A DNA stretch of 64,000 nt. Source: Porphyra umbilicalis (lineage: Eukaryota; Rhodophyta; Bangiophyceae; Bangiales; Bangiaceae). Position 1 is the stretch's first letter. Every line of letters starts with the position of its first letter. Below, one piece after another: positions 1-64,000 of this stretch. The notes beneath the pieces are model-generated. The model saw only the letters and a list, made by a program, of their open reading frames with translations, had not been told where the DNA came from and did not search any database. The position numbers and the translations under genes are program-made. The DNA lies in assembly GCA_002049455.2 (NCBI GenBank), contig KV918999.1:1-64000 (forward strand), given 5' to 3'.

Positions 1-1055
1 GATCGCCAGGGCGAGCAGGACCTTTCCCCTTGAGGGACGGCGGGTTGCAGGCGTGGTCGGCAAACGCATCCGCCGACGAACACAGAGTCAGGCAACGCGG
101 GCACTCTAGCCACGGGCGCGCGCCAGGCGGCACGATGAACGTCGTCGGTACACCCGACGAGCTCGACCCACGAGAGCCACCGACGTCGCTGGCGCCGCCT
201 GCGTCGCCAACGTCCCTCCGCACCGACCGACTGCCACACCCGTAGCGCACACTCCCGCTTCGCGACCGGATGCCCGCATCCCCGTCGCTGAAGCGCCTGC
301 GCTGTGATGCACGACCAGCGTCTCCACCGTCACAGGCCCGCTTGCCGGCATGCGCGGCACCACCAGCAACTCGAGTACCGCCGCCAGCGACGCCCGCGCT
401 GGGGCCAGCAGGAGGAGCCGAGACGGCGGCCGGACCACCACGGGTATCCGCAGCAGTGTGCAAGCGATGGCGACCGCCCGCGTTGTACACGTTGTTGCCG
501 TAAGTGTCGTAGTCGTCGTTGCCATTGCCGCAGTTCTGGTGACGGTCGTCTCGGTGCTGTACGCGCCCTCCTTCGACGCCGGCGTCCTTCTCCGCGGCCT
601 GCAGCAGGACCGCGAACTGGGCGTCCTCGTCCCCAGTGCGCCGCACCTCCGCCAGAGCTTCCCGAAGACGCGGGACGAGACGGGCGGTTTCTTCCAGCCG
701 CCCGGCTTCGCGAAGACGCTCGATGGCGCGGCGATGACGGGAACCATTCACGTGCATGAAGATGCTCGAGGCCGCGTCGTTTTGGGCCGCGCACAGGGGG
801 CACATCCAACGCGTCGTCCGGTCGGTGGACGCCGCGGGCGCATCGGTCGCGGCCTTAAGACGACGGTGCTTAGTGCCCCGCACGTGCTGCTCCCAAGTCG
901 CCCTCCCCGACAGCATCATGGCACAAAGATGGCACTCGACGAACCCACGCTGGTCAGGGAGAGGGGGGGAGGGAGGAGGGGATGCCATCTCAACGTAACG
1001 GGAGGGCGACACAAGGGAGAGATGTGGGGAGCAGAGACGAAAGGCGCGGCGAGGG
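1..1055. other. GC-rich stretch without a recognisable gene
   Basis: Several overlapping reading frames are open on both strands, as expected at this GC content. None shows a domain, a signal peptide or a motif I recognise, and the translations are Arg/Ala/Pro-rich without a convincing frame. An exon of a gene that begins outside the window cannot be excluded. Confidence 0.5.
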
Positions 1056-1057
1056 GA

Positions 1058-1168
1058 TGAGCAACAACACCGCCAGCCGAGACGCACTGGCCACAAGCAA
1101 CAACACCGCCAGCCGAGACGCACTGGCCACGAGCAACAACACCGCCAGCCAAGACGCACTGGCCACAA
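1058..1168. repeat. 36-bp tandem repeat, three copies
   Basis: Three near-identical 36-bp units sit head to tail. If read on the plus strand they encode the 12-residue unit SNNTASRDALAT, with one Arg-to-Gln change in the third copy. The unit length is a multiple of three, so all frames stay open. I see no domain around the array that would show it is translated. Confidence 0.85.
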
Positions 1169-1555
1169 GGCTGGGAGAATGGGCGAGGGACAACACCGCC
1201 GGCCTCGGCGGCAGAGTGGGACTCACGCCAGGTTCGAAATTAGTCAACTATACAATCATGTACTTGTATATATGTACTTATGCCGCTGTGTCCAATAGAA
1301 TGATAGGACATGTCATACGCTGGCGACTCTGCAACAATTTGAATCCATTCGAGTTGTTCGTGCATCCATTGCCGGCGGCAGCCCTCACCATCCACCATCC
1401 TCCCACGCCGTTTCCCTACGGCGCTCATGGCCGCATGCGACGGCCCCACGGAACGACCTCACGGCGTCCTTTACGCAGTACATGCGTGGCGATGCGCGGC
1501 GGCAATCGATTTTCAAGCGGCTGCAGACGTGCGCGGGTTGAGCCGCGCGCGAACA
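1169..1555. other. Spacer with an AT-richer patch
   Basis: This stretch holds an AT-richer patch around 1235-1345 between the 36-bp array and the 114-bp array. I see no gene, tRNA or repeat in it. Confidence 0.5.
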
Positions 1556-2935
1556 GGGGGAGGATGCGCGGCGTTGACTGTGTTTCGAGCCGTACGCGGT
1601 GGTGGACGGCGGACGGCGGCGCGCGTGGCGGCGCCGGCATGCGTGTGTGGTTTGAGACACGGGCGAACAAGGGGGGGACGCGCGGCGTTGGCTGTGTTTC
1701 GAGCCGTACGCGGTGGTGGACGGCGGGCGGCGGTGCACGTGGCAGCGGCGGCAGACGTGCGCGGGTTAAGACACCGGCGAACGGGGGGGGGACGCGCGGC
1801 GTTGGCTGTGTTTCAAGCCGTACGCGGTGGTGGACGGCGGGCGGCGGCGCGCGTGGCAGCGGCGGCAGACGAGCGCGGGTTGAGACACGGGCAAACAGGG
1901 GGGGGACGCGCGGCGTTGGCTGTGTTTTGAGCAGTACGCGGTGCTGGACGGCGGACGGCGGCGCGCGTGGCGGCGCCGGCATGCGTGTGTGGGTGGAGAC
2001 ACGGGAGAACAGGGGGGGGACGCGCGGCGTTGGCTGTGCTTCGAGCCGTACGCGGTGTTGGACGGCGGGCGGCGGTGCGCGTGGCAGCGGCGGCAGACGT
2101 GCGCGGGTTAAGACACCGGCGAACGGGGGCGGGACTCGCGGCGTTGGCTGTGTTTCAAGCCGTATGCGGTGGTGGACGGCGGGCGGTGGTGCGTGTGGCA
2201 GCGGCGGCAGACGTGCGCGGGTTAAGACACCGGCGAACGGGGGGGGACGCGCGGCGTTGGCTGTGTTTCAAGCCGTACGGGGTGGTGGACGGCGGGCGGC
2301 GGTGCGCGTGGCAGCGGCGGCAGACGTGCGCGGGTTGAGACACGGGCAAACAGGGGGGGGACGCGCGGCGTTGGCTGTGTTTTGAGCAGTGCGCGGTGCT
2401 GGACGGCGGACGGCGGCGCGCGTGGCGGCGCCGGCATGCGTGTGTGGGTGGAGACACGGGAGAACAGGGGGGGGACGCGCGGCGTTGGCGGTGTTTCGAG
2501 CCGTACGCGGTGGTGGACGGCGGACGGCGGCGCGCGTGGCGGCGCCAACATGCGTGTGTGGTTTGAGACACGGGCGAACAGGGGGGGGACGCGCGGCGTT
2601 GGCTGTGTTTCGAGCCGTCCGCGGTGGTGGACGGCGGGCGGCGGCGCGCGTAGCAGCGGCGGCAGACGTGCGCGGGTTGAGACACGGGCAAACAGGGGGG
2701 GGACGCGCGGCGTTGGCTGTGTTTTGAGCAGTGCGCGGTGCTGGACGGCGGACGGCGGCGCGCGTGGCGGCGCCGGCATGCGTGTGTGGGTGGAGACACG
2801 GGAGAACAGGGGGGGGACGCGCGGCGTTGGCTGTGTTTCGAGCAGTACGCGGTGGTGGACGGCGGACGGCGGCGCGCGTGGCGGCGGCAGCATGCGTGCG
2901 CGGGCTGAGACACGGGCTAACGGGTGGGGGACGCG
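1556..2935. repeat. 114-bp minisatellite, about 12 copies
   Basis: About twelve units of 114 bp follow one another; the landmark GGCGTTGGCTGTG recurs at almost exactly 114-base steps from about 1570 to 2825, with one unit a base shorter at a G run. At least four unit variants differ in their second half (encoding, on one frame, GGAGMRVW or SGGRRARV types) and are interleaved rather than grouped. Because 114 is divisible by three, long open frames exist in several frames on both strands, but they are Arg/Gly or Pro/Ala strings and I read them as consequences of the repeat, not as genes. Confidence 0.92.
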
Positions 2936-3224
2936 CTCCGGCAGTTCTTTTCCTGGTGTTCATGTTTGTCGGCTCCCTCTTCCAGCGCGGCAAGGGCGCC
3001 CGGCAGTTGACCATGTGTTTACCGGTGTGGTGGGCGGAGTATGATGCGGCGGCGGCTGGGCGGCGTCGCGGTTGATGAGTAGCGTACAGGGGTGGTCGAC
3101 GGCGCGTGAGGCCGCTGTGGCAGACGTTGGGGGTTCGGGGTGGTGGAAGGGGTGCTCCAGCGCCGGCAGATGACGAGAGGGCTACTGATTCCACGACCAA
3201 AGGCGCTCTTCAGAATCGTAAAAG
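2936..3224. other. Spacer after the 114-bp array
   Basis: Short intergenic DNA that would form the 3' flank of the EZH gene on the minus strand. No recognisable element was seen. Confidence 0.5.
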
Positions 3225-6200
3225 TCACTCACGCCACCCGTCCTCCTCGTACCCATAGTCAAAGAACAGCTCCTCCCCAAGAGTCAAGTCGCGCAAGGCA
3301 AATAGCCCCACCCGTATGTACCCGCAGACGCTGAGCAACTTGGGCTGTAGGTTGGCATTCTTCCTGCTGTGGTTCACGTAACGCATCCGGCTGCCGACGC
3401 GACACGCATCGAGCACGACGGCGCGAGTGAGGGTGTACAGATAACTGACGCCAAAGGAGTCGTAGACACGGCCCCTGGCGTGCGCGTCATCGTGCGGCAC
3501 CATCTCCCCCACATACTCACCGACAAAATCCCCCTTGCACGCCCGCTCCGCAGCGAACACCCCGAAGCCGTGCGCTTCCGAGCGACCCAAAACCAGGCGC
3601 ACTCGGAGGCCGACTTGCAGTTGCACATTTCTGCAGCGCCTGCTCCCGGCGACGCTGCCCGAAGCCGCGTCGTCCTCTTCAAGGACACCGACACCGGCAG
3701 CTGCCGGAGTGGCGGAGCACCCACCGCTACTGTCGCCGGCGAGATGCACCCTGTCGATACCCGTGGACGGGTGCCAGTGCGCCCCGCACGACGAGCACGC
3801 GTCAGGATCACACTCGCGGTCGGCTGCGAAACATGGACAGTCATCTGTCGCACACCGCCCAGGCGCAGCACACTCACACCACACACGGCGCGGGCATAGC
3901 CGGGACCCGGGGGCCGGAATGCTGGCAAGAGGGGGCGGTTCCGGCACGCAGGCGGGGTCTGCCGAAACCCACCGCAGGCGGGCGCAGCCGCAGTACTTCT
4001 CACAGGGGATGTCGGCGCGAACGCATCGGCACACCCCCACCGTGCATCTGCCCTGGTGGAAGCAGGGAACAAAGTCGACCGCTCGGCCGACGCCTTGACT
4101 GCTTGCGCCTGCAGCCGGCGAAGCCGACAATCCTTGCTGTCGGGGCAACTGGGCCGACGCCGCTTGTGAGAGACCCGACGATTCGCCTGGCCTGCTGGAA
4201 CAGCCGTAAGAGTCCCACGCGTCCTTCAGCGGCGGGACGACCGCCGCGCAATCCTCGTCGGGCCACCCTTCGGCATCCGTGTACGCCGCCATACCGCGGC
4301 AAGTCTGCCCGGGCACAAACCGCGCCAGCCAGCACGTGTCTCGGCGAACGACGACGGCTCCGCCGAGGCGAAGCAACGTAACCTGTTCCTCAGTCCAGGC
4401 GCCCACGGCTGGCGCCACGTGCCCATCGTCACCAGCGGGACGCAACACGTGAGAATGTCGGCAATCGCTGCACGTGCTGGCGGCGACCGCGATAGAGCGG
4501 TGCAAGGCGCTCGCGCTCCGACCGCGCCGCACAGCCGCCTGCGTTGGCAACGAAGAGACGTCGCCGTCACTTGACTCCCCCGAGTCGCTGTCCGAATCCA
4601 GCGGAATAGAAGCCGCTGCTGCTGCTTCCCGGTCGTAGGGATTGTCGACGCCGTTTGGCAAACGGGAGGGTCGGGAGGAGGGCGTACAGGGCGAGGAGGA
4701 GGCGGGGCCGAGAGCGGATGAAGAGAATTAGTGGAGTGGAGCCGGCATGCGTAGCGCAAGCAAACGCGACAGAGCAATCGAGACAAAGTGTCACTCCCAA
4801 GTGTGGATGCTTCCATCGCTTGGTGGGCGCCACTGCCGGCTTCCTCGCCGGCCGCTGCGACGGCCTCTGGCCCAACGATTGGCAAGGCATTGCCAGTACG
4901 TTCTTGCGCACAAGCGACCGCGTCCGACGACCGCAACTCAGCACCTAGAGCTCGCAATGCATGCAAATCTGCTCTTGTCCAGTCGTCCACCTCCAGCTCC
5001 GCAGCGACCCGGAGGGCCTTCCGAACAGCCCACCGGCGACTCGCTGCAGGCAACCCGGCGGCCGCCACATCGACATGAGCGTCGGCAGTGACGCGAGCAA
5101 TCGACCAGCGCGAAGGCGGCGACTCGACTCGTCCCAACCCTGCGGCAATTCGCCGCACGCCCTGAGACATGGACGACACCTTAACAGCGCCACTGCCGAG
5201 CACAAGGGCTAAGCTCGCGCCACCCGTAAGTCGCTCCACCGCATGCCGACGCGCAATGCAAGCAGAGCGCTCCCACCTTAGTGCCGCGTTCTCGCGGGCC
5301 CTCCGCTCAATGAGAGCCACGCACCGTGTCACTGCAGCAGTGCTCCACCCCAGCGAGGCTGCAATAGCCGCCACGACAACCGGTCCCTGCCCAAACATCC
5401 CGACCGCAGCGCTCACTCCCGCACGAGCGGCATGGCGCCGCATGCGTGCGGGTAGCCGGTAGTACTCCGCCCCGCGACGCTCCCCCTCGTCATCCGACGC
5501 ATCGCTATCGTCGCTGTCATCCCGAAACGCCCATCTGTCCGGCAACGCCGCCCGCGCAGACTCAGCAAATGGGCCGGTTTTGTCCCGCATGTACGGCACG
5601 AACCGCCGCCCTGGTGCCTTCTCGACGCGCCTCCAGGAATGACGAACAGGGACGTAGAACGTGTGCGTCGGCAACTGCTCCTCGGCCGAAAGTACCGTGA
5701 CCCGCACGGAGCCAGGCGGGGGCAGCGAACACCGATCACGAGGCCCGACCTCACTCTCCCAGCCGAAGCGCGTCCCCAACGAGGCCCGTCTGCTGCTAGC
5801 GGCGTCACGACCGTCCCGCCCCCACCTACCGTGCGTCGACAGACGACGCAGCTTTGGAGGCGGCGGCCGCCCAGTGCTGCCGTCCTCGTTGATGCCAGAC
5901 GTGACCGGGCACGCACACAGGCGGCCTAGAACGTCGTCTGGCGCGTGCCGCACGCCAGGCCCGCCTGAGCTGCCGACACGGCATCCGCTGCCCTCCTCCG
6001 CGATGTGCCCCTCGGATCCGACATGGCGAGTCATCCCCACCCCATTATTCACGAGCGCAGCCCCGCCGTCGAAAGATTGAGCTCCGACAGCGCTCGCAGC
6101 CGTCCCGGCCGCTCTCACGCCGTCCCGACAATCACGCCACACACCACTCTCTCTACCGAGGGTGCGGGCGTGCACGCCGCGGCTGCCACCGCCAGCGCGG

Positions 6201-6553
6201 ACTGGTGCCACCTCCAGAGTTGCCAACACCGGCGATGTGGATCCGGTGGGCACAAGCGCCTCGAAGACGCGACGTTGGCGCTGCACTGCGGCTCGGTTGA
6301 CGCGGATCGCGACTTCCACGTCCACGCGGCGACTGCGTAACGTGTGGCGACGCGCGACGCGGACCACAAATCCATATGATGACTCGCCTTCCTCACCCGC
6401 CTCGTCGACTCCATCAGCAACCTCTGCCAACTCAGGCCAGTCCAACAGGTGATCAGTGTCCATGACGAGGGTCGAGGCCACCCTCGGCATTGGTGGAACG
6501 CCATCACACTGCTCGTGCAGCTCTGGCCAGTCGGGAAGGTGGTCGATGTCCAT
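3225..6553 (-). CDS. EZH: Histone-lysine N-methyltransferase, EZH type (PRC2 catalytic subunit)
   Basis: E(z)/EZH proteins methylate histone H3 Lys27 within Polycomb repressive complex 2 in the nucleus. The chain starts at the ATG at 6551-6553 (MDIDHLPDWPEL), the first in frame. Near residue 315 lies VRHSWRR followed by FVPYMRDKTG, resembling the SWS/IPYMGD stretch of EZH2. Exon 1 ends shortly after LLCRVCLRYACRLH, the counterpart of the LFCRRCFKYDCFLH motif. An intron of roughly 80-150 bp near 4640-4740 leads into exon 2, whose exact splice sites I could not fix. Exon 2 has an acidic linker, a SANT-like segment (WTEEQVTLL), a double CXC cysteine cluster with RECDPDACSSCGA, and a full SET domain with YVNHSR (3367-3384) and FFDYGYEED. 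The catalytic core is intact and undisturbed by frameshifts. EZH assignment is strong; the N-terminal half is very divergent. Confidence 0.93.
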
Positions 6554-7083
6554 GGCGAAGGGGCGACGGGCGATTGTTGACCGCAATAGGGCGACGGCGG
6601 GGAAAGTCGGGCAACGAGAGCAGGACACACAGTCGCGCAAGCAACAGCTGCGCGCACGCACACGTACATGAGCATCAGCATGGCGCTCGCGAGCAACACG
6701 ATGGCGCACGCGAGAAACGAGAAGGCGCCAACCTACTTGGACCAAGCGCAGGGCCAACGAGTGACGGAACTGCGTCTAAGTACTGACATGCAACCTGTCA
6801 ATGCTGCCACAGATCGCTTGATGGCCTTCCCCTTTGGAATTACAATAGTTCGAATTTCTGTCGAGCATTTGAGGCGGGCTCGTGTGTTGCCGCGAGTTCT
6901 TGTCACCCCCTCTGCCGGGCATGGGTTGAACACACACACGCCCATTTCCTGTCATGGCAATGTCTCTGCCGCCGCCGCTGCTCGGCGTCCCAATCTTGGC
7001 GGGCCAGGGTACCTACGATGGATCCGCGCGGCTTTTCCGCGTGCGCCTTCATGCGGGCGCGCGGGCCCCACCAGTGGGATAGT
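6554..7083. other. Spacer upstream of EZH
   Basis: This is the 5' flank of the EZH gene. The sequence is less GC-biased than its neighbours. No TATA-like or other promoter element stood out enough to call. Confidence 0.45.
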
Positions 7084-7330
7084 TGAGGGAGCAGCGACGG
7101 CGGCTGTAGCAGCGGCGGTGGCGGCATCTGTGGCGGCTGTAGCAGCGGCGGCTGCAGCAGCGGCGGCTGCAGCAGCGGCGGCTGCAGCAGCGGCGGCTGC
7201 AGTAGCGGCGGCTGCAGCAGCGGCAGCTGCAGCAGCGGCAGTGATGGCGGCGGCGGTGGCGGCGACGGTGGCGGCGGCGGCGGCGACTGCAGCAGCGGCG
7301 ACGGGCGCGGCAGCGGCTGCGTTCGTGCCC
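7084..7330. repeat. GCN trinucleotide array
   Basis: A run of GCG/GCA/GCT triplets with interspersed GTG gives poly-Ala in one plus frame and CTG/CGC strings on the other strand. It grades into the GC-rich DNA leading to the 49-bp array. I treat it as a microsatellite because no flanking domain supports translation. Confidence 0.8.
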
Positions 7331-7572
7331 CTGTTGGCGCCTCGGGCGGCTGCCGCCGCCACCTCGGACCGGGTGTGCGACGGCGGTCCTTCGAGCACGG
7401 TGTGTCGGCCGAACGACGGTGCCGGCGCCCCGTCTTGGCAAGGCGCCACCCTTTCGACCACCCCCCCCCCCCCCGCCCGTTCCAAACCCCTCGGCCCCCG
7501 TAGGCGGTTCATCGTCGTGAGACGACCGTGTGGGCCACGGTTTGGGCGTTCGGGCGGTGGGGGGCGGCGGCT

Positions 7573-7965
7573 CTCGCGGCCGCTGGCGCCGCACGGGCGA
7601 CGTCGGTGGGGGACGGCGGCTCTCGCGGCCGCTGGCGCCGCACGGGCGACGTCGGTGGGGGGCGGCGGCTCTCGCGGCCGCTGGGGCTGTACGGGCTACG
7701 GCGGTGGGGGGCGGCGGCTCTCGCGGCCGCTGGGGCTGCACGGGCGACGGCGGTGGCGGGCGGCGGCTCTCGCGGCCGCTGGGGCTGTGCGGGCGACGGC
7801 GGTGGGGGGCGGCGGCTCTCGCGGCCGCTGGCGCCGGACGGGCGACTTCGGTGGGGGGCGGCGGCTCTCGCGGCCGCTGGGGCTGCACGGGCGACGTCGG
7901 TAGGGGGCGGCGGCTCTTGCGGCGGCTGGCGCCGCCGCGGCAGCGGCGGGGGGAGCGGCGGCACC
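7573..7965. repeat. 49-bp minisatellite, eight copies
   Basis: The landmark CTCGCGGCCGCTGG recurs at 7573, 7622, 7671, 7720, 7769, 7818 and 7867, with a variant at 7916, so the period is exactly 49 bp. As 49 is not a multiple of three, each unit is read in a different frame from the last. The open frames across it therefore cannot reflect a repeated peptide under selection. Each copy carries a NotI-type GCGGCCGC core. Confidence 0.93.
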
Positions 7966-8725
7966 GTCGGAGCCGGCGCGGCTGCGCCAACGCCGGCAGT
8001 CTTGGCGCGCCGGGCGCCAACGACAGCCGACGCCGTGCGTGGAAACACCGCGGCGGTCGGTGCCGGCAGCTGGGCCCCGCTCTCCCGCTGCCCCCTCCCC
8101 CCCCCCCACCCCCTGACCTCCCCCCCCTTTTCGGCGGCCGCGCACGCCGGTGGCGGCGTGGCTTGCCCAAGCCGTTCCGAGGCAGCCACAGGGGTGGAGT
8201 GCGGCGGGCGGCGGCGGCCGCGAACAAAGTGACCGGGGGCCACCGAGGCGCCGGCCTGGGACCAGGTGGTGCCGCTCACCGACGGCCGTGACGGCGCTGG
8301 TCAACTGTCCGGCTGCGGCGCGGCCGCGCGACCTGCGATGGTTGCGACGCTGTCAGCGCCGTCCGGCTTCTCGGCCACGCCCGCCCAATCAGCTGCTGCG
8401 GAACCCCTCGTGGCGGTGTGGCCAGCGGCGACAGAGCCCGGTGCTGCCAGTCCCAGCCTCGCCACCGTCGTTGCGCTGGCCGGCAGCGCCGCTGTGGTCG
8501 GCACCACCGTTGTGTCTGGAGCGCCCGGCGGCATCGCGGACGACCGTAGCCCCTGGCCGGCGGCGGCGGCGGCAGCGGCGTTTCCACCGTGTGCCGCAGG
8601 CGTCTTTGCCGCCGACGCTGTGCCCGCCGGCGCTGGGCCCCCCGTTTCGGCGACGCCGCTGCCGGCGCCGTGCTCGGCGGCCCAGCGTCACGCCGGACGG
8701 GGCCGGCGGCGGCGGCATACGCACC
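7966..8725. other. GC-rich spacer between two arrays
   Basis: The stretch contains C-rich runs near 8095-8130 and open frames rich in Ala, Arg and Pro. Nothing in either strand matches a known domain. Confidence 0.5.
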
Positions 8726-10450
8726 TCGCCACTGCCTTCGCCGCCGCCGCCGCCGCGATCAACTCGTCTGCGGCCGTCGGCGGCGACAAACGCACCTCGC
8801 CACTGCCGTCGCCGCCGCCGCCATCCATTTGCCCGTCGGCTGCACGGAGGCGCAGACGGGCGATAGGGGGGGGAGGTACGACAAGGTGCGGGAGCAGGAC
8901 GTGGCCGCTGACTTGGTGACGCGCGCGCTCGGGTGCGTGGTCGTCGGCGGCGGCTGACGCTCCTCGCCACTGCCGTCGCCGCCGCCGCCGCCGCCATCCA
9001 TTCGTCCGTCGGCTGCACGGAGGCGCAGACGGGCAAGAGGGGGGGCAGGTACAACAAGGTGCGGGAGCAGGACGTGGCCGCTGACTTGGTGACGCGCGCG
9101 CTCGGGTGCGTGGTCGTCGGCGGCGGCTGACGCTCCTCGCCACTGCCGTCGCCGCCGCCGCCGCCGCCATCCATTCGTCCGTCGGCTGCACGGAGGCGCA
9201 GACGGGCAAGAGGGGGGGCAGGTACAACAAGGTGCGGGAGCAGGACGTGGCCGCTGTCCTGGTGACGCGCGCGCTCGGGTGCGTGGTCGTCGGCGGCGGC
9301 TGCCGCTCCTCGCCACTGCCGTCGCCGCCGCCGCCGCCGCCATCCATTCGTCCGTCGGCTGCACGGAGGCGCGGACGGGCGATAGGGGGGGGAGGTACGA
9401 CAAGGTGCGGGAGCAGGACGTGGCCGCTGACTTGGTGACGCGCGCGCTCGGGTGCGTGGTCGTCGGCGGCGGCAGACGCTCCTCGCCACTGCCGTCGCCG
9501 CCGCCGCCGCCGCCATCCATTCGTCCGTCGGCTGCACGGAGGCGCAGACGGGCAAGAGGGGGGGGAGGTACGACAAGGTGCGGGAGCAGGACGTGGCCGC
9601 TGACTTGGTGACGCGCGCGCTCGGGTGCGTGGTCGTCGGCGGCGGCTGACGCTCTTTGCCACTGCCGTCGCCGCCGCCGCCGCCGCCATCGACTCAAAGG
9701 CGTAGACGGGCACGAGGGGGGGCAGGTACAACAAGGTGCGGGAGCAGGACGTGGCCGCTGACTTGGTGACGCGCGCGCTCGGGTGCGTGGTCGTCGGCGG
9801 CGGCAGACGCACCTCGCCACTGCCGTCGCCGCCGCCGCCGCCGCCATCGACTCGTCCGCGGCCGCCGGAAGCGGCAAACGCACGTCGCCACCGGCGTCGC
9901 CGGCCTCGGCCGCCGCCATCGATTCGTCCGTCGGCGCCACGGAGACGCAGACGGACAAGAGGGGAGGGGCGTTACAACGCGGCGGGGGAGCAGAACGTGG
10001 CGGCTGCATTGGCGACACGCGCGCTCGGGTGCGCCGCCGTCGGCGGCGGCAGAGGAACGTCGCTACCGCCGCCATCGTCCAGTCCGTGGGCGCCGCGGAG
10101 GCGCAGACGGACACGACGGGGGGGGGGTATAACGCGGCGGGGGAGCGGGACGTGGCTGCTGCGTTAACGAAACGCGTGCGTTGGCGACACGCGTGCTCGG
10201 GTGCGTGGCGGTCGGCGGCGGCAGACGCACCTCGCCACTGCCGTCGCCGCCGCCGACGCCGCCATCAAATCGTCTGCGGCCGTCGCCATCGACTCGTCCG
10301 CGGCCGTCGCCATCGACTCGTCCGTCGGCGTCACGGAGGCGCAGACGGACAAGAGGGGGAGGGGGGTTCAACAGGGCGGGGTAGAAGGGCGTGGCTGCTG
10401 CGTTGGCGACACGCGCACTCCGGTCCGTCGCCGTCGGCGGCGGCATAGGC
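8726..10450. repeat. 173-bp satellite-like tandem array
   Basis: The landmark GCGCGCGCTCGGGTGCGTGG recurs at 8921, 9094, 9267, 9440 and 9613, giving a period of exactly 173 bp. A sixth copy at 9771 is 15 bp short. Diverged units follow around 10018, 10191 and 10412, the first two again 173 bp apart. Each unit also has a CCGCCGCCG stretch, a GGAGGCGCAGACGG box and a GTGCGGGAGCAGGACGTGG box. The period is not a multiple of three, so frames rotate and coding is unlikely. Confidence 0.93.
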
Positions 10451-10580
10451 ACCTCCATCGACTCGTCGATGGCCGCCACGTTGGAAGAGATGGCACTGCT
10501 GAACAAAGTGAAGGAGGGGATACCGTAAAAAACAAGTGCCAACGAAACAACAAGCCAATAGCCCACCCCGTCCGCGGGCC

Positions 10581-12497
10581 TCAAGCGCACCTCCGTTTTT
10601 CTTCTCTCACACTCACGCCACTCTCGCTCAGTTCCCCCCCCGTCCTCCTCCCCCAAGTCGACAATGTCACTCCCATCGGACCCCCCGGTCCTTCTTCGTC
10701 ATCGTCATTGTCCTCCTCATCGCCGCCACCAGAGCCGCCCTCGCGGCCCCTCGCTGAGCCCCGCCTTTGCACGCGGGCCCCCGAAGCGGTCGCAAGCTCG
10801 CTGTCCCACGTCGCCTCCCCCCCAAGAGACACGCCGAGCACCTGAGATGCCGCTACGTTCGAGTCAATATACTTCTTGACCCAGCAGCCAATAAGAGAGA
10901 GGAGGTTGGTGTTCGAAAACATCGTCCGCCGAGAGACCAACTGCTCCGCCACGTCCGCGGGCGACACGACGCCGCATGTGATGCTCATGCCAATCAGGAA
11001 GTTGTCGGTCGCGGCTTGGATGAATTCCTGCTCCATCGCCGGAAAAACAGCCGCCTGCACGCCCAGCGCGCCGCGGAATACCTTCCGCGCGAGCTCCTCG
11101 GGCGACAGCGCGCTGATCGCGGGGCATTCGAACGTCACCACCCCTTCATACTTTCGGCGCTCCCCCGCCTTCCACCGCAGGTGGAAGGGCGGCGCAGTGT
11201 CAAAAGGGGGGGCAGGGACAGCCGGGGCATCCTCGCGGACGCCAGCGCGCGCCGCGGCCGCCGCCCCGACGCGCACCCCGTCCGTTGACCCGGCGCCTGT
11301 AGCAAGCAACCGCGACACGCCATCGGCAGCACGCATCGCGTTGGCGTGCATGAGCCCCGTGTGCACCCGCTGCATCTGCGCGGCGGAGCGCGACCCCGTC
11401 TCCTCCAAAGAACGACCGCCTGTGCCGCCCTCAGGAAGCACAGACGAGCCGCCACCGCAGTCACTGCTGCCCACCGAGCCACCCGCCGCAACGCCCGCCG
11501 GCGCCCGGCCAGACTGAATCGTTGAAGACGACGCCCCAATGCGACTGCCGCGACCCACACGACCACCGCGGACGTCGCCACGACCACGCACGCGGCGGTC
11601 CCATGCGGACTCACCGGACGGCCGCGAGGGCGCTGCATTGACATCCGCCGCCTCGTTCCCCCCCACCGGCGACAATGGCGCATGATTGGCCGCCGCGGCG
11701 GCGCCGCGCTGCCTTACAGCCGCCGTAAGCGCCTCTGCTGCAGTCCCGCGTCCGCGACCGTTTCCACCGGACGCCGCCCCCGCACCGCGGCCGCCCCGCC
11801 CGATTCGCCCCCGCCCCGCAGCCGCGCCGCGGCCACCGCGCCCAACACGCACACCCCCCTCCCGCACTATGGCGGTGGCACCGCCGGTTGCTGCCACCAA
11901 GGCCGCCCCAACGGCCGTCTGGCCCGTCTCGTCCGCGGCGGCGACCATCGACTCAAAATGGGCACGGTTTTCGACCCCATTCGTCGCGGCGGCGACACCG
12001 CTCGCCTCCATTACATCCGCCGCCTCGATAACGTCCCACCCAGCCTCGTGCACGTTGGCGGCGAGCCGCGCCGCAGAGGCGGCGAGCTCCTGCGCCTCGC
12101 GCCACTCCTGCCAGCAAGCCGCGTGCTGCACCCGCACCCACTCAGCCACGTCGCTCTCCTGCAGCCAAGTGCAGGCAAAATCGGACTTGGTCAGCGGCGG
12201 AGCCCCGCGCCGCCGCGTGATGTTACCCGTCCGGCCGTCCATGACAAAACGCCCCGGAGACAGTACCATCGTCCCGACGCGGTGCCCCACCACCCGGCAC
12301 TTGGAACACTTCTGGAGGCACGCGCAGTCCTTCAGATAGCAAGTGTCCGCCTTGTGGAATGGGTGGGTGGGGGGCAGGCCATGAAGGCACGGATAAGACT
12401 TCAGGGCGCACGTGCGCTGTGAGTGTGAACCCGTCCGCTTGTTTCCTTCGGCATTTGCCCCCAAGTCAAACCCGCAAAGAAGGCATTTGCCCGTCAT
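10581..12497 (-). CDS. Unrecognised 638-residue protein with an N-terminal Cys/His cluster and RGG-rich middle
   Basis: I do not recognise this protein. The start is the ATG at 12495-12497 (MTGKCLLCGFDLG); the frame is open further upstream but without ATG. Residues about 4-80 hold a dense Cys/His cluster (CLLC, a later CxC-x3-C-x2-C and VGHR), suggesting zinc binding. Residues about 215-260 are GRGGRG/GRGRG-rich, like RNA-binding RGG regions. Around residues 455-590 is a more ordered part with FECPAISALSPEELARKVF and a hydrophobic stretch (DNFLIGMSITCGVV). The C terminus is acidic (GDEEDNDDDEE). It is intronless, uninterrupted, and has higher sequence complexity than the shadows around it. 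A nucleic-acid-binding role is only a guess; it could also belong to a mobile element, but I see no enzyme domain to support that. Confidence 0.7.
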   Translation of the reverse strand: MTGKCLLCGFDLGANAEGNKRTGSHSQRTCALKSYPCLHGLPPTHPFHKADTCYLKDCACLQKCSKCRVVGHRVGTMVLSPGRFVMDGRTGNITRRRGAPPLTKSDFACTWLQESDVAEWVRVQHAACWQEWREAQELAASAARLAANVHEAGWDVIEAADVMEASGVAAATNGVENRAHFESMVAAADETGQTAVGAALVAATGGATAIVREGGVRVGRGGRGAAAGRGRIGRGGRGAGAASGGNGRGRGTAAEALTAAVRQRGAAAAANHAPLSPVGGNEAADVNAAPSRPSGESAWDRRVRGRGDVRGGRVGRGSRIGASSSTIQSGRAPAGVAAGGSVGSSDCGGGSSVLPEGGTGGRSLEETGSRSAAQMQRVHTGLMHANAMRAADGVSRLLATGAGSTDGVRVGAAAAARAGVREDAPAVPAPPFDTAPPFHLRWKAGERRKYEGVVTFECPAISALSPEELARKVFRGALGVQAAVFPAMEQEFIQAATDNFLIGMSITCGVVSPADVAEQLVSRRTMFSNTNLLSLIGCWVKKYIDSNVAASQVLGVSLGGEATWDSELATASGARVQRRGSARGREGGSGGGDEEDNDDDEEGPGGPMGVTLSTWGRRTGGELSESGVSVREEKRRCA

Positions 12498-14300
12498 CCT
12501 CGAGACCCGCGCACACGCACAAACACGCACAGCTCCCGCCCCTTACGGCGCTCTGCACAGCCGTACCCGCGTCACACGTCAAAGTTGTACCACACCGAGC
12601 TCTCTGACCCTCCAGTCCAACTGGGCGAGCTCGCTCGAGTACGTATCGGTCTTCGCTTCACACTCATGCCCTCCTGGGAGACGGTTCTGAGGATCTTAAA
12701 GGGCGACAGGAGGCGATTGAGGGGGGTGTGCCCAGGAGTGCGTCAGCGGAGTGCCTGCGGAGACAGGTGGTGAGCGACATGCAAAAACGCTCGTCGCCGC
12801 GACTGAACAGATGCTGCGGGGACGCAAACTCGCGTCGCGTGACTCTCGGACGTGTGGTCAAACTTTGCGCCCCTCTGACGTCAGCAAGGCTCTGCACGCG
12901 CAAGCGACCAATCAAATAGAGGCATATCCATGCACAGAGGATCACGAAAGGGCGCCGCGGCGGCCCAGGCGCTCCCGGCAGCCATGTAGCCCTCCTTTTC
13001 TAAGCTTTGCACACGTCGTGTACCGTTTGCACCTCATCGGCTGGAGCACGAAGTGGAGCACGTTTCCCCTCAGACGAGCAGCGGCACGCCACTTAAGAGC
13101 TCCGAATTTTCACGAAATCTGACCACCCAACCGGAAGGGGTCTCTGGGAGCCGCCTAAAGATCTGAGTTAGGGTCCAATCCGCACAGTGCTGGTCGCAGC
13201 TGCACGAAGTGGCGCACGTTTCCAATGGGATGAGTCCCACTAGGGCCTAAATCAAAATCGGTCCACCCAACTAAGGCGCTGGACCACCCCTTGGGCCGCA
13301 TGCCGGGGGTAGTCGCCACCCACTCGCGAGATGGCCTGCATGTCCTGGCGTTTTATCGCGCGATCGCACTGTTCTGTAAGCAAACGCGCAAGCCCCACGA
13401 AATGTGCCACCCCTGACGGGCCCCCAGGCAGGGGTCAAACGTGCACCGCCGACGAAGAGGGTCCATTTTTTGCGGAAGTGCCATAACCCCAAGAACCTGA
13501 AAAAGACTGGCTCCAAGATCGGAGTTAGCTGAGAGGTCCACAGAACAGGGCCCACAGGCAGGTACTAAGGAGTTGTCAGGCAAGAACGTCTCGGGAGAGG
13601 CTCTTTCCATGGAGGCCAGTTGAGAATTTTCTCGTACCCCACCCCGCCTGCCCCCGTGCAGTGATGTGTCAGTTTTCCAGAAAACGCGCATGTCTCATTT
13701 TTGGGACACGCACCATACGCAGACCGCTCCGTGGCACTAAGTAAACAAATGCTAGTATTGTTTAGTCAGCGAGCATTAATATCTGTAATACTGCCCTAAC
13801 CTGGTCCTGAGGACCAATAAAAAGCGCGGGTTGTCTGGTCCGAAGGACCAATTAGAAGCCGGGGTAGTCCCATTCCTGAAGCCTCTGGTGAATCACTATT
13901 GAGTCAAGAAGACTCATCTATTGAGTCGAGAAAACTCATCGATGAGTCGCTGTCGCCTGGTCATTGAGTGATGGGGCCTCACTATCCAGGCGAATATTTC
14001 CCGTAGGGCCCACCGCGCCGCGCACGCGCGGATGGGGTTTCCCGCCCCGCCGCGCCCGCCGACGCGCGTCGCGTCGGCCCCCGACGGATTGGACGGCGGC
14101 GGCGGCGGCGGCGGCGGCGGTGGCAGACGCCGCCGCTGGCAAGGCGGGGAGTGGGGGGAGGGGGGGGGGGGGGGCGCCGCCACAGCGGCGACGCCGAACG
14201 TGCGCCGCCACACCCCCGTTGTGGCGGCGGGCTGGCACGCCCCGCCGCCGCAACCCCCCCCCCCAACGGCGGTGGCGGCGGCGGCGGCGGCGTCTGCGCA
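12498..14300. other. Intergenic region, lower GC, with short hairpins at its end
   Basis: The stretch has mixed composition and stops in all frames. No domain, tRNA or promoter was seen. Four short hairpins at 13802-13937 are listed separately. From about 14090 the sequence becomes GGC/CCG-rich. Confidence 0.5.
13802..13937. other. Cluster of four short hairpins
   Basis: TGGTCCTGAGGACCA (13802-13816) and TGGTCCGAAGGACCA (13836-13850) each fold into a 6-bp stem with a 3-base loop. GAGTCAAGAAGACTC (13901-13915) and GAGTCGAGAAAACTC (13923-13937) fold into 4-5-bp stems with 5-7-base loops. They come as two similar pairs, with no obvious gene around them. Confidence 0.75.
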
Positions 14301-14770
14301 ATGGGGCGGTCGGTTACGCTGGACGAGGGGATGGTGTCGGACGCGGCGGTGCGGTTTGCCGACGAGGCGCCGCCCGCCCGCGGCGGGGCGGTGCGTCCCG
14401 TGCACGGCGGCGGCGGCGGGGGCGCGGCGGTCGGGGCGCCGCCCCCCCTCCGTCCCCCCCCCACGGCGGTGCCGGTACGGGGGCGGGGGGGAGTCCCCCC
14501 GGGGGGGCCCCGCGCTCGGCGACCGGCCGGTCGGCCGCCTCCCTGTCAGCGGGCGGCTGGTCGCTAATGTCGGCGTCCGACGCCGAGGCGGACGCGGAGG
14601 AGGCGTCGCTGTCGCGCGCCCTGTCGGCCATTGAGGACCCACCGCTGCGGCGCTCTGACGACGCCGTGCGCTTCCACGCGCTCGTCTTTGCGTCGAGCGC
14701 GAGTTTGGACGCGCTGCTGCGCATTGCCCGCACGCTGCACGCGGACCTCCTTCGGCAGGCGGGGCGGTAG
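14301..14770 (+). CDS. Candidate small protein of unknown function, frame broken at a G/C run
   Basis: The plus strand holds two coding-like pieces. The first begins at the ATG at 14301 (MGRSVTLDEGMVSDAAVRF). The second, in another frame, ends at the stop at 14770 and reads like an alpha-helical tail (SLSRALSAIEDPPLRRSDDA, then LDALLRIARTLHADLLRQ). The frame change falls between about 14440 and 14515, where runs of seven to nine G or C are packed together, so a sequence indel is a natural explanation. I recognise no family. It could also be a chance pair of open frames, although the C-terminal piece lacks the poly-Ala/Arg character of shadows. Confidence 0.35.
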
Positions 14771-15435
14771 TGACCAGAGGGGGGGGTGGGGGGGGGGCGT
14801 ACACCCACTGGGCAAATGAGGCGGGGGGGGGAGCGGCGCTCCATGTACCGTCGTGCATGCAACAACCTGTACTATAGTGCCTGCAACAACCTGTCCCAGA
14901 GTGCGTGCATCCGCATGTACCATTGTGATTCGCATGGGGCTGGCAACCACTCGCACCATTGCACAACGAATGGTGCGGCAAGACGTCGGCGGACGGTGGC
15001 CACAAGGCTCCACAAACGTGCGCCGTTGCCCATGGTCGTTCGTGGCCCACGGGCCAGAGCCCCCGGGCAAGGCGATGGCGGGGAAGCCGGTGCAGCACCG
15101 CCACCCGCACCGACAAAAGGTCAAGCACACGGGCAAGGCGCCGGCCACCCTCGGCCTTTATAGCACCGGAATTCCACTGCCCCTTGGTCCGCTTCAAACG
15201 GCAGAACGGCATCGAAGGAAAGAATCGCCGAAAAAACATTTCGAGACTGACCAACAGCCGCGCGGACCACCTCCATCACGCTACGGTCAAAGCTCCATCC
15301 AGAGCACTTGGTGGAAGGCGGTCCGCGCGTGCTGTTGATGGAGCGCCCTCGAGGGCGCTCGAGTTGGTTCACCTGTCACGGCGGGCGCCGCCACGCCGTT
15401 CTTCGTTGGTTCCCCCCTCCAACTACAGTACGTAC
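14771..15435. other. Spacer with a perfect palindrome
   Basis: A TGCAACAACCTG motif occurs twice (near 14857 and 14882). A perfect 20-bp palindrome, GAGCGCCCTCGAGGGCGCTC, lies at 15341-15360. No gene was seen. The spacer ends at the GTAC that flanks the first transposon copy. Confidence 0.6.
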
Positions 15436-16638
15436 TGTCCCTGACGCAATTCTGGATCAGCGACGCAAAGCTGGATCACCGGAATCGTCGATTCCAGCTC
15501 ATTTGCCCGTCTTTTTACTGCTTTTTCTCTCTTCTTCGGCGCTGCTACAAAAATAAAACAGCGGTGGGGGAGAAAACATACCAACAGAAAGCCCAGAGGA
15601 AGGCACATCTTTTGCTGTCAAGGGTGCTCGTATGCTCGAAAAAAAACGGAGACGGTCGGGGTGGCGCGGAAGGAGGCCGTCCTTTCGGCGCTAAGTGCTC
15701 GTAACATTGCAGATCCGGCCGATCGATCGCGGTCGGGATCACAAACCGGTGATCCGGAGCAGTGATCGGGGGCCCTCCGCACGGATGGCACTCATCCGCG
15801 AGCGCGCACTTTCTCGCCGACGCGTGCACTCGTTGCTGCCAAGTGCCAGCCCGCGCGCCCTTTCCGTCAACACCCCCTGTCTGTGCCCGGGACAGCGGCC
15901 TGCGAGGTGGTGAGGTGCGGTGGTGCGGCCGCCGCGACGGCGCGCGCCGGCGTGGTGGCAGGGTGGGGCGGCGCGGCTACCGCGACGGCACCGACGACGC
16001 GCGCAGGTGTTGTCGCACGGTGGGGCGGGGCGACCGCCACGACAATACCGAGCGCCGTGCTGTGGTATGGTAGTGCGGCGCGTCCGCCCCCACGGCACCG
16101 ACGAGGCGTGCCAGCGTGGTAGCAGTGTGGGGTGGCGCGGCCGCCGCGACGGCGACGACGAGGAGCGCCGGCGTGGTGGCAGGCTGGGGCGGCGCGGACG
16201 CCGCGAAGGAGCCACCGAGGCGCGCCAACCTGGCCGCAGGGAGGGGTGGGGCGGCTCGGGTGATGGCGTAGTCCTGACGCGGGGGCAACGCGTCCTGTGT
16301 GCACAGGCATGGGGAGGCGAGCACGACCGACCAACGCATCGAACACGATCGCCTGCTCCAATTGACGATCGTCCACAGTTGCCAAGTAGCCTACGAAATC
16401 AATCCGATTCGCCGTGATCCACAGTTGCGTCGCCCGTGTCACGGAAGGTCATCAATGAAACACAACTTCAAGCTACCAAAAGGACAAGAAGAACGAGACA
16501 AAAGGCAGCACATGCCGTAGACGAAAGAAAGCTCTCCTCAGCGCCTTCTCAGATCTGTCTTCAGATGTTTCCTCCGATGAGATCCAACAACGCTATCCTC
16601 CAGAGCAGTATTCTTGATCCAGAATTGCGTCAGGGACA
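15436..16638. mobile_element. Non-autonomous TIR DNA transposon, copy 1
   Basis: The two ends are 24-bp perfect inverted repeats beginning TGTCCCTGACGCAATTCTGG, at 15436 and, inverted, ending at 16638. GTAC flanks both ends directly, consistent with a 4-bp target-site duplication, though GTAC is itself palindromic. The element is 1,203 bp and shows no transposase-like frame. It holds about five units of a ~57-bp internal minisatellite (15955-16235). A homologous copy lies inverted at 39420-40577, which supports a mobile unit. The superfamily cannot be named from the ends alone. Confidence 0.82.
15955..16235. repeat. ~57-bp minisatellite inside transposon copy 1
   Basis: Units beginning with GTGGGGCGGCGCGG or close variants recur at steps of about 50-57 bp, each followed by a CCGCGACGGC-type stretch and a GCGCGC/GGCGTG-type stretch. 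Period length varies slightly, so it is an old or indel-prone array. Confidence 0.65.
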
Positions 16639-17626
16639 GTACCCCGGTCGCGCTCCAATCCTCCACTCAATAGCTCCGCCGGTCCCACCGCTGGTCTCGT
16701 AGGTGAACGGCAGGTTCCCAAAGTTGGACAATCTTCATAGTTGATATATCACGAATGATTGAACTTTCCTTTCGCTTAAGTGCCAGTACTTTGCTTTGAA
16801 TCAAATCAATACTCGTCCCCACGATGCACTTTTTCAAGTAGTCCTGATCTGATTGCGGCACTGTTCCTTCTAGTCGTCAACAACCTCTAGTGCTGACTAG
16901 ACAGCTCAGCTGCAGAGGCCACCCCTTGTTCGACCCAGCACGGTAAAAGCTGCATGCACATGCTGCTCTTCTACTCTAGCTACAGCACAACTGCTATTAT
17001 ATGCAAAGAAGCATTATCTGGCACTGGTTCGAGACACGCGCTCTACTCCAATGGCCTACGGAGCAGAGGCCTCGTGTTGTTGAAGGTCCATGATATATGA
17101 CGTCGCCTACAGTGTGCATGGATAGCGTCGCCCGCTCTGTCTGTGCTCAGTTGCCAAGGATAGTTTTGCTTTTCGTGTCGAGACGTTGTCTTTTTGTGTC
17201 AAAATGTTTTACCAACGTTTCTAAAATACCGGAAGTGGGACCGAACATCCAATGTGACGTGCCTCAGGGAATATACTCTTGTGGCTTCATATCAGTGATC
17301 TCTGCCGCTCGAGGCATGCAAAATCCGCTCAACGAAGAAGAAAATGACGAGAGAAATCCAAACCCCGTGACTGACGGCTGGCTCCAAAGCCAGACCCAGG
17401 ACCTGACCTGACAAGAGTACCGCTTGAGGACGGCCACACCGACCAACCAATGACGAGGATGGCGGCCCGCGCCTCCATCAGACATTACTGTAAGCCGTGC
17501 CGTCGTTTAAAGCAGGCACTCGCGATCGCGGCCCCGCGTCATCGTCACCGACCACTCCACGAGCCTCGCGCCCCCGCGCACCTGCTTCTGCAGCGGCAAC
17601 GACGGCGCGTTCCGCTTCCATCCACA
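16639..17626. other. AT-richer intergenic region upstream of family member A
   Basis: The sequence is clearly AT-richer than the rest between 16690 and 17440, with stops in all frames. It contains the likely 5' flank of member A. No promoter motif was distinct enough to call. Confidence 0.5.
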
Positions 17627-19679
17627 ATGGTCACCCGGGCGCCCGCTGCGGCTTTCGGCGGCATCTCCCTCACCCCAACACTTGGTCCCTGTTGCCCCCT
17701 CGCCCCCCCCGACCCCGCCGGCATTTCTCTCGCGCTCGACGCGACGGTCGCGGCCGAGGCGCCCCTGTCGTCCCTCCCCGACCACCCCGTGACCCGCGCG
17801 TTGGCGGGTGACAGCCTCAGCCGCCGCTGGCTGCTGCCCGCCGGACCCCGTCGGGTGTTTGCTTGTGGGGATGTCGGCGCTTGTGGCGGCGGTGGGTGCG
17901 GCGACGCGGTCGGCCGCCCGGGGGCGCTGACGGCCGCGGGATTGGCCGAAGCGGTGGGCGTGGTGGCCGACTTGACGACGCTGAGTGGGTGCGTGGTGCA
18001 ACAGATTAATATGATGGTGAGTGGGGGGGGCGGAGCGTGGAGGGATTCGTGGAGGGTGAGGTGGGGGCGCGTGGCGGATGGGTGGGGGGTGTTGACGACC
18101 CTGTGTGTACCGGATGTGGATAGCGTCTAGGTTAGTTTCCATGGCCTGGGTGTTCTTGTGGGGGAGTCGCCAAGAACGTACCAACGACGGCTGCTGACTC
18201 GCGCACATCTCCTGCTGGCCTCTCTCTTGTTTGTCTTTCGCCGCACCTGGCCCGCTGCCCCTCCCCCAGTACGTGCCCTACGCCACCGTCAATGGCCTCA
18301 CGCTCGGCACCCTTGTGTCACAAGCGACTCTCCCCCCCCCCCTGTATGGCGCCGGCTACCCCCCCCCCGTCAGCCCACCGAGCCTCTCCCGCTTCCTCCT
18401 CGACGAGGCCCGCGGCGTCATGGTCGTGGTCGGCCCCCCACCCGGCGGCGGACGGGGCCTCATCGGCTCCTCCTTTGTCGCCGCCGTTGGCGACGGCGAC
18501 GGTGTCGACGACGGCCGCCCCGCCGCGCGCCCGACGCGGAGTATGATTGAGCTCGGGGGCCCCGGCGCGGCCGGCGTACCCGGCGGAGCCCTAACGGTGC
18601 GGCGGCGCGTCGAGTTTGTCGGCGCCCTCGCGTGGGCGCCCGCCCCCGAGGTGCGCGGCCAGGAGCCGCCGACGAGCCCGACCGACTTTCGGGGCTTTGA
18701 CACGCACGTGCGGCGGCTGCTCGGCGCGACGGCGGTGCGGTGCGCGTCGCCCGCCGCCGGCGCGTGCACGCTCGACGGGGAGGCGGCGGCGGCGGCGGCG
18801 GCGGCGGCGGGTGCAACGGCGGGGGAGCGCCCGCCCGCGCCTCGTCAGTGCCTCCTCGCGCCCGCCGCGGACGCGGGCGGGGTGCCGCCGCCGCCTCCCC
18901 CCGCCGCGTGTGGCAGCGGCGGCGGCGGCGGGTGCGGCGGCGGCGGCGCGGCGGCGGGCGCCCCACCCCCCATCCTCGACCGCACCTACTGCTGCGCGCC
19001 CGTGGCGGTGGCGGCGTTGCCCCCCCCCGCGGGCGTAACGACCGTCCTCAGCCCCCTCACCCCGGCGGGCGGGTGGGGCCTCCAAGTGTCCCTCGTGCAA
19101 GCGCTCCTCGACGGCCGCGGCGTCGGGCGGCCGGGGTGGACCGCCGCCGTCTCTGCCGCCGCAGCGGCTGCGGTGGCGTCGACGGCTGCCGGCGGCTGGT
19201 CGTCGACGGCGGTGGCTGGTGGCGGCGCCGTCGGCGGCTGGCCGACGCGGCCCCCGCCGCCGCCGCCGCCACGCTCGGTGGGGGGGGGCCCACCGGCGCT
19301 GCCACGCCTCGCGCCCCGCCCGCTGGCGTGTGCACCCGCGGGTGGTGGGCGCCGCACGGCAGTCTTGATGCCGGCTGTTGCGACGGTGCAGGCGGCGGCG
19401 GCCCCGTTGGCAACGGCGGTGGCGGCGACGGCGGCGGCGGCGGCGCCGCCGCCGCCGCCCGGCGTGCGGCGGCCACGGACGCGCGCGCGGCCGCGGCCCG
19501 GCTCGGCAGAGGCGGCGGAGGCGGCCGCCCGCCGGTGGGCGCAGACGCTGCGGAACCGTGAGGCGGCGGCGCGCGCCAATGCTGCACGACGGCGGCTGCG
19601 GCAAGCGGCAGCGGCGACGGCGGCGGGGAAGGGGGGGCGGGCGGCAGAGGGCGAGGGAGCAGGAGCGTCGCGGTCGTGA
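17627..19679 (+). CDS. Family A-D, member A: unnamed two-exon protein with a bZIP-like C-terminal basic stretch
   Basis: Exon 1 runs from the ATG at 17627 (an alternative in-frame ATG is at 17450) to 18016 and ends in a GTGAGT donor. Exon 2 runs from 18270, after a CTCCCCCAG acceptor, to the stop at 19679. The intron is 253 bp, phase 0, and the product is 599 residues. Exon 1 encodes LSSLPDHPVTRALAGDS, then RRWLLPAG and AAGLAEAVGVVADL. Exon 2 opens with YVPYATVNGLTLGT, then EPPTSPTDFRGF, a Cys-containing block near YCCAPVAVAALP, long Ala/Pro/Gly stretches and, near the end, NREAAARANAARRRLR. That last stretch resembles a bZIP basic region, but the usual invariant Arg is Asn and no leucine heptad follows. 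I know no named family; a DNA-binding role is inference. This is the best-preserved member. Confidence 0.72.
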
Positions 19680-20271
19680 CGGGCGCCACGGCGGCGGCAG
19701 CGGTGTCGGTGGTCGCGTGGGCGGCTGTGTCACACGGGCGGTGGGGGTGGGGGGGCGGCAGGGACTCTGGCCTGCGTGGGACCGGACGGACGCGGCGCTC
19801 GGCGCGGGTGCACGGGCGTGTGTCGGACACCTACCGAGGGGGCGGCGGTGGCGTGGACCGGCGGGCGGCTGTCGCGTCCGCCCCGCAGGGCCGCCGCGGG
19901 GACCGCGTCGCCTGGGGCGGACCGCCCACCGTGTGGCGACCGGGCCTGGCGGGGCACGGGGGGGCGGCGTGTGTCTGCGACCGTCGTCTGCAGGCGGCAG
20001 GCCCATCGAAGCCCGATTCCGTTACGAGTCCTGTTGTTGCCTCACGGTCGCCCAACAGAGGCGAATTTGTTATTTACAGTACCGTAGGTTCTTAACGGCC
20101 AGAGGCTGGCACGATTTCCGCTAAAAGAGACTTCCTCCCGTTCAGACTCCCGTTCTCAAATCGGCCAGAGAACAGAATTGGCTCCCGTCCAGTCTATCCG
20201 CGAACGGGACTCCCGCCCAGCCTCCCGTTCCAGATGTCGTTTTTCTGACGTCTTCAGAGAGCGTCGGCAAG
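19680..20271. other. Spacer between member A and the ankyrin gene
   Basis: The first part is GC-rich. At 20090-20270 it becomes mixed, with repeated CTCCCGTTC-like words. It separates two convergently oriented genes, and no element was recognised. Confidence 0.5.
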
Positions 20272-21302
20272 TCAAAAGTGGGTCGGTACTACCCGGTCTT
20301 CCTCCTCTGCCCCCTCCCCCCGCCCGTCCCGACCGCGCAGGCGCCCCCGAAATGGCAGCAGCAGCGCCTGCCGCCGCCCAACCCCGCGCGTGCTCGCCAC
20401 AATGGACATGACCAGCCACCGCCGCGCGCCGCCGAGCGCCGCCAGCCCCGCGCCCCCGTTGAGCAGCGCCATCACCACCCCGCGCGCCTCGCCCAGCCGC
20501 CGCAGCAGCGTCGGGCTGAAGCCAAACGCGTCCCCGGCGGTGCGGGCGGTGCGGAACCAGTGGGCGGCCACCACCGCCATGACGCGGTCGTCGTTGCAGC
20601 GGGGGGTCGGGCCGAGCCACCGCAGCAGGTGCGCGTCGGCGGCCGTTTTCTCAATCCAGGCAAGCACCAGGGACATGGCCGTGTCCCCATCGTCGTTGCG
20701 CGCGCGCGCGCGTCGACGCCGCCGCTGAGCGCGGCGACGACCGTCGGGCGATCTGCGCGGCGGCCGCCCACGTGCAGCACCGTGTTGCCAGCCTCGTCGC
20801 CGGCGGGGAGGAAGGCTGCGATGGGGGGGAGCGACAGCATGGCGGGGCGCCGCGCGGCGGCGGCCTCGTGGGCGGGCGGGCTCACCGCCCCAGCCGGGTG
20901 CTCCGCGGGCAGCTGCGTGACGATATCGGTGTGGCCGAGGGCGGCCGCCGCGGTGAGGGGCGTGCCGCCAAGCACGTTGACGGGCGTCGGGTGCGCGGCG
21001 TGGCGGAGGAGGAGGAGCGCCACCATCCGCGAATCTCCCTCGAGGGCGGCCAGGTGCAGCGCCGTCTGCCCGTCCCGGTCGGCAGCGTTGACGTCAATGG
21101 CCGGGGGTGTTGCCATGGCGGCGGCGGTCGGGGGAGCGTCGGCGGCTGCGCGTCGGGTTTCCACGCTCCCCGCCAGCAGGTCGCCGAGGAGGAGGGAAGC
21201 TGCGGTCAGCAAGCCACGGCGCGCCGCGAGGTGCAGCGGCGTCTGGCCGCGCTTGTTCCGAGCGCCCGCTTTGGCGCCTGCCTGCAGCAACGACCTAACC
21301 AT
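20272..21302 (-). CDS. Ankyrin-repeat protein, frame broken at a (CG)n run, N terminus probably incomplete
   Basis: Ankyrin repeats are protein-binding modules, and partner and role are unknown here. The minus strand encodes RGQTPLHLAARRGLLTAA, then DRDGQTALHLAALEGD with MVALLLLRHA, then GGTPLTAAAALGHTDIV, then GNTVLHVGG, giving about four to five repeats. In the last repeat the frame changes inside a CG dinucleotide run (about 20697-20712), after which NDDGDTAMSLVLAWIE continues the repeat pattern. The C-terminal part (HWFRTARTAGDAFGFSP) runs to the stop at 20272. The ATG at 21300-21302 falls inside a repeat, so the frame, open upstream to beyond 21350, probably continues into an unidentified exon. 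A slipped dinucleotide count explains the break better than an intron. Confidence 0.75.
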
Positions 21303-21350
21303 CACACCGTCCCGGCCGGCGCGCGGCGCCAATGACGCGCGCGACAGCAC

Positions 21351-22098
21351 GACACGCCGCGGCGGGCGGTGGAGGTTGGGGGCGGCGGCTCGGCCGCGCG
21401 GCGCCCGCGGGGCAGATGCGCCACCCCCGGCCGCCGGCGCGAGCCCGCAAATGCCTAGTGGCGGGCCACGCGGGCCACGCCGACAGCGGCGGCGGTGGCG
21501 GCGGCGGCGGCGACGGCGGCGGCAACGTCGGTGCGTGCGTCGACTGCCGGTGGGCGCGTCGATGGGGGTGGCAGCGGTCTCTCTGGCTGCCGGCCGCGGC
21601 AGTGCCGCGTCGATGGCAGCGGTTGGCGGCGGCGCCCCCGGGGGGTGCGCCGCCCGTGAGGGTGTGGGCGTCGCCGGGGAGCGCCCGGCGGCGGCGGGCG
21701 GACGTGCAGCCGCCCGTGCGGACGGGGGCAGTCACGGAAGGACCAGGGACGCAGGGCAGTGGGTCGGCCGCATGCGTGGGGGTCCTTCAGGGTGGGATGC
21801 GACGGCCGCTGTGTGGTTGTCGACGTGGAGAGCGCCGGGCCGGTCACGTCCGCGCGGGTTGGCGCTGGGCCGGGCGCGTCGGTGCTGGCGGCCATCCAGC
21901 CCGTACCGTTCCACAAGGACCACGTCTGCGGGCGATCGCCGTGGTCCTCGTCGGAAGAGACGACCGCGGACGAGGTGCGAACAGACGGCGCGGTAAACAG
22001 AGCAAAGCGGATGAGGCCCAGTCTGCAGTAGTAATAAACTGCTGCCTCGTGCGGCGACAACGTCAACCAGCGTCGCCAGTGACCACCGGCGCCCCCGC
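21351..22098. other. Spacer between the ankyrin and membrane-protein genes
   Basis: The stretch probably contains the N-terminal exon of the ankyrin gene and the 3' flank of the membrane-protein gene, both on the minus strand. The open frames present are Arg/Pro-rich, and I could not pick out the missing exon. Confidence 0.4.
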
Positions 22099-24398
22099 TC
22101 ACGCCCCACCCACCACCCAATACACCGTCCCACGGGGCGTCGCGCGCGGCGCGGGGCGCTCGCCCGGCCGCCGGCGAGGCGACGCCGCCCCCCTCGACCC
22201 GCCGGCTGCAGCCGATGCCGCCGCCGCGGCGTCGCCCGCCCCCAGGTCCCCCCGCGCGGGCGACCACCCGCGGCTCCTGTCAAAGGGCGGGGAGTCGGGC
22301 GCTGGCGCCTGGCTGCTGCCGCCGACGCTGGAGGGCCACCTGCCGGCACTCCCCCCACTGACCGGGGTGCTCCCCCCATCGTCCGACCACGGGCCCCACG
22401 AGGCGGTCGGGCTGCGCTTGCCGCACGCCGCTGCGTCGGCGGCGGCGGCGGCGGCGCCCCCCCCCCCGCCGTGCCCGCCGACCGCAAGCCGCCGCCACGC
22501 CGTCGCGTCGGTCGGCACGTCGACGGAGGGGGGCACGCGGCTCGCCGCCGCAACGGCGGCGGCCCACACGGCCACGAGGGCAATGGCAATGCCGCCTAGC
22601 GGCGCCGCGCGCCACCAGTCCATGGACCCGCAGCCCGCATAGACGAGCGTCTCCGCCGCGCACACGGACGTCACGTCTTCGGCTTTGAGGGAAAAGGCCG
22701 CCCGCAGCGCGTCGTTGCGCGTCAGCGCCGCCGGCAGCGCCTGCACCGAGTCGTTGAGGAGGAAGGGCAGCACGCCGGGGGCGGACAATTGCATCCGCCG
22801 GTACACCGTGAGCGCGTGCGCGAGGTCCGCCGCCGTCAACCCGTCGGTCGCGCACGCGAGGGCGTAGGCGCGCGCGCGCAGCGGCGCGCGCGCGTGGAGG
22901 GTGAGGGGGGCCCCGCTCTCCGAGCGGGAGGCGGCAAAGACGCGCTCCCCCTCCCGCCGACCGAGCGCCACCTCCACGCCCCGCACCGCAATGTGGTACC
23001 GCCCGTCCCGGGTGCCGCCGCCGCCGCCGCCACGCGCGCGTGCCGTGGCGGCGGCAGAGGCAGCGGCGGCCGCCGCCGGTGGGTCGTCGAAAAACACAAA
23101 GGCGCCGCTCAAGACAATGTCGCCAAACACCGCCTGGCCGGGGGCGGGCGTCGGCGTCGGCGTTCCCACGGGGGCGCCGTCCAGTGGAGCTTGGCGCACG
23201 TGGAGGGCCCCATCGAGGCCGCCCCCCCGCGTCCGCCCGCCCCCCTCAACGTCCGCTGCCGGCGCCGGCGCCGCCGCCGCCGCCGCCGCCCCCCCCCATC
23301 CGCCACGGCGGCAGCCGGCGGCGGCGGCGGCGCCTGCAAGCTACTCCGCGACGCCACAAACCGAAACGCCCCCCTCCGCACATACTCAATGCTCCCACAC
23401 CCCCCAGGCACCGCCTCGCACGGCGTCACCCGCAGCTCGCAGTCGGTGGCGAGGACGCGGCGCCCGTCGACGGCGCCCGTCCGCACTTCGGCGGCGACCA
23501 TGCCCTTGGACGCCCCCTCGGGCACGACCGTCCAGTCATTGTCAATCCAGTCGAGGCGGGCGGCGAGCAGCGCCGCCGTGGAGGTGGCCACCGCAACGGT
23601 CCCGCCATACGGCGACGCGCACACCCCGTCGGCGACGGGCACCGCCACGGGCGCGCAGTCGGGGCGGGTGTCCAACCCCGACTCGAGGAACAGCTCCGCG
23701 GGGATGAGGGCGACGAGGCCGACGGCGAGGAGCACCACCCACGCGGCCGCCGCGCGGCGGCGGTGGAGCCAGCTGGGGGGGGGGTCCGCGCCGGCGTCAC
23801 CGCCGTTGCCGTCGGCAGAGCTGCGCGCACCACCGCTCGACGCGGGGGAGGCGGCGTCCGCCCCGCGGCCTCGGGAGTCGCGCCCCCCACCGCCGGGGTC
23901 GGCCGCGCCGAGATGGCCGGCGCCGCGGTCCACAGAGGCGCCGCCCTCGGCGCCGCGGTCCTCGGACGCGGGGCCACGGTCGAGGGAGCCCTGGTCGGCG
24001 GCGCTGCGGCTAAACGAACCCACGGCCCGAAAGGTGTCGGAGCCCCGGTGTGCCGCGTCCCCAGCCGCGCCCCCACCCGGCGCGCCGGCGCTCCCGCCGT
24101 CGACAAGCGGCACCGCCGGGTCAACAGCCACGTCCCAACCCGCCAACGCGTCATTCGTCGGGGCGTCGCGGCCCCCAAAGAGGGGCGGCCGGGCGTGCCA
24201 TAGCCTCCGCAGCCCAGACACGACCCAGTGGCTCAAGTGCAGTTGCGCCACGTTGGTGGCGGACGTCGAGCCCCGTCGGTGCGCCTGCAGGCGCGCAAGC
24301 AAGAGGTAGGTGTGTTCGGTGAGGAGGACGAGCACCACGTGCACGGCGAGTATCACCGCGTTTAGGCCGGCATTGAGGGTGCCGACGGAGAAATTCAT
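22099..24398 (-). CDS. Uncharacterised multi-pass membrane protein, frame broken at a C run
   Basis: The start is the ATG at 24396-24398 (MNFSVGTLNAGLN). A first hydrophobic helix follows at once (AVILAVHVVLVLLTEHTYLL). A Ser/Gly/Asp-rich region leads to a second helix (AAAWVVLLAVGLVALIPA). Then comes an ordered, Cys-containing region (DTRPDC, VAVADG, LATDCELRVTPCEAVPGGCG), which may face the lumen or outside. A third helix (GGIAIALVAVWAAAVAAA) precedes a low-complexity tail ending GTVYWVVGGA. The open frame switches at the C run at about 23288-23297; one extra base there would join GALHVRQAPLDGAPVG to the upstream frame. I recognise no family. The Cys pairs and flanking helices suggest a small receptor-like or transport-associated protein, but that is speculation. 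Confidence 0.65.
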
Positions 24399-26128
24399 GG
24401 CTGTGGGAAGGCAGGGACAGGGGGACAGGGGCGGCCGACAAAAAGGGGATGACGGGCGCGGCTCTGTACCAAGCAGCACGGGAGACGGCAAGGAGGGGAA
24501 GGGGAGGAGCGCGGCGCACAGACACAGTCCGTTCCGACGATTGGCGGCGCGGAGGATGCACAGTCCAAGGCCGCGCGCCGCAGGTCGAGCCGCACGCTCT
24601 GCTGCGGAGCGAGTTCACTTCAGGCTCTGACGCTGGGAGGGTGCGCTGCCGGCGGCGCCCAGCGCCGCCGCCTCCCAGCTCATGGCGAGGCGGCCACGTC
24701 GGCCCACGCGGACGCCGCAGCTCACGCCACGCCTCGACTCATCCGCCGAGGTGCAAGTCGTGGCCACGTCGGCGCCATCCTTGCCTGCGGCAGAGGTGTT
24801 GGCGGCGGCGGTGGGGGCCACGTCGAGCGCAAACCCTCCGTCCGACTGTCCCCGCGGTTGCGCGGTGAAGCGCGCCGCTGCCAGCGCTGGAGAGCGACGC
24901 GGGCGGGCGTGACGTCGATGACAGGTGGCTCGGGGGGGGGGAGGGGGGGTGAGGGGCGACCGCCGTGGTGGGAAAGCGCATGAGCGGCCAGTGCCGGTAG
25001 ATGGCAGAGGCAACACACGCAGTTTTTGGCGCATTCACCATACGATCCTCCGAAAGCGGACTTGGCGTGTCTGCCCTGCTGCTTGGCTGCCATTCTCGCT
25101 CGGAGAACAACCTGAGTTCCCATTGGCAGTACGCAGAGGTGACGGCTAAAAGTCGTGTTTTCGGCTGACACACGCCACCCTGAAAGCGCGTGGCAGCGGA
25201 GGTTAGATGTAGCATAAATACGCCACGGCCGCCCTTAGCTGGGCGTGGTAAGACCGAACTAGCCTAATACATGGCTGTAGTCTGAGTGTGGCATCTCGAG
25301 ACTCACCCTGATTCGCCCTGAATCCATTTCCATGAGAAAATCACATGTGTAATTGAGGAGTCACTGATCCGCGTCCGTGACAGTCTCGTGCTCTCCTCTT
25401 TGTGTTGGCGACACGGTCCGCCACGTGGCGGGCGCTCTGGATCCCGTGTGGTCGCAATCGAGCGGGCTGCCCGAGCCGTTAGGCGCGTCACCTGTCAACC
25501 CCCAGATGACTCGCCCATAGGCGCGTCACCTGTCAACCTCAAGATGACTCGCCCGCCGGCCGCCGCGGCCTTGGCGTTGAGTGGTACACAGCCCCGTGCG
25601 GGACCCGTCTCACACGCATCGAAAGCACAGTGGGGCGCCGCACGAAGCGCCCTGACGCCGGCGCCATCAGAGCTCGACGCATGGCGTCGCTGCAGGCGGG
25701 GGGAGCCCACCTCCACCCTCCTGCCAGTGCTTTTGGTGCTGTCCGAGAGAGGGGGGTCGGTGGTTGGACGCGCCCCCCGCCGGGACGAGCTGCCGGCGTG
25801 GAAAAACCCCATGGCGTGAGCGCCCCGCCCCCCACCCGACGGTGGATGGCGGCTGCGCACCGTGCCGCGTTGCCGTGCCGCGCCCGCGCCCGCGCCAGCC
25901 GTCGAGGGGGGGACGTCCGAGGAGCACACTTGCGCGCGGCCCGCACCACGCAACGTGGTGGAGGCCCTTGGCGACTTGACCGCGGTGGCCTCCCCCCCGG
26001 CTCCCGCGTCGCGTCACCCCCCGCCCTCCGACGCTGCGGGCGGCGTGACGGTAGCGGGCCCCCGTGGCGGTGGAGCTCGTGGCGCTTGCCGCAGCGTGCC
26101 GCTCCCCCGCCCCCGCGGTGGCACCGTG
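24399..26128. other. Intergenic region with a short direct duplication
   Basis: It is GC-rich to about 24950, mixed from 25000 to 25560, and GC-rich again into member B. At 25483-25552 a unit of about 37 bp containing GGCGCGTCACCTGTCAACC and AGATGACTCGCCC occurs twice in tandem. No gene was recognised, but the true N terminus of member B may lie near its end. Confidence 0.5.
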
Positions 26129-27640
26129 ATGGACGCTGGGGTGGCGGGGGAGCCACCGCCGTGGGCGCCGCCGCCCGCCGCCGCCGCGCCAACGGCGTGC
26201 CGGCCGCCGCCGACGCTGTCGCCGACGGGCGGGCGCGCCCCCGGAGGGGCCGTGCACACGGGAGGTGGGCGACAGCGGCAGGCGCTCGGCGCCACCGCCG
26301 TGCCGCCCCTCGCGGACGGCATGAGGCGGTCTGCGGCCGGCGTCCGCGGCGCGGCGGCGCGGCCGCCGCCGTCGCCCAACCGCGGCGACCCCGTGGCGCT
26401 CGCCCTGTCGGTCGACGGGTTGGCCCGGCGGTGGTTGTTGCCGCCCCCCGCCTGTGGCGGCGGGTGGTCCGAGGCGCCTGCGGCGGTGGTGAGGCGGGGC
26501 CTCAACCCGGCGGGCCTCCCGCAGGCGGCCGGCGTGACGTGCGACCAGTGGTTATGGGACGGGTCGGGGCGGAAGCGGTTCTACTTGGTGGTACGGGCCG
26601 TGCTAGGGGTGGGCTGCAGGGGGTTGGGTGGAGAACCAGGCGGTTAGAATGGAGAGGAAGCGCCTTCAGCTGTGGTCCCTTGGCAACGCGCGGCCGTGGA
26701 ATGTGCCAACACGGCGTGCGCCGTCCGGTTGCAGTTGCAGTGGATCCATCATCATGAACTGACGTCTTGTGTTTGGTACGCGCCGGTCCCGTACCCGCCC
26801 CGACGTTGTGCGCCACGGGCACTCGTGTCGCCCTGTGTTGCTCGTCCCCCCCCCTCTCCTCCTGCAGTTTCTCCCGTTTGCCACCGTCAATGGCCTCACA
26901 CTCGGCACCGTCGTCTGCCAAGCGGGCGGCCGCACCCCCCTGGACGGTGGCGACCGAGGCGGCACCCCCCCCCGCCCCCCAACCGTCGGCCGCTTTGTGC
27001 TCGACGAGGGCGCCCGCTCCCTCGTCACCGTCACCGCGGCCGCCGACGGCAATGGCGTGACGGCACTCGGCGTCGACGGCGGTGACGGCGGCGGCGGCGG
27101 CGCCGCCGCCGCCGCCGACGGCGGCGCCCCGTCACGCCACGCCGTGCGCCTGGCCGGCGACGGCACCCGCGGCGTGGCCGGTGGCGCCCTCATCCTCCGC
27201 GAGCGGGTGGCGCTCGTCACCCCCCCGGGGTGGGGGCGGGGACGGCCCTACGGCGGCGCGGGTACCGTCCCCGCGTCACTGCCATTGCCTTCGGCGGCGG
27301 CCGCGGCAGCGGCGGCGGCGGCGGCGCGGCCGCCGACCAGCCCCGTCGACTTCACCCACTTTTCCGCGCACCTGGCGGACCTGCTCGTCACGCGCGGTGG
27401 TGGCCGCGGTGGTGGTGGCGCCGCCGGTGGGGTGGATGGGGGTGGTGCTGGCGTCCCGCCGGCGGCAGCAGCCGCCGCGACCCACCGCTGGGCCGTGTAC
27501 ACGCCACTACCGGCGGCGGCGGGCGCGGCGTTGCGGGCAGGCCTCGAGGGGTGGGGGGGGTGGGGACGCTGGGGGCGTGTTGGTTGCCGTTGCCGCCGCC
27601 ATTGTCGCTGCCGAGGCGGGGAGGTGGCACGCCTAAAGGC
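26129..27640 (+). CDS. Family A-D, member B: probably truncated
   Basis: Exon 1 uses the in-frame ATG at 26129 as its likely start and carries VDGLARRWLLPPP, followed by LNPAGLPQAAGV, matching member A (RRWLLPAG, AAGLAEAVGV). The donor is not clear; candidates lie near 26585-26595. Exon 2 starts at 26868 after a TCCTCCTGCAG acceptor with FLPFATVNGLTLGT, then RPPTSPVDFTHF, then RWAVYTPLPAAAGAALRAGL. Homology stops near 27640, where the composition turns AT-richer, and the bZIP-like end seen in members A and C is missing. It is either truncated or a pseudogene; the frame ends at 27701. Confidence 0.62.
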
Positions 27641-30112
27641 TCTAGTCAAGCAGGCTCGTCAGGGTCTGAGCCAGGGATTAAAAAAGTCGAACCGTTTATA
27701 GCTGCGATTGATTAGCAAAGCTTCTCAAGGTCGATTCCACGCACCAAGACGCATGGACGAGACCCATGGTGGCGCCCCCAGAACTCAGCAATGGTGCAGG
27801 TGCATGCGCTTGCCATGGACATGCCACGGAGCCTTCTCCATCAGCTTATTTATGACGCACTTGCAGACGGCTACGACCACAGGCTGGTGAGATAGGGGTT
27901 CATTCTTACGTCCCACCGTTGTACATAACCCCATTTTCTGCCATATCGTGCCCGCTGGTGACGCTGCACTCCGTAACTCGACGTGGCCTGGCGACAAAAT
28001 GCGTGTCATAGGTGCTGCGGGGATGTCTGGACCGCATTTGCGGCCGTTCGGGCACAATGGCGGTGGTGGCGGGGGGCAGATGATGCTCGTAGCCTGGTGA
28101 CAAAAAGCGTTTTTTTCCATGTGATGCTATGTGGTCAATCCTACATTTGGTAGGGGGGACCACATCACACGCCCGATGGACTCGTGTCCACCGTGAGACT
28201 GTTGAGGTCCAGGCGCAGACTTGGACCGCGACTCAAGTAGTACGGCTGGGACAAGTTAAAAATTCAGATATCAGAAATCGGTGTGAATCTCAGCTGGACC
28301 GATTTCAATTGTGATGAGGACCATAGCCACGTGATCAATTTACTCTACGCACGACAACATTCTGCGAAAGTCACGGGGCGCATGGTGAAATCGGGAACGC
28401 TTGAAGACCCCCGTCCATGTCCCCCGTACGCGTCTCAGTGTGCATCGTTGCATATTTCACGACGCTTTTACCGTTGCCGTCGGTTCAGCCAAGAACGACG
28501 TCTGCGGTGTGTTCATCGACAGGTGCCCAACGCCCAGCACCCTCCTTCAACGGAGTGGGAGACTTCTCCTCTCTGTTAGTGCATGGGCGTTGCGTGGCTT
28601 CAAGGTCGGTTGCACCCCCGCGGCGTGACTTCTGTAGCCCATTGTGCGCCTGTGCGGTGACGCCGGCGTCTACCCCACGACTCGTTCACTCACTTCCTGG
28701 CGATAGATCTCTCTTTGTCTTCCTGCAGTGCTGAGCACCGCATCTGTTTGCCGCCAGCGTTCTCTCCGGCTCCGACCGTCTGGTCGGTCTTGACCTGCCG
28801 TCGCCACCGCTGCCGCTGCCGCGGGTACTACTGCCGCCATCTTCGCCGCCTTCCGTACTTTCCGCTGGCCTTTCCCATTCGGCATTGTCCGTGCCGCTGT
28901 GGCAACGCCGAATTTCCGCCGCTGCGAACGGTGGTGCCCCCCGTTTGGATCGTCTTGCAATCTCGCTACGGCCAACCTTTGGCATCAGCTCCATGACGCT
29001 TTTCCGCCGCAGGAAGGAGACGCGGCCGCAGCCTGGCTGCTGGAGGTTCGGACAGTGCTTCCAAGCCCAACAACCGCCGCCATCTCGCTTTTCCCGTTTT
29101 TGGCAACTATTCTCACGCCGCTCTCGGTCACAGGCACGTGCGGGCCGTCGACGGCGACAGACTGACAATGGTTGCATCTCCTGCAACTGCGCCTTCGGCC
29201 GGTGCTTCAACGGGAATAACGTGTCAGTCAATTTCCCGCTTGGGTGAGCGAGGGTGATGGAACGGCATCGGCATCGATCCTTTTCGTCTGCTTGGTGCGG
29301 GCGTCGCAGCGGCGCGCATCGCCTTGAGGACGATGGCGGCAAGGTGGGCTGCCCCGCGTGTGCGCTCGTCGGCTCTTCGCGGGTGAGGACGGGACAATCG
29401 ACTTGGGACGTCGCCCACAGCCGCGGCAGCGTCGAGCACCGACCGACGTCGCCACCGCGCTGGCGGCGACAGTTCCCTGTCACCCGCCCTTTGCTACCTA
29501 TTTTTTCGTTCGTGTTTCCGCAAGGTCTCGGGTGAGTGTTGGCCTCCCTTCTCTGTTCTCTTTTTTGTTTTTGTTGGCTTGTTTGTTGTACGTGCGCCTG
29601 CCTTCCTCTCTTAGACACCGTGGTCGCCGATGGGTCGGCCTTGTCTTCTTTGAGCAGCTCTTACCCGTACCTGGATGTTGTCGATGCGTCAACAACTGGA
29701 TGCGAAAGCTCTTCCCAGCAGCCCAGGAAGTGGGGATGGGCGGCGGCCAATGTTTCTGGTTCCAGGCACCAACTACTTTAGATTGTCTGCTCTACAGTTA
29801 ATAGCTCTCACACCTTGCCCGCGGCGTGCTGTGTTGGCCCGTCGGTTGTTCTGTATGCGGACCTGACGGCATTCCATTTACGCTTTCCTCCAGCATGTAG
29901 CGGCTCCTTGGACGCGTGCAACTCAGTTTTTAGGGTAGCGACTGCGGCCACTGCGCGTCCCTGACAAGCCTGAACATGGGGCCCACGGGAAAGTATGTTC
30001 GTCCACCTCTGCGTGACACGCTGCAGGCTGCATCCCGCTCTTTTGTTGCTGTGGGATTGCTCATTCTTAGTGACCCGCGCGTCCGTCTCGTCACGTGCCG
30101 TGATCGTTTTCT
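27641..30112. other. AT-richer intergenic region
   Basis: This is the longest stretch of balanced composition in the window. Some medium frames are open on the plus strand (for example around 28900-29165 and 29358-29800) and on the minus strand (28686-29618), Ser/Arg-rich and without a domain I can name. CTTCCTGCAG at about 28720 looks like an acceptor but I could not pair it with a donor. An unrecognised gene is possible here. Confidence 0.4.
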
Positions 30113-30176
30113 GGTTGCTACAGCCATTCTCCCAAAATCCCGCACGTGCGGGATTTTTCGGAGAACGGCTGTAACC
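30113..30176. repeat. Imperfect foldback with a 24-bp palindromic core
   Basis: The core AAAATCCCGCACGTGCGGGA extends to a perfect 24-bp palindrome at 30134-30157. Outside it the pairing resumes with TTCTCC/GGAGAA, TACAGCC/GGCTGTA and GGTT/AACC, interrupted by single mismatches and bulges. The whole unit folds back over about 64 bases. It may be a miniature inverted-repeat element. Confidence 0.85.
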
Positions 30177-30204
30177 TCGTCATCATTGTTCCGCCCAGCC
30201 TGCT

Positions 30205-30843
30205 ATGCATACCCCCGCTCGCGAAGATTTCCCCCCTTTCCCCAGTTTTCGCTTCGACCCCCCACAGGCTCCCCGCCCTCTCCCGTGCAGCTTCCTATAT
30301 CCAACAAGCGCTCTTTGTGCTCGGCGGCCACCTACCCACCCCCCCATCTCCGATGCGGCGGCGGCACCAACGACCCAGTTCCCCTGGGCGCCCGCCGCGA
30401 CCACCGCTCTCGAGGGGTGGATGGATGCCCACACCGCCGCCCTCTCCTCCCTTACCGCGTTCATCCTCCCTGGCGGCATCTCTGCGGCGACCGCCATTCA
30501 CGCTGCCCGCACCGTTGCACGGCACGCGGGGTGGGAGGCAACCGACTTGGTGCGGGTGGGGGGCATGCGGTGGGACGTGTACGCGTGCTTGAATCGCCTG
30601 AGTGACTACCTCTGTGTCGCGGCGCGAGTGGCCATCGCGGCGGTGAAGGAGGGAAACTGTTTTTGGAACATGGCCGCGTTGCCGGCCGCGGTGTGCGCCA
30701 CACGGATGGGGGGGGGGGGGGGCGTGCCGGCAATGGCGCCGCCGGCAAAGACGAACGGCGTTCCAGACATGGAAAATCACGACGCCGGCCGCCGACGCCG
30801 GTGCCACTGGCAGGCCGGGAAAAGGCCGAAGAGAGGCGGATGA
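30205..30843 (+). pseudogene. Fragment of ATP:cob(I)alamin adenosyltransferase (MMAB/PduO type)
   Basis: The plus-strand frame encodes the C-terminal half of this enzyme, which adenosylates cob(I)alamin for methylmalonyl-CoA mutase. LEGWMDAHTAALSSLTAFIL, then PGGISAATAIHAARTVARHA, then CLNRLSDYLCVAAR follow the family order. The N-terminal half, with its nucleotide-binding Gly/Ser-rich start, is not found in the 1-2 kb upstream. In human MMAB the motif CRAVCRRAER supplies substrate contacts; here it reads ARTVARHAGW, so the second of the paired Arg, the Glu and the next Arg are changed. The tail (after NCFWNM) does not match the family. I read it as a decaying fragment. It could instead be the last exon of a gene with very distant exons, but the changed residues argue against that. 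Confidence 0.7.
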
Positions 30844-31349
30844 GACGGTGGTGGCCTAAACTTTAGGTTGCATGGCGTGCGCGCTGCGACGCAGCTGTGA
30901 TTGTTGCGCGCGACCGCGGCTGTTTCAGTAGCGGCCGCGCTGCGCACTCCGTGGCGGTGCCGTGCGGGCCTTTGGCGTCCACGCCGTGCTCCACGAGCTG
31001 TCGCGGCGCTGTTCTGGCCGCCCCGCATCTGCTTGTCTGGACCGACGCCCGGTTCCGTTGGGTCGGGCGGCTTCCACGGACGGTGGTGGCAGAGCCAGGT
31101 GGCGCGTCGCCCCTCCCGTGTCTTTTTGTGTCAAAGGGCAGACGCGCACCACTGGTGTTGCCACGCCGGCCATCGCCGCTGGTCAGAGACGGCGCGGACG
31201 CGGGGGCGGCGGCGCGTGGTCGGCCAACGGCCCCCCCCGTGTTCAAAAAAAAAAAAAGGCATGCGCTGACCGACTGGCCGCGTTGTGCGCCCCGCCCCGA
31301 GTCGATCATGGTCGACGTGGGGGCCACGGGCGCCTAGCCCCCCGCCGCA
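30844..31349. other. Spacer between two gene fragments
   Basis: An A-run of about 12 bases at about 31246 is unusual in this GC-rich DNA. The open frames on both strands carry no motif I recognise. Confidence 0.45.
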
Positions 31350-31580
31350 CGCAGCGGGTGGATGGGGCGGCGGTCACGGACGCAACCGCCGCACCCGGCG
31401 GCCCGTACGCCGCCGCGACCCGTCGCTAGGTCGAGTCCACGCCGCTGCCAGTGGCGGCGGGCGTGGCGTTGCGGGCGGGCCTCGGGGGGTTGAGGGGCGC
31501 GGGGAGGGGGGGGAGGGTTGGACGCTGTGGCCGCCGCCATTGTCGCTGCCGAGGCGGGGCGGTGGTGAGGCGATGGGGGG
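31350..31580 (+). pseudogene. Fragment of family A-D (3' part related to member B)
   Basis: About 230 bp match member B at 27430-27630 at DNA level. Shared words include GGGTGGATGGGG, TGGCGTTGCGGGCGGGCCTC (member B differs at single bases) and CCGCCGCCATTGTCGCTGCC. In the matching frame it encodes STPLPVAAGVALRAGLGG, like member B's YTPLPAAAGAALRAGLEG, with an in-frame stop just upstream. Only this block is present. Like member B it loses similarity soon after the CCGAGGCGGGG box, so the two probably descend from the same truncated copy. Confidence 0.72.
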
Positions 31581-32759
31581 CGGGGAGGGGGAGCAGGGAG
31601 GGGGGGCGGGGAGGGGAGGAGGGGAGGAGGGGGGGGGACAGTGGGTGGTTTGCGCGGTCGGACGGGCGGAGGGGGGGGGGTCGTATGGTCGTTGCGTCAA
31701 AAGCTGGACAGTCCCAGACAGGCGGATCGACGTTTGGGCCAATCAAACGCACAAAAGCTCCTCTTTGACAGGCCTGGACTCTCCACTTTTTGGCGGAACG
31801 ACAATAATGGGTTGGTTTTGGCGCGGAGACCCTCCCCGTAGTAGGGCTCCATGTACTTAATTCGTGCCGCGCCGTGTGGATTGTCTGACTGTGGCCCCCG
31901 CCAGCTGTGCTGCCGTCAGCCGCCCCGCCCACCAGCGCCACGCGCGCCACGGGGAGCCACGGGGAGCCACGGCCGTGTGGGGAGCCACGGGGAGCCACGG
32001 CGCGTGTGCACGCCGTCGGCGAGACGGGGGGCGCCCGCCGCCCGGCCACCGCCACCCCGCCCCGCGCGCACGAGCGGGCGCCGACGGCCGCCGACGCGCA
32101 CGTCGGCGGGCGGCACCGTCGGCTGCGGCAGCGGCCGACGGCCGCTGCCAACCACGCGCGTGGCGGCTCCCCGCGGCGGCACCGACCCGTGCGGCGGCAT
32201 ATCGTGTCGGCGGGACGACGGCGGGTTTTTGTCGGGGGGGGGGGGGGCTCCCGCACTAATCGCGCGCCGCGTCGGCGCGCGCGCGCCGGCGGCCGTCCGG
32301 CCGCGCGGCGCCGCCGTCGCCTCGATGCGCGGCAGGCGAGCGGCCGCCCACGGCCGTGGGCGGTCGCTCGCCTGCCACCCATCGAGGTCGACGGCGGGCG
32401 CCGCGGGCGCCGCGCGCCCCACCGCTCCCCCGCGCCGCGCTCCCCGCCAATCCCCCCCGCGGCGCCGACGGGCGGCCGATGGCGGGCCCCACCGGGCGGT
32501 CGCGCCCCGCCACCCGCTGCGCCGGCGCGTGGCGCCCCCCCGCCCCCCCACGTCGGAATCCCCCGCGTGGCCGCCGCCTGCGGGGCCACCCCGGCCGCCC
32601 CTGGATCAGTCGGCGCCGTCCCCCCTCGGCGGCGCCGCCGCCGCGGCGCCGCCGCCCCCGTGGGGCGCCGCCTCCCCCCCCCCCGGCACCCATGACGGCC
32701 TGCGGCGGCGCCCGCCGCCGCAGAGCCGGCGGCCCACCCCCGTGCCAGTGTTGCGGTGG
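31581..32759. other. Spacer with short repeats and a large foldback
   Basis: GGGGAGCCAC words recur several times at about 31950-32000. A long foldback lies at 32300-32405 (separate entry). The minus-strand frame of member C stays open through here to 31426, but its translation becomes Arg/Pro/Gly low-complexity and I do not regard it as coding. Confidence 0.5.
32300..32405. repeat. GC-rich foldback (inverted repeat)
   Basis: Arms of 34 bp around 32320-32353 and 32354-32387 pair with about four mismatches, and weaker pairing extends outward to about 32300 and 32405. The arms include CCTCGATG, GGCAGGCGAGCG and CCGCCCACG, and their complements. No loop is needed, because the centre is itself palindromic (CCCACGGCCGTGGG). 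Confidence 0.8.
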
Positions 32760-34616
32760 CCGGGGGCACCCCCCCGCCACCCCCCCCCGGCATCCCCCCC
32801 ACGCCCGCCGCCGCCGTTGCTTTGGCGGCCAACCGCCGCTGGCGGCGGACCTCATTCGCGCGCGCCGCCGACTGGCGGTTGCGCTCCCGCCGCGCACGGC
32901 GGGCGGTGGCCACCTCCTCGGGCGTGGCACCGCTGCGGCGGCTCCGCGCGCGGGGGAGTGGCTGGGGGGGGGGGAGCGCGGACGGCGCCCACCGCGGGGG
33001 GGGGTCGGAGCGGCCGCTGCCGCTGCCGCTGCCGCTGCCGCCCGAGGAGGGGGCGTGCACGTCACAGACGCTCGCGGGGGAGCCGACGCGTCGGCCGCCG
33101 GGGGGGAGGCGCCGGGACGGGGCGCGGGCGGGCGCCGGCCGCCCCCAAGGGCGCCCGCCGCCGCCGTCGGAGACGCCACCCGCGTCGCCGTCGGGCGGGG
33201 TAGGCGGCGCGAGGTGGCCCACCGGCCGCTGCACGCCAGCGGAATTGCACGTGGCTTGCACAAAGCCGACTTGCAGGCGCCGCACCGCCGCTAGTGGCAG
33301 CGGGCAAAAGGACGACGTGGCTTCATCGATGCCCGTGGGGGGCGTCGCGGGCAGCCGTTCCCACCAGTGGCTGCCGGGGGGCTGCGGCACCCAGCCCGTT
33401 GGCCGCGGCGAGCCCGACCATGGGGTGGCCGCAGCGGCGGCCGCCCCGCCCTGCCGCGACGGCCGGCCGCGCAACGCCACCTCCCCAAATAGCCGCGCCA
33501 TCTGGTCGACAAAGCCGTCAAAGTCGATCGGACTCGTCGGCAGCGTCGGCGCGAGCGGCGGCGATGCCTCCACCGCCAGCGACGCCGGGAGCCCCCAGCC
33601 GACGCCGCTGGTTATGGAGAGCTGCCGCCGGACGGTCAAGTCGGGCCCGGCGGCGGGGGGCCCCCGCTCTCCCTCTACAGCTGGCGGGAGGTCCATCTGC
33701 AGCACCGTGCGACGGGGGAGCGTCGCCGTCGCTGCGCCGCCCCGCTCACGGCCGTGGATGCTGTAGCCTATGAGGTTGCGGCCGTTCCGTTCGACACCGA
33801 GGGACACGAGCGTGCCCGTTGCTTCGTGCAGGAGGAAGCGTGCGGCGCATTGGGGGCCGTCGACGAGGTCGACGATTGTCGGCGCCGCGCCCACCCGTTC
33901 TTGTTCGCACGGTTTGACCGGTTGGGTGGTTATGGCGCCAATGGTAATGCCGTTGATGGTGGCATAGGGCAGAAACTGGGCGGGAGGGGGACGGGACACC
34001 AGGCATATTGCGCAACGATGCAGGAGCCGCGCGAGGACAAATCTAGACACAGAGACATCCCGACCAGCAAATGTCAGTGACGAGCGTCCTGACAGGTTCC
34101 CCAGATACGCAAAAGCCGAACGCGAGCGATCTTGCAGGCTCCCCTTTGCTACAGTACCCACTGCCACGCACCATCGTGTAGGTCCGCTGCATGAGCTGCC
34201 CCTCTGACGAATGCAAGTCAACCATAACGCTCACCGCCTCGGCCAGTCCCGCGGGGCTAAGACCCCCCGGTAAACACGCCGAGGTGGTCGGGATGCAGCC
34301 GTCCGGCAACAGCCACCGGCGCCCAAAGTCATCACCGGCGAGTACTGCCGCCACGGGGTGATCTCTCAGCGACGAGAGCGGCACGGGCGAAATCGAGGTC
34401 GGTGAAGGGACGGAGATGGGGTAGCCAGGGGGGACCCCACGGAGGTGGGGGGGGGCGATTCGGGCCGACGGCCGCGCCCGCCGCGGGGGTGGGGAGGGGG
34501 GGGGCAGCGCCGGGCGGCGGGGCCCCGCCAAGCGCGGTCGGGGGGGCCGGTGGAGGCTGCTGTGGTCGGTTGGGCAAGGTGGGGGGGGGCAGCGGGTAAG
34601 GCGGGAAGGGGGCCAT
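32760..34616 (-). CDS. Family A-D, member C: two exons, bZIP-like basic stretch present
   Basis: Exon 1 ends at 34172 with a GTGCGT donor and encodes PLSSLRDHPVAAVLAGDDFG, RRWLLPDG and LSPAGLAEAVSVMVDLHSSE. Exon 2 begins at 33975 after a CTCCCGCCCAG acceptor with FLPYATINGITIGA. The intron is 196 bp, phase 0, at the same place as in member A. Exon 2 continues with LPTSPIDFDGFVDQMARLFG, FCPLPLAAVRRLQVGFVQ and, near 32826-32905, ARRERNRQSAARANEVRRQR. The start is unresolved: the nearest plausible ATG (34614-34616) is in another frame, separated by C runs. The 3' end is also unresolved, since the frame passes through more G/C runs after the basic stretch and stays open to 31426. Function unknown, as for member A. 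Confidence 0.68.
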
Positions 34617-36849
34617 GACGAGGGGGAGGTGGGGGGTTCGTCCTCGGGTGCTGCTTGCGTCAGGCACAGCGCCGGCGCCAAGAGGAGGGAGCGGGGCGTC
34701 GGAAAGATTGGAAGGGGAACGCCGGTGCCGTCCTGCCTAATGACGCTGAGACAGTCGTGCAGAGCCGCGAGGCGGAACCGCGGCAGGTCTGATCAGGAGC
34801 GGTCCTCGGGGAGTTTGGGGAGCTGGCGACAAACCAGAACAATGAACACAAACGTGTGATAGGTTTGTTCTGACCTTGCCATCTGAAGCACTTTGGTGGA
34901 CCCGTGTGGCCCGCACTAATTGATCCGTCTCTGGCTTGAGGAGCTGGGTCATTACACTGGATGGGTGACCCTTGCAGAGACGTAGCGGCTCTACGGGAGC
35001 ATGACGGATGCTGTCAGTCCACCTTGTATGGTCAAGCATCGCTTTCGTGCTGCTACGCACACGCCCTCAGCGGCTCACGGACGTATCCACGGACATATCA
35101 GCAGCCGCGTCATTTTTCTGAGGTGAGGCCCGAACAGGAGTGACGAGGGGAGTGACAGTGATACTGTACCCCCCTTGGGTGCAGAACACATGACTGTCCT
35201 CCCTCAATTGGCAATGAGGTACGATTACGAACCGCCTCTCCGTGTCCCATTGCGACGCATGGTGGTCGTGGTTCGAGTTGGCCGTGGTGTGCCCCACGCG
35301 ACACCGCTTTGCCAGCGCCACGTATCCCTTGCCTACGTGCTCGCTCGCCGCAGGTGTACCCTTCTGAAGAGCCGACGGGCGCCGACGCCGCTCGGCCAGT
35401 TCCTTGCGCGCCGCCCCCTTGTCCTTGTTTTCTCCGGCGATCCTGGCTCGCTACTGCCGCCGGTATGTAGCCTGCGAAGCAACGCGTGTACGTCTCCCAC
35501 TGTCCGTGTTGGTGCCCCTTGGAGATTGAATCAAGTCTTCCAGGCTTTCGCCTCTGCAGCAGAGCAGAATCTGCTGCATCTGATGCAAGCGGTAGCGGCG
35601 GCCTCTTGTACCATCAAAACAACCTGTCATGGCGCGATTGCTACTCGCGTAAACATTACAAGAGGGCGGGGGGTCTTGGTCGCCAGGCGCCTGCAGGTGG
35701 AGACGGTGCCGACGGGGCGCTGCGCAACCGCGATGCTTTGACTTATCCGCGCTCATCTGTCGCGGCCACGGCGGTATGAAAGCGCGTACCAACCCCAATC
35801 ATGGTGGCACTCCGCTTGGGCGTGTCCGCATCGCCACCAAGACAAGCTCCACAGCCGACCACCGCCGTCCCTGCTGTGAAGCCATGCCTGCGCGCACAGG
35901 ATCGTCGTACCACCCCCAAACCCGCACCGCATCCCCCTGGCACCAAGTCGGTGGCGAGCCCGTGCGGCAGACGCATCTCGCCCTTGACGGCCGCGGGACG
36001 TGCGGGGGCGGGCGCCCACACCACGGGACGGTGGCGTCGTCCAGAGCCCGCTCGACGCGCACCGCATCGACAGGCGGGGGGGTCCAGCCAGCCTGCCCGG
36101 CACCGCCGGAAAGGCCGTCAGCCTAGGCAGCCTGCCACCCCCCGCCGCCAGCTCGCGCGGGGCGGCCGATACTCGCCGCCGCTGCGGCCAGCGGCGCCAG
36201 CGCCGACCCCTCCTCCCGCACAGCCCACCGCGTCGCGACCGACCGCCGGTCCACGCCGGTGACGCCGACGGCCGCCGCCGCCCGCGTCGTCCGCCGCGGC
36301 GGCGGCGCCGACCTCACCGCGTCCACATGTGTGCTGCGCATGCGCTGCGCTGCCGGTGAAGCACCCGTCGCCACCGTGCGGGGGCGACAAGCGGGTGCCC
36401 GTGTCGGTACATGCGCGACACGTCAGTGACACTCGCACGGTGGCCCAGCCCCCGTCATCACCCCGTCACCAATCCTCCGACCTGCTTCTCCGCCCCGGTG
36501 CCAACGGGGGCTGCACGACTGCCGCTCCTCCCGTCGCAGCGCGGTGGCCACGGCGGCACAAGGCTGCTTCAGGCGCCTCACCCCTCTGCATTGGCGAGGC
36601 GGCCGAGGCGGCGTCCCCCGTGACTACCGCCCGGCCTGCTCCTCCGCTTCGGAGTTGCCGGGGACGGCCGCTGCGTTTCCCGCCGTCCCTGTCGCCGCCG
36701 TCGCCGTCGCCGCGGCCGTCGCCACCGTTGCCGCCACCGCCGCTGCCCCTTGGTCGGCGGCCTGCCGCCGCTCCTGCTGCCGAACCTCGCCGCTCGCCGC
36801 CGCCAACGCCACCTGGTCCCGCACCGCCCGCAAGGAAGCGGTGGCTGGC
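34617..36849. other. Intergenic region
   Basis: It is balanced in composition from about 34700 to 35750 and GC-rich after that. The plus and minus frames that are open carry no recognisable domain. No tRNA, promoter or repeat was seen before the 18-bp array. Confidence 0.45.
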
Positions 36850-37280
36850 GGAGCTACCGGTGGCAACGAAGATGCCGGTGGCGGTGACGATGCGGGCCGT
36901 GGCAACTCTGTCCGCGGGGGCAACGTTGCCGCAGGCAATGGCGCTGTGGGTGGTGGCGATGCTGCCGGAGGCGGCAACGCCGCGGAGATCGAGGATGACA
37001 ATGCCCGCGGCACGGCCGGTGCCAGCAGTGGCGATGTTGCCAGCTGTGGCAATGCCGGTGGTGGCAAAGTTGCCAGTGGCGACGACGCTGCAGGCCGATG
37101 TGACCCTGTCGGGGGCGGTGACCCTGACGGGGGCAGCGACACTATCGAGGGCGGCGACACTGCCGCGGGCAGCGGCGCCGTCGGGGACAGCGACGCTGCC
37201 GACGGCAACGACGCTGCCGGCGGCCATGACGCTGCCGGCAGTGGCGACGCTGCTGGCAGCGCCGACGCCCACGCCAGTGC
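36850..37280. repeat. Degenerate 18-bp repeat array
   Basis: The sequence is built from imperfect 18-bp units of the type GTGGCGACGCTGCCGGCG. In one plus frame this gives a string of six-residue units of the form TLPxAx, and on the minus strand GSVxAx units. The array lies beyond the 3' end of member D. Its unit length keeps all frames open, so I do not read it as a gene on its own. Confidence 0.7.
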
Positions 37281-37359
37281 CGTCGTCCGCGCCGGCAAAG
37301 ACGACCGCCCCACCGCCGGCGCGCCCGCCCGCGGGCCGACCGACGGCGCCGCGGTCACG

Positions 37360-37878
37360 CGCGTTGGCAGCCCCCCTGCCCCCCCCCCCGCCCCCTCCCC
37401 CCTACCCCCCACCCCCCCAGCGGCGGCAGCGGCGGCGGCGGCAGGCGACCCCTCACCAGCGACGATGCGCGGCCCGCGCCGGTGCGCCCCCCCCCCCCCC
37501 CCCCCCCCGCGCCCACACCGCCAGCGGGCGGCGCGGCGGCGGGCCGCGCCGCCGCCGCCCCCGCCGCCACCCCCGCCCCAACCGTCGCCGCCGCGCCGCC
37601 CGCCCCGCGACCGGCAGACACCACCGACAGGGCGGCCAGCGGCGGGGGCACCCCCCCCGGCGCAGACCGGCGGCGCGCCGGCGCCGGCGCGGGCGCGGCG
37701 CCCCCCCCCGCCGCTTGCGGGGCGCGCGCGCGCGCGCGGCGGCGCGCCCGCCGCCGGCGCCCGGCGCGGCGGGGGTGGTCGGCGCCGCCGCGGTGGGGGC
37801 GGCGGGGGGGGGGGGCCGCACCGCCCCCGCGGCCGCCACCGCCGCGGCTATGGCCGCGACGAGGGCGGCGGCAGGGGA

Positions 37879-37922
<44 letters not shown>

Positions 37923-38944
37923 TGCGGCCGCTGCGCGCGGCGGTGGTGGCGGCCGACGGCGCGTCGGGGGGGGGGGCGCCGAGCGCGGCTGCCACGGCGG
38001 GGGGGAGGGCGCCGAGGAGCGGGTGGGTGGCGGCCGCCGGTGGGGGGCCGGCGGGCGCCGCCGTCGGGCCGCACCCGGTGGGGGCGGGGGGGGGGCGGGT
38101 GCGAGCGCCGCCTCGGCCGGCGCCACGCGGCCGTGGCCGGGCGGGCGGCCAGCGGGCGGTGGGGGGGGGGGGCGTGCCCCGCCGGGGGGGGTGGCGCGCC
38201 GCCGTGCCCGGGTGGCGGCCGGGGGCGGGGGGCAACGACCGCCGCGGGCGGCGGCGGGGCCGGCCCCCCCGCCGGCCGGCCGCCACCGACCGCGTGCGTG
38301 ACGATGGTGCCGAGCGCCACGCCGTGGACGGTGGCCAAGGGAAAAAACTGGGGGGGGGGGGGGGGGGGGGGCGCATGCATGGGGGGGGTCCACCCACAAA
38401 AACCACGGCGGCGAGGGACCGACGACGACAACCCGCACGCCGGCGGCGCGACCGCCCGACACGGCGGGTGCGTGGCAACACGGCGCGTTAGTCACCCGCC
38501 CGCCCGCCCGCCCGCCCGCCCGCCCGCCCACCCGCCCGCCGGCGCCGCCAATGCAGCGCCGTCGGGCGGGCGCGCCCCCCCCCCCCCCGGCGCGCCGACG
38601 CGGGGCGGCAGGACCCCCCCCCCCCCCCTCCCCTTTGCCCCTCGCACGTACCTGCAGGCGGGCGCCCCCCCCCCCCCACGACCCCGCACCACCGCCTCTG
38701 CCACCGCCGCGTCTGCCGGCGGGGCGAGCGCCCACGGCGGGGGCCCGTCGGGGGCGGACCCGCCGCCCGACCGCCCCGCCGCGCCGCCGCCGCCGCCGCC
38801 GCCGCCGCCCGACGGCGGCCGCTGCGCGCGGCGACCGCCCGACGCGGTGGCGGCGGCGGCGGCGGCGGCGGTGGCGGGGCGGGCGGGCGGGTGTGATGGC
38901 GGCGGCGGCGACGGGGAGGGGGGGGGGCACCGTCGCTGCTCGGC

Positions 38945-38950
<6 letters not shown>
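37360..38950 (-). pseudogene. Family A-D, member D: diverged copy
   Basis: On the minus strand a CTGCAG|GTACGT donor at 38651 pairs with a CCCCCCCAG acceptor next to 38347. The intron is 304 bp, phase 0. Exon 2 opens with FFPLATVHGVALGTIV, aligning with YVPYATVNGLTLGTLV of member A. Upstream, exon 1 has only weak counterparts (a HPPAR word, RRAQRPPSG in place of RRWLLPAG, and PPADAAVAEAVV in place of AAGLAEAVGVV). Further into exon 2 the sequence is low-complexity with frame changes at G/C runs of up to about 20 bases, and I see neither the PTSPxDF block nor the basic stretch. It is either a decayed copy or badly affected by indels. The ends given are approximate. Confidence 0.5.
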
Positions 38951-38976
<26 letters not shown>

Positions 38977-39419
38977 CGGGGGGGGGGGCGGGGCCCGCGC
39001 ATGGGGACGGGGGGAATGGGGGGTGGGAAGGGCGGGGGGGGGGAGGGGGGGGGGGGGGGGGGGAGAACGCACCGCGCCGCCGGCAGAGACGGCGGCGGCG
39101 CGCGACCGCCGTGTGGGCGGGCCGCCGCTGGGGCGGGGGTGGCGCGGCCGCGGGCGCCGACGCCCGCCGCCGCGCGCGTCGCGGCGGGCGGGGCGGACCA
39201 CGCCGGGGGTGCTCGGCCAGAGGTTGGGGCCGACCCGCCGCAGCTGCGGATGGGCGTGATGCTCGCCTGCCACACGGCCCACCGTGCGACCAACGTCGTC
39301 TGCTTGCAGCGGCTCGCGGCTGTCCGCCAAAAAGTGGACAGAGTCCAGGCGTCGCTCGCAATGAGGCTCGCTTTGGACTGGGGCCTCTTCGGCTGTGGCC
39401 GACCATTGACGGGCCCTCT
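38951..39419. other. G-rich spacer before transposon copy 2
   Basis: G runs of 10 or more bases cluster at 38915-39065. From about 39235 the sequence is ordinary and lacks a recognisable gene. Confidence 0.5.
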
Positions 39420-40577
39420 TGTCCCTGACGCCAGTTTGGATCACTTTTGTCGCTATGGAGCATAGCGTCGTGGGATGTTGTCAGAAAAGAGATCTGAAGG
39501 CAGATCTGAGAAGGCCGTGAGGAGAGTGTTCTTTTGTTGACGGCATGTACTGCCTTTTTTCTTTGTTCTTCTTGCCCTCTCTGTACGCCAAAGTTGTGTT
39601 TCATCGACGTCGTCTTGTTACACAAACGACGCGAAGATGGATCGCTCAATATTGGGTTGATGACATTGGCAACTTGACAACTGATGGCGATCATGATTCT
39701 GAGCAGGCCGATCGAGTCCTCTCCATCGATGGTCGACCGCGCGGACGGCGAGCCCTCCTCACCGTCTGGCTCCCGTTCTACACCAAGCGCCATTGCCCGC
39801 CCACCCCCTCCCCTTCCTTGGCAGTGGCCGCTGGTGGGGGGCAGATGCCGGCAGTCTGAGCGCGGAAAGCTACATGGTGGCTGTCAACGGCGGTCGGCGA
39901 CGGCTGTCGGGGCAGCGGCCCAGTTGGAGCGTGGGGGAAGGGCAGTGAGGCGGGAAAGGCGGGCCGGGGGCGGGTGGTTTGGGAGGGGGGGTGGCCGGTC
40001 GAAGGGGGAGGTCTGGTAGTGAAGAGATGGAAGGGTGGCGGCGGGCGGTGGGTGGTGGTGTGTCGCCGCCTGCAAGCAACAGATGCACCTTTGTAGTTGG
40101 GCTGGGTGGGCGCCCCTTGTGCCACGAGGCGTCTATCACAGGCGGTGCTGGGGGGGGAGGGGCTAGTGCAGTGCCTGCGCCGGCATCTGGCGGCCTTTGG
40201 AGTGCAGGCTTGGGCGAGACAGCGCGCGCGCTCGCAGAGACTGCCATCACCCGTGAGAAGGGCGACTGGACACACAGGTGCGAGATCGATCCCAATCGAT
40301 CGACTTGATCCGTAATATTTTGGGCACTTTGACGCTGAGAAGCGCTTTGTGCGCACAGCCCGTCGATCACTGCCCTTTTTTTTCAAGCCTACGTGCGCCA
40401 CTGGCACCAAACGTTGCGTCTTCCCTGGAGCTTCCGGCAGGTATGTTTATTCCCTGTTCAGCAATATATCGAGGCAACGGCGTCTGTGGGGAGAAAAAAC
40501 TATGGGCAAACGACCTGGAATCGACGATTCTGGTGATCCACTTCTGGCGTCGTTGATCCAGCATCGCGTCAGGGACA
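39420..40577. mobile_element. Non-autonomous TIR DNA transposon, copy 2 (inverted relative to copy 1)
   Basis: It begins TGTCCCTGACGCCAGTTTGG and ends with the inverted form of TGTCCCTGACGCGATGCTGG. The first 12 bases of the two ends are identical, and about 20 of 24 match. The first ~320 bp resemble the reversed right end of copy 1 (shared words include GCAGATCTGAGAAGG and GTTGTGTTTCAT), and the last ~150 bp resemble the reversed left end (shared words include AATCGTCGATTCCAG). The interior is only partly similar and lacks the 57-bp array. No target-site duplication is visible (CTCT on the left, ATAG on the right). It is an older copy, with no transposase frame. Confidence 0.8.
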
Positions 40578-40879
40578 ATAGGCGCTCCCACCGCTGCTTC
40601 CATCGCTCGCCTCGTTTCCATACCGGCGCTTTGTGCTGCCTGCCTCTTGTTCGTGTGGGCGGTGCTGGCTCTCGCGCTTGGGACTCCCTTTGGCGTCGCG
40701 CCGCTGCTGCGACTCCCGCTCGGCTGCTACATCTGTCGGCCGTCGCCACTCCTGTGGCCCGCCGTGCCCCTCCACCCCGTCACCTGCGTGCCCACCAAAG
40801 CCGCCATCAGCCCCCGTCCGTGCGCAAGCTGCTACTGCTGCGCGCTCACTGGCCGTCTTCCTTCCCCCTCAGCGCCACC

Positions 40880-41083
40880 ATGACGTCCCCCCCTCTCCCA
40901 TCCCCCTACATCCACCCTGTGCTCTTCCTCGGCCACGGCGGCGGCCCGTCATGGTTCCTCACCGCCCCCTCCCCCACCCACTTCCTGGCCGGCATGGACG
41001 CGGCGTCGCCCGTGCGCGCGCGCATGGTCGCCCTCCTCGACAGCCTCTACCCCCCCGGCGGGCCGCCCGTCCGACCGCGTTTT
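40880..41083 (+). pseudogene. N-terminal fragment of a DODA/LigB-type extradiol dioxygenase
   Basis: An ATG at 40880 in a GCCACCATG context opens a frame with HPVLFLGHGGGPSWFL and then MDAASPVRARMVALLDSLYP. This matches the beginning of class III extradiol ring-cleavage dioxygenases (DOPA-dioxygenase-like), where the His of the GHGGGP motif binds the metal. Similarity ends at about 41083, where the composition changes abruptly. The rest of the enzyme, including further metal ligands, is not found downstream. A GTCCGA donor at the break is conceivable, but no later exon is visible before the alpha-galactosidase gene, so I call it a fragment. Confidence 0.55.
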
Positions 41084-42040
41084 TCTAATACTTGGCCGAC
41101 GAGCAGTCAACCGTCGAGGGCTGACCAGCACGGAAACCCAGGACTGAGCCGGGCAGAGTGTTGGCCCAGCGAGGATGAGACAGCGCTGGCCAGACAGCGC
41201 ACAGCAGGCCAGAGGCAGGCGTGAGAACTCCACAGATGATCCCGCGGCTTTGTATGGCGTGTCGCCAAAGACTGATCGGATCTGAAGAGGAGCTCACAGC
41301 AAGTTATTGCGGCAGCTGACAACAGCTCACAACAGAGCATCCGAATTTTCTGTGAATGCCCTTACCCCCCACAGAGCCATTCTGGGGCCCTCGAGCCTGC
41401 CAATTTTCTGAACAGCCCGGTCACAGCGTGCTGTGACTCATTATGAACTTTGCTCGCACCCGATCATTCTTGGGCGACGCGCCCTATTCATTCGCCAGGT
41501 GGACGTGCTGTCCCCGGCTCGAGGCCGCGGTGAAGAGGAGGGGGTTCACCGGAACCAATAATTGGCATCGTTACCGTCCCAGGTTGGACCAGGCTGGCGC
41601 GACGGGGCCGCGTCGGCCATTCATTTGGTCACGGCCACGCCGCGGTTACACCCCGAGACGCCCGCCCGAATGCACTCTGACGACGCGTGGCACCTTCTCC
41701 GCCTCAATTTGTGACGTCTGGTTGCAGGACGCTCCAGGTCGCGCGACCGTCGCCCGAGGAAGCGGCGCCCAGAGCCCGTCAACGGTGAAGCGATGGCACA
41801 AGAACCAAGGTCCCGCACGAGCCTACGTCTTGCATGGGAGCCCCGCCCCCCCTCGCGCACAGGCCCTGCGGTGCCACCCGTTTGCAGCCGCCCGTGGAGG
41901 GGGGCGGTGCGCCCGGCCGTCGCCACCGACCCGCCAGCGCCGGGGCCGCACCCACCGGGCTGTCCGCACCAGCCTACTTGAACGCGCCGCGTTACTTGCA
42001 GGGCGAGGGAGCGCCGCCGCCGTCACCCCCACCACCGCCA

Positions 42041-42071
<31 letters not shown>

Positions 42072-42505
42072 GGCCAGCCCCCTCGCCCGCGGTCGCCTGA
42101 AAGGCCGCCACACACCCCCTTTCACGACCGTGCGACCACCCGCCGCCTCTCACACCACGCGTACCCCCACACGCACGCAATCTCACCTCGTGTCGCGCAC
42201 CTTCCACGCGCTATCCCGTCTCTCATCGTTTGAAGACGCCGCCGCTGGGATCATCCTGTAGCCCGGTGGTGTCACCGACGCGCACCCCGTTGCATGCCAA
42301 ACGCGACGACCGAGGCCGTCCCGTCGCCGACTCTCCCAGCCATGCCGCCGCACGTCAAGGTCGACCCAGCCACGGGCCCGATGGCACCGTTTGCCCCCGC
42401 GCGTGCACCCGCCGCCGACGCCGCTGTGTCGACGGCGGCCACGGCGCCTGCAGCGGCAGCGGTCGTCCCCCCCCCCCCCCCACCTCAGCAGAGGCGGCGA
42501 GCGGC
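41084..42505. other. Intergenic region upstream of the alpha-galactosidase gene
   Basis: It is balanced in composition to about 41500, then GC-rich. A CCACCG microsatellite covers about 42025-42070. The frame of the alpha-galactosidase is open from 42230 but without ATG before 42506. No promoter motif was recognised. Confidence 0.5.
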
Positions 42506-45500
42506 ATGACCACTCCGTCTGCCATGGGCGTCTCCTTTTGCCCCGCCACCCGCGTGTTTCGCCTCCAAACCCGCTCGACGGTGTACGTCATGCGCATCTC
42601 TGACGCGCGCGGCATGGAGCACCTGTACTATGGGCCGTCGCTCGGCACGGAAGACGACTTGACGTACCTCGCCTCGGCCAATGTCGGGCAACCACTGGAC
42701 GCGCAGTGGCGTGCGCCGCTGCTGACACCCGCGGGCGCCGCGTCGGCGGCGGCGCTCGACGGCCTCCGCGGGCGTTTCCCGTCAGTGACGGGCGCTGCTA
42801 CCGGCGGCGGGCAGCGGGTGCTCGATGGGGAGCGGCACCCGCTGGACGCGGCAGCGACGGCGGCGCTGCCGGTTTTCCCCCCGGCGACCGTCACCGTTGC
42901 CTCGTCGTCGTCCTCGTCGTCGGGGGCGTCTTCCCCGTCGGGCTCCTCCCAGGGCTCCTCAGACAGCCTGTTGGCGGCTGTCGACGGGGTGCCGGGCTCC
43001 CTACCGTCGGTGGGCGGTTCGGCCGGTCTCGGTCTCAGCGGCAGCTTCACCGACGGCACGAGCTTCCTTGACGCTCTCGACGGGCCGCCGCGGGTGGGCG
43101 GCGGGGCGTGGCCTGCCGGCGCTGCCAGCAGTGTCTCGCCGGCAGCTGCGGGCGGTGATCGGGACAGCCCGCCGTCGGTGGTTTCAGAGGTGACCCTCCC
43201 GACGAGCTGTGCAGAGGAGGGCGTGGCGGACTGGGACCTCCTGCGCGCCAAGGGCGTCACGGCGACGGCGACCGCCACCGCCGCTGCCGCCGCAGCACGC
43301 ACGCACGCCCTTTCTCCGTTGGACGGCGGCGTCGAGGCGACGGTCGTCGACCGCTTTTCCGCGACCAACTGGGCGGAGCTCGACCCCAGCCGGGTCGGCA
43401 ACAACTCGCGGCTGTTTGAGTTTGGCTCGTGCGGCACGGGCGACTATAGGTCGCCGTCGCTCGGCGTGCTCTTTGCCGACGGCTCGTCGTCGGTCGCGCT
43501 CGAGTACGTCTCCCACCGGGTTGTCGCCGGCAAGGCGCTGCGGGAGGATGCGTCGGGCGCTGCCCTTCCCGCCGTCTATGTCGACAGCCCTGACGAGGCG
43601 ACGACGCTGACGTTGGAGCTCGCCGACCCCGACACGGGCCTGGTCGTGGAACTCCACTACGCAGTCATGCACGAGTACGACATCATCACGCGGTGGACGA
43701 CGGTGCGCAATCACACCCTCCAGCCGGTCGTCCTGGAGCGGCTGTCATCGGCCATGATGGACATGGAGGCGGCGCCGTCACGGCACCTCACCTCCCTCGG
43801 CGGCACCTGGGGCCGCGAGCGCCAAGTCATGGTGCGCAAGCTCCTCCAAGGCACCTCCTCGTTTGGCTCGACGCGCGGCGGCTCGTCTCATCAACACTCC
43901 CCCTTCCTGGCCGTCTCGTCGGGCGGCGCGCCCGCCGAGGAGACGGGCGACGTCGTCGCCATGACGCTCGTCTACTCGGGCAACTTTGAGGCAAACGCCG
44001 AGGTCAATGAGCAAGGCCGCGTGCGGGTGAGCATGGGGGTCCACCCCGAGGGCTTTCGGTGGACACTCCCTCGTGGCGGGCTCTTTGCGTCGCCCGAGGT
44101 GCTGCTGACAGCGTCGGATGCAGGCACTGGCACCGTTTCGCGGCGGCTCCACCGGCTGATCCGAGAGCGCCTGACGCCCCGCCAGTGGCGGTCGGCGCCG
44201 CGGCCGGTGCTCCTCAACACGTGGGAGGCCAACTACTTTGACGTGTCCCACACGGGCGTCATGGAGATTGCGCAGGCGGCGGTCGATCAGCGGCTGGGCG
44301 TTGACACGGTCGTGCTGGACGATGGGTGGTTTTCGCGTGTCGGGCGCCCCGACGCCAAGTCGGGACTGGGTGACTGGTTTCCCAACAAGGACAAGGTACG
44401 ATTTGCGGTGCGCGCCTGAAGAGCGAATGGTGTGTGGGTGCCGAGTGGTGGGGCGGGTGCCTTGGCCCGCCTGTTCTGTTTTGTCTGTCCGCTTGGGGAA
44501 CTGACTAACCGTCGTCCGTGCTGCACCTCTAACTGCTGCTTTGTCGTGTTCTTTGCCTGGGCTGTATGCGACGGTCGGGATGTGTTCTCTCTCCTCCCTT
44601 TTCCTTGCATCTGTTGTTTGCTTGTCGCCGACAATGTTGCCCTGTCCCTCTTGTTTGTCGTTTCGCGTGTACATCGGCCCGCCTGTGTCTCCCCTTTTGT
44701 CCTGCCCTATGTTGTGTCCTGTCCTGTCCTGTTCTTCCCTTGTCCTCTTCGACCCATGCTCATGTTCGGACTGGCTGCCCCCGCCCGCCGCACCCGTCAC
44801 CGCAAACGCGATCCTGCACTTGACTATCCCCAACTTCGGCCTCTTCTCACCCCTCTCTTCCCCTCACAGCTTCCGAAGGGGGTCAGCGGCCTCGCCGCGG
44901 AGATGCGGGCGATTGGCATGAATTTGGGTCTTTGGGTGGAGCCCGAGGCCGTCAGCCCCAACAGCGACCTCTTCCGCGACCACCCCGACTGGGTGCTGCG
45001 CATCCCCGGCCGCGCTGCGTCCGTCCTTGCGCGCTACCAGATGGTCCTCGACTTGTCCCGCGCCGACGTACGTGACTATCTCTTTGAACGCTTGTCGGCG
45101 CTGTTTGGCTCGGGCATCACGTACGTCAAATGGGACTTCAACCGGTGGATTGCGCCCGCCTACTCGGCCGCCCTGTTGCCCGTCGAACAGGGCACCGTCT
45201 CGCACAAGTACATTTGCGGCGTCTATTCGCTGCTCGGCCGCCTCACAGCGGCGTACCCGGCTGTGCTCGTCGAAGCGTGTGCGGCGGGCGGTGGGCGGTT
45301 TGACTGTGGCATGCTCGCCTACTGCCCGCAAGTGTGGACGTCGGACAACACGGACGCGGCGTCTCGCGTGCGCATCCAGTGGGGCACCTCGGTCGCCTAT
45401 CCGCCGTCGGCCATTGCGTGCCACGTGTCGGATAGTCCCAACCACCAAACCCTTCGCGCCGTCTCCTTCAAGACTCGCGCCTCCGTGGCGCTCTTTGGCG

Positions 45501-46045
45501 TCTACGGGATGGAGCAGGACGTGCGTTTGATGAGCGTCGACGAGGCGGCTGCCGCGCGGCGGTACAATCTACTCGCCGTCCGCCTAGGGCCGCTCATCCA
45601 CCACGGCGACCTGTACCGCCTGTGGTCGCCCTTTGCCAAGGGGGAGGACGGCACGGGTGCGGCCGCGTGGATGACGGTGGCGCCCGACCGCTCCGCAGCG
45701 CTCGTCACCGTCGTGTCACTCGCGCGAGAGGTCGGGTCGGTCATGCCCCGCCTGTGCCTCCGCGGCTTGCAGCCCGACGCCCTCTACCTCGTCGAAGAGA
45801 TTGTCGGCGGGGACCAGTTGCGGGATTTGGCGACGGGCAAGGTCGTTGCCGGAAGCGGACCGTCGGTGTTTCAGTTCACCGACCGCGCGTCGGGGTTGGC
45901 TCGAGTAGCCGTGCGGGGGCTGACGCTGATGAAGGCGGGGCTGCCGCTGCGTATGGAGTTTGACAACGATGCTGTGATGTTCCACCTGAGCAGGCAGCAG
46001 ATGCCAGCGGTGGCGGGGGCGGTGGTGGGCGCGCCGGTGGCGTAA
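42506..46045 (+). CDS. Alpha-galactosidase, glycoside hydrolase family 36
   Basis: GH36 enzymes hydrolyse terminal alpha-D-galactose with retention of configuration. Exon 1 is 42506-44395 and exon 2 is 44870-46045, with a 474-bp phase-0 GT-AG intron, giving 1,021 residues. The N-terminal beta-rich domain starts near residue 7 and is split by a Ser/Ala/Gly-rich insert at about residues 90-270, which explains the excess over the usual ~730 residues. Family signatures follow in order: NNSRLFEFGSCGTGDYRSPS, VLLNTWEANYFDVS, DTVVLDDGWF at the exon 1 end, and GLWVEPEAV, YVKWDFNRW and WTSDNTDAASR in exon 2. The nucleophile is Asp719 and the acid/base Asp792, by family analogy. No signal peptide is evident, so the enzyme is probably intracellular. 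In red algae the natural substrate could be floridoside, which is inference. The frame is uninterrupted. Confidence 0.96.
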
Positions 46046-47362
46046 GCACGCCCCCGTGGGGAGGGATCTATGTCTTGTGGACGGGTGCGAGTGCGGCTGG
46101 CGTGGGGGACGGACTCGCCCCTGCAATGTCGGCAGGGTGGCGCGAGTCTGCGTCGAGCGCGTGCGGTGAGCGTCCTCGATGGAGCCACGCTGACTCCCCT
46201 CTTGTGGTGGCCCTGTGTGCGGTGCGGCGCCGACGTGTCGACTATGGTGTTGCGCGCGCTTTGCCGCTGCCTGCTTGGCCGCTCTCTCTACCAACCGTGC
46301 CGGTTGCGTGTCGGCTTCCCCATTGTTGCTGCTGATGCCGGTGGTCTATGTAGCATCCCCGCGCGGTCGCCATCGCGAACTTTGTTGTATGGTGTGTAAC
46401 TCTAGACGCGCCACACGCGGTGGCGGCGCTGACCTTGTGTTGTTCCGCCTGTTTTGTCGCCATCTGTATGGCTCTGTTTCCCTTTAGCATTCTTAGTGCT
46501 CCTGTATATAGGACTTCCTCTTTGTGCTTCCCCCCGTGTGTCCCTGTCGCCACCCCTACGCGTGGGCAAACGTCACGACAGTCGTTGGACCAACTGCTGT
46601 AGGTGTACTGCTGGCCTGCTGGGCAACAGGCAAACAAACGACCATCTGTCACGCCCAGTTCCGAGATGCGACTTGGGCTTTCCGAGTACGTAGGAGCTGT
46701 CCATTGGCCACGGATGAAACTCCGTTCTACTGGCTGTTGGATTTGGTGTCATGGGACACTCGTCAAAGCCTGCTTGATTTGCTGCAGACCCTAAAGTTTA
46801 GCTGGCATCGCCCACCTGTGTGTTTTCTGATTTGAAAGCCGATCTTTCTCGCCCGATGCCCATCAACTGCATCAGAGACCTGTTTCGATGCAGTCTCTGA
46901 TGCGCATCAAAGGTTCGATCCTGGCCATCGTTTCGATGCACGACGACAGGCGACCGCCGATGCGGGAACTTGGAAGACGTGGGTGGGCTTGACAGCTCAA
47001 TAAGACTTCCATGGTATTGTGATGGCAAGAGCGAGGAGTGAGAAACCCCAGAGCTGATGGTGACCGCGTTTACAAAAAACTGAGGCTTCCACAAATTCTC
47101 ACACTGCCTTATTGCACAACTTCAATTAAGTATCACAGTGCGATAGGCAATTGGTTTCGTGTTTTTTCTTGGCACGACCGCCGCGGCGGCGGCGTTCGAG
47201 CCGGGGGGTGGACGCCGCACCCTGTTGCGCCGACCTCCTCTGTCCCCCTGACGCCCACCTCTCACCCGAGACACGCGCTTCCTTGTCCCCCTTCCTCTCC
47301 TCCATCCGGTCTGTTTCATTCAACCCCCCCACCCACCTCCCCCTCGCGCTCTCCTTGGCACC
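46046..47362. other. Intergenic region between alpha-galactosidase and UTP14
   Basis: Composition is balanced for this genome. GCATCAGAGAC (46869-46879) and its complement GTCTCTGATGC (46893-46903) form an 11-bp stem with a 13-base loop. The last 200 bp are C/T-rich, as expected of a 5' leader. No gene was recognised. Confidence 0.55.
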
Positions 47363-47920
47363 ATGGCGCGCCACCGCCGGCGCGGCGTGGCGCCCGACGC
47401 GGCCGCCCCGCCGACCGCCCCGGCGCCCGACGACAGCGACGGCAGCGCCGACAGCGGCGGCGGCGCCTCCTCCTCCGAGGACGATGCGGTCGTGCCGGCC
47501 GCGGCCGGCAGCGCGGCCACCTCCTCGGACAGCGACGGCAACTCCGGCGGCGGGTCGGCGTCGTCGTCGTCGTCAGACGGGGACGGCAGCGACGGGGGCG
47601 GCGGCGCGTCTGCATCGTCTGACAATGACGACGACGGCGGCGACTTTTTCTCAGACGACACGGACGATGAGGCGGGGGGCCTCGACGCGGCCGCGCTGGC
47701 GGCCATCACCAAGGCCGCCACGGGGCGGACCATCGTCCCCGCCCACCCGGGTGCGGCGGGCGGCGGCGACGGCGGTGCCGCCGCCGGTGCGCGGCCGCCC
47801 GTCGAGGCGGGCGTCGGCGTGGAGGGCGCCCTCAACGTGGCCACCGCGAGCCGCCGCGGGGGGTTGGGCGACCGCGCGACGCTGCGGCTCGAGGATATGC
47901 TGCCGAGCCTCGGCGGCGGC

Positions 47921-47958
<38 letters not shown>

Positions 47959-48973
47959 CGGCGGGCGGGACGGGGCGCCCGCCACCGACCGGGGTGGCAA
48001 GGGTGGCGCCCCCCCCCCCCCCGCCCCCCCCCTCCCGCCCGGGGTGACCCCCCAGTCGGCGCGGGAGCTCCGCAAAAAGCTCTCCTCGGCCGCCGCGGCG
48101 GTGGCGCTCCCCCCCCCCCTCGCCGCCGCCGCGGCGGGGCGGCTGGAGCGCTCCGCCGCCTACGCGTCGGCGGCGGTGGCCGTGTCGGATTGGCAGCCGA
48201 TGGTCAAGGCCAACCGCGAGCGCCGCACGCTGACGCTGCCGCAGCACGCGCCGTCGGCGGCCGGCGGCGGCGCGGGCGGTGTGTCAACGACCGCCCTCGC
48301 GCGGCGGCCGCTGTCGGCGTCGGGGGGGGGCGCCCTCGAAGCGGAAATCGACGCGCTGCTCTCCGCATCGGGCGTCGGCGACGGCTCGTCGGCGGCGGCG
48401 GCGGTGGCGGCCGAAGACGATGCGCTCGGCGCCGCGTCGGTGACCGCCGCGGATGTGGAGGCGCGGCGCGGGGAGTTGGCCAAAATGCGGTCCCTCCTCT
48501 TCCATTATGAGCGCAAGATGAAGCGGATGAAAAAGATCAAGTCGCGCCGCTACCGCCGCGCGCTCAAGCGCGAAAAGGAGGCGGTGGGGGGGGGGGGGGC
48601 GTCGACTCGGATGAAGGGGGGAGCGGCGGCGGGGCGGCGGCGGCGGAGCTCGCCGAACGCCGCCGCGTTGAGGAGCGGATGAACCTCCGCCACAAAAACA
48701 CGTCCGCGTGGGTGCGCCGGCAGCTGCAGCGCAAGGAGGGCGCCCGCAACGAGAGCGTGCGCGCGGCCATTGACGAGCAGCTGCGGCTCGGGCGGGAGTT
48801 GCGCCACAAGGCCGCCCACACGGTGCGCCTCGGGCGGGCGGCGGGCGCCCGCCGCGGCGGCGACGACGAGGGGGGGGACGACCCCGACGGGGCCACCGCC
48901 AGCAGCGGCAGCGACAGCAGCGCCGACGAGGCGGGCGACGCGGCGCGGGAGGCGGCGCTCACCGCCGCCATCC

Positions 48974-49007
<34 letters not shown>

Positions 49008-50633
49008 GTCGGCCGGGGGTGGGGCGGGTGGCGCCGCGGCGGCGCCGGTAAAGGGCCTCCTCGGCTTGGCGTTTATGCAGCAGGCCATCCAGCGGCGGGC
49101 GGAGAATGCGCGGGAGCTGCTCGCCGAGATGGACCGCGACGCGCGGGGGGGGGGGGGGGGGGGGCGGGGGGGGACCCGTCAGACGAGGAGGGGGGGGACG
49201 CCCGGGCGCTGCCGCGCGCACGACCTACGCGGGCGCGGGGCGTGGCGGCGGGGCGGCGTCCAAGCGCAAGCGCGGCGCCCCGGCCGCTGCCGGCGACGGC
49301 GGCGGGGACGCGGCCGCCGCCGCCGGCAGCGGCGGCGGCAGCGACGGCAGCGACGGCGACGGGGACCCCGACGATGAGGTGGCCGCGACGCGCCGCCGCG
49401 TCGCTGCCGCGGCCGTGGCGCGCGCGGCCGCCGCCGCCGAGGCGTCGGGCGCCGCGGCGGCGGCGGCGGCGGCCAACGCGGCGGCGGCCGCCGAGGCGGT
49501 GGCCGACGCGGTCGCCGTCGACTTGCCGGCGGCGGCGGCGGCGGCGGCGGCCGGGGGGGCGGGGGGGGGGATGCGCGCGGCAAACGCCGCCGCCGCAGCG
49601 TTGCGGCGGGCGGGGCGCCGGCTGAGGATGGTGCGCCCGCACTGTCGGCGGCGGCGGCGGCGCCCGCGCGCAACATCAACCCGTGGCTGGTGCCGCTCGG
49701 TGGGGCAGAGGCCGACGCGGGTAGTGACGACGACGCTGCCGCCGAGTGGCCTGTTGCCGCCGCCCTCGCAGCGGCCGCGCCGGCCGGCAAGACGGGCAAG
49801 GCGGGCGCGACCGCGCCGGCGGCGCGGACCGCCAAGCGCCCGGCGGTCACGGTGGCGCCCGCCGCGGGTGCCGGCGACGGCGATGGGGCCACTGCCCCCC
49901 CCCCAAGCGTCCCCGCCCCGCCGACGGCGGCGGCGTCGCCGGCGGCGACGACGACGACGACGACGACGATGACGACGCGGCGCGCGCGCGCATGGCCGCC
50001 GTCGCCGCCGCCTTTGCCGGCGCCGGCGGCGCGTCCGCGTCTGACTTTGCGGCGACCAAAGCGGCGACCGTTGACGCGGAGCTGCCGCCCGACGCGCGCC
50101 CGTCGGCGGTGCCGGCCACCCTCCCCGGCTGGGGCGCGTGGGACGGCGCCGGCGTCACGCGGCGGCGGCCGCGCACGGAATCCCCCTTTGCGGTGCGCGC
50201 GCGGGAGCGGCTGGCGGCGGCGCGCGCCGCCGCCGCCGCGGCGCGCGCCGACGCGGGCCCCCGCCGGTCGCACGTGATCCTCTCTGAGCGCCGCGCGGCG
50301 CGCGGGGCCACGGCGCTGACGCTGGCGGCGGTGCCGCACCCGTACCGCACGGCGGAGCAGTGGGCGGCGGCGACGGCGGTGCCGCTCGCGGCGGAGCGGC
50401 TGACGCCGGGCGTGCTGGCCGCGACCACGGCGCCGCGGCTGCGCGTGCGGGCGGGGGCGGTGCTGCCGCCGGCGCGCTTTGCGTCGGCCGCCTCGCGGTC
50501 GGCGGCGGCGGCGGCAATGGCCGAGGAGATGGGCGGCCGCCCGCGGCCGTCGGTGGGGGCCGCCATTTGGGCGCGCGCCAAGCGGTCGCGCACGCGCGAC
50601 GCGGCGCGCAAGCCGCTCGAGCACCAGCAGTGA
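47363..50633 (+). CDS. UTP14: U3 small nucleolar RNA-associated protein 14 (UTP14), frame interrupted at G/C runs
   Basis: UTP14 is a nucleolar component of the small-subunit processome needed for 18S rRNA maturation and is normally essential. The start is ATG at 47363 (MARHRRRG). An acidic Ser/Asp-rich N terminus is followed by RMKKIKSRRYRRALKREK-type basic sequence, then RMNLRHKNTSAWVRRQLQ, then LGLAFMQQAIQRRAENAREL, the family's INPWLV box (near 49680), LPGWGAWDGAG, SHVILSERRAARG and VPHPYRTAEQW before the stop at 50633. These blocks lie in order on one strand but in different frames. The changes fall at about 48588-48598, 49147-49198 (probably two), 49549-49569 and 49899-49907, all G or C homopolymers. 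For an essential gene, assembly indels are the likeliest cause. The usual length is 770-900 residues; here about 1,090, through Ala/Gly inserts. Confidence 0.92.
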
Positions 50634-52673
50634 GGGGGGGGGGGGCTGGTGGGCGCCTGGGGAGGGACGCGGGGGGGGGGGGGGGTGCCGGGGAGGGTGC
50701 TCGGGAGGGTGAAAAAACCAGTTCCCGTTCGAGCCCCCAGATGTAGTGCACTCATCGATTTTGGACCACCCTTTCCAGCCTCTGGGCTGCTATGTGTTCG
50801 AGTCTATGTCAAACGTCAGGTGCCCCAATCGACGAATCACAGCTCGGATTGAGCAGACGTTGGTTCGCTTGAGATGCCCGCCCAAACTGCTCCGAACCCT
50901 GAGGAAGGCCCAAGCAGGGGCTCTGAGCTGGTCCAAACGGCACGCCGTGGCGCCCGCGTCCTGCCGTTGTGAGGACGTCCGCTGCATTCGCCAGTGTCTC
51001 TCAGGCGCCACCATGGCCCTTTCCCCTGCCTCTGCCACCACCCCCCCGACTGCCAGCCCCCCCCTCCCCTCTCCTACCTTTGTGTAACTCTGCCCTCTGC
51101 TTCGTTGTGTTTTCCTCGACGCCCCCCTCCCCATTCTTTGACGAGCCGCACCTTCCCTTCTCCTCTGATGTCTTTCCCCGTCCTCCCCCACCCCTCCCCC
51201 CCCCGGTCATGTTCAGCTGTTCTTTTCCTTTGTTTCTGTTTCTGTATGCATCCGATGGCTCCAGCGCAGACCTGACCACCGCACAGTTGATGTGTCCCCG
51301 CACTTCGACCCTCACCGCACCACCGCTTGGCCAATATTACATGTTCTGGTTGCTCACCCGTCCTTGTTAATATACCAGCACTTTCCCTTTCGTTCTGCTC
51401 AGTCCGCTAGCGGGCATCAAAGCGGACGGCGACCCGGTCGTCGCCGCCCACGAGCAGCCCTGGGCCGTCACAGCCGGCATCGGCGTCGACAGGTTTACCT
51501 ATAGCGATGCGACTTTCTCGACCTTACAAGCAAGCAGTTGAGTGTTAGAGCTGGAGTATTGAGATGCAGTCAACTACTCCGACAGGACGCGGCTACGTAT
51601 CGAAAAAGACCCCCACCACGCTCGTGCGCTGACGCCCCTCCCCATATGCTTGAAACAGGCTCGAACGGATGTGCCCTCAGACACAGGAAACGCCGATTTT
51701 GGGGACGCAGGCCTCGCCCGGAGCGGAGACTCGAACGGCGATTCATTATTGGCAGAAACAGGCTCGAACGAGAACTGGTTTTAGCATGTACGTGCTCGGG
51801 CGTGTCGTGACAATTACGCGCTGGACACACACCCACCGCGGTGGGGGCTGTGGCGGCGGTGCGTGGCAACGCGGCACCGTCCAGATCACTGCGCGCACCC
51901 GTCGCCTGTCACGCACGCGGGGCCCGGCCACTCCACGCAGGTGGCTGGGGCTCAAGCGGCGCGATTCGTTCTCGTCACTTGCGCGACGCGTACCAGTCAA
52001 GCTCCGTCGGTTCCTGCCGACGGACCGCAACGTAGTAATCGACACGGCGGAGAGAGCGGAATCGTCAGCCCGTGCCAAGCGCGGGGCGCCACACCGTTCG
52101 GCTGGTGGGCGCCGTGAGCCAGGCATCGTCAGTTTCTGATGCATTCCCCAACGAACGCCCAACGACCCTCTCGTTGCGACAACGACCCAACGAACCCGCC
52201 AATCTTTGGGGCTTGCTGGGGCAACGTACGTATACGAAGGCGCCGCGGTGGTGTGCCGCGCCGCGTCCGCCCAGCAACCACCACCGTGGCGCAGCCCCGT
52301 GACGGGGCTGCGCCAGGCGTGCTGACCCGCCGTGACGATGCCGCCGTGGCCTACGTAGCTCCGCCCGCAGCGTCTGCATGTGGTCTCAAGCGCACCCCTT
52401 GCCGCCGACCCCCGTGCGGCGCTCACGGTGCTGGCTGGCACGGGCCCTGCTCGCCGCGGGGGGGGTCGGCGCCGCAGCCCCCCACACTGGGGCGATGACA
52501 GACGAACGGGCGCGTGCCCGAGTGGGGCCCACCCGACCATTATTGTACAGCTGCGCGGTGCGTCATGCTCTTTTTCGATGGGTTGGGGAGAGGCTGCAAG
52601 GCCCATGCCGCACGGGTTAGGGTGTCGCGGCGGGGGGAGCGCCCGCGCCCGCCGCGCCGCCGCTATAAGAGGC
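50634..52673. other. Intergenic region between UTP14 and the LPMO-like gene
   Basis: It is mixed in composition, with C/T-rich DNA at 51000-51280. GAAACAGGCTCGAACG occurs twice, near 51653 and 51757. A possible exon-like piece after a TTCTGCTCAG acceptor at about 51407 encodes GIKADGDPVVAAHEQPW, but it loses its character within about 30 codons and I could not assign it. From 52200 the DNA is GC-rich. Confidence 0.45.
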
Positions 52674-52680
52674 CGCGCGG
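52674..52680 (+). promoter_or_regulatory. Possible TATA box of the LPMO-like gene
   Basis: TATAAGA stands alone in GC-rich DNA, 205 bp upstream of the ATG at 52885. Position and orientation fit a TATA box with a leader of about 170 bases. No other promoter element was seen, and the match could be chance. Confidence 0.35.
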
Positions 52681-52884
52681 GCGGCCACTGCAGGTGACGC
52701 GGCATTTCCCCATCGCAGCCACACGACCACACTCCGTCGACCGAGGCACACCACGCGGCGGGCTGCACCATCCCCCTCCCCGCTTGTTGCCGGTCAGCCC
52801 ACGACCCGCTTCCTGCTCCAGTGCCGCCACCGGAGCGAGCTCTGCCGCCACCGTCCAGCCCGCCCCCCGCCCCCCCCCCCTACG

Positions 52885-54025
52885 ATGATTCCGAGGCGGC
52901 CACTGGCGGCGGCCGCCCTGCTCGCCACCGCCGCCGCCGCCCTCCTCGCCGCCGCGAGCGTGCCCGCCCCCGCGGGCGCCCACTCGACGATCGCGTGGCC
53001 GACGCCGACGCACAAGTCTGACTGCTCCTTCATTCCCGGCCGCAAGATGAAGTGCCTCGGGCGCGGCCAAACGGCGTGCCCCCGCACGCAGCGCCCCGCC
53101 GAGGCGGGAAAGAACTGGCGGCAGCCGGCGGCCACGTGGGCGCGCGGCCAGCAGGTGACGCTGCGGTACAAGAAGAACAACCACGGGCCCGTCGGCTTTG
53201 TGCGCTGGTCCCTCGTGCCCGCCAAGCTCCACTACAGCAACGCCGCGCACACCAAGTTTGCGTTTTGGTGGAACTGCTGGGGGAGCGGCTTCCACGACTG
53301 CCGGGGGGACGAGTGCGGCACAGACGACAAGCGCAAGGCGTGGGCGTCGCAGGTGACCATCCCGACCTCGATACCCGACGGCAATTATGTGCTTGGCTTT
53401 GGTACGTTGGGGGAGGAAGGGGGGGGCCCCACGTGGGCGGCAGAGGCAACCAAAGCGGCCCGTCGGGGTGTGCCGCCGCCGCGGGACAGTGCCGCCTCCA
53501 CCGCCGGGGGTGCCGCACCTGCGGCGGCCGGCGGCTGCTTCAGGGCCATTGCGTACTGACGCCAATCCGTTTTCCCCCGCTGTGCTGCCACCTTTTTTTT
53601 TTTGTTCTCCTTGCTCCACGTGCCGCTCCTGCCTGCGTGTCCGCGCGCGTGCGTCTCTATCGGGTCCCCCCCCCCCCCCCCCCCCACGCGCAGTCTGGTA
53701 CGGCTTTGGCGGCGAAAACTTTGGCAAACTCCGCTTCCCCGCCTACTGGTCCTGCTCGATGGTGCGCATCCGGGGCGGCCACCAAACGGACACGTGGACG
53801 CCCCGCTTCGTGCCCGTCACGGGCCGCAAGGCGCCCAACCTCCGCGGCAGCCGCCAGCAGCAAGATACGCAGTGCCTCTCGGGCGTCGACCGCCTCGGCG
53901 TGTGCGACCGGGTGACGCCCGCGTGCAAGCAGCGGCGCGTCAAGTTTATGGTGCCGGCGCAGTTCCAGGGTGGCCGCCGCCCGCAGCCGCTGACCAAAAA
54001 GATGTACCTCGACGCCCGCTGTTAG
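52885..54025 (+). CDS. Secreted LPMO-like copper protein
   Basis: Lytic polysaccharide monooxygenases cleave polysaccharides oxidatively with a copper held by an N-terminal His brace. Exon 1 is 52885-53401 and exon 2 is 53694-54025, joined by a 292-bp phase-1 intron (GTACGT donor, CACGCGCAG acceptor); the product is 282 residues. Residues 1-32 form a signal peptide ending APAGA, so the mature chain starts at His33 (HSTIAWPTP), as the family requires. The second copper ligand is likely His100 in KKNNHGPVGF. The core continues with RWSLVP, FAFWWNCWGSGFHDC, IPDGNYVLGF and FPAYWSCSMVRI, the last holding a Tyr that may lie near the metal. Paired Cys fit an extracellular protein. I cannot assign the AA family; an AA15/AA17-like relative is possible, and the substrate might be a cell-wall polysaccharide. 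Confidence 0.78.
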
Positions 54026-55372
54026 GGGCGCATGTGGGCGGTTGCTGGGCTGTTCTTTTCTTCTTTTTTGCTATTTAGAGGTTCCTGCGCGGATGAGCGA
54101 GCCGCTCCGAGGTGTGTATAAAGCGTGCGTGCGTGTTGGGATACCGTGGCATGTGCTGCGGGGGGCACCTGAGCGAGTTTTTTCCGCTGGCCGGCGCCTG
54201 CAGGCCGGTCGTTCCCCACCCGCACTCGCGGCGCAGCGCTCTTTACGCTGCGACGGGCCGCGCCGCCAACGGCGGCCGGCGCGGCCGGCGGTTCCACGCC
54301 AAAGAAGTAGAAAGAAAAACAGCCGCCCGGTCCCCCAACCAGGACACGGGGGATGTGTGCCTGGGGTGGGCGAGGCAGACGAGGGGGGGGCAGGGGAGGG
54401 CCATCGACCGCGTGTGCTTCTCACACCAGCTAGCCGGGGGGGGGCTGACCCTGGAACGCTGCTGCGCCCATTGCGACCGGGGCCGGCGCAGGGCGGCTTG
54501 GTCCGCCGACGCGGGCGTGGCATGCCACGCCATTGCCGGCAATGGCGACAAGGGGGCGGATGTGGCGCCCGTGGCGGGCCGCGAGTGGATGGCGGGGGGG
54601 GTGGCCGCCCCAACGCGGCATCGCCACCACACGCACGTGAGTGGGGTGCCGCAGAGGCGCGGCTGCCGTTTTTTTTTTTTCACAAAGTGCCCCCCTGGAT
54701 GGCCGGATCACGTGCAGCGGCGCGGGGTGGCGGCGTTTCAGGCAGTGGGCGGGGACGCGGGCGCGCCCGCAAGTGGGGTGCGCTGCGGTGGGCGAGCACG
54801 TCGACAAGCAGGGGCCGTCTCTACGAGCAACAAAACTACAATCAGACGAACCCCATCATCCAGCGGCCGCCCCGTCCGCACCCAGCGCCTATCTCGCTGG
54901 GTGCCGAACCGCGCAGGCACGCGGCCAAACCCCCGACGCCGCGCGTGCCTGGGGAGGGGCACGCACGGCGTCGCGGAATTCGGCGCGTGCGTGGCGGCTG
55001 CCGCTGCAGCGGCGATTTCCCCCCTCTCCTCGCAATGCACTACGCAGTCGAATCACCCCCCTCTCGCTCTCCTCACCTCTCTGGTTTTCGATCTGTGCCG
55101 TCCCTGACGGCACTCGCCAGGGCCGGGCTTGTCGACCCGCCCGCCCGCCACCGATGCGCCCACCGGCAGCCCCCACATCGGGGTTGCGTGGCCCCAACGG
55201 CCGCCGACGCCCAACCCGGCCCTGCTACCGGGTTGGCGACGTCCACGTCGTGCAGTGCGCAGGCGACATGGCCATGGTCGCCTGTTGACGCGCCCGGTGG
55301 CCACCATTGCATTCACCAGCCGCCACCACGCCCGGGTTGCGTAGCCACGTCCGCCGCCGACGCCCAACCGCA
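54026..55372. other. Intergenic region between convergent genes
   Basis: The LPMO-like gene and the exchanger gene end towards this stretch. A run of 12 T follows a GCCG at about 54667. Open frames are Arg/Pro/Ala-rich and show no domain. No terminator or polyadenylation signal could be picked out. Confidence 0.5.
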
Positions 55373-57181
55373 CTAGGACGCTGGGTTGAAGACGTACACG
55401 TCGAGCAACGAGTAGGCGACGAAAAGCCCGTAGCCCCCAATGAGTACCCCACCGATCCCTTTCCCCAACTTCCACTTGGTGGCAGCGAGCAACCCGAGCA
55501 GCGCCGTCAAAATGCCAAAGAGGATAATGACGGGCACGACGATGGCGGTGATGGGCTCGGTGGGAATAATCTGGGGCCCCTTGAGGATGAGGCCGCCGAG
55601 GAACCACGGCGCGCCCAGCCCGATGCCGACGTCAAAGCAGTTGGAGCCGAGCGCGTTGCAGACGGCAAAGTCGCCCTTGCCCGCCCGCGCGACCGAGATG
55701 GACGCGAGCGCGTCGGGCACCGACGTGCCCGCCGCGAGGACAGTCACGCCGAGGACCGCCGCAGGGATGCCGACGATGCAGCCAAAGAAGCGGGCGGCTT
55801 CGACCATCAGATACGAGATGCCGGCGATCCACGCGACCGACACGCCAAAGGTCACGGCCCACCACTTGGCGTACTTGTCCTGCGCGCAGTCAATGATGGT
55901 CAGCTTAAAGGCCAACAACCAGGGCAAGGAAAACGGAAAAATCGCCCAGCCGGCCCTGGTCGTTGGCAGGGCAATGCCGAGAAAGGTCTCTTCCGGCGCC
56001 GCCCCAGCCCCACCGTCGCCGCTCGGCAGGTCATCGGCGCCGGCGACAACCCCGGCCGCAAACACCACTGGTACGCCCGGGGCGGTGTCGGCCGAGCGGG
56101 AGCTCCACGTACCGCGCAGCTTCCCGTTTGCTCCGGACATGGAGCGCGTCACGCTAATCGTGCGCACCCGCCGGAGGCCGTCAGCCGGAGCTGGCGTCCG
56201 ACGGTCCGCTTGCGCATCGATTGACGAGGGACCCACGGCGGCCGCCCCATTGGCCACGCCGATGGCGGGTTGGGACTCGCCCGTCGTCCCACCGACGCCC
56301 TGGGATTCGACGTCAAGTGTCTTGACCTCCCGCTCCGCAGCCAGCGCCGCCTTCTTGGACGCCGACAGGAAGCGCTCCATGGCGCGCATATACGGCTTGT
56401 TGGCAAAAGCCATGAACAGAATGTAACACGCGTAAATGCCGAGCATGATGAGCCCCTCCCACCAGTCGGCTTCGCCTTTGGTTACCCCCAACACTTGCAC
56501 AAGGAGGACGGAGATGAAGAGGGCATAAAAGGCGGAATCCCGCACCAGCGGCCGCCAGTCGAGTTCGAGGACCGACCCGGCAAGCATTGCCGACACGCCA
56601 ATGATTACGAGCACGTTAAACACGGCCGAGCCGACAATCGTGCCGACGCCGACCTCGTCCTTGGTCACAAACACGGCGAGGAGAGAGGTAAAGAGCTCGG
56701 GCGCCGACGAGCCCGCCGCCGCAAACGTCGCGCCCGCCACATCGTCCGACAGCCGCAGCGCGTCGCAGATGCGTTCGAGTGCCGGCACAAAGTACTCGTC
56801 CGTGACGATGGCCAACCCCAAAAACGTAAACAGCACGCCTGGCACGTAGAGGGCGAGCGCCGCGGGGCGTTTGAGGAAGGTGTCGGCGGGCTCACACAAG
56901 TCCCCATACGTCGTGCCGCCGGCGCGGACGACGGTGGGGAGGTCGGCGTCTGCCACCGACGCGAGCAGCGACCGTCCTGTGCGGGGGGGCGACGTCTTCC
57001 TGGCGTCGGCCGCGGCGCCCGCGCCGTCTGGGGCGCCGCCGCCCCGCGACGGCCCGCCGTACCACACCGTCGCCGCACCAAAGCCAACGAGAAGCAAGGC
57101 AAAGGAGCCCAGGATGGCCCCCGGTGCAGCCCGCCGCCGGCGCACCCGGGGCCGTCTACCGGGGATGCCACCGCCGCTCAT
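55373..57181 (-). CDS. Potassium-dependent sodium/calcium exchanger (NCKX, SLC24 type)
   Basis: Members of the CaCA superfamily export Ca2+ across a membrane in exchange for Na+ (with K+ co-export for NCKX). The chain starts at the ATG at 57179-57181 (MSGGGIPGRRP) and is 602 residues without introns. A first hydrophobic segment (GAILGSFALLLVGFGAATVW) may be a signal anchor. The alpha-1 repeat near residue 155 reads GATFAAAGSSAPELFTSLL, and the alpha-2 repeat near residue 482 reads AAGTSVPDALASISVARAGK followed by NALGSNCFDVGIG. Both contain the family's acidic ion-binding residues (Glu in SAPEL, Asp in VPDAL). The two halves, each with about five helices, are linked by a hydrophilic loop at residues ~270-400. 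The frame is clean. NCKX rather than NCX or CAX fits the SAPEL/VPDAL pair best. Location (plasma membrane or vacuole) is not readable. Confidence 0.93.
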   Translation of the reverse strand: MSGGGIPGRRPRVRRRRAAPGAILGSFALLLVGFGAATVWYGGPSRGGGAPDGAGAAADARKTSPPRTGRSLLASVADADLPTVVRAGGTTYGDLCEPADTFLKRPAALALYVPGVLFTFLGLAIVTDEYFVPALERICDALRLSDDVAGATFAAAGSSAPELFTSLLAVFVTKDEVGVGTIVGSAVFNVLVIIGVSAMLAGSVLELDWRPLVRDSAFYALFISVLLVQVLGVTKGEADWWEGLIMLGIYACYILFMAFANKPYMRAMERFLSASKKAALAAEREVKTLDVESQGVGGTTGESQPAIGVANGAAAVGPSSIDAQADRRTPAPADGLRRVRTISVTRSMSGANGKLRGTWSSRSADTAPGVPVVFAAGVVAGADDLPSGDGGAGAAPEETFLGIALPTTRAGWAIFPFSLPWLLAFKLTIIDCAQDKYAKWWAVTFGVSVAWIAGISYLMVEAARFFGCIVGIPAAVLGVTVLAAGTSVPDALASISVARAGKGDFAVCNALGSNCFDVGIGLGAPWFLGGLILKGPQIIPTEPITAIVVPVIILFGILTALLGLLAATKWKLGKGIGGVLIGGYGLFVAYSLLDVYVFNPAS

Positions 57182-59377
57182 GGCGTCTCCGCGTCGTCGC
57201 AGCCGACACGAACTGGGAAGGGGCAGCTGTCGGCGCGGAAGGGTGTGGCGCGCAACCTCGAGACACGCGTTGTTGCACGACCAAGGGCCCGGTGCGTACG
57301 GTCTCACGAGTTGTCGACGCGGCTCCGCGCCACCGCGCGCGTGAGATATACTCCAACTGGGACACGGGCCGGCAGTGGAACCCCGCTAAACGGCCCCAGG
57401 TGTAGCGGTGCACGATGATCGCCGAAGGGCGTACGGCGACCCTTGCTGACCAGACAAGACGGCCCGTCGGGGGTTCCCAGCCTTGTCCACGTCACGAGTC
57501 GGAGTACAGCGCACTCGCAATGCACCGCAGTTCTGTACACGTTATGCCAACAGTACGGCGCTCACGGAAGAGCGGGACCCGCAGGATTTCCCTGTGACGT
57601 CGAAGGTGGTGGCACCTCCACGAAAGGGTGGGGTGCAACCAAGGAGTGTGCGAAACGCGGGCGTAGGGACGTGGTGGGACGTGCGTGCTCATCGAGAGCG
57701 TGTCGCCTGGGGGCCTCTCTCACAGTCGAACATCATGTTATGCGCGAACGTGAGGCCACGCTGGCATCACGATGATGCCAGCGTGGCCTCACGTTCGCGC
57801 CATAACCTCGTGTCCGCAGACTCACGGAAAAACTCGTGACGTGTGATGCAGCCGCGCGGGGACCGCAATTGTCATGATTATCCTTGACATTCTTGATTGG
57901 CCCACGTGTCTTTGGTCCTTCTTGTGGTGTTGCAGCTAATTGACAGCCGCTACGTACGTGTACCACACAATCGTTCGCAACAGGAGGGAGCGCGTGTCGC
58001 TTCTCTGCAAAAGTCACCTGCAAGCAGGGGTGTCCAATCGGTTAATCGCAATCGGTTAAAATTCTTTAAAACGGTCCAAAAACTGAAATCCATCACAAAC
58101 CGGATCGGAGGCAAATAAACCAACCCAACCGATCCGATCTAACTTCCGGAATTTTCACAGCTCATGCGCGTCTTGACACGGTCAGAATACAATGTTGACC
58201 GCTGGGTCAACAGTGCTGCGGACGATGGCATGTGCAGGGCCCTGGACTACATGCAGCAAAAACCGAGCTCGTACCGACACCCGGCCTGTTACTCTCACGT
58301 CCTCCGTCTACGTCTACGGGAAGAGTCAGAGCAATCAGGTAAGGAGAGCATCAGATAGGGACTTCAGGTGTGGTTGAACCTCCGCTCCATCTGGCAAGAG
58401 AAGAAGGAAAATGTCGCTGATGCGTCGGCTTCGCGATGGTCCCAACGAGAGGACAGAGCGCTCTTACTAAGGCACCGAGCTGTACACTGCTCTCCATTAG
58501 TCACGGAGGGCCTTCGTACGCCAGATGGAAACTGTTCTATGGAGCACCCAAATATGTTCTGCATTTGCCAGTAGTCACTTCATCAACGAGTACCTGCCTC
58601 AAGGGCATAGGTAGTATCTACTGGAGATGTCTTGATGCTTCATGAGACATTGTGGCTCTGGGATTCGCCCTCTTCCTCTGCGGCACCAGCTCGGTCTATC
58701 TGGGGCGCAGTCCGCCAAGTGCCACCGCGGCAGAGCCCCTGGAAGTGCACGAAAAGCGCTGGGTGAGATGCGTTGGTCAAGGAATGCTGTGCAAGATGAA
58801 AATCGACTAATACAACTACACACTTATTGGAATATTCTTGAGCTTGTCAAACAGCTAAGTACCAATTGGTGTAGATTCGATAATAGGATGTAACGAAATC
58901 TGGTTTAACTGGTTTGGCATCACCATCCGATTGAACACCCCTACCTGCAAGCCAGGCTGGTGGAATGCACGCCTAAACGAGTGTGTCCGCCGGCGCTGTG
59001 ATTGGTGCGGCGCGGAATCTGTCCGCCCCGGCAAACAGTCAGTCTGCCCAGGCAAACTGTCACGGAAGAGTCCACCGGCGTCACCAGTCAGAGGGACGCA
59101 CTCTGGACAAGACTGGCGACCGAACACAGGACCCGTGCGGCTCCTAGTGGCGCCAGAGCATGTCAATCCCAGCCGGAGTGGTGACGTGGGGGGATGTCAT
59201 ACGCGTGGCGCCCTCTCGCAATGCCCGCGGGAATCAAATCTCCACGCTTGGCAACTCAAGGCTGGCGGTGGTGTCGAAAGTGAACGATCTAGAAGAAAGT
59301 TTTGTGTACGTGTGCAGCATTTTCTTTGACTTGTCCACGAAATGAGACAGCCTTCCGCATGCAATGGAGAACTTTCG
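57182..59377. other. Intergenic region with a strong foldback
   Basis: It is of balanced composition from 57400 on. A hairpin lies at 57737-57806 (separate entry). AATCGGTTAA occurs twice at about 58037-58058 in an AT-rich pocket. No gene was recognised, and all open frames are short. Confidence 0.5.
57737..57806. repeat. Near-perfect 70-bp foldback
   Basis: Bases 57742-57769 and 57773-57800 are perfect 28-bp inverted complements with a 3-base loop. One unpaired base then allows GTTAT/ATAAC to pair on the outside. The arm includes CGCGAACGTGAGGCCACGC. The perfection of the arms suggests a recent origin or strong constraint. Confidence 0.93.
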
Positions 59378-60060
59378 TTAAAGGCGCCGGGCGGACGCAC
59401 GTCGACGCAGTGGCCACCGCCCGCGACCGCGACCGCGCCCGCGCCCGCGCCCGCGCCCGCCGGCCCGCCGAGCGTCACGAGGCCGATCGTGATGACTACC
59501 GGCGGCGGGCGCGTCGGCACGGCGGTGAAGAGAGAGCGCAAGAAGAGGGCGCGCGTCACGCGCGTGACCGCCGCCACCGCCGCGGGCTCGGCCGCCGCCA
59601 TTGTCGGCGCGGCGGCGGCGGCGGCGCCCCCGCCATCGCCGCCGCCGCCCACCGGCGGCGGCACGGTCGGCAGGGGCACCGGCAGCAGGCAGGCGGCTTT
59701 GCCAAACTTGGACGCGCCGACGAGCCGAAAACACCGGTTCCGCGTGTACACGCCCGTATGAACAAAAGGCACGCGGGCGGCGGGCGCCGCCGCCCCGTCG
59801 GCGGCGCCCGCGGCGGCGGCGGTGGGTGCGGCGCCCGCCGGCGACGGAGGGCGTGGCGGCGGCTTCGGAGACACCAACATCCGCTCCGTGCCGGCCGCGT
59901 CGTCGGCCGCCGCCGCTTCGGCAACGAGGCGGCGGACAAACACGCCCGCGTCGGCGATCGACGGAAATGCCACGGCGGGGAGGATGAGGTGCGCGGAGAA
60001 TTTGACGGCCGTCGTCGAGTCGAAGTAGACGGCGCCGGCGAGGTACTGGGAGTGTACGCA
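59378..60060 (-). pseudogene. PRIMPOL: PrimPol (CCDC111 type), 3' exon piece
   Basis: PrimPol is a DNA primase-polymerase used in damage tolerance. A CACTCCCAG acceptor precedes YLAGAVYFDSTTAVKFSAHL, the counterpart of human LDSSTDEKFSRHLI, with the SxH of motif II kept. GVFVRRLVAEA, an Ala/Pro-rich insert, FVHTGVYTRNRCFRL with SKFGKAA, and RALFLRSLFTAVP follow in family order. In human PrimPol the third motif is FVDLGVYTRNRNFRL, whose Asp is catalytic; here it is His (CAT for GAT). Similarity ends near 59390, and the later part of the protein, with its zinc-binding segment, is absent downstream. Together with the 5' piece at 61240-62290 this looks like a decayed gene. Confidence 0.78.
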
Positions 60061-60647
60061 ATCATGGAGAGTGTGACAAATCACGGGGCCCCCTTACAGC
60101 GGCGATTCCGATGTGTTCGAGCGAGATTTCGTGGACTTACGACTGAACGGAGCGCTTCAACAGGCTCTTTACAAGAAATAAAAGAGACAAAAGTCACCAT
60201 GAGCGTCGCTGATTCGGCGATGTCAAGGGCTCATGAGACTGCCTGACGTCTCCCGCTGCGGTTGCACTCGGTTCTGCGTCGCACTCATCCGTATTGCGTG
60301 CTTCACGGACACAGACGTGCTGTTCATGTGACTGCATGAGCACGCCGACGTCCTTCTGTCTCGTTCTCAACACGACAGAAGCCAGCCTCCCCAGGCGGTC
60401 GGCTGGCCCCAGTTCAGAGGAGAGACAGACGCGCCTCCCGTTCCTCTGAGGCCCGACTGCTGGAGTCCAGTTGGCTCGACAAGGCGCAGGTGGAACCCCA
60501 TGTCATCCGCCGTTGTGGCCACGACCGTCGTCTCCGCTCCAGCGAGTGCCGCAGTTTTCCTTCCTTTCCCTCCCCTCCCTTGCCTCCTCTCACTTCCCCA
60601 CCCACCTGCGTGAGGCGCACACTCATTGCCCTGTGCTGTTGGACACC
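60061..60647. other. Spacer inside the PrimPol interval
   Basis: It separates the two PrimPol pieces together with 60933-61239. Composition is balanced, and CT-rich just before the small ORF at 60648. No element was seen. Confidence 0.5.
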
Positions 60648-60932
60648 ATGGCTCCAGGCGGCCAGCACACTGAAGGCCGTGGGCAGCCCGTCATGGCCCA
60701 GCCTACCCGTGGTCTCACCAAAGACCAGGAGGTACTGCTGGACAGCTGGCTGCCTCTACTGCGCGCTCGTGAGATGGCGGTGAGACAGGCGGCGCGGCAG
60801 CTGGGCTGCTCTGAGGGCCTCGTCGCGCGCGCTCGGGACGGATCCGCCGAGGCGGGGTCCGCCGGTCTGTCGGCAAAGCCACTCTCAGCGCCGGCCGAAA
60901 GGGCCAATAAGAAGCCTAGAATCGCCGGCTGA
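60648..60932 (+). CDS. Candidate 94-residue helix-turn-helix-like protein
   Basis: An ATG in a CACCATGG context opens a 94-residue frame ending at 60932. Residues about 25-65 read LTKDQEVLLDSWLPLLRARE, then VRQAARQLGCSEGLVARARD. This has the helix-turn-helix spacing of a small homeodomain- or transposase-like DNA-binding unit. The chain ends in ANKKPRIAG, a possible nuclear signal. It lies in the interval between the two PrimPol pieces, on the opposite strand. I recognise no family, and so short a frame could be open by chance, though its composition is more balanced than the shadows nearby. Confidence 0.35.
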   Translation: MAPGGQHTEGRGQPVMAQPTRGLTKDQEVLLDSWLPLLRAREMAVRQAARQLGCSEGLVARARDGSAEAGSAGLSAKPLSAPAERANKKPRIAG

Positions 60933-61239
60933 CAGTCGTCATGAATACAACCGATTGTGCTTCCTCAGATAGCAAGACGCGAGACGGACATCGACGGCCG
61001 CGACACGACTGTGCCTTGTTGTTTTTTGCTACCTCTTTCACAGATGAACAAGCAACTCAGGGGCATTCTCCCTATGTGTTTTTTTCTTGCATGGCGCTTG
61101 TTGGCGCTTCTCTACTGCCAGATAGCTCCTCAAAAGCATGCAGGATTCGAGCCATCCCCAGTACCCCCCCTGATATATCAGGGGAGGGACGCCGGCGGGG
61201 GGGGGGGGGGGGGGGGCAGCGGCGGCAAAGCGGCGCGCC
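60933..61239. other. Spacer between small ORF and PrimPol 5' piece
   Basis: Contains TGATATATCA at about 61170 and a run of about 20 G at 61200. No gene was recognised. Confidence 0.5.
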
Positions 61240-62290
61240 GCCCGCCGCACCCAACGTCCTCCCCATGGTCGTCATGGTGGGCGCGCCCGCCGCCGTCGCC
61301 GCGCCTGCCGCGCCCGCCGCGCCCGCAGCGCCCGCCGCGCCCGCCGCGCCCGCCGCGCCCGCCGCGCCCGCGCCGGTCGGGGCCGACGCCCCCCCGGGCC
61401 CCCCCCGCAACGCGTCGAGCGCCCCACCGACGCGCGCGAGCAAGAGGGCGACCATGCACCGCCCATCGGCGGCCGCGTTCAAGCCGCCCGCTGCCCGCGG
61501 GACTCCATGTCGAAAAAGAGCTTGACGGGCACGCCCGCGGGGATACCCTCGTCCACGTGCGGCGGCGGCGGCGGCGGCAGCGGCGCCGCCGCCACCACTG
61601 TGGGGGGAAGCCCACCGCGGCCGGCGGCGACGGCCGGCGGCGGCTGCCGAGGCGGCGGCGGCGCCCAAAGGGCAGCCCCGAGGCGCGGGGCGTAGCGCTT
61701 CCACACCGTCTCCCGCGTGCACACCACGTACCGGCGGCGGCCGTCGGCGCCCTTTTCCACCGCAAAGAGCACCGTCTCGTCCTCGTCGTCGGTCGGGTCG
61801 GCGGCGGCGGGGGCGGCGGCGGCGCCGGCGGCGGTGGCGGCGGCAGCGGCGGCGCTGGCCGCGCTCGTCACAGTGGCCGCCGCGGCGGCAGCGGCGGCGG
61901 CATTGGCGGTAGCGGCGGCGGCGGCGGTGGCGGTGGTACCCCCGGTGCGCCGCCGCTGTGGCGGTGGCGGCGCGCCCCCCCCCCCCCCCCGCCGTCGGCG
62001 GGTGGCGCGGCCGCCGGCGCGGCCGCGGCGCGGCGCCCGCAGCGGCATTGGCAGACGCTGCCGCGGCGGCGGCAGCCGCCTGCGTCGGAAACGGGCGGAT
62101 GCGCCGCGTCTGGCCGCCCGCCAGCGACGCCGTGACGGCGGCGCGGGCGGCGCCGTCGCAGAGGGCGGGGGGGATCCACCCGCGGTGGCGCGCGTCGGGG
62201 GGGGGGGGGGGGGGGGGTAAAACGTGGTGGGGACCGTGGGGGGGGGGGAGGGGGGGGAGGGGGGGGGGGGGGCATGGCACCCTCGAGCGC
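61240..62290 (-). pseudogene. PRIMPOL: PrimPol (CCDC111 type), 5' piece, frame-broken
   Basis: The minus strand encodes ETVLFAVEKGADGRRRYVVC and TRETVWKRYAP, then DEGIPAGVPVKLFFDME, corresponding to human HVFALERKVGDGQRIYLV and PENAVCKLYFDLE. The DxE of motif I is intact. GGLNAAADGRCMVALLLARV, matching GADGKKMVALLIEY, follows directly but in another frame. The change lies within about six codons of the DxE, not in a long homopolymer. Further upstream RIRPFPTQAA may match WRLFHRQAQA, again in a different frame, across a run of about 17 C near 61976. Below 61380 the sequence turns into a 9-bp GCC repeat. The piece and the 3' piece at 59378-60060 are in the right order and strand for one gene. 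Confidence 0.72.
61296..61372. repeat. 9-bp GCC-rich microsatellite
   Basis: About eight units of GCGCCCGCC and close variants follow each other. In the PrimPol frame they give GAA triplets (AGAAGAAG). The array may lie at the 3' end of the first PrimPol piece. Confidence 0.8.
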
Positions 62291-63544
62291 CACCGGTCGG
62301 TCGGCGTCGGTCGGCGTCGGTCGGGGTGACGGGGGGGAGGGGGCGCCCGCGGCGGGGGGCAGCGGGGGCGGGCGCCGCGACCGGAGCGGTCGGCGTTTGA
62401 CGCCCATCATGGGCGTACCAGGATGATCCTGGGTTGTGGCCGCCCACGTTTCACACTCAATCAACGCGGATGCACCGGGGTTTGTGCCATCCTCGCGCCG
62501 CTCGCGCGGGGGCGTCCGTCTGTCTCCCCCCGCGGCGCCCGAGTCTCTGCCTTCTGCCGCCTCTCCCCCCCCCCGCTACCCTTCCTCCCCCCCCCGGTTT
62601 TCCGTCCCTTTTCTACTCGACCCGCTCCCAATGTCGTGCCGCCGCTGCCCATTGTTGGCCGCGCGCACGCTGCATCGGCGGCGTTGGTGCGCGTCTCGCC
62701 GTGGGCGGCCGCGGGGGGGAGGGCGGGGGGGGGGCACCAGCGGCTGCCGCCGTGCCCTCGGCACCTGCTGCCAAGGACAGCGACGCGATGGTCCACCGTC
62801 ACCAGACCCTGTCGCAGGTGTGGCAGCGCCGCGCCCGACAGAGGCGGCCCCCCACCCCGCCGTTCAACGCGCTTGCGGGCGACCGACCGGCGGCGGGGAT
62901 GCCGGCGGCGGCGGCGGTGGGGGGCGTGGCGCGGGCCTGCCCCCACCCGTCTGCGCGTCTCGGTCGGGGATGTTGCGTCGCTCGTTCCGCACCGCAGCCC
63001 GCAGCGAGCCTTGACGACGGGCGGGCGGGCGGGCGCACCGCCGGGCGGGCGCGGCACGCGGCGCGGCACGCGCTGGTGCCCGTCGCCACGCCGCCCGCCG
63101 GGTGCGGCGCGACGGCGGCGGTGGACTCGGGGTGCCGCACGGCTGCCGGCGTGCCCGCGGCGCGCGGGACGGGCAGGCGCGGCGGGGGCGGGCGAGGCGC
63201 CCCCTGCGCGGGGCGGCAGCGCCGCGCCTGCGCCGCCCGCCCGCCGTGCGCGCCCGCGCGCGCCCCCGCTGGTGCGCGTCGCGGGCAACGCCAACGGCAA
63301 TGGCGAGACGTGCGCGCACTCGGTCGGCCACGCCCCGCACGCCGTGCGCGTCGCCGCGGTCGCCGCTGCCGCGGCGCACGTGGTACCGGCGGGGGCGGTG
63401 CGGGGCACCGACCATGTGGGCGGAGCAAAAAAACAAAAAGGGGGCGGCCGTGGTGGCCAGTCACAGTCACATACCAAACGTCCCCACCAAACCGCTCGAT
63501 GCGTCCGCCAGCAGCCGTCGGGGGGCGGCTGCACGCCTCTCTCT
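62291..63544. other. GC-rich stretch, possible unrecognised gene on the minus strand
   Basis: Long frames are open on both strands. On the minus strand RIERFGGDVW ends before GTATGTGACTG (near 63465), which looks like a donor. More ordered sequence follows (for example CGAWPTECAHVSPLPLALP near 63300). I could not link these into a protein or name a family. Confidence 0.3.
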
Positions 63545-64000
63545 CTAGGCGCCCGCGCCGCCGTCCCCCCCCGCCCCCCCATTGCCCGCCACACTGGGCC
63601 CAAAGCCGACCATCGCCGGCGTGACGACCACGTCGGCGCCCCCCCCCCCGGCGCCGCCCCCCCCCCTCCAGCGCCCGCCCGCGTCGCGGCGGCGCCACGG
63701 CGCCCCGCCCCCCCGTTGCGGGGTGCACCCGCAGACGCGGCGCCGCCGGCCCCCCCCGCGCCGCCCGCCCCGCCGCCGGCGCCGCTGCCGCCGGCGCCGC
63801 CGACGCCGCCGCGGCCAGCGGCGGCGCCGCTCGGCGCGCCGCCCCGCCCGCCGGCACCGCCGGCGCCGCCAGCCCCGGCCGCCGCCGTCGCCACGCCGCC
63901 GCCGTCACTCGGGCCACCGACGCCGCCGACGCCGCCCGCGCCGCCGCCGCCGCCATTCCACCCCGAGCCGCCGGTGCCGCCGCGGCCGCCGCGGCCGCCG
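63545..64000. repeat. GCC/GCCGGC-rich low-complexity tract
   Basis: The last 450 bp are C/G-only for long stretches. GCCGCC and GCCGGCGCC words repeat up to the window edge, and there are C runs of eight or nine at 63640-63665. All frames are open as a consequence. No gene can be read. Confidence 0.75.

Follow-up and report, generated by a model that had tools for sequence, protein, structure and literature searches.

Copies of the family in the window

The window, by which we mean the whole 64,000-nucleotide stretch of Porphyra umbilicalis DNA analysed here, holds four copies of a gene family, called A to D, of which A and C possess the full set of blocks. Member A reads as complete. Its first exon, delimited by an ATG and by translation, spans 17627..18016 on the forward strand (PLSSLPDHPV...RRWLLPAG...GLAEAVG...QQINMM), the exon-1 profile matching at 17756-18019. 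A 253-bp intron (GTGAGT...CAG; 18017..18269, +) separates it from exon 2, which contains the YVPYATVNGLTLGT core and runs to a stop (18270..19679, +). Further along this exon come a PTSPTDF block (18669-18725, +), an LQVSLVQALL block (19077-19151, +) and a basic region of the bZIP type, RRWAQTLRNREAAARANAARRRLRQ, with N-x7-N spacing and no zipper downstream (19530..19628, +).

Member B, also on the forward strand, begins with an exon-1 block (RRWLLPPP; 26369..26590, +), followed by a 277-bp intron (GTACGG...CAG; 26591..26867, +) and by an exon 2 truncated at its 3' side, which ends at a stop (26868..27701, +). There the core and a PTSPVDF block (27333-27386, +) are present, together with an apparent fourth-block remnant (27507-27545, +), while the basic region was not found. 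The 3' part of B (27471-27627) occurs again, as a remnant with 83% identity, at 31409..31565 (+). Member C lies on the reverse strand: an exon-1 block (RRWLLPDG; 34172..34384, -) that has no in-frame upstream ATG, a 196-bp intron (GTGCGT...CAG; 33976..34171, -), and an exon 2 followed from FLPYATINGITIGA to the end of its basic region (32803..33975, -). The frame stays open as far as 31426, and position 32803 marks the end of the basic region rather than a fixed C-terminus. This basic region, ARRARRERNRQSAARANEVRRQRRLAAKA, again has N-x7-N and lacks a zipper (32803..32904, -). Of copy D there remain 35 residues from where exon 2 begins (FFPLATVHGVALGT; 38237..38347, -; 16.4 bits, E 0.0026), preceded by CAG; the profiles find no further block there, exon 1 included. 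Member C may be an active gene, and relics are what B and D resemble.

With A, B and C belonging to both training sets, the exon-1 profile gives them 108 (+), 84 (+) and 83 (-) bits, and the exon-2 profile 191, 174 and 192 bits. The sequence-only reading had placed an RRWLLP block in all four copies, though weakly in D; the profile finds it in A, B and C, with no exon-1 match in D. PTSPxDF, said to be common to A, B and C, is present in all three. The neighbourhoods of A and D resemble each other in inverted orientation (16343-16638 and 39717-39420, 72% alike), and an inverted duplication was considered for them and rejected. The likeness is more likely that of a mobile element than evidence of gene duplication, because copies of the first stretch recur throughout the genome, with 41 matches listed, 13 of them identical at full length.

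The family in the genome

A profile search of the 83.8 Mb red-algal genome yields family matches, part of them weak, at 14 places on nine contigs, with paralogues of the window members on eight contigs besides the window's own. The 'local cluster' described earlier is an incomplete picture of a family spread in this way. Copies absent from the training sets were recovered in the process (exon 1 of C4 at 59 bits and of C56a at 89 bits, exon 2 of C180 at 69 bits). As had been supposed, the family has no database name: the exon-1 and exon-2 blocks show no convincing match to any known family. For exon 2, nothing was found in Pfam, whether nine members were compared at E up to 10 or the window's own exon-2 frames at E up to 1, or in NCBIfam (nine members, E up to 1), and exon 1 gave a single weak Pfam match, to DUF4732, in one of seven members (E 0.047). 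Nothing credible was found among PDB sequences, where exon 1 did no better than E 0.039 and exon 2 no better than E 0.29. The RRWLLP pattern by itself is uninformative (96 matches, against 139 for the reversed control), and no relative was confirmed among 20 pattern stretches in bacterial and archaeal genome contigs or among 14 in viral contigs. AlphaFold models of the exon blocks, each based on three rows from the window, were of too low a quality for use (mean pLDDT 37 and 46); there is a hint in the modelling that the exon-2 block may be rich in strands.

The phase-0 intron at one shared position, claimed from the window alone, holds in A, B and C, and the acceptor CAG assigned to the same codon in A to D immediately precedes the exon-2 start at all 14 family places. 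Of the 11 copies matched by the exon-1 profile, 10 have GT immediately after the final exon-1 codon; in the remaining one, C509, the match ends 12 positions short. The corresponding intron of C56b measures 199 bp. Donors had been called clear in A, C and D. Those of A and C stand, and that of B, then thought unclear, joins them, but the 304-bp intron proposed for D is unsupported. At fully conserved columns more than one codon is used in nine of ten cases in exon 1 and in seven of eight in exon 2. Codon differences fall only somewhat more often on the third position (0.52 against 0.42 for the first and 0.39 for the second in exon 1; 0.50, 0.43 and 0.39 in exon 2). This comparison, which is not a dN/dS test, fits constraint at the protein level among old copies.

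Fast local duplication, which had been suggested from the clustering and divergence, is not supported for A, B and C by the wider comparison. Member A is 36% identical to C and 43% to B, against 42-47% to six copies elsewhere in the same alignment, and a nine-row tree leaves the three unresolved, with no supported clade. An A/B/C clade drawn from the tree's group table (C239, one change) was discarded: the group separates C239 from C56 only, unlabelled rows not being counted. By contrast with A, B and C, local duplication of the three C56 copies is supported by the nine-row tree, where they group at 96/97; the eleven-row tree of exon 2 does not star this group.

A basic region of the bZIP type

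The earlier reading was right that the family is unnamed and that its phase-0 intron is conserved, but it overlooked, besides the paralogues on other contigs, a basic region of the bZIP type further along exon 2, the feature that hints at a function. Downstream of the exon-2 block, eight copies (A, C, C567, C4, C18, C56a, C56b and C56c) carry R-N-R-x-[AS]-A-A-R-[AC]-N, a bZIP basic-region core in which asparagine replaces the arginine that is invariant in bZIPs. Positions N1, R2, A5, A6, R7 and N9 are invariant in these eight; C180 supplies a ninth, degenerate example with K at position 1, and none was seen in B, D, C509, C190 and C244. The codons of A5 and A6 are GCG in all eight copies and therefore these residues provide no synonymous evidence. 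In a six-frame scan of 254 kb, comprising the window and 54 partly overlapping loci (family, bZIP or RRWLLP), the N-x7-N pattern was restricted to the eight family copies (10 matches, two of them repeats), with none in reversed peptides.

In A, C, C567 and C56b the exon-2 frame runs without a break into the basic region, which is read in a frame shifted from the exon-2 start in C4, C18, C56a and C56c, where indels, unseen introns or assembly error may be responsible; in C190 the reading frame is broken. These shifted and broken frames, the truncation of B, the remnant D and the absence of an in-frame ATG in exon 1 of C would suit a family in which most members are pseudogenes or paralogues in decay, left from an earlier regulator and having no present function. 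We regard this as rather unlikely as a general account, considering that donor and acceptor are retained, that conserved residues persist despite codon changes, and that four exon-2 frames are intact through the basic region; for the few intact copies it is compatible with a regulatory role.

Resemblance to bZIPs was measured against a profile of ten bZIPs of the same genome. Over nine copies the summed score is 178.1, while shared column shuffles average 81.4 and reach at most 134.8; none of the 1000 attains the real sum, a likeness beyond composition. Individual copies are weaker than the sum: eight of them are matched by 0 to 25 of 1000 shuffles, the 25 belonging to A, and C180 is matched by 102. 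Aligned by hhalign, the family and bZIP profiles are in register, N on N and R on R, at E 1.9e-4 and a probability of only 47. Among seven basic-region peptides compared with Pfam (E up to 10), four families appear, each in one member, three of the four being bZIP (best bZIP_2, 0.0056); the basic-region profile has no match in solved structures up to an E of 1. The stretch, about 35 residues long, is rich in Arg and Ala, and arginine-rich RNA-binding peptides typically have loose signatures. An RNA-binding or purely charge-driven motif resembling bZIPs by convergence seems unlikely to us, nevertheless, in view of the in-register match, of a sum that no shuffle reached, and of the fixed N1, A5 and N9, which go beyond charge alone.

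What sets the family apart from bZIPs is position 9 and the sequence that follows. There the nine family copies all have N, in place of the N-x7-R/K arrangement, where the 13 control bZIPs listed all have R; two or fewer of four heptad positions hold L, I, V or M in every one of the nine, against three or four in all 13 controls. Past the basic region the frames enter an Ala/Gly-rich stretch. These controls come from 14 of the 30 bZIP places listed by the two Pfam models, and some are near-copies of each other. No exon-1 or exon-2 block was found at the 14 loci, mostly taken with 1.5 kb on each side. An RRWLLP block beside the C79 bZIP proved to be a chance pattern match, the bZIP there bearing a zipper and the exon blocks being absent. 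The bZIP signature of Neopyropia yezoensis, a related alga, is given as N-X7-R/N in the available text of one paper (PMC11533322), so N-x7-N may also occur with a zipper.

That signature suggests that a few relatives may already count as bZIPs, and the same text places red-algal bZIPs mostly outside the Arabidopsis groups (PMC11533322). Both points lend something to the idea of an ordinary divergent bZIP family, plain dimeric proteins with their zipper in an unrecognised exon. It appears unlikely, given the Ala/Gly-rich frames and the control loci devoid of exon blocks, and given that a downstream scan of 1.1 kb in all forward frames met no four-heptad stretch in seven of eight copies; the eighth, C56b, shows a single distant one, beginning 516 nt along.

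Candidate zipperless regulators

As read from the DNA, the exon-1 block comes first, next the phase-0 intron in its strict position, then the conserved domain of exon 2, later blocks and the basic region; PTSPxDF and LxVALVQAxL blocks and low-complexity linkers occupy the interval between the exon-2 domain and the basic region. The account we favour, and think probable, is that the family comprises nuclear DNA-binding regulators with a zipperless N-x7-N basic region of the bZIP type, DNA binding being inferred. The basic helix would lie in the DNA major groove, reading an altered or half-site motif. With the zipper absent, the protein would bind either as a monomer, as is reported for SKN-1 in vitro, or as a dimer whose partners are joined through the N-terminal domain, this conserved part serving in dimerisation, sensing or cofactor work. 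The family may represent a type of gene switch that has so far been missed. More tentatively, it could form a distinct class of eukaryotic transcription factors confined to a red-algal lineage, in which exons 1 and 2 together would encode an undescribed N-terminal domain that takes over dimerising or sensing from the zipper, and a bZIP-derived N-x7-N helix reads a site that no known bZIP reads; this we hold possible, not probable.

Eight copies with a basic region make a sizeable family beside the 30 places listed by the two Pfam bZIP models. Catalogues resting on those models alone would probably miss it, because family copies are absent from the 24 PF00170 places (E up to 0.001) and 26 PF07716 places (E up to 0.05) listed in the genome; the copies have no match above gathering score to bZIP_1 or bZIP_2. 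TAPscan v3, according to the available part of its description, uses extended profiles (PMC8304369). The conserved partner domain, for which a recognised relative was not found, is a candidate for a new domain of regulation or dimerisation, and an asparagine kept where arginine and zipper are gone amounts to a natural test of the minimum needed for a bZIP to grip DNA.

As for known systems, the family shares with bZIP transcription factors (PF00170, PF07716) the core R-N-R-x-[AS]-A-x-R-[AC], in register with the genome's own, but differs in having N-x7-N where they have N-x7-R/K, in an added conserved N-terminal domain, and in that a zipper was not found. The bZIPs of two related red algae, Neopyropia yezoensis and Neoporphyra haitanensis, are described with an adjacent leucine zipper (PMC11533322, PMC10696790), and in the available text with no such N-terminal domain. 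They are set apart here by these descriptions rather than by sequences, and some of the 23 published Neopyropia yezoensis members may be kin. SKN-1 of Caenorhabditis elegans, a zipperless CNC protein for which monomeric DNA binding in vitro has been reported (PMC10944932, as far as its available text goes), is alike in joining a bZIP-type basic region to the lack of a leucine zipper, which for the family is seen in genomic DNA only. It keeps a CNC domain and a homeodomain-like arm, neither of which was recognised in the family, and common origin is not claimed. Pfam named no CNC or homeodomain model in six window frames (E up to 1) or seven basic-region peptides (E up to 10), searches that short arm motifs may escape. 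Variant bZIP classes of Phytophthora sojae, such as C-R, are described in the available text as having the asparagine replaced and a zipper (PMC4046829). Like the family, they have expanded within one lineage and depart from bZIPs at a basic-region residue that is otherwise invariant; their combination of substituted asparagine and retained zipper is not that of the family, where the arginine is the residue replaced, no zipper was found, and the asparagine is kept in eight of nine copies, C180 having K.

Family copies and their shared intron

The genome that contains the window comprises 83.8 Mb in 665 contigs. Consistent with a red alga, it encodes phycobilisome linker domains at 12 places, including four on C665 (taken for the plastid contig), and light-harvesting domains at 10. 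All frames of the four window copies, A to D, were read, and the copies were scored with profiles whose training copies came both from the window and from elsewhere. In all, the family occupies 14 places on nine contigs: the four window copies on C239, whose positions 1-64000 form the window, three copies on C56, and single ones on C567, C4, C18, C509, C180, C190 and C244. Those on C180, C190 and C244 are weak or broken, as is D, and still weaker matches on C487 and C360 are left out of this count.

Among the window copies A reads as complete. Its protein starts at 17627 (+), exon 1 runs from there to a 253-bp intron (18017-18269), and exon 2 continues to 19679, where the frame ends, giving 600 codons, stop counted. 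The introns of B (277 bp) and C (196 bp) fall at the identical codon boundary. GT stands immediately 3' of the last exon-1 codon in 10 of the 11 copies with an exon-1 match, the sole exception being C509, where this match ends before the boundary, and CAG precedes exon 2 at 14 of 14 places. The phase-0 intron is therefore real, and its conserved position, proposed in the sequence-only reading, is borne out; the donor of B, called unclear there, exists as GTACGG. Exon 1 of C has no in-frame ATG, and the C-terminus of this copy is not fixed by the frame. B is truncated. D, counted as a fourth copy, keeps this place through an exon-2 profile match of 35 residues only, with the exon-1 match absent, and is a remnant.

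A basic region of the bZIP type

In A, C, C567 and C56b a single stop-free frame leads from the start of exon 2 to a stretch of the form RRWAQQxRNRxAAARCNExARxRR, overlooked in the sequence-only reading. C4, C18, C56a and C56c carry the same stretch in a frame shifted relative to the exon-2 start, and C180 a degenerate version. All eight good copies share N1, R2, A5, A6, R7 and N9; the codons of N1, R2, R7 and N9 vary among them, and A5 and A6 are GCG in all. By its residues, the stretch is a bZIP-type basic-region core, with N-x7-N (asparagine at positions 1 and 9) replacing N-x7-R. Scored against a profile of ten bZIPs from the same genome, nine copies sum to 178.1 bits, as compared with a mean of 81.4 and a maximum of 134.8 for 1000 column shuffles common to all copies. 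Single-copy scores are less clear, eight copies being reached by 0 to 25 of the 1000 shuffles and C180 by 102. Alignment of the family with the bZIP profile (hhalign) is in register, with an E of 1.9e-4 and a probability of only 47. Within six frames of 254 kb, which is not a random genome sample, the N-x7-N pattern matches at the eight copies only, and reversed peptides of the same 254 kb gave no match. In the exon-1 and exon-2 blocks, more than one codon is used at 16 of 18 conserved columns, and third codon positions vary somewhat more than first and second; this variation, which is not a formal selection test, supports constraint at the protein level.

Comparison with known bZIPs and possible function

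Control bZIPs were 14 of the 30 places matched by two Pfam bZIP models, minus one repeat, near-copies included. They have R at position 9 (13/13) and fill three to four of four heptad positions, whereas in the family copies position 9 is N (9/9) and at most two heptad positions of four are filled. Over 1.1 kb scanned downstream, no four-heptad stretch was found in seven of eight copies; in C56b, one lies 516 nt into the scanned sequence. The exon-1 and exon-2 blocks were absent from the 14 control loci. The family resembles bZIPs in its basic region and departs from them in three features tested (N-x7-R/K, zipper and Pfam cut-off), and is therefore not filed as bZIP. Two near-identical zipper-bearing bZIPs (KLRNRASAARSRDKQR) lie at L085 6059 (C239:121 kb), on the window contig, and at L086 (C79), and L014 and L015, 260 kb apart on C36, have bZIP domains identical over the compared stretch; L020 holds another copy close to these two.

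The domain order, the conservation and the bZIP-type basic region are established, and no zipper appears in the genomic DNA examined. On this anatomy the family most probably encodes a nuclear DNA-binding regulator. Its protein would bind DNA, and since the arginine of the bZIP basic region, which contacts DNA in bZIP structures, is replaced, the site would be altered. Binding might proceed as a monomer, in the manner of SKN-1, for which monomeric DNA binding is reported in vitro (PMC10944932), or as a dimer via the N-terminal domain. Variant bZIPs of oomycetes, as described in PMC4046829, change the asparagine and have a zipper, whereas the family changes the arginine, with no zipper found. 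The bZIP signature of Ny. yezoensis is written N-X7-R/N, with the zipper adjacent (PMC11533322), so that, going by this written signature alone, the set there may include relatives of the family, or true bZIPs there may have N-x7-N. That of No. haitanensis is written N-X7-R (PMC10696790). The open-access literature searched yielded no description of such an N-x7-N bZIP-like or red-algal lineage-specific family.

History and surroundings of the cluster

Clustering on C239 had been tentatively ascribed to fast local duplication. In the exon-2 alignment, A shares 36% identity with C and 43% with B; with the six copies from other contigs it shares 42-47%. The eleven-row exon-2 tree has no starred branch, and the only supported group of the nine-row tree unites the three C56 copies (96/97). 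Recent or fast duplication behind the cluster thus lacks support.

A 296-bp stretch at 16343-16638 (+) has 41 matches listed in the genome, 13 of them full-length and identical (its own included); this repeat has multiplied recently and is probably a mobile element, and a second window stretch (39717-39420, -) is 72% alike. Between A and B, 20475-21731 (-) holds a 419-aa open frame with ankyrin repeats (Pfam Ank_2, E 3.8e-16). The 3' part of B (27471-27627) recurs at 31409-31565 (+), 83% identical. Tandem-type repeat blocks lie at 1516-2936 and 8698-10455, with units of about 114 and 170 bp as judged from self-match spacing.
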